36,279 bases of DNA from Gammaproteobacteria bacterium. GTDB lineage: Bacteria; Pseudomonadota; Gammaproteobacteria; CAIRSR01. The notes below the pieces were generated by a model that did no database searches, was not told where the DNA came from, and saw only the letters and a program-made list of their open reading frames with translations. The stretch is from positions 1 through 36,279 of the forward strand of contig CAUYTW010000110.1 of the NCBI GenBank assembly GCA_963575715.1. Reading direction: 5' to 3'. This document shows positions 1 to 36,279 of the stretch, one piece after another. The position numbers and the translations under genes are program-made. Position 1 is the first letter of the stretch. Each line of letters opens with the position of its first letter.

Positions 1-67
1 AGTCGCAGAATCTATGTGTAGTATGTAGATGGATTCTGCGACTTCGCTTCGCTTCGCGCAGAATGAC
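1..67. repeat. Palindromic repeat with TTCGC-rich tail
   Basis: AGTCGCAGAATC at 1-12 is perfectly complementary to GATTCTGCGACT at 33-44, giving a 12-bp stem with a 20-nt loop. It is followed by three overlapping CTTCGC units and GCGCAGAATGAC. This looks like an interspersed palindromic repeat cut by the window edge. No coding potential is seen in it. I cannot tell whether it works as a terminator, since no T-run follows the stem. Confidence 0.55.
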
Positions 68-79
68 TTTACTATTTTT

Positions 80-219
80 CAACTGCGTAACTCCTAAAAA
101 TACAGAAATTACACAGTTAAATTTTTACTGTTTGATTTCGCTAGAAAGCTAATAAAGGGTCATTTTTTGCTACCGATTGAAAATGTTGAACTTACTTTTT
201 TGCAACTGCGTAACTCCTA
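80..219. repeat. Direct repeat pair upstream of ruvA
   Basis: CAACTGCGTAACTCCTA occurs at 80-96 and again at 203-219, about 123 bp apart, both preceded by a T-run. The DNA between is AT-rich and shows no convincing gene. The pair could mark a duplicated or inserted segment; its role is unknown. Confidence 0.5.
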
Positions 220-268
220 CAAGCATTTTCTTGCTGGTAACGCGAATTGACAATTAACGGAGATAATA

Positions 269-874
269 GTGATCGGACGTTTATCCGGAGTGCTTGCGAT
301 TAAGCAACCCCCTGCTTTGCTGATTGACGTGCAAGGAGTGGGCTACGAACTAGAGGCTCCATTGAATACTTTTGAGTTGCTCCCGGAAGTCGGCGCGCAA
401 GTAACCCTGTATACGCATCTAGTGGTACGCGAAGACGCCCACCTGCTGTATGGTTTTTTTACTTCGCGGGAACGGAGCCTGTTTCGTGATCTGTTGCGGG
501 TTAACGGGGTGGGGCCGCGTTTAGCCCTAACTATTCTTTCCGGGATGGACGCTGATGCCCTTGTCCGTTGCATCAACGAGCGAGATGCCACGACGCTCAC
601 TAGGCTACCTGGCATAGGCAAGAAGACCGCTGAACGCTTACTGATCGAGATGCGTGATCGAATCGGCACCTGGCAGGTATCCTCTGCATCCGGTACGCTA
701 CTTCCAACAAAGATACGCGATCCGATTGACGATGCGATTAGCGCCCTAATTAATCTTGGTTATCATCCTCCCGAGGCAAGTCACTTGGCGCGGGCTGCGT
801 GGGGCGAAGGGTTATCCACCGAGGAAATCATCCGTCGCGCGTTGCGGTCCACCTTGCGAATGGGGGAGATTTGA
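269..874 (+). CDS. ruvA: Holliday junction branch-migration protein RuvA
   Basis: RuvA binds four-way DNA junctions as a tetramer and loads the RuvB motor for branch migration during recombinational repair. The 201-residue product has the usual length and architecture: an N-terminal OB-fold beginning MIGRLSG, two helix-hairpin-helix motifs (about residues 74-92 with NGVGPRLA, and 111-126 with LPGIGKKTAERL), and a C-terminal domain (about 150-201) that contacts RuvB. The start is GTG; an AGAT/GGAG-like stretch lies just upstream. ruvB, which normally follows ruvA, is absent: a repeat end and znuC come next. ruvC, if linked, would lie outside the window. Identification is secure. Confidence 0.97.
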   Translation: MIGRLSGVLAIKQPPALLIDVQGVGYELEAPLNTFELLPEVGAQVTLYTHLVVREDAHLLYGFFTSRERSLFRDLLRVNGVGPRLALTILSGMDADALVRCINERDATTLTRLPGIGKKTAERLLIEMRDRIGTWQVSSASGTLLPTKIRDPIDDAISALINLGYHPPEASHLARAAWGEGLSTEEIIRRALRSTLRMGEI

Positions 875-889
875 TATTAATAAAAGTTA

Positions 890-970
890 CGCAAAGGACG
901 GTTATGCCTAGATCTGAAAACCGTCCGCTTTCCTCCCCGCTCTAAAGGGCGGGGTTTCTCGGGGACATTG
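890..970 (+). repeat. Solo 3' end of the ATGA-flanked (omega-RNA-like) element, copy A
   Basis: This contains an 8-bp stem GGACGGTT/AACCGTCC (896-903 with 919-926). A terminal hairpin follows, with stem CCCCGCTC and loop TAAA (935-954), and then TTTCTCGGGGACATTG. The next bases, ATGA at 971-974, open a small reading frame. The same 3' end recurs at about 11250-11315 and 19805-19862. Only the 3' part of the family is present, so it is either a truncated copy or an independent small unit. Assignment to HEARO/omega-RNA rests on comparison with the longer copies. Confidence 0.7.
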
Positions 971-1093
971 ATGAAACCTTCAGCAACCGTTTGCCGCACC
1001 TTGATCGGCATTGACGCGCGTGCGCGCATGATTGGCGCTGGCTGCGCCTGCCTGTTGCTATGGTTGGCGGCGTTTTGGGCCTTGGGTTGGTGA
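971..1093 (+). CDS. Possible 40-residue membrane peptide before znuC
   Basis: The frame starts at the ATG directly abutting repeat copy A and ends 4 bp before the znuC start. The predicted peptide has a basic N-terminal half (RTLIGIDARARM) and a hydrophobic C-terminal half (CLLLWLAAFWALGW), so it could be a single-pass membrane peptide or a broken signal sequence. The preceding repeat supplies a CGGGG stretch 7 nt upstream as a weak ribosome-binding site. I recognise no family. It may be translationally coupled to znuC, or simply be the remnant of a gene disrupted when the element inserted. Confidence 0.35.
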   Translation: MKPSATVCRTLIGIDARARMIGAGCACLLLWLAAFWALGW

Positions 1094-1097
1094 TGAT

Positions 1098-1841
1098 ATG
1101 AGCGCGCTATTGCGATTTCAGGACGTAACGTTCGGTTACGAACGCCACCCAGCGATTCATCACCTGTCAGGAATGTTGCGGATCGGTTCCTTGACGGCGG
1201 TAGTCGGGCCAAATGGAGCTGGTAAGAGCACCTTGCTCAAGGGTATCGTTGGCCTGCTTCGCCCGCTTGCGGGACGAGTAATTGCTGAAAATCTAACCCG
1301 CGCCGACATTGCTTATCTCCCACAACAGGTTGAAATCGACCGGAGTTTTCCGATTTCGGTGTTTGATACCGTGCAAATGGGACACTGGCACACGGTGGGG
1401 GCGTTTCGGGGGATTGATGGCGCGTTGCTTGATCGGGTGACTGAGGTCATTAGCCTGGTCGGCCTCGCGGGCTTCGAGCAGCGCATGATTGGGAGCCTTT
1501 CTGCGGGACAATTTCAACGGGTACTGTTTGCACGTATGTTGCTTCAGGATGCTCGGTTGGTACTGCTTGATGAACCATTCAGTGCCATTGATGCCCGAAC
1601 TACCACAGACTTATTACGGCTTATCGCGCGTTGGCACGACGAAGGGCGCGCTGTGATCGCGGTGTTGCATGATTTCGATCAAGTGCGCAATTATTTTCCA
1701 GAGGCCCTGCTATTGGCGCGTGAGCTAGTTGCTTGGGGACCGACCGAGATGGTACTCGACCCCGAAAATTTGCGGCGCGCCCGCGCTATGTCCGAAGCCT
1801 GGGATGATGCCGCGCCATTTTGTGAGTTAGAACTGACTTGA
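1098..1841 (+). CDS. znuC: Zn/Mn-type ABC transporter ATP-binding protein
   Basis: This is the ATPase of a cluster-9 (metal) ABC importer, working in the cytoplasm with the permease encoded immediately downstream. Visible motifs are Walker A GPNGAGKST (about 37-45), the ABC signature LSAGQ (134-138), Walker B LVLLDEP (154-160) and an H-loop in VLHDFD. The product is 247 residues. I chose ATG at 1098 (MSALLRF) because upstream in-frame codons lack a ribosome-binding site and family members begin here. The stop overlaps the permease start. The matching solute-binding protein is probably the znuA-like gene at 23947-24858. The exact metal cannot be fixed from sequence. Confidence 0.9.
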   Translation: MSALLRFQDVTFGYERHPAIHHLSGMLRIGSLTAVVGPNGAGKSTLLKGIVGLLRPLAGRVIAENLTRADIAYLPQQVEIDRSFPISVFDTVQMGHWHTVGAFRGIDGALLDRVTEVISLVGLAGFEQRMIGSLSAGQFQRVLFARMLLQDARLVLLDEPFSAIDARTTTDLLRLIARWHDEGRAVIAVLHDFDQVRNYFPEALLLARELVAWGPTEMVLDPENLRRARAMSEAWDDAAPFCELELT

Positions 1842-2716
1842 TAAGTTTTATTTATGAACTACTATTCGCGCCGTTTATCGCCTATGACTTCATGGCGCGC
1901 GCCTTGGTTGCGGTCCTGGCGTTGGCTATGGGCGGTGGGCCACTGGGTGTATTGCTGGTGTTGCGTCGCATGAGCTTGATGGGCGATGCCTTGTCCCACG
2001 CCATTTTGCCGGGTGCTGCTATTGGCTTTTTAATCGCGGGGCTATCGCTGCCGGCGATGACTCTTGGCGGCTTTATCGCCGGGTTGATGGTGGCTTTGTT
2101 AGCTGGCCTTGTGACTCGTGCTACCGAACAACGTGAGGACGCCAGTTTTGCTTCGTTTTATTTGATCTCGCTGGCGCTTGGCGTGCTCATTGTGTCAATT
2201 CGCGGTAGCAATGTTGATCTGCTGCATGTTTTATTCGGCACTGTATTAGCCGTGGACGATGCGGCGCTAATCCTGGTGTGTACGATTACTACTGTTACCT
2301 TGCTGACATTGGCAGTAATTTATCGACCGCTGGTGATCGAGTGCTTCGATCCTGGTTTCTTGCGCGTAACTGGTGGTGGGGGCGGTGTTTACCACCTAAT
2401 ATTTCTCGTGTTGGTGGTGCTCAACCTGGTGGGTGGTTTTCAAGCGCTCGGAACGCTGCTCTCCGTCGGATTAATGATGCTGCCAGCGACCGCTGCTCGA
2501 TTTTGGGCGCGCGATCTGTGGTCAATTGCCTTGATTGCCGCCATCATTGCGTTCATCTCTGGTTGGCTTGGGTTAATTGTGTCTTTTCATCATAATCTTC
2601 CATCTGGTCCAGCAATTATCCTCTTCGCAGGCATTTTTTATCTAGTATCGTTAATTGTGGGAATACGGGATGGTTTATTAGCTCGTCACTTTCACCGCCG
2701 TCATTTAACGGCATAA
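1838..2716 (+). CDS. znuB: Zn/Mn-type ABC transporter permease
   Basis: An ABC-3 family integral membrane permease, 292 residues, with many hydrophobic segments. The family-typical stretch LLVLRRMSLMGDALSHA near residue 40 marks the end of the first transmembrane region and the cytoplasmic coupling loop. The start is TTG at 1838, overlapping the last codons of znuC by 4 bp, which implies translational coupling. It would form the membrane channel of the znuC importer. No periplasmic binding protein gene is adjacent. Nothing suggests the gene is damaged. Confidence 0.9.
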   Translation: MISFIYELLFAPFIAYDFMARALVAVLALAMGGGPLGVLLVLRRMSLMGDALSHAILPGAAIGFLIAGLSLPAMTLGGFIAGLMVALLAGLVTRATEQREDASFASFYLISLALGVLIVSIRGSNVDLLHVLFGTVLAVDDAALILVCTITTVTLLTLAVIYRPLVIECFDPGFLRVTGGGGGVYHLIFLVLVVLNLVGGFQALGTLLSVGLMMLPATAARFWARDLWSIALIAAIIAFISGWLGLIVSFHHNLPSGPAIILFAGIFYLVSLIVGIRDGLLARHFHRRHLTA

Positions 2717-2727
2717 AACAGATTCAA

Positions 2728-2745
2728 AGTGGCAACTTGGGTTAT
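2728..2745 (+). repeat. Left 18-bp inverted repeat flanking the two-component pair
   Basis: AGTGGCAACTTGGGTTAT here is matched perfectly, in inverse orientation, at 4525-4542. The two copies enclose the kinase/regulator pair like terminal inverted repeats of about a 1.8-kb unit. No target duplication next to the repeats is obvious to me. Confidence 0.75.
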
Positions 2746-2762
2746 ACAAAAAAGCGACGGTT

Positions 2763-3578
2763 ATGAAAAATAATTTAACTACTCAAAAAAATGAATTTCA
2801 GGTGCAGGCTGCCGGGCATGAAACACACTTAACTCAGGTAACCAATCAGCTCCTAGCCGTCACAGCGAATTTGGAACGTGAGATCATGGAAAAAAAATAC
2901 CTTGAAGACGAATATCGTCAATCCACTGACCAGTTACGTGAATTATCGGCTCGTTTGCAATCTATCCGTGAAGAAGAACGCACTCACATTGCTCTAACTA
3001 TTCACGACGAACTCGGTCAAGCACTAACCGGATTAAAGATGGATATTGCTTGGTTACAAAATCATCTGGATCAACCGCGATCGGTTTTATTGAAAAAAAT
3101 GCAGATGATGTCCGACCTGACTGATTCCATTATTAAAAGTGTCCGTCGCATAGCAACCGAGTTGCGTCCTGGAATCCTAGATGTTGGCCTAGTGGCGGCA
3201 ATTGAATGGGCGCTTCAGGAGTTTCAAGCTCGCTCCGGCATTGAGAGTAAATTTATCAATGCTCCTGATGATTTGTCTTTGGATCGTGAAGGTGCGACAG
3301 TGGTCTTCCGTATTTTTCAGGAAATTCTGACCAATGTCGCTCGACATGCCCAAGCTTCAAGCATTGAAGTCAAAATGGAGGAAAATACCGGCTGGGTGAT
3401 TCTTCAAGTAACAGATGATGGGCAAGGTATTGCTGAAAGTGAAATTCATAACCCAAAATCAATTGGGTTATTAGGGATGAGGGAGCGAGCTAGATCGCGG
3501 GCGGGTGATGTTCTATTTCACGGGATTCCTGGCCGGGGGACTACCGTGACCATCAGGATTCCCTGTATCGGTGAATGA
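2763..3578 (+). CDS. Cytosolic NarL/UhpB-type sensor histidine kinase
   Basis: A 271-residue kinase of the HisKA_3 class. An N-terminal coiled-coil-like region (about 1-65) leads into the dimerisation/phosphoacceptor helix SIREEERTHIALTIHDELGQ, with phospho-acceptor His81. The HATPase domain follows, with N-box EILTNVARHA, G1 DDGQGIAE and the later GLLGMRERAR block. There is no transmembrane segment or recognisable sensory domain, so it probably senses a cytosolic cue or a partner protein. The response regulator lies 224 bp downstream on the same strand, and both genes sit inside an 18-bp inverted repeat pair. The signal is unknown. Confidence 0.88.
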   Translation: MKNNLTTQKNEFQVQAAGHETHLTQVTNQLLAVTANLEREIMEKKYLEDEYRQSTDQLRELSARLQSIREEERTHIALTIHDELGQALTGLKMDIAWLQNHLDQPRSVLLKKMQMMSDLTDSIIKSVRRIATELRPGILDVGLVAAIEWALQEFQARSGIESKFINAPDDLSLDREGATVVFRIFQEILTNVARHAQASSIEVKMEENTGWVILQVTDDGQGIAESEIHNPKSIGLLGMRERARSRAGDVLFHGIPGRGTTVTIRIPCIGE

Positions 3579-3802
3579 TTCATCATAGCAGGATTTTACA
3601 TTGATCAAAATAAAAACAATAAGATAAGTACGTTTTACTTTGAAAAAAGTAACCATTTTTTAGCTATAAAAATTTTTCATGTTCTTTGTGATGATTTTTT
3701 ACATGTAATGACAAATTACTAATTGTGTTCAGCCCTAGACTAACAATATGAAGAATTAAGCTAGTTTTTTCTCATTTTCTCGAAAATAAGCGATGGTGAG
3801 TT

Positions 3803-4513
3803 GTGATTAAAGTATTGATTGCGGATGACCATCCGATTGTACGCCAGGGTCTTCGTCAAATTTTATCCGGGATCACTGATATCTCGTTGACAGGCGAGGC
3901 AGTTAATGGCCAAGAGGCGCTGGATCAGGTTCGCGGTGGGAGCTGGGATGTGCTGGTATTGGACATTACCATGCCTGACTGTAATGGTTTCGATGTGCTT
4001 AAAGAACTAAAAAAAGAACAGCCAAATTTGCCGGTGTTAGTCTTCAGCATTCACGGTGAGGAACAGTTTGCAGTCCGCGCGATTAAGGCTGGCGCGTCCG
4101 GCTACTTAAGCAAGGAGAATGCTCCGTCGGAACTGGTCAAGGCCATCCGTAAGGTAGTGGGTGGTGGAAAGTATATCAGCCTAAGTTTGGCCGAGACCTT
4201 GGCCTTTGGATTGGATGCTGCGTTTGATCGCCCGCAGCACGAATTATTATCGGACAGGGAATTCCAGGTAATGCAAATGATGGCGAGTGGGAAAACATTC
4301 ACGGAAATTGCCGACACTCTGTCGTTGAGTGTCAAAACAGTGAGTACCTATCGGGCGCGCATACTAGAAAAGATGAATTTAAGAACTAATGCCGAGCTGA
4401 TTCGTTATGCCATTGAAAATCATCTGGTTATCGACAGAATGGACAGGATGAACATGAACATGAACATGAACATAAATAGAAGATCCAGTCAAAGTATGGC
4501 GAACATAATTTGA
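3803..4513 (+). CDS. NarL/FixJ-family response regulator
   Basis: A 236-residue regulator with an N-terminal receiver domain (phospho-acceptor Asp54 in LVLDITMPD, Lys104 in YLSK) and a C-terminal LuxR-type helix-turn-helix (about 148-208, LSDREFQVMQMM through VKTVSTYRARILEKM). It is presumably phosphorylated by the kinase encoded upstream. The start is GTG at 3803, after GGTGAG. The C-terminus carries an unusual tail after residue 211, built largely from an ATGAAC tandem repeat encoding Met-Asn units. The 224-bp AT-rich gap before the gene holds a weak stem (TTACTTT/AAGTAA, near 3635-3652) followed by a T-run, so it may have its own promoter and not share the kinase transcript. Targets are unknown. 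Confidence 0.9.
   Translation: MIKVLIADDHPIVRQGLRQILSGITDISLTGEAVNGQEALDQVRGGSWDVLVLDITMPDCNGFDVLKELKKEQPNLPVLVFSIHGEEQFAVRAIKAGASGYLSKENAPSELVKAIRKVVGGGKYISLSLAETLAFGLDAAFDRPQHELLSDREFQVMQMMASGKTFTEIADTLSLSVKTVSTYRARILEKMNLRTNAELIRYAIENHLVIDRMDRMNMNMNMNINRRSSQSMANII
4448..4471 (+). repeat. ATGAAC hexanucleotide tandem repeat, four units
   Basis: Four perfect ATGAAC units lie in frame at the 3' end of the response regulator gene and add Met-Asn dipeptides. They are preceded by diverged units (ATGGACAGG). Six-base units can expand or shrink without breaking the frame. Confidence 0.85.
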
Positions 4514-4524
4514 AATTTGCGTAA

Positions 4525-4542
4525 ATAACCCAAGTTGCCACT
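4525..4542 (-). repeat. Right 18-bp inverted repeat flanking the two-component pair
   Basis: The reverse complement of this site is AGTGGCAACTTGGGTTAT, identical to 2728-2745. It lies 11 bp after the regulator stop codon. Confidence 0.75.
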
Positions 4543-4609
4543 ATGTCTTTGAAGCCGCATTCCATCGTAGACATTGAGGAGAAAACTTCATAAGCCCGCA
4601 GGCAGGGAC

Positions 4610-4640
4610 TTGACAGAAAAGAAACTTTGTTACAAAATAT
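4610..4640 (+). promoter_or_regulatory. Probable sigma-70 promoter of the tRNA pair
   Basis: TTGACA at 4610-4615 matches the -35 consensus perfectly. An AT-rich AAAATA around 4634-4639 is a plausible -10 at 18-bp spacing. Transcription would begin a few bases before tRNA-Gly at 4654. The -10 choice is uncertain. Confidence 0.5.
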
Positions 4641-4653
4641 AAGAATTATTCAT

Positions 4654-4729
<76 letters not shown>

Positions 4730-4772
4730 GAACTTTCAATTTTTCCTGTAATGCTGTCAAGCAACATTATTT

Positions 4773-4843
4773 GGCTGGGTGGCAGAGTGGTTATGCAGCG
4801 GCCTGCAAAGCCGTGGACGTCGGTTCGATTCCGGCCTCAGCCT
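4773..4843 (+). tRNA. tRNA-Cys (anticodon GCA)
   Basis: Acceptor GGCTGGG pairs with CTCAGCC, the anticodon loop is CTGCAAA with anticodon GCA, and the T-loop is GGTTCGATTCC. Discriminator base is U. CCA is not encoded (TAG follows), unlike the neighbouring tRNA-Gly, so it needs CCA-adding enzyme. Confidence 0.95.
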
Positions 4844-4974
4844 TAGAATTAAAATTAGTTCGTGCTTGTCTATGCAGCATTGCAAGGCCAAATCTTCCCA
4901 CCTTAGCCATTCGCTGGTGAATTCTGCTAAGTCTTCTTAATAAATTTACTAAATCTTGAAAATTTATAGATGAT

Positions 4975-6114
4975 TTAGCTGGTGTGATGCGTTTCCATTA
5001 TTTCCAAGAATTGATCGAATAGCATCCCTACATCGTGAGGGCCAGGGCTGGCTTCGGGATGGCCCTGGAAGCTGAAGGCTGGGGTATCCACACGTCGAAT
5101 ACCTTGTAGGCTACCATCGAAAAGGGAACGATGCGTCGCTTCCAAGTTCGTTGGCAAGGAGGTTTCATCCACCGCGAAACCATGGTTTTGGCTGGTAATC
5201 AGTACCTGTCCGGTATAGAGATCCAGCACCGGATGATTGGCACCATGGTGGCCAAATTTCATTTTGACCGTGCGCGCTCCGCTCGCCAAGCCCAGTAGCT
5301 GGTGACCAAGGCAAATTCCAAAGAGCGGCATGTGCCGCGCCGCGAGTTCACGAATGGCGGCGATGGCGTAATCACAAGGCTCCGGGTCGCCCGGTCCATT
5401 GGACAAAAATACTCCATTGGGTTTCATGGCTATCACCTCCTGCGCTGGCGTTTTGGCTGGAACCACGGTGACTTGACAGCCACGGCTGATCAACATTCTC
5501 AAAATATTACGCTTTATGCCGTAGTCATAAGCCACGACCCGAAAACGGACAGGCTCCACCATATGGGGTTGATAGCTGTGCTCCAGGCTCCAGGTTCCCT
5601 CGACCCAGGGATAAGGCGTCGCGCTGCTGACTATTTGCGCCAGGTCCATACCCTTGAGTCCGGGAAAATTACGAGCTGCCGCCAGTGCAGCTTCGGCATC
5701 TGGATTGGCAGCGGCGAGAATGGCGCCATTTTGAGCGCCTTTTTCACGCAGGATTCGTGTCAGTCGCCGCGTATCAATACCGGCAATCGCTACCACACCA
5801 TGAAAAGCAAGGTATTCGGGTAGAGAACCGCGCGCCCGAAAATTTGATGGTTGGGCGGGAAGGTCGCGGATTACCAATCCTGTGGCATAAATACCGGTTG
5901 ACTCATCGTCTTCTGGATTGTAACCAACATTGCCGATATGAGGATAAGTGAGGGTAACAATCTGTTTACAGTAGGAAGGATCGGAAAGTATCTCCTGGTA
6001 GCCGGTAATAGCGGTATTGAATACGACCTCACCAACGGACAGGCCGTCCACGCCGATGGATTCGCCGTGGAACAGGTTACCATCCTCCAGGGCTAGCAAT
6101 GCTGATTGGCGCAC
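4975..6114 (-). CDS. carA: Carbamoyl-phosphate synthase small subunit (glutaminase)
   Basis: CarA hydrolyses glutamine and channels ammonia to CarB for carbamoyl phosphate, feeding pyrimidine and arginine synthesis. The N-terminal CPSase domain ([15 protein letters not shown]) is followed by a class I glutamine amidotransferase domain. Counted from the chosen start, the triad is Cys268 in GICLGHQ and His352/Glu354 in FQGHPEASP, almost the same numbering as the E. coli enzyme. I start at GTG 6114 (MRQSALLAL, 379 residues) because GGAGG lies 5 nt upstream; an upstream in-frame start at 6156 is unlikely. carB is not adjacent: convergent tRNA genes follow. A tRNA-Leu gene and its terminator lie upstream on the same strand. 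Confidence 0.95.
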
Positions 6115-6154
6115 ATTCACCTCCGAAAGCCGGATGGAATAGCTCGGAAGACAC

Positions 6155-6182
6155 AAAAAAGCCCGCTATATTGCGGGCTTTT
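6155..6182 (-). terminator. Rho-independent terminator after tRNA-Leu
   Basis: On the minus strand, AAGCCCGC and GCGGGCTT form an 8-bp GC-rich stem with a 6-nt loop, followed by a run of six T residues in total. It lies between tRNA-Leu and carA, so tRNA-Leu and carA are probably transcribed separately. Confidence 0.8.
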
Positions 6183-6223
6183 GGCTATTAATTTGCTTGT
6201 CGAAACGATAGTTGAAGATATTC

Positions 6224-6307
6224 TGCCGGAGGCCGGAATCGAACCGGCACAGTGTTGCCACTACCAGATTTTGAGTCTGGCGCGTCTACCAGTTTCGCCA
6301 CTCCGGC
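6224..6307 (-). tRNA. tRNA-Leu (anticodon CAA)
   Basis: Read on the minus strand, acceptor GCCGGAG pairs with CTCCGGC. The anticodon arm is CCAGA-CTCAAAA-TCTGG with anticodon CAA. A long variable arm and GGTTCGAATCC T-arm fit a type II tRNA. Discriminator base is A; CCA is not encoded. A terminator follows at 6155-6182. Confidence 0.95.
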
Positions 6308-6384
6308 GAGGAAATAATGGTATCAAAGAAGATACTATTATGAAGTGTACTGCAATTCTAAGCAAGAAAAACCTGTCGTCGTGC

Positions 6385-6515
6385 GTTCATTCAGAGTCTC
6401 CGAGCAACCTCGCCCTTGAGGACGAAGAGATGATAACTGATGAGTCTTGTTACTTAATTGCAACGTCGTCTAATTGCTCGGACTTAAGGCTGGTCAATCT
6501 CTGCCTTATTTTCAC
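6385..6515 (-). repeat. Degenerate omega-RNA-like element fragment, copy B
   Basis: The plus-strand text TGAGTCTT-G-TTACTT, TTGCAACGT and TTGCTCGGACTTA-GGCTGG aligns block for block with the 5' half of the full minus-strand copy at 18387-18765. The terminal hairpins are not recognisable, so this is a decayed or truncated copy. No ATGA-linked gene start is associated with it. Confidence 0.6.
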
Positions 6516-6605
6516 AGGCATCGTCCTTTCTGGCGAGGTAATTGACCTTGCATTTGCGACACTCATAAAACGCTTGTATGACCTGTTAGATTGGATTATT
6601 ATTTT

Positions 6606-6630
6606 TGACACTCCCACGAATAAATTTGCT
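6606..6630 (+). repeat. Half-site resembling an IS200/IS605 (TnpB-type) end
   Basis: TGACACTCCCACGAATAAAT here nearly repeats TGACATTCCCACGAATAAAT at 20867-20886. At the second site the sequence continues into a CCCAC/GTGGG hairpin typical of IS1341-like ends. Here the right arm is lost, so it looks like a relic. Confidence 0.45.
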
Positions 6631-6660
6631 TAATTCCTACACTTAATTGAGGTTTATATC

Positions 6661-7659
6661 ATGGCCGTTATGCTGTCACGCCGCCGATTCATTACGCTGG
6701 TTGGTGCCACGGTAGGCTTGCCACTCCTGTCAAGGGTAGGAAGTGTCGAAGCTAAACCGCTGCGTTGGGAGGGTATCGCCCTCGGAGCACCAGCTTCCAT
6801 TCAACTCTACCACGCTGATGAAACTCGAGCGCGCGCCGCGCTTGCCGTAAGTCTGAATGAACTCAAACGTCTGGAAGCCATTTTTAGCGTACATCGTGCG
6901 GATAGCTCTATTTCAGCACTCAATCGGGAAGGGAAGCTTGAAAACGCGCCTGATGATTTGATTACGATGCTGAAGCGCGCTTTGGCGTTGGCCGAGATCA
7001 CTAACGGTGTTTATGACCCCACGATACAGCCGGTGTGGCAACTTTACTTCCGTCACTTTACTGCGGCGCGCCCCGACCCCACCGGACCCGCGCCGCGAGA
7101 TCTCGCCGCAGCGCTTACCCTGGTTGATTGGCGTGCGGTTGAGCTCGATACTCAACGGCGGCGGATCGCATTCGCCCGTCCCGGCATGGGGCTGACACTC
7201 AATAGCGGTGCCCAAGGCTACATCACCGACCGCATCACCGATACGCTGCGCGCCCACGGTTTTGATCGGATGCTCGTGGACATGGGTGAGCCACGCGCTT
7301 TGTCGCTCAAGCCGGACGGTTCCGCTTGGCGGATTGGTATTGCTAATCCCGCCGCTCCCAATCAAGCGATTACCACCCTAGAAATTGTAAATAAATGTGT
7401 AGCTACTTCAGGTGGCTACGGTACTGTATTCGATGAGAACGGCACTTTTACCCATCTTATCAATACCCGTACCGGACAGACCGCACCAGCGTTGTTCGGA
7501 GTCTCGGTGGTAGCTGATTCAGGTATTCAGGCCGATGGCTTGTCTACTGCCATGCTGATGGCACCCGTGGAACAACGTCGTGCGATTTTGAAAGCGGGTG
7601 GCGGCCTGCAAGCTATTTATATTACCCCGGAAGGCGTTATAGCGACTGTGGATGCCTGA
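6661..7659 (+). CDS. apbE: FAD:protein FMN transferase ApbE (Tat signal)
   Basis: ApbE attaches FMN covalently to Thr/Ser of RnfG and RnfD in the periplasm, using FAD as donor. The N-terminus SRRRFITLVGA looks like a twin-arginine signal, and the rest matches the ApbE fold: the GAQGYITDRITD block, VDMGE, the ATSGGY segment and C-terminal ADGLSTAML with an Asp/Thr metal site. The 332-residue length is normal. An AGGT-like ribosome-binding site lies upstream of ATG 6661. It opens the apbE-rseC-rnf cluster and overlaps rseC by 8 bp, which fits its role in maturing this Rnf complex. Confidence 0.95.
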   Translation: MAVMLSRRRFITLVGATVGLPLLSRVGSVEAKPLRWEGIALGAPASIQLYHADETRARAALAVSLNELKRLEAIFSVHRADSSISALNREGKLENAPDDLITMLKRALALAEITNGVYDPTIQPVWQLYFRHFTAARPDPTGPAPRDLAAALTLVDWRAVELDTQRRRIAFARPGMGLTLNSGAQGYITDRITDTLRAHGFDRMLVDMGEPRALSLKPDGSAWRIGIANPAAPNQAITTLEIVNKCVATSGGYGTVFDENGTFTHLINTRTGQTAPALFGVSVVADSGIQADGLSTAMLMAPVEQRRAILKAGGGLQAIYITPEGVIATVDA

Positions 7660-8188
7660 TGTCATGGAAATGATTGGCGAGAAAGACACTATTATTGAAG
7701 CATTTGCCCGTGTGGTGAGTGTAGATGACGACATTGCCTGGCTAGAACCTGAGCCAAAGACCACTTGCGACAGCTGCACTTCGTTGGTTTGCAGTGCGGG
7801 GAACCTGACCAGCCGCATCGTGGCGCGTCGATTCATCCTTCCCAACGAGGAAAATTTTATGATTGGCGAGCGCGTCGTGGTTGGTGTCCACGAAAGTACT
7901 CTACTGAAGGCGGCGCTCACGGTCTATGCTATTCCTTTAGTGGTGATGATCGGGACCGGGATCGCGGCGCAGTGGTCCATGGGACGCGACGGAATCACCC
8001 TGGTATCGAGTGTCGCGGGACTATTCCTCGGCTTCGGAATCGCGCGTCTCAACGCTGACCGACTATCCGCCAAAGGCAGGATGGCTCCTTTTTTCGTTCG
8101 TCGTGCTGATCAATCTGGTACTTACCAGAAAAAAACCTGTCACTCTAAAAATAAACTTTCGGAAATCGAACCATGCAAGAATACGTAA
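7652..8188 (+). CDS. rseC: RseC/MucC-family SoxR-reducing system protein
   Basis: An inner-membrane protein of the RseC family, known in enterobacteria as part of the Rnf-linked SoxR-reducing system. The N-terminal cytoplasmic part carries a Cys cluster, CDSCTSLVCSAG (about residues 37-48). Two hydrophobic segments follow (around LTVYAIPLVVMIG and LVSSVAGLFLGFGIA). The C-terminal tail is polar. ATG 7652 overlaps apbE; ATG 7664 is an alternative. The 3' end overlaps rnfA by 16 bp, supporting one transcript apbE-rseC-rnfA. The Cys residues are arranged as in the family, but their cofactor is not established from sequence. Confidence 0.88.
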   Translation: MPDVMEMIGEKDTIIEAFARVVSVDDDIAWLEPEPKTTCDSCTSLVCSAGNLTSRIVARRFILPNEENFMIGERVVVGVHESTLLKAALTVYAIPLVVMIGTGIAAQWSMGRDGITLVSSVAGLFLGFGIARLNADRLSAKGRMAPFFVRRADQSGTYQKKTCHSKNKLSEIEPCKNT

Positions 8189-8754
8189 TGCTGATGGTTG
8201 GTGCGGCGCTAGTTAATAATGTGATTTTGGCCCGCTTCCTTGGTCTGTGCTCTTTCATGGGTGTAACCACGCGTGTCGATAGCGCCTTTGGAATGGGTCT
8301 CGCCGTCATTTTCGTGATGACCGTTTCGACGATACTTGACTGGAGCGTACAAAGTTATCTATTGCAACCTTTTGGACTAGATTATCTACGCACGGTCACC
8401 TTTATCTTGATTATCGCCGCCGCCGTACAGTTTACCGAAATGACCGTGCGTAAAATATCGCCATCGTTGTTTCAAATGTTGGGCATTTATCTACCATTGA
8501 TCACCGTGAATTGCGCGGTGCTGGGTGTTGCCTTGCTAGTGGTTGACGCCAGGCTAGATTTCATTGGCAGCGTGCTATTCGCCTTCGCTTCTGCATCGGG
8601 CTATACCTTGGTCATGGTGATCTTTGCCGGATTACGCGAACGGTTATTGGTAGCCGAGGTGCCGCCATTATTTGTGGGACCGCCGATTGCTTTTATTACC
8701 GCTAGTCTACTCGCGTTGGCATTCATGGGATTTGCGGGACTGAGTGTGAAGTAG
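8173..8754 (+). CDS. rnfA: Rnf electron transport complex subunit RnfA
   Basis: RnfA is an integral membrane subunit (related to NqrE) of the ferredoxin:NAD+ oxidoreductase. The 193-residue product has six hydrophobic segments, the conserved opening ALVNNVILARFLGLCSFMGV with the membrane cysteine, and the later VNCAVLG block with a second conserved cysteine. Together with RnfE these cysteines are thought to bind an intramembrane iron-sulfur centre. The start ATG 8173 lies inside the rseC 3' end. rnfB follows after 63 bp. No defects seen. Confidence 0.97.
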   Translation: MQEYVMLMVGAALVNNVILARFLGLCSFMGVTTRVDSAFGMGLAVIFVMTVSTILDWSVQSYLLQPFGLDYLRTVTFILIIAAAVQFTEMTVRKISPSLFQMLGIYLPLITVNCAVLGVALLVVDARLDFIGSVLFAFASASGYTLVMVIFAGLRERLLVAEVPPLFVGPPIAFITASLLALAFMGFAGLSVK

Positions 8755-8817
8755 TTCGTGGGAATGTCAAGACTGACCTGGCGTAGCTGGTAAGTATTAT
8801 TTATCGGAGGTCTAATT

Positions 8818-9363
8818 ATGTTAGTCGCTGTGAGTAGTCTTACGGTCATGGGCGCCGCCTTGGGGGGAATCCTGGGAATGGCGGCGCGTTATCTTGCCGT
8901 TGAGGGAAATCCACTAGAGGCTGAATTGCAATCCCTTCTGCCCGGATCGCAATGTGGCCAATGCGGTTATGTGGGCTGTGCCCAAGCAGCGGCGGCGCTC
9001 GCGCGCGGCGAAGCTCCGGTTACCGTCTGCCCACCCGGTGGTAAAGCAGTTGCTCAGAAATTGGCAGATAAATTGGGAGTCAAGGTTGACTTGTCGGCAC
9101 ATAAGGAAAAAACGCCAGAGTACGCCACTATTCTTGAGGAATATTGCATCGGTTGTACGCGCTGCATTCGGGAATGCAACGTGGGTGGCATTATCGGTGC
9201 CAACAAATTGATGCACACGGTAATGAGCGAAGCCTGCCACGGCTGCGGCAAATGCGCTAAGGTGTGCCCGACTGATGCAATTAAAATGTATCCGATCCCA
9301 ATTACCCTGTCAGGCTGGCATTGGCCCAAGCCTACTGCCGAGTCAACGGCACGCGTTCATTGA
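8818..9363 (+). CDS. rnfB: Rnf complex iron-sulfur subunit RnfB
   Basis: The entry point for electrons from ferredoxin. It has an N-terminal membrane anchor (about 1-28) and a CxxCxxxxC cluster motif (SQCGQCGYVGC, with a later Cys in VCPPGG). Two bacterial ferredoxin 4Fe-4S motifs follow, CIGCTRCIRECN and CHGCGKCAKVCP. In the first, Asn replaces the usual Pro after the fourth Cys; all cluster cysteines are kept. At 181 residues it is the short gammaproteobacterial form. GGAGG lies upstream of the ATG. The next gene, rnfC, is separated by an unusual 351-bp structured segment. Confidence 0.97.
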   Translation: MLVAVSSLTVMGAALGGILGMAARYLAVEGNPLEAELQSLLPGSQCGQCGYVGCAQAAAALARGEAPVTVCPPGGKAVAQKLADKLGVKVDLSAHKEKTPEYATILEEYCIGCTRCIRECNVGGIIGANKLMHTVMSEACHGCGKCAKVCPTDAIKMYPIPITLSGWHWPKPTAESTARVH

Positions 9364-9714
9364 AGCTCACCCTGGATGGTGAGCGCCCCCGCCGATTCAA
9401 GCCATTACGTAGAGGGTATGCGGTTCTGTTAAAGAAGACCCGGGAGAGCAGGTAAAACCCGCCGGTCAGTGTCGATGATTACATCGCTACGGGCGGGAGG
9501 CCCGAATGTTATGCGCGTGGAGGACGATAGCCCCCAAGCGCCGGTGGTGATAGCACCATCGGAATGCGGGTGTCCGATGAATCGCGAACCAAACCAGCAA
9601 TACGAGGGAGGAAAACAGGGATGCTGACCGACTGCGCATTAGGGGCGGACTCCAAAAAAGCAACGTTGCCTCTCTTCGACCTTTGGGATCGAGAGATTTC
9701 CATGCCGAGGATTT
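9364..9714 (+). other. Structured non-coding insert between rnfB and rnfC
   Basis: No convincing gene lies in these 351 bp. There is a perfect 7-bp hairpin GCTCACC/GGTGAGC (9365-9384) right after the rnfB stop, a GGTGGT/ACCATC stem near 9543-9560, and a CTCT-CGA/TCGAGAG stem near 9670-9694. The end, GAGATTTCCATGCCGAGGATTT, directly precedes ATGA, the rnfC start. Its layout (terminal hairpin, TTTCC, then GGATTT and ATGA) resembles the 3' ends of the dispersed elements at 18387 and 34149, although the interior does not align clearly. I treat it as a possible divergent member of that family. Confidence 0.45.
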
Positions 9715-11148
9715 ATGAAGACTTTCCCCATCCGTGGCGGTATTCATCCTGATTACCGAAAAGAAGATACGAGCGAGAAGGCGATCGTCGTCTTGCCAAT
9801 GCCAGCCACGCTTTATATTCCCTTGCAACAACACACCGGCGCGCCAGCTGAGGCTTTGGTGATCGAGGGTGATCTAGTTAAAAAGGGTCAAGTCATCGCG
9901 CGCCATCAGGGAGCAATATCCGCCACTCAGCACGCACCGACCTCGGGACGGATCGCGGCGATCACCGAAGTCACTGCTCCGCATCCCTCTGGCCTGGCGC
10001 AAGCCACTATTCTCATCGAACCAGATAGCCGTGAGGAATGGGCGGAATTGCCCGAACCCATCGCTAACCCATTGATAGTTAATCCTGAGATAATCCGCCG
10101 CCGCGTTGCTGAATCAGGCATTGTCGGCATGGGTGGTGCTGCCTTTCCCTCTGCGGTAAAACTGGATTTGGGCAATAAATATAAACTCCAGATTCTTTTG
10201 ATTAATGGCGCTGAGTGCGAACCTTATTTAACCTGCGACGACCGCGTGATGCGTGAACACGCCGGCGAGATTATTGATGGTGCTCGCATCATGGCCCATG
10301 CGCTCGGCGTACCACGGATTATTATCGCCATCGAACAAAACAAGCCCCAGGCGCTCGACATCATGACCAAGGCGGCGGCTGATGTGAACAATATCGACGT
10401 GTTGGGGGTGCCGGTGCAGTATCCCATGGGTTCCGAGCGTCATCTCACCCAGGCAATCACCGGGCTGGAAACTCCGGCGCGCGGGCTGACTGCCGATATC
10501 GGCGTGGTTGTACATAATGTCTCTACCGCACGCGCCGTGCATCATGCCGTTCGTTTTGGCCGTCCCTTGATTTCCCGCGTAGTGACAGTGAGCGGCCACG
10601 CCGTACGTGAACCCAAGAACGTTGAAGTGTTGATTGGGACTCAGGTCGCTGACCTCATCCAGTTTTGTGGCGGTTTCGTAAGTCATCCCGCTTGCCTGGT
10701 CAACGGCGGACCGATGATGGGCCAGCCACTACCAGGTATTGATGTTCCGGTGGTCAAGGGCATGTCGGGGATTCTGGCGCTTGCCAACGATGAAGTGAAC
10801 GACGGTCAGGAAAATTCCTGTATTCGGTGTGGCAGTTGCGTCACTATTTGTCCTTGTGGCCTGGTGCCGGTAGAAATGGCTGCTTTCATTCGTAAGGATA
10901 TGCTGGACAACGCCGCCAAGTTGGGAGTCAGGGACTGTGTTTCTTGCGGTAGTTGCTCATGGGTATGTCCATCGCATCTCCCATTGGTACATTATTTCAA
11001 TTACGCCAAGGGTATGTTGAATGCACAGGAACGTGAACGCAGCAAGCTCGAACGAGTTAAAAAAATGGCCGAAGCGCATGCACAGCGTCTGGAAAAAACG
11101 GCGGCGGTCAAGCAGCGCGCACCTAAGCCAACGAATACATTGAAGTGA
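9715..11148 (+). CDS. rnfC: Rnf complex NADH/ferredoxin-type subunit RnfC
   Basis: A peripheral cytoplasmic subunit with the flavin/NAD site, exchanging electrons with NAD(H). The N-terminus FPIRGGIHP and the AIVVLPMPATLYIPLQQH block are family hallmarks. The glycine-rich GIVGMGGAAFPSA and LLINGAECEPYLTCD stretches form the Rossmann-like nucleotide-binding region. Two 4Fe-4S motifs lie near residue 368 (CIRCGSCVTICP) and 408 (CVSCGSCSWVCP). The 477-residue length is that of forms lacking the long C-terminal repeats of the enterobacterial protein. ATG 9715 abuts the structured insert at its ATGA. Confidence 0.97.
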   Translation: MKTFPIRGGIHPDYRKEDTSEKAIVVLPMPATLYIPLQQHTGAPAEALVIEGDLVKKGQVIARHQGAISATQHAPTSGRIAAITEVTAPHPSGLAQATILIEPDSREEWAELPEPIANPLIVNPEIIRRRVAESGIVGMGGAAFPSAVKLDLGNKYKLQILLINGAECEPYLTCDDRVMREHAGEIIDGARIMAHALGVPRIIIAIEQNKPQALDIMTKAAADVNNIDVLGVPVQYPMGSERHLTQAITGLETPARGLTADIGVVVHNVSTARAVHHAVRFGRPLISRVVTVSGHAVREPKNVEVLIGTQVADLIQFCGGFVSHPACLVNGGPMMGQPLPGIDVPVVKGMSGILALANDEVNDGQENSCIRCGSCVTICPCGLVPVEMAAFIRKDMLDNAAKLGVRDCVSCGSCSWVCPSHLPLVHYFNYAKGMLNAQERERSKLERVKKMAEAHAQRLEKTAAVKQRAPKPTNTLK

Positions 11149-11247
11149 ATCATGGAAGGCGAGCGACCCCCTCCACGTCCGGTGCGTCATTTGCAGTCTA
11201 AAATCTAACCACCTGATAAAGACTGGTAATTGATAAAAGTTTACTAT

Positions 11248-11315
11248 CCCAAGGGGCGGAAAAAACCGTCCCCTTTCCTCCCCGCCCTCAAGGGTGAGGT
11301 TTTTCGGAGACATTG
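11248..11315 (+). repeat. Solo 3' end of the ATGA-flanked element, copy C
   Basis: A GGGGCGG/CCGTCCCC stem (11253-11273) is followed by a hairpin from CCCCGCC, a TCAA loop and a GGTGAGG arm, then TTTTTCGGAGACATTG. ATGA at 11316-11319 opens rnfD. The layout matches copies A and G. The GGAG at 11306-11309, six bases before the rnfD ATG, belongs to the repeat, so the element appears to supply the ribosome-binding site of rnfD. The 100 bp between rnfC and this copy show nothing recognisable. Confidence 0.7.
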
Positions 11316-12398
11316 ATGACTACCTTCTCAGTAGCTGGGACGAGCGGCCCGTTTACCCACGCGCCCAACAGTGTTCAAAAAACGATGGGCACGGTGCTGT
11401 TGGCGCTATCTCCAGCTGTCGTTCTTAATCTTTATTTATTTGGTTGGCCTAGCATCCTTTTGTTAGCAGTTACCGTTGGCGCTTGCGTGGCAATTGAGGC
11501 AGCGTGCCTCATTCTCGCTGAACGACCGGTTACTGCGACGCTATCGGATAATTCGGCGATTCTGACTGGCGTGTTGTTGGCAATGAGTTTGCCACCATGG
11601 GCACCATGGTGGATCGGCGGCCTGGGATCGATATTTGCTATTGCCCTCGCCAAGCACGCTTATGGTGGCCTTGGTCAGAATGTGTTTAATCCCGCAATGG
11701 TGGCGCGAGTCGCGTTGCTTGTGTCGTTCCCGGTGGCTATGACTGCTTGGGTCAATCCGCATCCGTTATTTTCGGCCAACGCACCGAGTTTGGTCGATGC
11801 CTTTACCATTACCTTTGGCGGTGGTCCTCCCGATGCGATGAGCGCTGCCTCGGCGTTAGGATATGTCAAGACGGAATTATCGCGCGGAATTCCAATATCA
11901 CAATCGATCAAGAATGTGCCGGACTTGATGGATATGGCGTTGGGATATCGCGCTGGTAGCCTCGGGGAAACTTCAGCACTGTTGATTCTGATCGGTGGTC
12001 TATTCTTGATGATACGGGGTGTCATTTCGTGGCATACCCCAATGGGCGTGATGGGCGCACTATTTTTCATGGGAACCATATTTCATATTATCAATCCTGA
12101 ACGTTTCACCGATGGGATTTTTCATCTGATGTCGGGTGCCACTTTCCTTGGTGCGTTTTTTATTGCCACAGATTATGTAACTTCACCAATCTCAAAATTG
12201 GGACAATTGATATTCGGCATTGGCTGTGGGCTTTTAGCCTGGATAATCCGCACCTTTGCTGGTTATCCTGAAGGGATGGCTTTTGCGATATTGCTAATGA
12301 ATGGATTGACTCTCATCATCGACCAATATACTCGTCCCAGGGTCTTTGGACGTACTCGCAAAGGTGAACCACTATCGGTTAAGGAAAAATCTCCATGA
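11316..12398 (+). CDS. rnfD: Rnf complex membrane subunit RnfD (covalent FMN)
   Basis: An NqrB-related integral membrane subunit with about ten hydrophobic segments, 360 residues from ATG 11316 (a TTG one codon earlier is less likely given the GGAG spacing). Family blocks YGGLGQNVFNPAM and HLMSGATFLGAFFIATD are intact. The covalent FMN site of the family is a Thr in a motif of the form D-x-x-S-x-A-T. Here the aligned residues are D173-A-M-S-A-A-S179, so a Ser takes the place of the usual Thr. It overlaps rnfG by 4 bp. A repeat end forms its leader. Confidence 0.96.
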   Translation: MTTFSVAGTSGPFTHAPNSVQKTMGTVLLALSPAVVLNLYLFGWPSILLLAVTVGACVAIEAACLILAERPVTATLSDNSAILTGVLLAMSLPPWAPWWIGGLGSIFAIALAKHAYGGLGQNVFNPAMVARVALLVSFPVAMTAWVNPHPLFSANAPSLVDAFTITFGGGPPDAMSAASALGYVKTELSRGIPISQSIKNVPDLMDMALGYRAGSLGETSALLILIGGLFLMIRGVISWHTPMGVMGALFFMGTIFHIINPERFTDGIFHLMSGATFLGAFFIATDYVTSPISKLGQLIFGIGCGLLAWIIRTFAGYPEGMAFAILLMNGLTLIIDQYTRPRVFGRTRKGEPLSVKEKSP

Positions 12399-12994
12399 CC
12401 CAAAATACGATGACTCACGCGATAGTTTTAGGATCTTTTAGCTTTTTCTTTGGAGCATTGCTCGCAATAACCAACAGTATGACCGCTGAAGATATTTTGC
12501 TACGTGCGCGAGAAGATCGACAAAATTCAGTGAGCCAGGTGATCCCGCCGAATCTGTACGATAATAATCCTGTCACTGATAGCATTATCTTAAAAGATAC
12601 GGCTGGACAAGATATTACTGTTTATCGTGCCTTAAAAAATGGCAAGGTGACAGGCCTGGCTTATGAAATTCACGGTAGTGGCTATTCCGGCGAGGTTAAA
12701 TTAATGATGGGCGTTGATATCGAGGGTAAAGTTTTGGGGGTACGAGTAATTTCTCACCAGGAAACGCCCGGACTGGGTGATCGCATCAACGAAAAAAAGA
12801 CGGATTGGATACTACATTTTACGGGGTTGTCGCTTGGTAACCCACCCATTGAACAATGGAAGGTTAAAAAAGATGGAGGAAAATTTGACCAATTCTCGGG
12901 AGCCACCATTACGCCCCGGGCAGTGGTGGGCGCGGTGCGTGGAGGACTCGAATTATTCGCTATGCACCAAAAAGAAATGACGGAGGCACGCTAA
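12395..12994 (+). CDS. rnfG: Rnf complex flavoprotein subunit RnfG
   Basis: A membrane-anchored periplasmic flavoprotein, 199 residues, with one N-terminal transmembrane helix (IVLGSFSFFFGALLAI) and an FMN-binding domain. The ApbE target motif is D165-Q-F-S-G-A-T171, so Thr171 should carry covalent FMN. The conserved GYSGEVKLMMGVD and HQETPGLGDRI blocks are present. It overlaps rnfD at its start and rnfE at its stop (TAATG), giving a tightly coupled D-G-E unit. The upstream apbE supplies the flavin transferase. Confidence 0.97.
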   Translation: MTQNTMTHAIVLGSFSFFFGALLAITNSMTAEDILLRAREDRQNSVSQVIPPNLYDNNPVTDSIILKDTAGQDITVYRALKNGKVTGLAYEIHGSGYSGEVKLMMGVDIEGKVLGVRVISHQETPGLGDRINEKKTDWILHFTGLSLGNPPIEQWKVKKDGGKFDQFSGATITPRAVVGAVRGGLELFAMHQKEMTEAR

Positions 12995-13674
12995 TGGCAA
13001 CGAATTACAACCAAATCATCCGTGAAGGTCTTTGGGACAATAACGGTGTATTCAACATGATATTGGGTCTATGCCCAACCATGGCCATGACCACCAGTGC
13101 CACTAATGGATTTGGTTTGGGCTTGGCCACGGCGGTAACAATGATTGCGTCTAATTTATTGGTATCGCTGCTGCGTGGTTTCATTACTCAAGAAGTACGC
13201 ATTCCAGTTTACGTTGTGATTGTCGCGGCTATGGTGACGGTGGTGGATATGATGATGAACGCCTGGATGCATGAGCTGTATAAAATATTGGGATTGTTCA
13301 TTCCTCTGATCGTTGCGAACTGTATCCAATTTGCCCGTATTGAAGTTTTTGCCGCCAAGGAACCGGTATTGCCTTCAATAGTAGATGGCATTTTTTCAGG
13401 AATAGGTTTTATCATTTCACTTACGATTATTGGTATTGTGCGGGAAATCATTGGTTCTGGCACCGTATTCGCCGACGCCTCGTTATTATTGGGTCCAGCG
13501 TTCAAAATCATGGAAATACGCGTGCTACCCGAAGATATGGGAGGGGTTTTGATGATGATTCTACCGCCTGGCGGCTTTCTTGCAGTGGGTTTATTAATTG
13601 TAGTCAAACGCATGATTGAATCACGTATGGCTCGTAACATCCAAGTGGCCGATGTCGTCAACGCCATGGGTTGA
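12994..13674 (+). CDS. rnfE: Rnf complex membrane subunit RnfE
   Basis: An NqrD-related integral membrane subunit, 226 residues and about six hydrophobic segments, topologically paired with RnfA. The hallmark LGLCPTMAMTTSATNGFGLG contains the conserved membrane Cys, and a second one lies in IPLIVANCIQFARIE. The start codon overlaps the rnfG stop (TAATG). In most gammaproteobacteria nth follows; here an ATGA-flanked element and rnfH follow instead. Confidence 0.97.
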   Translation: MATNYNQIIREGLWDNNGVFNMILGLCPTMAMTTSATNGFGLGLATAVTMIASNLLVSLLRGFITQEVRIPVYVVIVAAMVTVVDMMMNAWMHELYKILGLFIPLIVANCIQFARIEVFAAKEPVLPSIVDGIFSGIGFIISLTIIGIVREIIGSGTVFADASLLLGPAFKIMEIRVLPEDMGGVLMMILPPGGFLAVGLLIVVKRMIESRMARNIQVADVVNAMG

Positions 13675-13689
13675 TGAGGAAAAAATAAG

Positions 13690-13951
13690 TCACCCCACGA
13701 CACAATACCTGGCTGCTTTAATAAAAGAAAAAGGCTAGTGTACTAGTCTAAGTCCAAAAATTTAGACTACATTTTGCAATGAAGTAAAAAACACATCTAA
13801 AAATTTCTTCAGTTTGTAACTTTGATAGTGGCAGATGTAGACGATTCTATAGGTGGAAAAAAACGGTTTATCACCATGTTTAACTAACAGGAGGACGGCG
13901 CTTCCTCTCCATGTCTTAAAGTACGTGGATTTTCCGCGCCGTAAATGCTGA
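13690..13951 (+). mobile_element. Omega-RNA-like element with internal deletion, copy D
   Basis: It begins TCACCCCACG like the full copy F. It then keeps CTAAGTCC and GACTACATTTTGCAA, the GTGGCAGATG-AGAC block, AACGGTTT-TC, and the 3' part AGGAGGACGGCGCTTCCTC with TTTTCCGCGCC. It is AT-richer and shorter (262 bp) than E-G because the middle is missing. The 3' end is followed by ATGA, the start of rnfH. Bases between rnfE and rnfH are almost entirely this element. Confidence 0.7.
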
Positions 13952-14236
13952 ATGAAAATAGGTGTTACCTATGCCATACCGCGACGTCAGGTTTTGCTCA
14001 ATATTGAGCTTCCTGATGGCGTTACCGTCAAAGATGCCATTGAGCGTTCAGGAATCTTAAAACAATTTCCTGAGATTGATCTAAAGCAAAATAAAGTAGG
14101 CGTATATGGCAAGATTACGAAGCTTGATACGGTATTGATAGATGGTGATCGTATTGAGATTTATCGCCCTATTACTGCTGATCCAAAAACCGTGCGCCGT
14201 AAAACTAAAGTAGATGGAGAAGAATCCGGAGATTGA
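13952..14236 (+). CDS. rnfH: RnfH family protein (ubiquitin-like beta-grasp fold)
   Basis: A 94-residue UPF0125/RnfH protein with the typical start IGVTYAIPRRQVLLNIELPDG, shown here only to its first blocks, and the GDRIEIYRPI motif. RnfH proteins have a ThiS/MoaD-like beta-grasp fold but lack the C-terminal diglycine; their function is unsettled. In many genomes rnfH sits next to ratA or the rnf genes. Here it closes the rnf cluster, 277 bp from rnfE, with element D between. Its ATG is the ATGA flanking that element, and no separate ribosome-binding site is obvious. Confidence 0.88.
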   Translation: MKIGVTYAIPRRQVLLNIELPDGVTVKDAIERSGILKQFPEIDLKQNKVGVYGKITKLDTVLIDGDRIEIYRPITADPKTVRRKTKVDGEESGD

Positions 14237-14283
14237 CTTTAGGATTTGATAGTAAGAATCAAAAACTGCTGGCAGATGTCAGG

Positions 14284-14623
14284 AACCCCACGCCTAAAGG
14301 CGGGGGCTTGTGAAGTCAAATTCACAAGTTCGAACTTGACCAGCCTAAGTCCAAAGTATTGGACTACGTTTTTGGAGTCATGACACCTACGGATGCGTGC
14401 CAGTCCGCAGCTCTGTCGCTCACCGTTAAACATCTTTAATGGGGTTAAGGAAGTGCGGTTAGCGGAACAGAGCTGCTGAAAACATTGGCGAGGCAAACAT
14501 AACCGGCGCAAGCCGAGTTGCCCTTACAGGCTGACAGCCGGGAAAGACCGGCTCCTAATTCTGAAAACCGCCCGTTTTCGTCCCTGCCACGGCTAAAGCC
14601 GTGGGGCTTCTCGCGGGCATTTG
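14284..14623 (+). mobile_element. Full-length omega-RNA-like (HEARO-type) element, copy E
   Basis: About 340 bp. The 5' hairpin is CCCCACGCCTAAAGGCGGGGG. Internal blocks are CAGCCTAAGTCC...GGACTACGTT (14341-14370), ACATTGGCGAGG (14482-14493) and GGCTGACAGCCGGGAAAGAC (from 14529). The 3' hairpin CCACGGCTAAAGCCGTGG ends near 14605, then CTTCTCGCGGGCATTTG. GTGA follows at 14624-14627. Here no gene begins at the flank; the sbcC 3' end lies just beyond. Both ends carry subterminal hairpins with a TAAA-type loop, as in IS200/IS605-class elements. There is no ORF of note inside. HEARO identity is inferred. Confidence 0.75.
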
Positions 14624-14645
14624 GTGAAAAAAATCGTGTGATGAA

Positions 14646-17600
14646 TCAGGTGGAGATCTGAAAAAACCGTGATTCCCGATTCTCCAGTACTCGCACTCGA
14701 CTACGTCCATTATTTATGATTTCCACCCGAATTTGAACGCCAATGTATTCGGTGAGAGCGGGTACATGAGAAATTATCCCAACCTTGCGTCCTTGAGACT
14801 GAAGGGCGTCCAATGCAGCGAGGACGGTATCCAGGGTATCTTGATCCAAGCTACCGAATCCTTCATCGATGAATAGTGATTCTACTTGCGTGTTCTGAGT
14901 TGATAGCGAGGCTAATCCCAATGCCAAGGCTAGGGATACGATGAATGTTTCACCTCCTGATAAACTATGGACGCCTCGCAATTCGTTTCCTGAGTCACGG
15001 TCTAGCACTTGCAATTCCAAGCCTGCGTTACGGATCCGTTTTAAGTGATAGCGTCGCGCCAAGTCTTCCAAATGACGATTGGCATGGCCGAGCAGGATCT
15101 CCAAGGTGAGACTTTGGGCATAGGTACGGAATTTGACGCCATCTGCTGAACCAATCAATTCCCGCAACTCTTCCCAGCGTTTCCATTCCCGCTCCTTGAT
15201 TTCCCGGGCGACAAGTAGCTCTCTACTCTGAGCGCATCGTTGATCATCATTCCGCACGCGAAATTGGACATCAGCAAGATAAGAGCGAGCTGTTTCTTCA
15301 TCGCATGTCGCCTTGGTTAGTGCCATTGCTATTTCGCTTTCGGTGAGGGTTGGGGCACCTGATGATAGATAATCTTCTCGTTCGCAACGCCGTTCCCTAA
15401 GATGGCTGGCAGCAATTTCTCGGCCACGTTCGATGGCATCGAGATTGGCGCGCTCTTGTTCTAGCCAAACGCTATCTCGTTCTAGGAGTTTGCGCAGGGT
15501 GGAGAGTTCGATTTGATGAGACGCAAGCAACCGTTCGAGATGAGCATGGGTCAATTTAAGGGTTTGATAGTGCAGTTCGCGATCGTCGGCACGGAGTGTC
15601 CGTTGGGTACGAGCCGCGATCAGCGATTCTTCTACTTGATGCAGAGCTAGGTTCGCTTGTTGTTCAATGGTTTGTGCTTGATCTAACCGAGACAGAAGCT
15701 CTTTTTCTACAGAGTCTGCTGATTGGCCTTTTAGCAAAGTGGCGCGTTCCTGGCTTAGAGTTGCATCAGCAGAGCACGCTGTGGCAGCGTCCCGAGCTGT
15801 TTGCTGCGCTCGCTCGTGGGTCATATCGACGGTGGCAGTAGCTCCCGCCAGTGCTATTTTTCCCGTGGCGATTTCTTGGGCTAACTTACCAAGGCGCTCC
15901 TGGTGTTGACGATAGGCTTGACAGTCCCTCTCGCAACGAACCTGAAAGGCTGCTGGATCATTATCCAGGGTGCTTGACCAATGCTTGATGCCTGCCAGAG
16001 GGGCCGCTAAGGTCTCGCGGGCTACGGTCATCTCGCGCGCCGCACGGACCATTTCGGCAGTGGCGGCAGCATGACGTTCGCAGGCTGAGGCCAATGCACG
16101 TTCTAAATGAACCAATTTTTCGCGGGTGATTGCTTCCTCATGAGCAGCGGCATCAACCGCTACGCGAGCGGCACTAATCGCTGATTGGGTAGCCCGCGCC
16201 ATCTCCTCGGCCTGGATGATGGCATCGATCTGGCCGCGTAACTCTTCATCATGGCGGCGTAACCGCTCAGGAAGATCTGGATCGATATGATCCAGTGGTG
16301 TAACAGCATACGCTGCCCAAACTTGTTGCGCGGCGGTCAATTCATTGGTCCAGGAATCGACACGCACTTGTTGGGCATGAGCCTGACGCTGGGCATTATC
16401 ACGGCTGGCGCAGGCGCGCGCCTGCTCAGTCGTAAGTTGTTCCAACGCTTGGCCCAATTCGGTGACCCGTTGACGCTGATCGTCCAGCAATTCATTGAAA
16501 GCGCCTGGTGAATGGCTCCATGGATGGTCAAGAGAACCACACACTGGACAAGGTTGGTTCATGGTGAGATGAGCACGCAGGGTTATCACGTCCTTACTCG
16601 CGGCAAGCGTGGCGCGCTCCAGGGCTGATTGCGCCTCACCGTAGGCGGAGCGCATTGGTACCAGCTCATCTGCGCAGCGCCGCGCTATCACTTCAGCAGC
16701 CGCCATATCGCGCATGGCGTCATCATGAGTCGCCAGGGCAGCGTCCAACTCCTGACGCGCACGACATATTGCCATGACCGCATCGGCATGGCGGCGCAGT
16801 TGTTCGCGTGTTTCTGCCAACGCCAAGCGGTGATGTGCTAATTCCGTACTATCCTGGCCAACAGCTTCCACTTCACGCGCCACCAACTCCGTTTGTGTCT
16901 GTTCCAATACCGCCTGCGTTGCCGTCAATGATTTCCGGGCCAGATCCAGTTGCACGGTCAGCAAGCCAATTTCGTGTTGTCGGACTGCTGCGTCTTGCCT
17001 GGCGCTGCGTTCCGCTGCCAGCAAAATCTGGAAGCGCCTTAGCTCGGCGTCCCAACGCGGCCACTGTTCGACCAAGGCAGCATGATGCGCATGGGCGCCC
17101 AGCCATTCAACGGTTGCAGCATATTGACGCTCACGTTCGTCCTGGTCTTTGAGCAGTGCCTGATAATGGCGTATCGCGTCTTGAGCGGCGCGTTGCGCAG
17201 TGGCGTCGTTCGAAACAGTCAACTTGCGTTGATGGCGGGCATCGCTAAGACGTGCGTCGAGCAGGCGCGCCCTGAGCAGGTCAGGAGTGATTTTTTCAAG
17301 GGCAGTCTCCGCATTACGCCAATTAACGCGCGCGGTATCGAAAGCCATACGCGCCATGGTGCTTGCTTGGTTGATCCTTTCTTCAGCAACGCGAGCTTGA
17401 GCGAGCGCGGCTTCGGCATCGTCCAGGAGTTTGGTGTGACGATCCGTCTCCGCCAAGGGGACGCGTAGAGCCTGAACTCGGAAAATTTCTTGCCAGGCTT
17501 TCTGGCGCGAAGCGGCCTCAGAACAGAGTGCTGTAGCAGCAGCAAGTTCGTTGTCCGCCATAGTTTCAGCGTAAACGAGACGTTGGTAATGAAGATGCCA

Positions 17601-18386
17601 ATCTCGCGCGCGCTGTGCTTCCATCAGAACGGCGCGCGCCGTCTTAAGCGCCGCAAGCTGGGTTTCCTGCTCGCTGTCCAGGTTAGCGCGTATTTCCTTT
17701 TCCAGGGGTTGCAAGTCTTGAACCCGATGATTCAAAAGTTGTAATTCTTCTTTTTCGAGTTTAGCGCGGTCGTAGGCAGCAATGGAAATTTGGCTATAGA
17801 GTTCAGTGCCGGTGATGCGCTCCAGAAGCTCACCGCGCTCTTTTCCACGCGCTTTAAGGAAAGCGGCGAACTCACCCTGTGCAAGCAGCACAGAACGACA
17901 GAATTGATCAAAATTTAGACCAAGGCGGGTAGCGATAGCGTCAAGCACTTCTGTTTTTGTATGACCAATAAATTTATTGTCGGTCAAATTTCGCAGGGTC
18001 ATGGATTGGGCCTGGAGGCAACCTGCGGCGCGCTTTCTGGCGCGGTACACCTCCCAGCGAGAGCGATAACGACAATGGTCGAAACCGACGAAATCGACTT
18101 CAGCCCAACCTTCCACGGCACCGTGGCGGAGAAGATTGCGCGGATCGTTGGCGGAAATGCCATGATCTGCTTCTTCACCCAACGTCACCCTAGGACTACC
18201 CACCAGTCTGGGCACGGTATCGAATAACGCCAGGCAGAGAGCGTCGAGCAGGGTACTTTTACCCGATCCAGTGGGGCCGGTGATGGCATAAAGATTAGCT
18301 TGACCCAAGGGTCCATGCTCCAGATCGATAACGAAATCTCCAGCCAAACTCGTTAAGTTTCGTCCGCGAATAGCGAGAATTTTCAT
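14646..18386 (-). CDS. sbcC: Exonuclease SbcC, SMC-like ATPase subunit
   Basis: The Rad50-like ATPase that, with the SbcD nuclease, cleaves hairpins and processes DNA ends. The 1246-residue protein has an N-terminal MKILAIRGRNLTSLAGDF block, Walker A TGPTGSGKST (about 37-46), two long coiled coils around a zinc hook CPVC near residue 612, and a C-terminal signature LSGGETF with Walker B SLFIDEGFG and the ISHVPALTE switch. I start at ATG 18386; a TTG three codons upstream belongs to the flanking repeat. sbcD, normally just upstream, is missing; element F takes that place. No frameshift seen. Confidence 0.95.
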   Translation of the reverse strand: MKILAIRGRNLTSLAGDFVIDLEHGPLGQANLYAITGPTGSGKSTLLDALCLALFDTVPRLVGSPRVTLGEEADHGISANDPRNLLRHGAVEGWAEVDFVGFDHCRYRSRWEVYRARKRAAGCLQAQSMTLRNLTDNKFIGHTKTEVLDAIATRLGLNFDQFCRSVLLAQGEFAAFLKARGKERGELLERITGTELYSQISIAAYDRAKLEKEELQLLNHRVQDLQPLEKEIRANLDSEQETQLAALKTARAVLMEAQRARDWHLHYQRLVYAETMADNELAAATALCSEAASRQKAWQEIFRVQALRVPLAETDRHTKLLDDAEAALAQARVAEERINQASTMARMAFDTARVNWRNAETALEKITPDLLRARLLDARLSDARHQRKLTVSNDATAQRAAQDAIRHYQALLKDQDERERQYAATVEWLGAHAHHAALVEQWPRWDAELRRFQILLAAERSARQDAAVRQHEIGLLTVQLDLARKSLTATQAVLEQTQTELVAREVEAVGQDSTELAHHRLALAETREQLRRHADAVMAICRARQELDAALATHDDAMRDMAAAEVIARRCADELVPMRSAYGEAQSALERATLAASKDVITLRAHLTMNQPCPVCGSLDHPWSHSPGAFNELLDDQRQRVTELGQALEQLTTEQARACASRDNAQRQAHAQQVRVDSWTNELTAAQQVWAAYAVTPLDHIDPDLPERLRRHDEELRGQIDAIIQAEEMARATQSAISAARVAVDAAAHEEAITREKLVHLERALASACERHAAATAEMVRAAREMTVARETLAAPLAGIKHWSSTLDNDPAAFQVRCERDCQAYRQHQERLGKLAQEIATGKIALAGATATVDMTHERAQQTARDAATACSADATLSQERATLLKGQSADSVEKELLSRLDQAQTIEQQANLALHQVEESLIAARTQRTLRADDRELHYQTLKLTHAHLERLLASHQIELSTLRKLLERDSVWLEQERANLDAIERGREIAASHLRERRCEREDYLSSGAPTLTESEIAMALTKATCDEETARSYLADVQFRVRNDDQRCAQSRELLVAREIKEREWKRWEELRELIGSADGVKFRTYAQSLTLEILLGHANRHLEDLARRYHLKRIRNAGLELQVLDRDSGNELRGVHSLSGGETFIVSLALALGLASLSTQNTQVESLFIDEGFGSLDQDTLDTVLAALDALQSQGRKVGIISHVPALTEYIGVQIRVEIINNGRSRVRVLENRESRFFQIST

Positions 18387-18765
18387 TCCATCCAAATCCA
18401 GCGCGGAAACCCCTGGCTTTAGCCATGGGGAGGAAGCGCCGCCCTCCTGTTTTTTGATTTTGAAGTTAAGAAAGAGCCGGTCTTTCCCGGCTGTCAGCCC
18501 TTACGGGCCTGGTGACACGAGTCTTGCGACCCGGCTCCCCTCGCCAATGTTGCAACGCAGCTTGGATTCGATACTTTGAATCTTGCGACAAACCGTTTCG
18601 CTCTTACCCCTGAGATTGTCTGCATCTGCCACTTTCAGCAGCCCTGAATTGAGGAAGCGCCCTAGGGTGAGTCTTTTACTTCGTTGCAACGTAGTCCGAT
18701 TGCTCGGACTTAGGCTGGTAAACCAGGCTTTATTCCATTAAAGCCCCGGCTTTAGCCGTGGGGTG
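18387..18765 (-). mobile_element. Full-length omega-RNA-like (HEARO-type) element, copy F
   Basis: About 379 bp on the minus strand, the best reference copy. It opens with the hairpin CACCCCACGGCTAAAGCCGG and then CAGCCTAAGTCCGA-GCAA-TCGGACTACG, a perfect stem-loop. TTGCAACGAAGTAA, GGGCTGCTGAAAGTGGCAGA, ACATTGGCGAGGGGAGCC and GGGCTGACAGCCGGGAAAGA follow. It closes with GGCGGCGCTTCCTCCCCATG, GCTAAAGCCAGGGG and TTTCCGCGCTGGATTTGG. The sbcC start ATGA follows after a short GATGGA overlap. Dense stems and no ORF indicate an RNA element. Confidence 0.8.
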
Positions 18766-18850
18766 ATTTACTCTTTTGATTTGCATTCGACACCCGGCAA
18801 TAAACAATTATTAATCGCTTTACTTATATTCCGTTGGACACGAGGTCACA

Positions 18851-19417
18851 TCAAGTTAAGCGCAAAAAATGAGCGCGGTAGTAGCGCAACTCCGCGATGG
18901 AGGCCCGAATATCATCCAATGCAAGGTGCGTGGAATTTTTTTTGAAGGCTTCTGCCATGGCGGGTGACCAACGCCGGGCAAGCTCCTTTACGGTGCTTAC
19001 ATCTAAATTCCGATAGTGAAACCATCGTTCCAGGCTTGGCATGTAGCGAGCAAGAAAACGGCGGTCCTGGCAAATGCTGTTTCCGCACATGGGAGAATGT
19101 CCGGCAGGGACATAGCGGTTAACGAATTCCAGAGTTAACTGTTCAGCCCACGCCACTTCAATGTGACTGGTCCGCACTCGTTCTGTTAGCCCCGATGATT
19201 GATGCTGTCTGGTATTCCACTCATCCATCACAGCGAGGATTGCATCGTCTTGATGAACAGCGATTACCGGACCCTCGGCGATAGATTCAAGATGGGCATC
19301 GGTAATCAAGGTGGCAATCTCGATGATGCGATCCCGATCCGGGTCAAGCCCGGTCATCTCTAGGTCAATCCAAACAAGATGTTCCTTATTTTGAATGGCG
19401 TTTACCATATAATTCAT
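18851..19417 (-). CDS. orn: Oligoribonuclease (DEDDh 3'-5' exonuclease)
   Basis: Orn degrades 2-5 nt RNAs, including pGpG from cyclic-di-GMP turnover, to mononucleotides. The 188-residue product shows the DEDDh active site: Asp18 and Glu20 in [12 protein letters not shown], Asp118 in CQDRRFL, and His164/Asp169 in STHLALDDI. The conserved [13 protein letters not shown] block is intact. ATG 19417 has AAGGAT close upstream; ATG at codon 4 is an alternative. Elements F and G flank it. Orn is essentially restricted to gamma- and betaproteobacteria, actinobacteria and relatives, which fits the lineage call. The 85 bp between it and element F hold nothing clear. Confidence 0.96.
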
Positions 19418-19471
19418 ATATCCTTTTCAAGGATGGAAAGGCAGTTTGTTTTCTGGTAGCCAATCGTCAAT

Positions 19472-19862
19472 CACCCCGCGCTAAAGGGTGGGGCTTGTGA
19501 AAACAAGGCCGAGGTTGACGAGCTTTAGTTCGAGAAATCGGACTACGTTGCAACGAAGTAACAGACTCACCCTGGGATGCTTCCTCCTGCCTGTCGGCAG
19601 ACAGGCAGTTCCAGGGCTGCTGAAAGCGGCGGATGCAGACACGGTACGGGTAACGACGAAACGGTCTGCTGCAAATCCTGCGACTGCGCGCAGGATAAAG
19701 CTGCGTTGCAACATTGGCGAGGGGAGCCACACCGCAAGGTGTGTGTCACTTGGGCCGCGTAAGGGCTGACAGTCGGGAAAGACCGGCGTTTTTACCGGAC
19801 GGTTGTAAAACCCCGTCCCCTTTCCTCCCCGCCCTTTAGGGCGGGGTTTCTCCGGGACATTG
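19472..19862 (+). mobile_element. Full-length omega-RNA-like (HEARO-type) element, copy G
   Basis: About 391 bp. 5' hairpin CACCCCGCGCTAAAGGGTGG, then GGACTACGTTGCAACGAAGT (19540-19559), ACATTGGCGAGGGGAGCC (from 19710) and GGGCTGACAGTCGGGAAAGA (from 19763). The 3' end is a perfect 8-bp stem CCCCGCCC/GGGCGGGG with loop TTTA (19827-19846), then TTTCTCCGGGACATTG. The flank is ATGT, one base off ATGA. A 9-bp palindrome CTGCCTGTC/GACAGGCAG (19589-19610) is nested inside. Its 3' end is of the copy A/C type while its interior matches copy F. Small frames inside are unlikely to be genes. Confidence 0.78.
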
Positions 19863-19968
19863 ATGTCATCGTTGAATTGTCGGCTGTGGCCCATAATGTT
19901 GTGTAGATCATCCAGTAATATACTGTAAAAATATATTTTTTAAACCAAAAATTAATTTTTAATTATGT
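19863..19968 (+). other. AT-rich leader of ubiV
   Basis: About 106 bp of increasingly AT-rich sequence before ubiV. I looked for an FNR-type TTGAT-N4-ATCAA site, because ubiUV genes are often oxygen-regulated, and saw none. No clear ribosome-binding site precedes the ubiV ATG. Confidence 0.4.
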
Positions 19969-20868
19969 ATGAAACTTTCCCTTGGTCCTGTACTTTATTA
20001 TTGGCCCCGCGATACTTTGCTGGATTTTTATGACAAAGTATCTGGTTGGCCAGTAGATATTGTTTATTTGGGTGAAACGGTATGCTCCAAACGTCGGGCG
20101 TTTTCAATCACGGAATGGATGGAAATAGGAGAGCGTTTAACAGCAACGGGCAAGGAAGTAGTCCTGTCCACTTTATCCCTACTTGAGGCCGAGTCAGAAC
20201 TCAAAACTTTGCGACGTGTATGCGAAAACGGACGTTTCCTGGTAGAAGCTAATGATATGGCCGCCATCAATCTATTAGCGGGAAAGGTTCCTTTCATTAC
20301 CGGGCCGACGGTCAACCTTTACAATCATCGTTCTCTGTGCCTGCTGCACGGGATGGGGTTAAAACGCTGGGTGTTGCCGGTCGAATTATCCCGAGCAGCG
20401 CTGGCCGACCTTCAAGCGAAACGACCGCAAGGGCTTGAGGTCGAGGTTTACGCCTACGGTCGCTTGCCATTATCGATTTCTGCGCGGTGCTTCACTGCCC
20501 GCGCCCATAATTTGTCCAAAGATGATTGCCAATACCGTTGCTTGGACCATCCCGAGGGCATGATGCTTTACTCTCAGGAAGATCAACCATTTCTAACCTT
20601 GAATGGCGTCCAAACCATGTCGGCGCTCATCCATAACCTGATAGGAGAATTGCCGGACATGATGGCCCTCCAGGTTGATGTGGCTCGGGTGAGTCCCGGA
20701 GCTCACCGTACCGAACAAATCATTAGTATCTTCCGTGAAGTATTGGACGGCAGGCGTCCGGCCACAGTTGCGGCCCAGGATCTCTGTCCATCGCCGGGAA
20801 CCTGCACTGGTTATTGGTTTGGTGGTCCCGGCATCGCGCACCATGTCCCACCAATGAGCGATATTTGA
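19969..20868 (+). CDS. ubiV: U32-family ubiquinone biosynthesis protein UbiV
   Basis: UbiV acts with UbiU and UbiT in oxygen-independent ring hydroxylation during ubiquinone synthesis. The 299-residue protein has the four cluster cysteines at Cys39 (ETVCSKRR), Cys174 (SARCFTARAH), Cys187 and Cys191 (DDCQYRC). The spacing 13 and 4 between the last three equals that of E. coli UbiV, so a 4Fe-4S cluster is expected. The family start MKLSLGPVLYYWPR is intact. ubiU and ubiT, the usual neighbours, are not here. The stop lies against an IS200/IS605-like end at 20867. Confidence 0.92.
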   Translation: MKLSLGPVLYYWPRDTLLDFYDKVSGWPVDIVYLGETVCSKRRAFSITEWMEIGERLTATGKEVVLSTLSLLEAESELKTLRRVCENGRFLVEANDMAAINLLAGKVPFITGPTVNLYNHRSLCLLHGMGLKRWVLPVELSRAALADLQAKRPQGLEVEVYAYGRLPLSISARCFTARAHNLSKDDCQYRCLDHPEGMMLYSQEDQPFLTLNGVQTMSALIHNLIGELPDMMALQVDVARVSPGAHRTEQIISIFREVLDGRRPATVAAQDLCPSPGTCTGYWFGGPGIAHHVPPMSDI

Positions 20869-21240
20869 CATTCCCACGAATAAATTGGTGGGATTCCTGA
20901 TGACACGGCGAGAACCAGAATGCTGGAAGTGAAACTCCCCAACCTTGAAAGGCGCAACCGATTCAGGGGTCATATCAGGCAACTTGTGCCAGTTTCAGTG
21001 GCTCTACTACGCTCCGCAGCTTCACAGGCCGTAGATACTTTGGCCGTCGATGGTGGTTGAAGTCATGGCGGCCATGGCTTTTCAAACACGCTCAAGATTT
21101 TACGCCCGGGATTTCCCCGGCAACCGCATATCTTAACTTGTTAAAGAGCACCAGAATTTTAGCACCAATGCCGCGCATCGCGAAAATCAAAAAACGATTT
21201 GAACGCGATTCATTCCACGGTTTTAACCGTGGCTTTTCTC
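20867..21240. mobile_element. Non-autonomous or decayed IS200/IS605 (TnpB-type) element
   Basis: The left boundary is a hairpin CCCAC-GAATAAATTG-GTGGG (20873-20892), the style of IS1341-like ends. The right boundary holds an 8-bp stem CCACGGTT/AACCGTGG (21215-21232). Both lie in 370 bp lacking an intact gene. A short minus-strand frame ending SVVEPLKLAQVA could be the relic of an accessory protein, but I cannot identify it. The same left half-site occurs at 6606. The gap to 21323 contains nothing else I can name. Confidence 0.5.
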
Positions 21241-21323
21241 GCTAATTTTTATAAACAAAATTCACCATAATCGCCCTACCTCAATAACCCATCACTCGGT
21301 TATTTATAATTCCTGGAGTTGAT

Positions 21324-21653
21324 ATGGCCTTGAATCGCATCTCCGCTGGCCGCTTACGACTGGAAGGTGACCTGACTATCTATGAGGCTGCGGCGCTTAA
21401 AACACCCTTGCTGGCGGCCCTTGAAGAAGAACCGACATTGGAAATCGATCTGTCCGGTGTCGAGGAACTAGACACCGCCGGCCTGCAACTGTTGTTATTG
21501 CTCAAGTTCGAGGCCCAAGCCGGGAATAGGCATGTCCGTTTTATCCAGCATAGCACTGCTGTTCGTGAAGTCTTGGATCTATGCGATTTGGCCGCACTAT
21601 TTGGCGATCCCATTGTTATCGGTCGGCATAATGTCGCCACGGAGGCTGTATGA
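21324..21653 (+). CDS. STAS-domain protein paired with CheA
   Basis: A 109-residue stand-alone STAS domain, like anti-anti-sigma factors and the small STAS partners found in chemotaxis-type operons. The phosphorylatable position of the family lies in EELDTAGLQLL, with Thr51 in place of the common Ser. GGAG lies upstream of the ATG. Its stop overlaps the cheA start (ATGA), so the two are translationally coupled. It may connect CheA signalling to a partner switch, but no kinase or phosphatase of that type is nearby. Function is inferred from the fold only. Confidence 0.85.
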   Translation: MALNRISAGRLRLEGDLTIYEAAALKTPLLAALEEEPTLEIDLSGVEELDTAGLQLLLLLKFEAQAGNRHVRFIQHSTAVREVLDLCDLAALFGDPIVIGRHNVATEAV

Positions 21654-23917
21654 ATATGCATGATGCGCTCGTTACCTTTGTAACTGAGAGTCGTGACTTG
21701 CTTCAGGTTATGGAAAAAGAGCTGCTTGACTGTGAGCAATCCGGAGCCAGTCAAGACACTATCGATACCCTGTTTCGCGCTGCGCACACCATCAAGGGAT
21801 CAGGGGGCATGTTCGGGCTGAACCATCTGGTAGCCTTTACCCACGAGGTGGAGGGATTGCTGCATCAGGTTCGTGACGGTCTCTTGGTTTTGGATAAAAA
21901 TCGCGTGGACGTATTGTTGGCCGCCGTCGATCACATCACCATCTTGGTTGACCTAGTCGAACACGACAGCAACGACCCTCCGCCCGAGATTAGCGAGCGT
22001 GGCCAGATTCTGCTGGCGCGGTTAATCGCGGTGGGCCACGCCAGCGAGAAAAAAACTACGATGGCTACCGTCGAATCAAAAACCTCGGTAACCCCAGCAA
22101 ACGCGAAGTTGATCACTGAATCGAACTCCTGGTCCGATTCCACGAATTATTGGCATATTTCGGTGCGTTTTGGTCGAGATATCCTACGCAACGGAATGGA
22201 CCCCCTTGGATTATTACGTTATTTGCAACGCCTAGGGCGCATCGTCAGCATCGCCACGGTCACCACGAATCTCCCGCAGGCTAAGGAGATGGATCCGGAA
22301 GCTTGTTACCTGGGGTTTGAAATCGAGCTGGAATCGAACGCGACCAAGGCCGAAATCGAAGCCGTATTCAATTTCGTGCGTGACAACTGCCGATTGCGCG
22401 TTTTGCCACCCCGCAATCGTTTGATCGAATACCTTGAGCACTCGGGAAACATTGATGAAACAGAGCGACTCGGTGAAATTTTGATGCGGTGTGGTGCCCT
22501 GACTTCCTGGGGACTGAACGAGGCGCTACGCCTTCAAGCGATGATGAATAATGAAGTCAAGACGGAGAATGGATCAAAAACGGATCAGGCACAAGATAAG
22601 CATCGCAAGCCTCTCGGCCAACTTGTTGTTGAGGAAGGAATGGTTCACCCCGAAGTAGTCGAGGCGGCCCTGACAACCCAGCATCGCTCGCGTGAACGCA
22701 AGACTACTGATTCCTCTTCGCTACGGGTGAACGCTGCGAAGCTGGATGCTCTCATCGAAGTCATTGGCGAGTTAGTCATCGCCAGCGCGGGTGCTGATCT
22801 GCTCGCCCGTCAGGTTAAATCGACCGAATTGCAAGAAGCCAGCGCCACAGTGGCACGCTTAGTGGAAGGGGTGCGCAACAGTGCATTGCAGCTGCGCATG
22901 GTCCAGATTGGCGAGGTATTTAGCCGTTTTCAGCGAGTAGTGCGGGATGTTAGTAAAGAATTAAGCAAAGAGATTGAATTGGTCATTCGCGGTGCTGAAA
23001 CTGAACTGGATAAAACCGTGGTGGAACAAATAGCGGATCCGCTCACCCACCTGGTGCGTAACGCCATTGATCATGGCATCGAGGCGGCAGATGTGCGGAT
23101 CGCTAATGGTAAGCCGGCGCATGGCAGCCTAACCCTGGATGCCTACCATGATGCGGGTTCGATTGTCATTATGGTGGAAGACGATGGCAAGGGACTGGAT
23201 TTAGCGCGGATTCGTAAACGGGCCGAGGAACGCGGCCTAATTGCGCGCGATCAGGTACTTGCAGACTCTGAACTATGTCAATTTATTTTTGAGCCAGGCT
23301 TCTCGACCAACGATGTTGTTACCAACCTGTCGGGTCGTGGGGTAGGGATGGATGTCGTGCGGCGCAATATCGAGGCAGTACGCGGAGAAGTTAGCATCGA
23401 GACGCACGCCGGCGCAGGCACGACCATTTACCTGCGCCTGCCATTGACACTCGCCATTATTGATGGATTCCTGATCGGAGTAGGCGACGCGCAATATGTA
23501 GTTCCTCTAGACATGGTAGCCGAATGCCGCGAATTCACTGCAGTCGATGCCGAGTTGGCGCGAACCAGGAACTGTCTGAATTTGCGTGACACGGTGCTGC
23601 CCTGCGTTCATCTGCGCGACTACTTCGGACGCCGCGAACCACCTGCCCGCCGTCAAAACGTGGTGGTAGTTCGCTCCGGTAATCGCAAGGTAGGATTAAT
23701 CGTGGATCGCCTGATGGGTGAACTGCAAACAGTTATCAAACCTTTGTCACCCATCTTCGGCACAATTCGCGGCGTAAGCGGCTCGACTATCCTGGGAAGT
23801 GGCAAAGTGGCGCTGATTCTCGACATACCGAGTTTGATTCAAAACGCCGCTGAACGAGAAATGCCGCGATTGTTTCAGCGGCGCGCTAGTGCGTTAGAAA
23901 TGTTGGAATCATCATGA
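21650..23917 (+). CDS. cheA: Chemotaxis-type histidine kinase CheA
   Basis: A 755-residue CheA-family kinase. The N-terminal Hpt domain has phospho-acceptor His46 in RAAHTIKGSGG. The usual P2 region is replaced by a domain beginning WHISVRFGRDILRNGMDP (about 163-245). A stretch LGQLVVEEGMVHPEVVEAAL (about 313-333) precedes the dimerisation helices. The HATPase domain has N-box HLVRNAIDHGIE, DDGKGLD and GRGVGMDVV, and a CheW-like domain ends the protein. No cheY, cheW, mcp or cheB/R genes flank it, so it may serve motility or another output; only the STAS gene is coupled to it. Convergent znuA follows. Confidence 0.95.
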   Translation: MNMHDALVTFVTESRDLLQVMEKELLDCEQSGASQDTIDTLFRAAHTIKGSGGMFGLNHLVAFTHEVEGLLHQVRDGLLVLDKNRVDVLLAAVDHITILVDLVEHDSNDPPPEISERGQILLARLIAVGHASEKKTTMATVESKTSVTPANAKLITESNSWSDSTNYWHISVRFGRDILRNGMDPLGLLRYLQRLGRIVSIATVTTNLPQAKEMDPEACYLGFEIELESNATKAEIEAVFNFVRDNCRLRVLPPRNRLIEYLEHSGNIDETERLGEILMRCGALTSWGLNEALRLQAMMNNEVKTENGSKTDQAQDKHRKPLGQLVVEEGMVHPEVVEAALTTQHRSRERKTTDSSSLRVNAAKLDALIEVIGELVIASAGADLLARQVKSTELQEASATVARLVEGVRNSALQLRMVQIGEVFSRFQRVVRDVSKELSKEIELVIRGAETELDKTVVEQIADPLTHLVRNAIDHGIEAADVRIANGKPAHGSLTLDAYHDAGSIVIMVEDDGKGLDLARIRKRAEERGLIARDQVLADSELCQFIFEPGFSTNDVVTNLSGRGVGMDVVRRNIEAVRGEVSIETHAGAGTTIYLRLPLTLAIIDGFLIGVGDAQYVVPLDMVAECREFTAVDAELARTRNCLNLRDTVLPCVHLRDYFGRREPPARRQNVVVVRSGNRKVGLIVDRLMGELQTVIKPLSPIFGTIRGVSGSTILGSGKVALILDIPSLIQNAAEREMPRLFQRRASALEMLESS

Positions 23918-23946
23918 TTCATTATTTTATGATAGTAATCATAAAT

Positions 23947-24858
23947 TTACTGATTATCTCCCTGCATCCCTGCTTTCATGATTTTGATATTGTATTGAAT
24001 CATTTTGATATAGCTGCTGGCGGGGCCATTCTCTTTGGATAGCGCCTCGGCGTACAGAACACCCCCCGGTCGCGCTCCGGTTTCGCGGGCAACCAGCTTG
24101 ACCAGGCGGGCATCAGTGGCATTTTCGATAAATACTGCCTTGATTTGTTCTCTGCGAATTTGATCGATCAACGCCGCTACCTGTTGAGCCGATGGTTCTG
24201 ATTCGGTCGAGAAGCCAATCGGCGCCCTGAACTCAATGCCATAGGCGTTACCTAGGTAGCCAAATGATTGATGACTAGTGATTATTTTTCGTTTATCCAT
24301 CGGAATTGTTTCAATCTCATGACGCGCCCAAGCGTCAAGCTTTCTTAGTTCCGCAAGATAACGGTCGCCGCTAATCTGATATTGCGCAGTATGGGCGGGA
24401 TCGGCAGCGATCAGCGCCGCCTGAATGTTAGTAGCGTAAATCACCCCATTGGCGGCACTGGTCCAGGCATGAGGGTCAGTAGTAATGACGTTCCTGGACT
24501 TCACACCGTTTTCTCTTACGTGGTCAATCAGGGTATGAGTTTCAACGCCATTGGAAGCAACCACGACTTTTCCATGGTAGCCAGAAGCACTGATCAATCG
24601 ATCCATCCAGCCTTCCAGGCCAAGACCGCTGACGAAAACGAGCTCGGCATGAGCTAGTGCCGCACTATCCGTTGGAGTTGGCTCGTAAACATGGGGATCG
24701 CCATTGGAACCAACCAGCATGCGCACCTTGACCTGGTTACCCCCCACCTCTTGAACCATATCGGCGAGAACGCTGAAGGTAACCACGACATTGATCTCTT
24801 GAGACCACACCGCCTCCGGCAAATACCAGATTAGCAAACCGATAATGAACGATTTCAT
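23947..24858 (-). CDS. znuA: Zn/Mn-type ABC transporter substrate-binding protein
   Basis: A periplasmic cluster 9 metal-binding protein, 303 residues, with an N-terminal signal peptide ending near VWSQEIN. Expected ligands are His56 (GDPHVYEP), His130 (TTDPHAW), His196 (SHQSFGY) and an acidic residue near the C-terminus. In LYAEALSKENGPA a Glu271 stands where relatives usually have Asp. There is no His-rich loop. Start ATG 24858 (MKSFIIG) follows the end of element H; ATG two codons upstream lies in the repeat. It is the likely partner of znuC-znuB at 1098-2716, from which it is separated by 21 kb. Zn versus Mn cannot be decided. Confidence 0.9.
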   Translation of the reverse strand: MKSFIIGLLIWYLPEAVWSQEINVVVTFSVLADMVQEVGGNQVKVRMLVGSNGDPHVYEPTPTDSAALAHAELVFVSGLGLEGWMDRLISASGYHGKVVVASNGVETHTLIDHVRENGVKSRNVITTDPHAWTSAANGVIYATNIQAALIAADPAHTAQYQISGDRYLAELRKLDAWARHEIETIPMDKRKIITSHQSFGYLGNAYGIEFRAPIGFSTESEPSAQQVAALIDQIRREQIKAVFIENATDARLVKLVARETGARPGGVLYAEALSKENGPASSYIKMIQYNIKIMKAGMQGDNQ

Positions 24859-25113
24859 CCACATTCGGCGCAGAAAACGTTGGCTTTAGCCATGGTAGAG
24901 GAAGCGCCGCCTCCTGTTTTTTCTTGCAGTTGAAGTTGAAGTGAAATTGCCGGTCTTTCCCAACCGTCAGCACTGTCTGCCGACAGACAGGCGACAGGCA
25001 GAAGGAAGCATTCGTAGGTCAGTCTTGTACTTCGTTGCAACGTAACCACGATTTGTAGATCTGGTTGGTAAACCAAGCTTTTTCCATAAAACCCCCGCCT
25101 TTTGCGTGGCATG
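24859..25113 (-). mobile_element. Shortened omega-RNA-like element, copy H
   Basis: About 255 bp, minus strand. The 5' hairpin is degenerate (CCACGCAAAAGGCGGGGG). TTGCAACGAAGTACAAGACT and the GGAGGCGGCGCTTCCTC block are kept. The 3' end is GTTTTCTGCGCCGAATGTGG, then ATGA, the znuA start. The middle is shortened and holds nested palindromes (CTGTCTG/CAGACAG and CTGCCTGTC-type units near 24974-25002) like the one inside copy G. Confidence 0.7.
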
Positions 25114-25127
25114 GTTTAGATAAACAC

Positions 25128-25826
25128 TTATGCGCACATTTTAAGAGACAGTTGACGCAAATATACGGGTAATGCCTGCTCGGCAGGCATCCCGCGTCCG
25201 GCGGCCAGCTCGGATACCGCAAGGCGCGCTACGTCTCCAGCCCGAGGATAGAGCAGCTCCGACAGGATGGTGATTGCGCTCCCAGTCAAGGATTGGATAA
25301 GGACAGTGCCGTGAGTACCCCAGCCACTACCCACGATTATCCATCCACCGTCTCCCGGTGGCAGTGTGACTTGCTCTGGCCGACAGACACTAACCGCGCC
25401 AACCACTCTCACCAGAAAATCAGAGCCGCGTCGAAAAGCGCCATGGTAGACTTCTCCCATGCGTGCGTCCTGTATTGCCAATATCTGTTCACCTATTTCC
25501 CCATGCGGGGAATAATTCCTAGTAGCTTGCGCCAAAGCTGCCAGAGAAGAAATTGCCACCACTGGCAATTCCGCTGCGAACGCCAGTCCCTGTACGACTC
25601 CTGCAGCAATCCGCAATCCTGTAAAGGCACCTGGCCCACAACCAAAAGCAAGGCCATCCAGTTCTTTCAAACCTAAACCACCTTCCCTTAATAGCTCATC
25701 AACCATCGACAGGATGAGTGTTCCATGAGAACGCGGAGCAAGCACGAATTGTTCTCGTATTTCTTCATTGAGCCATAAAGCACAAGAACAGGCATCAGTC
25801 GATGTTTCAATGGCCAGAATTTTCAT
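25128..25826 (-). CDS. tsaB: tRNA threonylcarbamoyladenosine biosynthesis protein TsaB
   Basis: TsaB dimerises with TsaD and works with TsaE in t6A37 tRNA modification. The 232-residue product begins MKILAIETSTDACSCALW. The conserved GCGPGAFTGLRIA motif (about 68-80) and the HSF-domain fold are kept. It lacks the metal-binding site of TsaD, as expected. I start at ATG 25826, one base after the metA stop, which implies coupling to metA; an in-frame upstream start at 25868 would overlap metA. Element H lies downstream. Confidence 0.93.
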   Translation of the reverse strand: MKILAIETSTDACSCALWLNEEIREQFVLAPRSHGTLILSMVDELLREGGLGLKELDGLAFGCGPGAFTGLRIAAGVVQGLAFAAELPVVAISSLAALAQATRNYSPHGEIGEQILAIQDARMGEVYHGAFRRGSDFLVRVVGAVSVCRPEQVTLPPGDGGWIIVGSGWGTHGTVLIQSLTGSAITILSELLYPRAGDVARLAVSELAAGRGMPAEQALPVYLRQLSLKMCA

Positions 25827-25827
25827 T

Positions 25828-26901
25828 TCAAATTTTTCGTAATCCCAGTGGATCATCGGGATCGACATTTTCCATAAAAGGCCGACGGCGATCAGAATGA
25901 GTTACTTGATAGATGCAGCCCATCCAGTTTCCAACTACTGCCTCAGCTGTGTCGTGCCAGGTATTGTCTAAACGCCGGCTGATTAAATGTTCAGGAAATT
26001 TCGGAATGATTTTTTTCCGTGCGCGCGCAAATTCAACCTGCTCGCGGTATTCATTTAAAATAGCTTGTTCTTGGAGACCAAAATAATTATGTGGAAACGG
26101 CGGATAAATCTGGATTCGGCCTTCGGCGTAAAAGATGGTATCACGTTTGTATTCCTTCAACAGGGAGATGGTGTCATATTCAGGATGCCCCTGAAAAAAT
26201 ACCATACGCAGTCGATCATTGCTTACTGCGAGATGCACCCCGGCCTCCTCGCTTTCTGCCAGGATATGGACGCCGGCGGCTTCAAATTGTTGTCGAGAAA
26301 TATCGTTCCACCGTGAATGCGGCACATCGAAACGAGTATTGATGTCTTTCACCAATGGATGATAAAAATCCATTACACGGTGAGAATATACTCCCCAACG
26401 TTTGCGTGGCATGGCAACACGGCGTTGATCGTAAAGAATTTGCAGCACGGCGTGAGTCGCCAAGCAAGAGCATAATGTGGAAGTAACGCTTTCAAGCGCC
26501 CAATCAATCACTGCAATAAGCGGTTGCCAAAAAGATTCCCGTGAAAGCTCGGAATGAGTGACATTAGCTCCGCTAATAATTAGACCATCAAGACCTTCTT
26601 TTCTGACTTTGTCAAATGGCTCGTAATAACAGGCTATATGCTTGCGAGCTGATTCTCCGCGAGGTAGCGCGTCCAGGGTGAAGGGGTGCGCATGGAATTG
26701 GGCAATTGGATTGCTTTCTCCAATTAAGCGAAAAAATTGGCGTTCCGTGGCTTCCAGAGCGGCATCAGGCATCATGTTGCACAGTCCGATGTGTAACTCA
26801 CGAATATCTTGTTGAGCTGCGCGGCACGCCGGAAGAATATTGACTCCCTCTTGACGCAAACGCTCAAAGCTCGGTAAACCATTATGGGCAACCAGGGGCA
26901 T
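25828..26901 (-). CDS. metA: Homoserine O-succinyltransferase (MetA family)
   Basis: The enzyme acylates homoserine for methionine synthesis; 357 residues. The catalytic Cys146 lies in TLCSCLATHA. His239 and Glu241 lie in FFQGHPEYDT. GLCNMMPDAALEATERQF and GLIISGANV are family blocks. The acyl donor (succinyl- or acetyl-CoA) varies among MetA proteins and cannot be assigned safely from sequence. It is coupled to tsaB downstream. The 87 bp between it and the adaptor gene upstream hold no obvious promoter. Confidence 0.93.
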   Translation of the reverse strand: MPLVAHNGLPSFERLRQEGVNILPACRAAQQDIRELHIGLCNMMPDAALEATERQFFRLIGESNPIAQFHAHPFTLDALPRGESARKHIACYYEPFDKVRKEGLDGLIISGANVTHSELSRESFWQPLIAVIDWALESVTSTLCSCLATHAVLQILYDQRRVAMPRKRWGVYSHRVMDFYHPLVKDINTRFDVPHSRWNDISRQQFEAAGVHILAESEEAGVHLAVSNDRLRMVFFQGHPEYDTISLLKEYKRDTIFYAEGRIQIYPPFPHNYFGLQEQAILNEYREQVEFARARKKIIPKFPEHLISRRLDNTWHDTAEAVVGNWMGCIYQVTHSDRRRPFMENVDPDDPLGLRKI

Positions 26902-26988
26902 TTAGATATCTGCTGTTGCAAACTTTATGATAATTATGAAAAATACCAGATTCACGTTTCCCCGTCAATTCGATATTTACGTTTCTTG

Positions 26989-28221
26989 TCAATTTGATTT
27001 TGCGGCAGGGGGATTCGTGTTAGTGGCTGCTACGCCGGGCATTGAATTATTTGAATTATTCAAGGAAACCAATTTTACAACGCTTCCTGGCCGCGCGTTC
27101 ATCATTCCTTCGATAATTACCCGTTCGCCACCGGACAGACCAGATGAAACCAACCATTGGTTACCGATGGCGCGATTAAGTGTCAACATGCGCCGTTGAA
27201 CGGTATTGGCATCATCTACAATGAGCACCATTGGTTCGCCTTTGGGAGTGCGTGTCACTCCTTGCTGAGGAGCTAAAATGGCCTTTTCGATGATCCCGTC
27301 CTGAATGACCGCACGTAAAAACATGCCTGGCAGCAACAAATAATTTGGATTGGGGACCACAATGCGCAAGCTAAATGAGCCGGTTGCTGGATCAATCGTG
27401 ATATCACGGAATTGCATTTTTCCTTCCAGCGGATACGCTGTCCCGTCTTCCAAAAAAATCCTGACTTTATTTTCTTTTTTTCCATTCATGCTGAACCGTC
27501 CATTTTCTACATTGCGTTTTAAGCGTAGCAGTTCCGATGATGATTGAGAAACATCAACATAAATTGGATCAAGTTGTTGAATAGTAGCAAGGACCAATGG
27601 CTGATACGCTGTCACCAGCGCGCCATCGGTTACATTCGATTTACCAACGCGCCCGGAAATGGGTGCAGTAACTCGAGTGTAATCAAAATTAATTTGGGCT
27701 GCCTCCACCGAGGTTTTCCAATATTCAATTTCAGCTTGTGTCTGCGCCACTGCTGCGAGCGCATCATCATAATCCTGTTGACTGATTGCATTGTTAGCCA
27801 GTAATTTTCGATAGCGTTCAGCGCGTGCGCGAACCGATGGCAAACTAGCGCGCGCTTTACCAAGCGAGGCCCGCGCTGAGTCCTGGGCCACCTGAAAGGA
27901 TACAGGATCAATCTGGTACAATAATTGTCCTGCCTTAACATCTGAGCCTTCCTGAAATAAACGTTTCTGGATAATGCCATTAACTCTAGGACGTATTTCA
28001 GCAACCAAATAAGCGGAAGCACGTCCCGGCAATTCAGTGGTTAATTCGACAGAACTTGGCTCGATGGTCACTGTTGCTACTTCTGGAACTGGAGTGAGAG
28101 CTGGTACGCTTGGTGGCGTCGGCGCAGCGAATTTATTTTCACATCCTACCAAAAGAAAAATTATTGGTATAAAAATTATCATCCGGTTGATCGATTGGGA
28201 TCGGTACCTGATTGGTTGCAT
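26989..28221 (-). CDS. RND efflux periplasmic adaptor (AcrA/MexA type) lipoprotein
   Basis: A membrane fusion protein linking an RND pump to an outer-membrane channel. The 410-residue product has a lipoprotein signal with lipobox FLLVGC near residues 22-27, the lipoyl half-motifs (GIIQKRLFQEGSDVKAGQLL and RVTAPISGRVGKSNVTDG), an alpha-helical hairpin with SQQDYDDALAAVAQTQAEIE between them, and a C-terminal barrel. GGAG lies upstream of the ATG. The RND pump gene that normally follows is absent (metA is next), so either the pump lies elsewhere or the operon was split. Substrates cannot be predicted. Confidence 0.93.
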   Translation of the reverse strand: MQPIRYRSQSINRMIIFIPIIFLLVGCENKFAAPTPPSVPALTPVPEVATVTIEPSSVELTTELPGRASAYLVAEIRPRVNGIIQKRLFQEGSDVKAGQLLYQIDPVSFQVAQDSARASLGKARASLPSVRARAERYRKLLANNAISQQDYDDALAAVAQTQAEIEYWKTSVEAAQINFDYTRVTAPISGRVGKSNVTDGALVTAYQPLVLATIQQLDPIYVDVSQSSSELLRLKRNVENGRFSMNGKKENKVRIFLEDGTAYPLEGKMQFRDITIDPATGSFSLRIVVPNPNYLLLPGMFLRAVIQDGIIEKAILAPQQGVTRTPKGEPMVLIVDDANTVQRRMLTLNRAIGNQWLVSSGLSGGERVIIEGMMNARPGSVVKLVSLNNSNNSMPGVAATNTNPPAAKSN

Positions 28222-28281
28222 CGTGAATCTCCACCGAACGAAAATGATTTAATGACTAAAAAAAGCAAGGAAGATTTTGTT

Positions 28282-29115
28282 TTACTTCAAGCTACCGTGA
28301 GCGGTCATCAAGCGTAAAAAATTGGTGGTGGTTGCCTCGGCGAGGGTGATTAATTCCATTTTACGTACCTTAGCAAGCTGTTCGGCTACATATCGAACCC
28401 AGGCTGGATGGTTGGATTTTCCACGATAGGGTACAGGAGCCAAATAAGGAGAATCAGTTTCCACCAATAACGATTCAAGTGGCAAACGAATTGCCACCTC
28501 GCGCAATTCAACGGCGTTACGGAAAGTTATAATTCCGGAAAAAGAAATATAAAAACCTAATTCCCAGGCGGCGCGGGCGGTATTCCAATCTTCGGTGAAA
28601 CAATGCATGATTCCGCCAACTTCGCGTGCGCCCTCCTCGGCCAGGATACGCAAAGTATCGGCGCGCGCTTCACGACTGTGAATGATTAGCGGTTTACCTA
28701 CCGCCCGCGCCGCTATAATATGACGACGAAAACGCTCCTGTTGCCAGCCAGAATCACCTTGATGATAGTGATAATCCAATCCTGTTTCGCCGATGGCCAC
28801 TACCGCCGGATGTTGAGCCAAAGCAATTAATTCCTCAACCTCGGGTTCGTGGGAAACACACTCCCCAGGATGAATTCCAACTGAAATGTGAACATCAGAA
28901 AAATTTTCCGCTATGGTCAGTATTTGAGAAAAATTATCGAGATTGATGGACACACACAAGAATCGCTCTACGCCTTCTCGACGGGCTGCCGCCAATGCCT
29001 CCGAGAGTTGTCCTCTAAAAGGAGCAAGATCAAGACGATCCAGATGACAATGTGAATCAATTAATCGTGGTAGCGTGGATGGGGATAATGTCATTGTTTT
29101 TAGATCATGGTGCAT
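28282..29115 (-). CDS. tatD: TatD-family metal-dependent hydrolase
   Basis: A TIM-barrel hydrolase of the TatD/YcfH family, known as DNases or D-aminoacyl hydrolases; 277 residues. Metal ligands are visible in IDSHCHLD (HxH), GETGLDY, the IIHSREA histidine, GGIMHCFTED, and the C-terminal LVETDSPYLAP aspartate. The first Met is at 29115; Met8 (29094) is an alternative and neither has a good ribosome-binding site. It follows jetC by 52 bp on the same strand. Whether it is a general nuclease or contributes to the Jet module is unknown. Confidence 0.93.
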   Translation of the reverse strand: MHHDLKTMTLSPSTLPRLIDSHCHLDRLDLAPFRGQLSEALAAARREGVERFLCVSINLDNFSQILTIAENFSDVHISVGIHPGECVSHEPEVEELIALAQHPAVVAIGETGLDYHYHQGDSGWQQERFRRHIIAARAVGKPLIIHSREARADTLRILAEEGAREVGGIMHCFTEDWNTARAAWELGFYISFSGIITFRNAVELREVAIRLPLESLLVETDSPYLAPVPYRGKSNHPAWVRYVAEQLAKVRKMELITLAEATTTNFLRLMTAHGSLK

Positions 29116-29167
29116 TTATTTACAATCTGTTGTTAAGATCCATCATCTTTAACCAAAAGATCAGGAA

Positions 29168-32100
29168 TTATCCTTTTAATCGTTCTTTTTCCACCTGATA
29201 TTCCTCAATGGTAAGATTGCGGAGCTTGGAAGCACGGCCTTCTTCGTTATGCACAAAACCCACACTGGCGACGAACGGCTCGATGATGTGAATCTTTTGC
29301 AGTGGCGTAACGATCAAAAGCTGTAAATTAAGTTGCTGGAATAATTTCAAGCCATATTGTGCTGATTCGTCAGAACCGCGTCCGAAGGCCTCATCAATAA
29401 CCACGAAACGGAAGGATCGCGGAGAATTGCCCATGCTGCCTAATTCTAAGCCGAATTGATAAACTAAACTGGCAGCAAGAATGGTATAGGCCAGTTTTTC
29501 TTTTTGTCCACCCGATTTGCCACCCGAATCCGAATAATGCTCATATTCAGTTCCATCCTCGCGCCAGCGTTCGGACGCGGCAAACGTAAACCAGTTACGC
29601 ACGTCAGTGACCTTGATTACCCAGCGTCGATCTGCCTCGGACTGTCCTTCTCGACCACGAAATTTTTCGATGATTTCTTTAACTTGCAAAAATTTTTTTT
29701 CTGAATACTGGCTATCGTCGGAACCCGTCGGGCCACCTTCGGTACAGGCGCGCATTTCATTCTGGAAATCGCGGATAGTGGCATCTTGGGTGAGACCTGC
29801 TTCCAGAACAATATAACGGCCAGGGTTATAATCAATTTTAGTGAGTGACCGGTTAATCTGGGCAATGCGTTCCTTAATGGTTTCTCGTTCGCGGTTGAGT
29901 TGTGACTGAAAATTGGCTACTTCTCGGATCGTGTTTTCGTTTAATAATTCTTTGAAGCGTGCCTCGAAACGAGGTAAATCATCCGTGCGCAGTAATTCCA
30001 ACATTTTGCTGTATTCACCACAGGCATCAATGTTGACATCCACTTCCTGAGTATCAAGGCGGTAAGCATCCTTGTATTCTGTCATTAATTTAATGATGCG
30101 TTCGCGCAGTTTATTGATATTTTTATTTTCATTGTTAATGCGATTTCCTAGCCAACTGCGCATTTTTTGTTCATCGTCATCATAGGATTCCATGCTTAAT
30201 TTATGTTCACCCAGAGCTTCCAGGCGCAAGGACTCTAGACGGGAAAAACGCGTTAGGTGGATGGCGTTCCCTGCGGCATCAAGTAAATTTTGGCATTGAT
30301 GGCGAGAAAATTTAGTGTCCGTTATTTGTTGCGCTATTTTTGAACGTTGATCCTTGGCATTATCCAGTTTTATTTCAATTTTTTTAAGATCCTGCTCGAC
30401 GGTTATCAACTGACTAGCAAGTTCCTTAAGCAAATTGGAGGTGCTTTCCAGTTCGATTTTTTCATTTTGCAGTTTTGCGATTTCGCTGGCAAGGGATTGC
30501 CAGTCAAGTTCACGAAATTCTGGGTATTCATCCAGTTTGGAAAGAATCTCCACGCGAGTTTTAATTGCACCTAAATTCTTTTGCAGCATGGCAATTTGAG
30601 TGCCCAACTCGCCAAGGTGCGCTTTGAGTTGTTGTTCTCGGTTTTCCAGTGCGGCGATTTTAGCGGCGTTAGTCCAACCCAGCACATAGCGACTATGGTC
30701 GTCGATGCGATAACGGTCATCTTTTTCGTGGCGTTCCCCCGGTGCTTTAATTTGACCAGAACGGGTAATAGCGCGCATTTCACGGCGAAATTGTTCTTGC
30801 GTGGCGCAGCAAGCGACATCGAAACGGTGATTAATTTCCCGTTCAAGCCAATCATAATAGGGTGAATCCTTAATCATCAGTTTACGTGCCAGGGAATCAC
30901 GATGTAAATCGCGCATTTCAGTTCGACCAACGGCGCGTACCCGGAAATAGACCAAGCGCCCGCGAAGCTGGGTGCGATCAACCCATTCGACTACTCTGGC
31001 ATAATGCGTATCCGGTACTAATAGCGACAGGCCAAAACTGCGGAGCAATCGTTCAGCGGCCCCTTCCCAGTCGCGTTCATTTTCACGAACTTGTAATAAT
31101 TCACCTGCGAAAGGTATATCCGTTTCTGGCAGCGAGAGCGTGACGCACAGGGAATCACGCATAGCGATTTGTTCACCTGGAATGTTGCTGCGGCGTGCTT
31201 TCAGGCTTTTAATTTCTGCGCTCAATTGAGCATGTTCCTGCTTTCCCTGGCGTAGCGCCATGCTGGTTTCCGTCAAGGCATTTTGTAGTTCCATTTCGCG
31301 TGTGCGTTCATCCTGATCCAGCGTTGAAAATTGTTGACGTTGAATTAGAAAAGAATCCACATCTCTAGCCGGAGATTGTCCCAAAGCATTAACCAATTCA
31401 GCGTGACGTTGTGCCTTCCGTTGACGCGACAAGCGTTCCTTTTCCTTGTCACGGATTTCCTGTTCGAGTAATTCAATGCGATTGCCACCGTTTTCAGCAA
31501 TATTACGCTTGAGTTCATTTTGTTTATTTTGCAGAGTCTGGCGAAGCTCGGTTAAAGCTTCCACCCGGGAATTCTCTCGTGCCCAGGTAATATTCAAAAG
31601 GGCAAGACGTTCATCGAGCAAGGATAATTTTAGACCGGCAAAATAGATCTTTACTGCTTCCTGACAAGCGCATAATTCATCACGCTGGATGGCAAGATCT
31701 GTGTGTTGATTACAGTCTGCAACCAATGGGGTCAACAGGATAATTTGACGCTTGGCCTTGAGCACCGCTTGGTGGGTGCAATTCAGGTCATCGAAGTGAG
31801 CAATTAACGCTGCTGCTCGTGGTGCCACGTCAAAGGGTTCAAGCATGTGGTTGCGCACAAAGTCAGTCAAATTCCCTACTGACTTCATCGATACGGTCTG
31901 GTGAAATAACTCCAGGGCCTGCTCGTTGTCAATGCCGAAACGACGGCGAAACCATGCGCCATAGGGAGGAAAATTATCGAATAATTCTGCGCCTAGCCCA
32001 CGGAGTTTTTTCCGCAATCCGCTAATGTCCGCGCCAAAATTGGAAAAATGCTCCTTAATGGACAGATCACGCTCAATTCCCAAAAAAAATCGTGCTGGTT

Positions 32101-32542
32101 GTCCATAAGGATCCTTAATCCAGAATACTTGCGCCAAGGTTATCATCTGACCATGGGCGGAATTATAAAATACTCCAAGAATGACCGAATAAGTATTATC
32201 GCCACGCAAGGCAACTGGTTTAGCGGCTCCGCTTAAATCATTGCGCTCGGATTTATAATACCCTAACACGTAGGAACGCAGAGTTCGCTCACTCGCCGCA
32301 GCACCCGCAGCCTTGTTATAAGCAATGCGTTGTGTCGGCACCAACAAGGTAGTCACCGCATCAACTAGGGTTGATTTTCCCGAACCAATATCACCAGTCA
32401 GCAAAGAATTCCTGCATTCAGGGTGGATCGACCAAACCCGAGCGTTGAAAGTGCCCCAATTGAATACTTCCAGGCGATGAAGACGAAATCCTGTCAGTGT
32501 GTCATTAGCGACAAACGCCATTTCCAACTGTTCTTCATTCAT
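29168..32542 (-). CDS. jetC: Wadjet JetC / MksF-like SMC-type ATPase
   Basis: A 1124-residue SMC-like ATPase of the COG4913 group, the motor of Wadjet/Mks-type anti-plasmid condensin systems. Walker A is [10 protein letters not shown] (about 49-58), then the conserved [16 protein letters not shown] stretch. Long coiled coils fill the middle. The signature [14 protein letters not shown] and Walker [19 protein letters not shown] lie near residues 1007 and 1050. ATG 32542 overlaps the jetB stop (TGATG). jetA (DUF3375) and the nuclease jetD are missing on both sides, so a complete Wadjet is not encoded here. Confidence 0.88.
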
Positions 32543-33180
32543 CACTCAAACCCTTGTTTCCGTATTCCAATTTGGGACTGATAAGCCGCGAGTCCTTGAT
32601 CGAAATTAGCCAGCCATTGCGCGTCGACAAAGGCTTTCAGGATCCGTCGCACTTCGAACATTGGTATTGATTCATTCGGTATTTTCAAAATGCGGAGAAA
32701 ACCCAGCTCGACGATTTTATTAAGGTGGGTATCAACTTGATCGATAATTTTTGCTTCGTTGGTACTTTCTGGGAGGAACACCTGAATTAAGCCAACGATT
32801 TCATCGCGTGACAATACCAGGCGAGTATCATTGCCAACCGCGTCGAATTCGGCCAATTTTTTACGCAATAATGCAAGTAACAAACTAACGGGAAACGATA
32901 ATGGCCGCCGCGCTATCAGGCGTGGTTGCTTGGTGGTATCGTCTGATTCAGCACGCGAACGTAGGAAAGCATATTTTTCCACCTCGTCTAACATCAATTC
33001 TAATCCTAGCACCGCCACATAATCACGCACCTGTGCTTGCAGACGCAGTAATCCATTCCATAATTCACCGTCGTTTTCCTGGTAAATGACTCCCTTGAGT
33101 AGCGGGACAACCAAGGCTGATAAATCGTAACCTCTGTCGTGGAGAAGAAGAGTTGCTATTTTGTTATTTTTTTCCACCAT
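32542..33180 (-). CDS. jetB: Wadjet JetB / MksE-like DUF4194 protein
   Basis: A DUF4194 protein, the winged-helix (KITE-like) subunit of Wadjet and related SMC complexes. It begins [15 protein letters not shown] and has the blocks [18 protein letters not shown] and [20 protein letters not shown] typical of the family. I start at ATG 33180, with GGGG seven to ten bases upstream; ATG 33186 or a TTG at 33210 are less likely. It overlaps jetC by one base. lpxL lies 50 bp upstream on the same strand, where jetA would be expected. Confidence 0.85.
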
Positions 33181-33230
33181 GTACATGCCCCAGGTAATGA
33201 ATGCAGGCAATTGTTTCGTATCACAGCAAG

Positions 33231-34148
33231 CTATCGCTTATAAGGATCAGGAACTCCGGGAGGACGCGTTTTGAAACGACGATGCACCCATAGGTACTGC
33301 TCGGGGACTTCCCGTATCCATTCTTCTAGCAGGGCGTTAAGACGGGCTGCGTCTTGATCAGGATCGCCGGGAAAATTTTCTAAGGCTGGAAAGATGCGGA
33401 TGCGATAATGTCCATTCGGCAGGCGGGCAGGCCAGTAAGGAACCACCGCCGCGCCGGTGATTTTCGCTAGCCTACTTGTTGTCGTGAGGGTCGCGGTGGG
33501 CACGCCAAAAAATGGCGCAAAGACCACGCGCGCTCCTCCTTGATCCTGATCCATGGCGTACCACACCGTCGCTCCTTGTTCAAGGCCACGAACCATGGCG
33601 CGAATGTCATCACGCGCATAAACCCCTGGACTACGTTGACAGCGGGCACGCAACACCACGGCGTCCGCTAAAGGATTGCGCAATGGACGATACATAACGT
33701 GCAGGGGAAAATGAATGCCTAGCAAGTGGCCCGCGAGTTCGAGGCTAGTAAAGTGACCGGTGAACAGGATAACTCCGCGCCCCTTTTCCCGCGCCGCCTG
33801 TAAATGTTCTTCTCCTTCCAGTACCGCTAACGGACGCAGCGTGCCGTCGTCCAGCCACCAGCTCATGGCGGTTTCAATCATTCCCATTCCCAGGGATTCA
33901 AGATGGCGTCGTGCGAGCTGTTTGCGTTCCTGTTCGTCCAGCGCGGGAAAACACAGCGCAAGGTTGGTTTCCACCGTTTGGCGCCGACTCGCTACCCACT
34001 GTCCCGAAGTTTTTCCTAACCAGGCTCCCAACGCCAAACGCGTTTTATGAGGCAGCGCCACTGCCAGGCGTGTAACGCCCAGTCCCATCCAGGTGGGCCA
34101 GTAGCGCGGCGCGGAAAAATCGGCAAGATTGGGGATTTCACCAATCAT
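33231..34148 (-). CDS. lpxL: Lipid A biosynthesis acyltransferase (LpxL/HtrB family)
   Basis: An inner-membrane-associated acyltransferase adding a secondary acyl chain to lipid A precursor; 305 residues. The catalytic His132/Glu137 pair lies in TGHFTSLELAG, at the same numbers as in E. coli LpxL. VMYRPLRNPLAD and WYAMDQDQGG blocks are kept. A membrane helix like the N-terminus of E. coli LpxL is not obvious. The start ATGATT abuts element I, which ends in GAATTTGG. jetB follows 50 bp downstream. LpxL and LpxM paralogues are hard to tell apart by eye. Confidence 0.9.
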   Translation of the reverse strand: MIGEIPNLADFSAPRYWPTWMGLGVTRLAVALPHKTRLALGAWLGKTSGQWVASRRQTVETNLALCFPALDEQERKQLARRHLESLGMGMIETAMSWWLDDGTLRPLAVLEGEEHLQAAREKGRGVILFTGHFTSLELAGHLLGIHFPLHVMYRPLRNPLADAVVLRARCQRSPGVYARDDIRAMVRGLEQGATVWYAMDQDQGGARVVFAPFFGVPTATLTTTSRLAKITGAAVVPYWPARLPNGHYRIRIFPALENFPGDPDQDAARLNALLEEWIREVPEQYLWVHRRFKTRPPGVPDPYKR

Positions 34149-34278
34149 CCAAATTCGGCGCGGAAACCCCTGGCTTGAGCCATGGGGAGGAAGCGCCGTC
34201 CTCCTGTTTGTTCTTGAAGTTAAAGTTGAAATGAAGTTGCCGGTCTTTCCCGGCTGTCAACCTTTACGGGCCTAGTGA
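34149..34278 (-). repeat. 3' portion of the omega-RNA-like element, copy I
   Basis: About 130 bp, minus strand. It aligns with the 3' third of copy F: AGGCCCGTAAAGGTTGACAG, CCGGGAAAGACCGGC, GGAGGACGGCGCTTCCTCCC and CATGGCTCAAGCCAGGGGTT, then TTTCCGCGCCGAATTTGG. ATGA follows, the lpxL start. The 5' side is truncated at the accA 3' end, and its first bases encode the last accA residues. Confidence 0.75.
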
Positions 34279-35319
34279 CTTTTCGTCCCTGGCCGGAGCG
34301 GATAAACGGGCTTGATGCGCAGGAAGAGCGCCGGTGCCACGGACCACGAGGGCTTTTTCTTCGCGCTCGGCATAAGTTCCAAAACCTGTGAGACGGTAAT
34401 AACGACTTTCAAGCAATTCATTGATGGATACTTGCTCAAGCTGCTTCAAGTTTTCCAGCAGGGACCGCTTGATGCGCGCGGCCATGGTTTCTGGATTGCG
34501 ATGGGCACCACCAAGCGGTTCAGGAATGATTTGATCCACCAAACCTAACTCTTTAAGCCGCGCCGCAGTCAAACCCAGGGCCTCGGCGGCCTCAGCAGCT
34601 TTTTCTGCGCTCTTCCATAAAATTGAAGCGCAGCCTTCTGGCGAGATCACCGAATAAATGGAATATTCCAGCATTATCAGGCGATCTCCCACACCAATGG
34701 CAAGCGCGCCGCCGGAACCTCCCTCGCCAATGACGGTGCATACGATTGGAACTCGCAATCCAGCCATTACTTTAAGATTACGGGCGATGGCCTCACTTTG
34801 ATTGCGCTCCTCAGCACCGACCCCCGGATAGGCACCGGGCGTGTCGATAAAGGTAAGGATGGGCAGGTGAAAACGATCCGCCATTTCCATCAAGCGTAGC
34901 GCCTTGCGGTAACCCTCTGGACGAGGCATTCCGAAATTGCGGCGAATTTTTTCCCGGGTATCGTGGGCTTTTTGGTGACCAATCACCATTACTGGCCGTC
35001 CTTCCAAACGTCCGACACCACCAACAATCGCTGGATCGTCAGAAAAAGCGCGGTCACCGTGGAGTTCCTCGAAGTCAGTGAAAATTTGCTGGATATAGTT
35101 CAACGTGTAGGGGCGTTGGGGATGACGAGCAAGCTGGGAAATCTGCCAAGCGGAGAGGCTGGAAAAAATTGATTCGGTTAAAGTCCGACATTTGCTCTCC
35201 AGACGTGCGATTTCCTCATTAATGTTGACGGTCACGTCTTCCCCCGCTACACGCAGGGCAGCAATCTTCGCCTCCAAATCGGCGATAGGCTGCTCGAAAT
35301 CAAGATAATTCAGGTTCAT
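34264..35319 (-). CDS. accA: Acetyl-CoA carboxylase carboxyltransferase subunit alpha
   Basis: AccA forms the carboxyltransferase with AccD in the first step of fatty acid synthesis. From ATG 35319 ([19 protein letters not shown]) the protein has 351 residues, about 30 longer than usual. Family blocks [59 protein letters not shown] and [15 protein letters not shown] are intact. The extra C-terminus ends DEKSLGP, and its last four codons and stop lie inside element I, so the reading frame runs into the repeat. The upstream in-frame ATG 35346 is unlikely. Confidence 0.95.
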
Positions 35320-35372
35320 CAGATGCCGATCACTTTTGGGAGTCAAATATTTTTTACGGATTTCAGTTTATT

Positions 35373-35399
35373 GTAACCGATGCACAAGTAACCGATGCA
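35373..35399. repeat. 15-bp tandem duplication at the intron boundary
   Basis: GTAACCGATGCA occurs at 35373-35384 and 35388-35399, a 15-bp period tandem repeat that directly abuts the 3' end of the group II intron. Confidence 0.7.
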
Positions 35400-35475
35400 G
35401 TCGGGGTAGCCGCCCCGCCTTGCGGCGGGAAAGCCCCCTAGGAACCGGACGAGCGAGTTTCCCCGCATCCGGCTC
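35400..35475 (-). ncRNA. Group II intron domains V and VI
   Basis: Domain V is the 34-nt segment 35475-35442 on the minus strand. GAGCCGGA pairs with TCCGGTTC, a two-sided bulge follows, and an upper stem GCGGG/CTCGC is capped by a GAAA tetraloop, as in bacterial group II introns. Domain VI follows as CTAGGGGGCTTTCCCGCC, loop GCAA, GGCGGGG and CTACCCCGAC. I place the intron 3' end at about 35400 (ending AC); a base either way is possible. Confidence 0.85.
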
Positions 35476-35493
35476 GCGCCTTGAGAAGCCCCG

Positions 35494-36279
35494 TTATCCA
35501 GGACCGGCTGTCAAATGAGCGGACAAAAACTTCATGTCCGCGCCGAGTTTCATCAGGTGATGCACCTGATGATGACAGTTAGGATGGAGCAGGACCAGAT
35601 TGTTTAGGTTGTCTCCGCCCCCTTTGCAGCGTTCCACGATGTGGTGGGTATGAATATTTACCTCATCACCAAATTTTTGGTGGCACATCGGGCAATATCC
35701 CCCTTGTTGCTTCCAAAGACTCCGTAGTTTACCTTGCCCCCGTTTGCTACTTTTCCACTTCTGCAAATATCTCTGCTCAAAGTAGTTTTCCCATTCGGGG
35801 TCAAAAGGATTGGCTTCTCCCTTAATTTTCACATGCCGTGTGACTGACACTGAACTGGCCTTGCACAAACGAACCGGATTTCCCTTATCGTCGTCGCCTG
35901 TGAACACCCAATTGTTCTTCCCCCCCCGTTTTAAAGTACTTTTCTCTAACCCAGTGAAGAATCTTCCTTGGATGTCGTCTTTTTACCCAATGCCATAACT
36001 GTTTGAAGACGAACGTGTCCACCCTGCTAAACACCCGCTTGGCCACCGCATGTTTATGATAATTCGCCCATCCCCGAATTACCGGGTTCAGTTGTTTTAT
36101 CAGGTTCGCGGTCTTGGTTTGCCGGTTGTTTCGTATGATTTCCCCGGTTTTCTCCGTCAGTGCCTTAATACTCTTTTCCGACGGTTTCGTCAGCAATTTC
36201 CTATTACGATATTTTCCATTTTTGTATTTCCTGATATGCCAACCGAGAAAATCAATCCCTTTCTCGACATGCGTGATAC
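35494..36279 (-). pseudogene. ltrA: Group II intron-encoded protein, frameshifted
   Basis: The reading frame entering from the right edge (ITHVEKGIDFLGWHIRKY) is the end of the reverse transcriptase and the maturase domain (NPVIRGWANYHKHAVAK). It runs to a stop at 35885. The HNH endonuclease domain (GYCPMCHQKF, HTHHIVERCKGGGDNL and LHPNCHHQVH) lies in another frame, ending at 35494. The frames switch at a run of eight G on the minus strand (35930-35937). With seven G the protein reads on as TGGKNNWVFTGDD, the normal join. So there is a one-base insertion in a homopolymer: a real mutation, an assembly error, or slippage. The 5' part lies outside the window. Confidence 0.88.

Follow-up and report, generated by a model that had tools for sequence, protein, structure and literature searches.

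Insertion of HEARO elements takes place 5' of ATGA or GTGA, and IscB has a target-adjacent motif. These elements belong with the ISC (IscB–omega-RNA) transposons of the IS200/IS605 superfamily, whose RNA is captured by the Rfam family HEARO (RF02033). Bacterial MITEs and other non-autonomous derivatives of insertion sequences are also relevant, being short, high-copy, protein-free and probably mobilized in trans. An insertion that strikes an operon or a start codon is generally expected to be destructive. In initiation regions of the phage T4 type, a hairpin between the Shine–Dalgarno (SD) sequence and the start codon shortens the distance between them. The nearest parallel to the case described here comes from marine Beggiatoaceae, large sulfur bacteria in which many unexplained TAACTGA repeats lie directly before start codons, with a possible role in translation (PMC4679880). 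Those repeats are heptamers that bear little resemblance to an SD and are linked to no known transposon, whereas the sequence found here at gene starts is the right end of a transposon and includes an SD. A literature search returned no report of start-codon insertion or of SD-bearing ends for IS605/IscB elements. What is new here is that the right ends carry an SD and occupy start codons far beyond chance.

We analyzed a contig of 36,279 nt (hereafter the window), which is C110 of the draft genome G000 (3.70 Mb, 363 contigs). It was compared with relatives from the same genus (G001) and from another genus of the same family (G002 and G003). Pfam confirmed the operon order apbE, rseC, rnfA, rnfB, rnfC, rnfD, rnfG, rnfE, rnfH. 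An initial annotation had described several rnf junctions as invaded by one family of mobile, structured elements, and this is borne out. The operon holds four elements of one family, before rnfC (9715), rnfD (11316) and rnfH (13952) and after rnfH (14278–14623), and ATGA or GTGA adjoins every right end. They appear to be non-autonomous or decayed members of the IscB/omega-RNA (ISC, IS200/IS605-type) transposon family. The features, in window coordinates, are:

9364–9714 (+): insert between rnfB and rnfC, 351 nt versus 12 nt in G003 and 67 nt in G001; 44 matching places in its own genome
9413–9656 (+): repeat of ~244 nt within the rnfB–rnfC insert, separate from the right end; about 40 genome copies
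about 9657–9714 (+): S4-type right end before rnfC, with GAGG 4 nt upstream of the rnfC start codon
9715–11148 (+): rnfC; ATGA start codon adjoins the S4 right end; C-terminus shorter than in the relatives
at least 11218–11315 (+): element C, an S2-type right part with CGGAGACATTG immediately 5' of rnfD
11316–12398 (+): rnfD; ATGA start codon adjoins element C
about 13684–13951 (+): element D, a decayed HEARO with an S3b-type right end (AGGAGG, hairpin, 9 nt, ATG)
13952–14236 (+): rnfH; ATGA start codon adjoins element D
14278–14623 (+): element E, a full-length non-autonomous HEARO element; S1-type right end, then GTGA; not a gene start
14278–14503 (+): HEARO/IscB omega-RNA of element E (Rfam RF02033, 146.7 bits, E 5.6e-31)

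The right boundaries given earlier for elements C, D and E (11315, 13951 and 14623) stand, and their left boundaries move outward, from 11248, 13690 and 14284 to the values listed above. Element E shares with ISC elements the complete HEARO RNA and a 3' flank of the ATGA/GTGA type; it is 98% identical over the full 346 nt to another copy in the genome. Element C has lost the omega-RNA and matches the right part of other elements with 84% identity over 98 nt. Element D matches another element at 68.5% over 200 nt, and its S3b-type right end is 86% identical. Searches against Rfam gave no match in element C, element D or the rnfB–rnfC insert, even at E ≤ 1, and D is HEARO-related by DNA only. 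The rnf copies themselves are devoid of IscB and Y1 transposase genes. The suspicion that a divergent member precedes rnfC is confirmed by the S4 right end, which has 55 copies in the genome versus none for the reversed pattern. The ~244-nt repeat beside this end had no Rfam match in the rnfB–rnfC insert (even at E ≤ 1) or at another locus carrying it. Its copies partly form a uniform group, and it may be another mobile structured RNA.

Comparison with the rnf loci of the relatives, as had been suggested, showed that the inserts are absent there. The gap between rnfE and rnfH is 277 nt in the window versus 10–13 nt in G001 and G003. At rnfH, the window reads GGGTTGATGAGGAAAAA, element, ATGAAAAT, and G001 reads GGGTTGAGGAGGAAGCC, ATGAAAAT; at this one site compared, window versus G001, the insertion is seamless, with no target duplication, as for ISC elements. 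In G001 and G003, rnfC and rnfD share 4 bp (ATGA) at their junction, where the window has a gap of 167 nt. Thus an overlapping junction is not immune, contrary to the earlier view that such junctions were left untouched. At rnfC, rnfD and rnfH, the boundary between element and ATGA coincides with the start codon conserved in the relatives compared. An ATGA start is found in only four of the nine operon genes, rnfC, rnfD, rnfG and rnfH. All of these except rnfG have received an insert; rnfG overlaps the rnfD stop. The direction of the insertions had been attributed to the use of a start-codon ATGA. This holds for rnfC, rnfD and rnfH, and fails for element E because the GTGA behind it opens a frame of 5 codons. 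Beyond the rnf operon, ends at accC (G002) and at serC and aroB (G000) also adjoin exactly the orthologous start codon, and none is present in the relatives compared. In G002, the same rnfH start codon is adjoined by a different right end, so this site has probably been struck twice. The rnfA–rnfB gaps of G002 and G003 hold inserts of about 280–370 nt with CCCCTCTCC-type inverted repeats. These belong to another repeat family, and the native leaders are retained.

The family is abundant in this genome, with 129 HEARO matches; G001 has at least 68 and G002 at least 37. G003 has none, although it shares its genus with G002, which suggests a recent gain or loss of the entire family. Right ends of three further subtypes were found in G000 at ≤3 mismatches: 99 of S3, 142 of S2 and 55 of S4 (296 in all). 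Reversed versions of these patterns gave 0–1 matches versus 55–142 for the true ones, which excludes chance for the end subtypes. Flanking 234 right ends, ATGA was seen 178 times and GTGA 22 times. In sampled G000 DNA, ATAA takes the place of ATGA behind 10 right ends (e.g. C122:25019 and C303:15304), possibly reflecting mutated targets or lost start codons. Contig C351 has an intact omega-RNA, a gene for a 392-aa IscB (RRXRR, HNH) and an overlapping gene for a 130-aa Y1_Tnp transposase, the omegaRNA–iscB–tnpA arrangement of ISC elements. Based on the shared ends and flanks, this copy is a plausible source that would mobilize the others in trans. Departing from described ISC elements, most copies here are non-autonomous or reduced to the right end, and right ends bear an SD and are located at the starts of genes. 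On contig C62 (L272 5771–6742), an IscB-like gene adjoins a high-scoring HEARO RNA. The encoded 323-aa protein matches RRXRR only to position 150 and has no HNH match, as would a deletion derivative or an IsrB-like protein.

To assess how often the ends adjoin genes, we used the length of the open frame behind them as the measure of a true start; six loci were instead compared with relatives. Within 484 kb surrounding HEARO copies, 63 of 107 ATGA-adjoining ends are followed by an open frame of 80 codons or more, versus 18% of other ATGAs and 1 of 21 GTGA-adjoining ends. This sample is biased toward HEARO neighborhoods, so all 99 S3 ends in the genome were also examined. ATGA adjoins 93 of these, and at least 80 codons open in 71 of the 94 with ATG behind. 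Three further S3 ends illustrate the arrangement elsewhere in the window:

18392–18455 (–): S3-type right end; the ATGA start of an sbcC-like gene follows after 5 nt
24859–24922 (–): S3-type right end, immediately 5' of the start (24858) of a znuA-like gene
34149–34212 (–): S3-type right end, immediately 5' of the start (34148) of a lipid A acyltransferase gene

In all sampled DNA, 119 ends lie at starts. The pattern recurs in G002, where 19 of 20 sampled S2 ends are at starts. Pfam domains were found in 27 of 30 ORFs scanned behind ends, several beginning within the first residues. Called genes gave the same picture: 78 of 198 non-interior ends (39%) adjoin a called start, compared to 150 of 2359 non-interior ATGAs (6.4%; p about 1e-35). 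The gene calls are crude (58% coding, many cut genes) and underestimate starts, so they serve only as a conservative comparison. Only 4 of 202 ends are interior to genes. That near-absence would be expected if insertions within genes were simply lost and the intergenic remainder fell partly at starts by accident. Yet starts make up 6.4% of the non-interior ATGAs versus the 39% seen for ends, and SD conservation, described below, is restricted to copies at starts. Such plain survivorship is thus a very improbable account.

The subtypes differ in how an SD is placed. Typical S4 ends read GAGGATYT directly before ATG, and S2 ends read CGGAGACAYTG or CGGGGACAYTG before ATG. S3 ends consist of AGGAGG, a stem-loop and GAATTTGG before ATG; the predicted fold has the stem closed and the SD unpaired. 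Across the folded stem, the SD would lie about 8–9 nt from ATG, a workable distance because the hairpin, when folded, shortens it. This resembles initiation of the T4 type, except that the hairpin belongs to a transposon right end present in about 100 copies and the bridging is predicted from folding. As a guide to the anti-SD partner, AGGAGGU is reported for sequenced Beggiatoaceae (PMC4679880); that of this host may differ.

Presence of an SD goes together with position at a start. For S2, 31 of 38 GGAG ends are at starts versus 5 of 22 GGGG ends (p 1e-5; three genomes). For S3, the numbers are 67 of 81 with the SD and 4 of 13 without (p 3e-4), leaving 4 S3 start copies that have no recognizable SD. 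Mismatches in start copies amount to 4.5% for the SD and 20.5% for the inner hairpin, a more than fourfold difference in favor of the SD; the remaining copies have 19.6% and 15.8%, and their SD has no such advantage. The outer stem, like the SD, is conserved in start copies, and the inner hairpin drifts. We considered whether start copies are merely the youngest and rejected this, since the inner hairpin has diverged in them no less than in the others. Retention of the SD in start copies despite drift elsewhere in the end would be expected if selection acted on a functional ribosome-binding site. For S2, the GGAG and its stem partner GTCTCC vary jointly, so GGAG may be the mark of an older subfamily and not of selection on the site. 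Pairing of the S2 GGAG inside the stem might also mask the SD. In a test of RNA versus DNA pairing, stem changes to G-U versus A-C were 32:7 at starts and 17:7 elsewhere.

We propose that the ends of this IscB family are portable ribosome-binding sites retained by selection, and we give this reading a probability of about two in three. The family would insert seamlessly 5' of ATGA or GTGA. Where that ATGA is a start codon, insertion would displace the native ribosome-binding site and the element's right end would replace it, with S2 and S4 ends putting GGAG or GAGG a few nucleotides before ATG and S3 ends bringing AGGAGG close by folding. Genes would tolerate insertions at their start codons, and selection would then maintain the right end as their leader, whereas copies elsewhere would lose that stretch. 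Selection of this kind would be the cause of the enrichment at starts. Translation of three rnf genes (rnfC, rnfD and rnfH) would start from transposon-supplied sites; the likely point missed by the initial annotation is that the element ends carry the apparent ribosome-binding sites of the invaded genes. Across this genome, more than 100 genes seem to have acquired an element end as the landing site for ribosomes. It is also probable, though with somewhat less assurance, that the built-in site makes insertion before start codons nearly harmless. In this bacterial family, well over a hundred genes, housekeeping genes included, would then have had their native translation start regions replaced, with the S3 hairpin bridging SD and ATG, a recurrent, genome-wide exaptation as translation leader. 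Compared to MITEs, which these copies otherwise resemble, the precise abutment on start codons and the SD-specific conservation are distinctive.

Selection need not be the cause of the enrichment if the transposase, or the state of the target DNA (a longer motif or an exposed single strand), favored start codons, the SD being incidental. The very high start fractions of S3 and of S2 in G002 (19 of 20 sampled ends) fit such targeting, as do the two different ends at one rnfH codon. But groups close to consensus are little enriched: S1 ends, which are of the GTGA type and have no SD, are at a start in 1 of 20 cases, the GGGG-type S2 ends are rarely so, and S3b ends are so in 3 of 11. The S3b ends carry AGGAGG, and their scarcity at starts also counts against the portable-site reading. 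Preferential conservation of the SD, moreover, is confined to start copies. Targeting is a live alternative but an unlikely one, if the least improbable of those considered.

Another idea is that the hairpin and SD of the right end do more than provide an SD and have come to serve many genes jointly as a control device, either a translational switch or a protein-binding site. The joint conservation of outer stem and SD in start copies agrees with this, as do the competing folds around GGAG in S2 ends. However, the inner hairpin drifts freely. The genes behind the ends are of mixed function, several of them housekeeping, and the Pfam scan of 30 ORFs behind ends found no regulator or common function. 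Such a regulatory leader is doubtful, more so than targeting.

The initial annotation took the inserts mainly as RNA blocks that change subunit stoichiometry or release guide-like RNAs. The intact omega-RNA of element E and the intact iscB in the genome speak for it. Only element E keeps an intact omega-RNA, so guide-like RNAs cannot come from three or four blocks, and their release is possible at most from E. Scans across the rnf operon found no excess of promoter- or terminator-like sites over shuffled sequence. Altered stoichiometry of the rnf subunits would in itself be plausible, but as the principal meaning of the inserts this account has hardly any likelihood, slightly less even than survivorship.

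If the end does supply a ribosome-binding site, an IscB-type transposon has a safe harbor defined by four bases, and many genes would have exchanged their native translation signals for one common, mobile signal. It would be a directly testable case of mobile elements turning into regulatory parts in bacteria, and would offer a ready-made set of natural leaders for studying translation. It would also caution against treating HEARO/omega-RNA copies as guides only.

Two other features were noted. A second rnfC homologue, 43% identical, is present in the same genome (G000:C305:13223–14593). The window also contains a match to a group II intron domain at 35400–35477 on the minus strand (Rfam RF00029, 55.7 bits).

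Follow-up and report, generated by a model that had tools for sequence, protein, structure and literature searches.

Omega-RNA elements of the IscB (HEARO) type adjoin ATGA start codons in a gammaproteobacterial genome

The window analysed here, the whole 36,279-nucleotide stretch of a gammaproteobacterial contig, contains several interspersed structured elements whose 3' ends run repeatedly into ATGA or a close variant of it, and raises the question of what these elements are and why they end where they do. A preliminary description of the sequence had assigned them to the HEARO/omega-RNA family, and this assignment is borne out by matches to the Rfam covariance model RF02033, by further matches throughout the genome, and by covariation. 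The three stretches that had been named for a search with this model all score above its gathering cut-off of 83 bits (Table 1). Genome-wide, 129 HEARO matches were found in 3.7 Mb, 63 of them at or above gathering and the best at 166.5 bits; the other sampled genomes of the class (n = 366) hold 0–3 matches each, with the exception of two same-family relatives, and no match was returned by the covariance search of 14 control genomes. In an alignment of 44 copies, moreover, 14 of the 28 predicted consensus pairs of the omega-RNA changed on both sides with pairing kept. It could be argued that these repeats are of a different kind (REP/RAYT, ERIC, or debris of integrons or group II introns) with an incidental resemblance to HEARO, as the genus has small GC-rich hairpins and Y1-type transposases. 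We give this practically no chance, however: the covariance scores, together with an iscB that lies immediately 3' of this RNA both in this genome (C351, C62) and in relatives (G001, G071, G264, G268), rule out REP/RAYT, ERIC and group II debris, and the match-free controls and the covariation likewise speak against such a reading.

Table 1. Element copies and adjoining features in the window, with the complete element located elsewhere in the genome (RE, right end).
Feature	Position	Strand	Evidence and neighbouring sequence
Copy A, RE only	885–970	+	RE HMM 916–974, E=1.5e-13; followed by ATGA 971–974; left limit approximate
Fragment B, weak RE-like stretch	6391–6427	-	RE HMM E=0.077 only
Copy C, RE with GGAG core	11248–11315	+	RE HMM E=5e-15; adjoins rnfD start codon ATGA 11316–11319
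rnfD, starting at the ATGA of copy C	11316–12398	+	TIGR01946, 369.6 bits
Copy D, decayed omega-RNA body and AGGAGG-hairpin RE	13742–13951	+	By eye; adjoins start ATGA 13952–13955 of presumed rnfH
Host flank, candidate guide of the 14278 omega-RNA	14258–14277	+	Directly 5' of the left end; candidate by its position
Full-length non-autonomous element, HEARO 14278–14503	14278–14623	+	RF02033 146.7 bits and RE match; followed by GTGA 14624–14627; intergenic
Element with HEARO 18529–18771	18392–18771	-	RF02033 86.6 bits; RE HMM E=2.4e-9; followed by ATGG 18391–18388
Element with HEARO 19466–19732	19466–19862	+	RF02033 84.3 bits; RE HMM E=5e-12; followed by ATGT 19863–19866; intergenic
Decayed element, AGGAGG-hairpin RE	24859–25130	-	RE HMM E=4e-5; adjoins start codon ATGA 24858–24855
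lpxL-like acyltransferase gene, start is the ATGA of the 34149–34279 copy	33231–34148	-	TIGR02207 (LpxL/LpxP)
Short copy beginning GTCACTAGG, between accA and lpxL	34149–34279	-	RE HMM E=1.4e-9; adjoins lpxL start ATGA 34148–34145
Complete element, C351 (outside the window)	tnpA 224–583, iscB 895–1782, omega-RNA 1858–2081		

Within the window, the RE HMM detects, at E ~1e-4 or better, copy A (974), copy C (11319) and the copies at 14626, 18388 (-), 19866, 24855 (-) and 34145 (-). Copy D, whose left limit is approximate, was missed at the threshold used; its RE hairpin has a z-score of -3.5, it is presumably the decayed copy ending at 13951 that had been labelled D before, and the gene that starts at 13952 is one that we take to be rnfH. 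On re-reading, the 3' flank is ATGA for copies A and C, the rnfH copy, and those abutting 24858 (-) and 34148 (-), GTGA at 14624, and ATGT at 19863, all as previously described; the end of the 14278 copy is corrected slightly, to 14623, after TTTG. The flank at 18391 (-) reads ATGG and is followed by the native ATGA start of an sbcC-like gene (18386–18383, -), the codon from which the tblastn alignment to a congener's orthologue runs. NCBIfam matches identify the gene starting at 24858 (-) as a metal-binding ABC substrate protein, AztC/ZnuA-like. The short copy upstream of lpxL folds with AGGAGGA and AAUUUGG-AUG left outside the stem; the possibility that its first letters are a cryptic internal left end, and the source of RE-only copies, was rejected, as only some four copies have them, which is not enough. 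An iscB ORF was looked for 3' of the RNA of the window copies and is not present, and because of this we file them as non-autonomous derivatives.

The order of guide, element and [AG]TGA had also been proposed from the window, as had mobility, and both are now backed by paralogous empty sites and element-free relatives. Right ends were counted in 1.335 Mb of stretches around HEARO matches, so that the counts are lower bounds and the densities are not genome averages: ATGA comes next in 165 of 183 right ends and GTGA in 11, for 176 with [AG]TGA in all, far beyond chance. Elements are inserted exactly where the flank on the guide side meets [AG]TGA, with no target duplication. The element at C304:20030, for example, has TTGAATTAAACCGC on one side and GTGACCTATGC on the other; in C300, TTGAATCAAACCGC runs without interruption into GTGACCTACGC, and the pairs C303/C297 and C363/C22 agree. 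At the empty sites of C300 and C22 the guide is followed by GTGA and ATGA, respectively, and that of C297 is aligned at the junction but reads ATCG. In a congener, near-identical 378-bp copies have differing left flanks, and ATGA comes next in 22 of the 23 right ends sampled. Hairpins are visible at both ends of the elements; the RE fold has z-scores between -0.96 and -3.5, the AGGAGG-hairpin type alone folding strongly, and direct reading of the outer stem reveals compensatory changes between subfamilies (GTCTCC/GGAGAC, GTCCCC/GGGGAC, CGGCGC/GCGCCG).

The elements had been described as IscB-less, which is true of the window and wrong for the genome, where a search for iscB and tnpA found both in the complete element of C351. 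The tnpA gene is carried by this element only, and none is tied to the ATGA copies; because the flank of C351 is ATAAA, not ATGA, C351 may not be the partner of these copies. An intact iscB belonging to the ATGA subfamily is absent from the assembly. Apart from the C351 and C62 copies there are fragments of iscB, and at C62 the best-scoring omega-RNA is followed by an open frame of ~341 codons without HNH. Its product resembles an IscB that has lost an internal part, since a sister fragment (C62:1-171) keeps the IscB segment leading into HNH. Congener G001 has an intact iscB, on C187, and in G002, of the same family, iscB and HEAROs are accompanied by no Y1 transposase match. Y1-type transposases do occur in the genus, as do small GC-rich hairpins. 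The standalone omega-RNAs could in principle be a guide repertoire, with which an IscB acting in trans, or the HNH-deleted C62 product, would act on sequences of the host or of foreign DNA, either repressing or cutting them, in the manner of TnpB-derived repressors. In line with this idea, the 95 readable left flanks are all different and the HNH-less frame is open. These guides, however, have no convincing second target, as what they match is mostly repeats and the paralogous empty sites (9 matches arose by chance with shuffled guides); furthermore, some half of the HEARO matches fail to reach the gathering score and many copies consist of the RE only, so that the set is decaying, and we consider a working repertoire quite improbable.

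What had been missed, although the ATGA flank itself was seen, is how frequently this ATGA is a start codon. Of the copies that can be recognised, about half sit precisely at a gene's start codon, and the gene is often essential. A called start codon is directly adjoined by 77 right ends, with 91 intergenic, against a background of 408 versus 3537; relative to other [AG]TGA sites in non-coding DNA, the odds ratio is 7.3 (p=9e-30). Among the genes hit are accC, pheT, serC, ilvC, lpxC and rnfD, and that the start codons are native is seen from full-length family models, which begin at residues 1–5 for pheT, accC, serC, ilvC, lpxC, glgA, galU and asd, and also for rplY, gltA, murU, motA and rluB. 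Relatives, in turn, keep the same ATGA starts with the element absent, as the proposed mobility predicts: the rnfD start is identical in three of them, and glnB and about six other genes offer the same picture. Between accB and accC the element separates two genes of one operon, and the same start-codon arrangement is found in other gammaproteobacterial lineages.

Judging from sequence, the gene appears to receive its ribosome-binding site from the end of the element. Right ends are of two types, with a Shine-Dalgarno (SD) core either 6 nt before the ATG or, as AGGAGG, brought near by a hairpin. GG[AG]G precedes the ATG by 6 nt in 44 of 94 start copies and by 7 nt in 5, and a GGAGG-like core lies upstream of the hairpin in 37 of 38 hairpin-type start copies; among other ATGA-start genes, a proximal core is present in only 130 of 370. 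The start enrichment could nevertheless come from survivorship only, if insertion took place at any [AG]TGA and copies within genes were lost; the excess would then carry no information on how the element is built, GGAG being only the 3' arm of a hairpin recognised by the transposase. The SD core does belong to the outer stem with its compensatory changes, and it is equally conserved in copies away from starts, the SD arm of the GGAG subfamily being kept no better at starts than elsewhere (49/52 vs 53/56). Better conservation at starts was seen for AGGAGGA of the hairpin subfamily, at p=0.03 only and in one of four comparisons, which makes for a weak test of selection on the SD; a comparison of right and left stem arms, meant to reveal purifying selection on it, was set aside as evidence, as start and other copies have the same asymmetry, which comes partly from copy typing. 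High-scoring copies are, in addition, found at starts less frequently than the others (16/48 vs 78/135, p=0.004), a difference that would also fit the retention of copies at starts. Even the high-scoring copies, however, exceed the expected 17% (33%, p=0.006), the odds ratio of 7.3 remains with genic sites removed from the background, and copies at the starts of essential genes must permit initiation at that ATG, whatever the origin of the SD. We therefore regard survivorship as the sole cause as rather unlikely, though deserving of serious weight.

The reading that we prefer, with a probability of roughly 0.7, is that an IscB transposon has given rise to non-autonomous elements with an omega-RNA, which take the place of the ribosome-binding site of a gene and are retained in that position. 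The ATGA/GTGA copies, many with an omega-RNA, would derive from an IscB-type (HEARO) IS200/IS605-like element and would land exactly between a host flank and [AG]TGA; the flank would become the 5' guide of the inserted omega-RNA, and [AG]TGA would double as insertion-site motif and target-adjacent motif (TAM). A gene hit at its start codon might still be translated, because ATGA is a common start and the RE carries an SD core at working distance, directly in one subfamily and bridged by a hairpin in the other. Copies at start codons would then persist as ribosome-binding sites of the host, including those of essential genes, even after decay of the omega-RNA body, and as long as IscB is present the omega-RNA might direct cutting of the empty allele, which would favour retention. 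The data themselves show the identity and covariation of the omega-RNA, its copy number, exact insertion, the enrichment at start codons, the native starts of the named genes and the empty sites of relatives; we infer that translation is initiated from the element, that IscB cleaves in trans and that a transposase moves the ATGA copies.

Many of these features are those of HEARO/IscB elements (RF02033, IS200/IS605 superfamily), which begin with the omega-RNA on the left, followed immediately by iscB where it is present, and have the guide in the left flank, the TAM in the right and no target duplication; terminal hairpins appear to be a further common feature. The elements studied here differ in their number and in the loss of intact iscB from the ATGA subfamilies, as well as in the combination of a start-codon location with an SD-bearing right end, of which no description was found in the literature open to search. 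In 2009 Weinberg reportedly described HEARO as mobile, with ATGA/GTGA sites, and in 2021 Altae-Tran is said to have reported standalone omega-RNAs and the ATGA TAM of an Allochromatium IscB. Dispersed short repeats near start codons are also known in the Neisseria REP2/CREN and enterobacterial REP/ERIC families, and REP2 carries a ribosome-binding site; these repeats, however, are not known to be tied to a guide RNA or IscB, or to be defined by an ATGA insertion motif. TAMs of NTG and TTGA/ATGA have been measured for orthologues of IsrB, an OMEGA nickase that, like the C62 protein, is without HNH (PMC9581776). In Borrelia, free-standing IS605-end stem-loops are fixed at the 3' ends of lipoprotein genes (PMC2775950), thus beside genes as here, but not at start codons.

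It is possible, if somewhat less than an even bet, that an element of the lineage ancestral to Cas9 would land harmlessly by having as its insertion motif ATGA/GTGA, that is, a start codon, and its own ribosome-binding site in the right end; that it has taken over initiation of several percent of the genes of this genus, essential ones included, and would hence be hard to lose; and that other gammaproteobacterial HEARO/IscB elements share this design. As common bacterial start codons are all NTG, such a design would explain in biological terms why IscB and IsrB have an NTGA target-adjacent motif. It also suggests a route by which an RNA-guided element may multiply to many copies in a compact genome while the host survives, and how genes such as accC, lpxC and pheT may come to use element debris as their ribosome-binding site. 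With about 95 distinct guides in one genome, nearly all on iscB-free copies, this organism would also offer a natural set for tests of omega-RNA action in trans.

The elements in this window are of a known kind, HEARO (Rfam RF02033) being established as the omega-RNA of IscB nucleases (PMC9755519), and it is their copy number that is extreme. All three stretches singled out for a HEARO search in the preliminary description match the Rfam model (listed below), and its other copies were found again by a right-end HMM trained on 41 copies from the same genome, except for fragment B, which is doubtful by this model. The 3' flank motifs, read back, were as first given, and one decayed copy was recognized by eye before the start at 13952, of a gene that we take to be rnfH. 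When 44 copies were aligned, half of the consensus pairs (14 of 28) showed changes on both sides with the pairing kept, including pairs of the closing stem and of one long-range stem. The genome (3.70 Mb in 363 contigs, the window lying on C110) holds 129 HEARO matches at E<=0.001, 63 of them above gathering, against none in 14 control genomes. Class-wide, 13 of 369 genomes, this one included, have a match, but matches are numerous only here, in a congener and in a single member of the sister genus, a second member of which has none; a phylum-wide draw of 399 genomes gave matches in just two others.

HEARO matches in the window (Rfam model)
Feature	Position	Strand	Evidence
HEARO	14278-14503	+	above gathering score
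HEARO	18529-18771	-	above gathering score
HEARO	19466-19732	+	above gathering score

Elements start GT[CA]AATCACCCC or GTCA[AG]GAACCCC and end directly before [AG]TGA, and no two of 95 copies share a left flank. In the congener, the left flanks of about a dozen near-identical 378-bp copies bear no relation to one another; of 23 right ends sampled from it, 22 precede ATGA and one precedes GTGA. The order proposed earlier, guide side, element, [AG]TGA, was seen at paralogous empty sites, where three comparisons showed the flanks joined without element, duplication or loss. For C304:20030, the empty site in C300, within an apparent serine-recombinase gene, reads guide and then GTGACCTA; C303:14528 aligns with C297 at the junction, but that paralogue has ATCG there; the third concerns a truncated copy, C363:33753, and empty sites in C22 and C18. 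At C77:26492 (locus L137), a copy has inserted where another repeat family's right end (..CACGCCGAGGATCT) met its ATGA, separating the two; that family, too, has its ends at what look like start codons (C311, C34, C343).

Across 1.335 Mb around HEARO matches, where counts are lower bounds, 183 right ends were located, 165 followed by ATGA and 11 by GTGA. Against the 1042 genes called by a simple finder based on codon usage, 77 fell exactly at a called start, 91 in intergenic sequence and 15 in genes, compared with 408, 3537 and 18754 of all other [AG]TGA sites, a start-codon excess with an odds ratio of 7.3 (p=9e-30); 77 of the 448 ATGA-start genes in these stretches have an element at their start. 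The called starts are backed as genuine by full-length family models whose alignments begin at residue 1-5 (pheT, accC, serC, ilvC, lpxC, glgA, galU, asd, rplY, gltA, murU, motA, rluB) and by the empty sites suggested for comparison, relatives using the same ATGA without the element: three for rnfD, one or two for glnB and about six other orthologues. For ilvC, the element is present in the congener too. An element occupies the accB-accC gap, and for 48 of 94 start copies a gene in the same orientation lies no more than 700 nt upstream, so that the element there would have to supply a ribosome-binding site, not a promoter. At 34265-34282 of the window (minus strand) the element supplies the last codons and stop of accA (..KSLGP-stop), and ilvN on C61 ends similarly (..KSLGGNL); the element hence also alters the C-terminus of upstream genes.

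Nearly all start copies have one of two right ends. Type S ends TCGGAGACACTG before ATGA, with GG[AG]G 6 nt before the ATG in 44 copies and 7 nt in 5. Type N runs AGGAGGA, a hairpin closed by CGGCGC/GCGCCG, and AATTTGG before ATGA, and 37 of 38 type N start copies have the core; in the folded lpxL copy AGGAGGA and AAUUUGG-AUG stay outside the hairpin, so that the core would come to lie some 8 nt before the ATG. None of 8 type G ends (GCATTTG before GTGA, without core) lies at a start, this type being young and confounded with GTGA. Among the 370 other ATGA-start genes, a proximal core is present in just 130. Tests for selection on the Shine-Dalgarno sequence were negative for type S and marginal for type N (p=0.03). 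Of 48 high-scoring copies, 16 lie at starts, more than the 17% expected from eligible sites (p=0.006); of the remaining 135, 78 do (difference, p=0.004). The pattern agrees with some excess of insertion together with retention of copies turned gene leader.

The description of the family as IscB-less holds for the window and most copies and fails for the genome. The search elsewhere found both iscB and tnpA on C351 (1-2100, locus L108), a complete tnpA-iscB-omega-RNA element with the sole full-length iscB, besides iscB fragments. An iscB on C62 (5771-6740, locus L135) cleanly lacks its HNH region by internal deletion, the frame staying open, beside another internally deleted copy (C62:1-171); judged by sequence, both are natural IsrB-like deletion derivatives. 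IsrB orthologues have target-adjacent motifs NTG or TTGA/ATGA (PMC9581776). The C351 element and its derivatives (C44:30054, C315:4085, C295:11020) share the right flank TTTATAAA, ending ATAAA not ATGA, so that their predicted motif is probably ATAAA; on sequence grounds this type is a second IscB family. Intact iscB adjoins a HEARO RNA in the congener and occurs in the family member G002, with 29 HEARO matches in its whole genome. Y1 transposase matches are weak in the congener and absent from G002 and G003; few HEARO nucleases have TnpA close by (PMC9755519). At the window edge (35400-36279, minus strand) lies a group II intron domain scoring 55.7 bits against RF00029, together with the C-terminus of a reverse transcriptase/maturase and an HNH motif.

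An exact search for a 23-base core in named genomes, which also returned unrelated matches, gave true elements, identified by eye, in Thiotrichales bacterium KR_bin-0880, Methylobacter, a Pseudomonadota MAG and Candidatus Contendobacter; by eye, these end TGATGA at apparent starts, HU-like, response-regulator-like and antitoxin-like genes among them, and in genome G264 a complete iscB element adjoins a recJ-like start. Integration at ATGA/GTGA and standalone omega-RNAs are already in print. In a partial literature search, no paper described elements placed at start codons with a Shine-Dalgarno-bearing end; this relationship between start codon and ribosome-binding site looks new, and it is directly testable.
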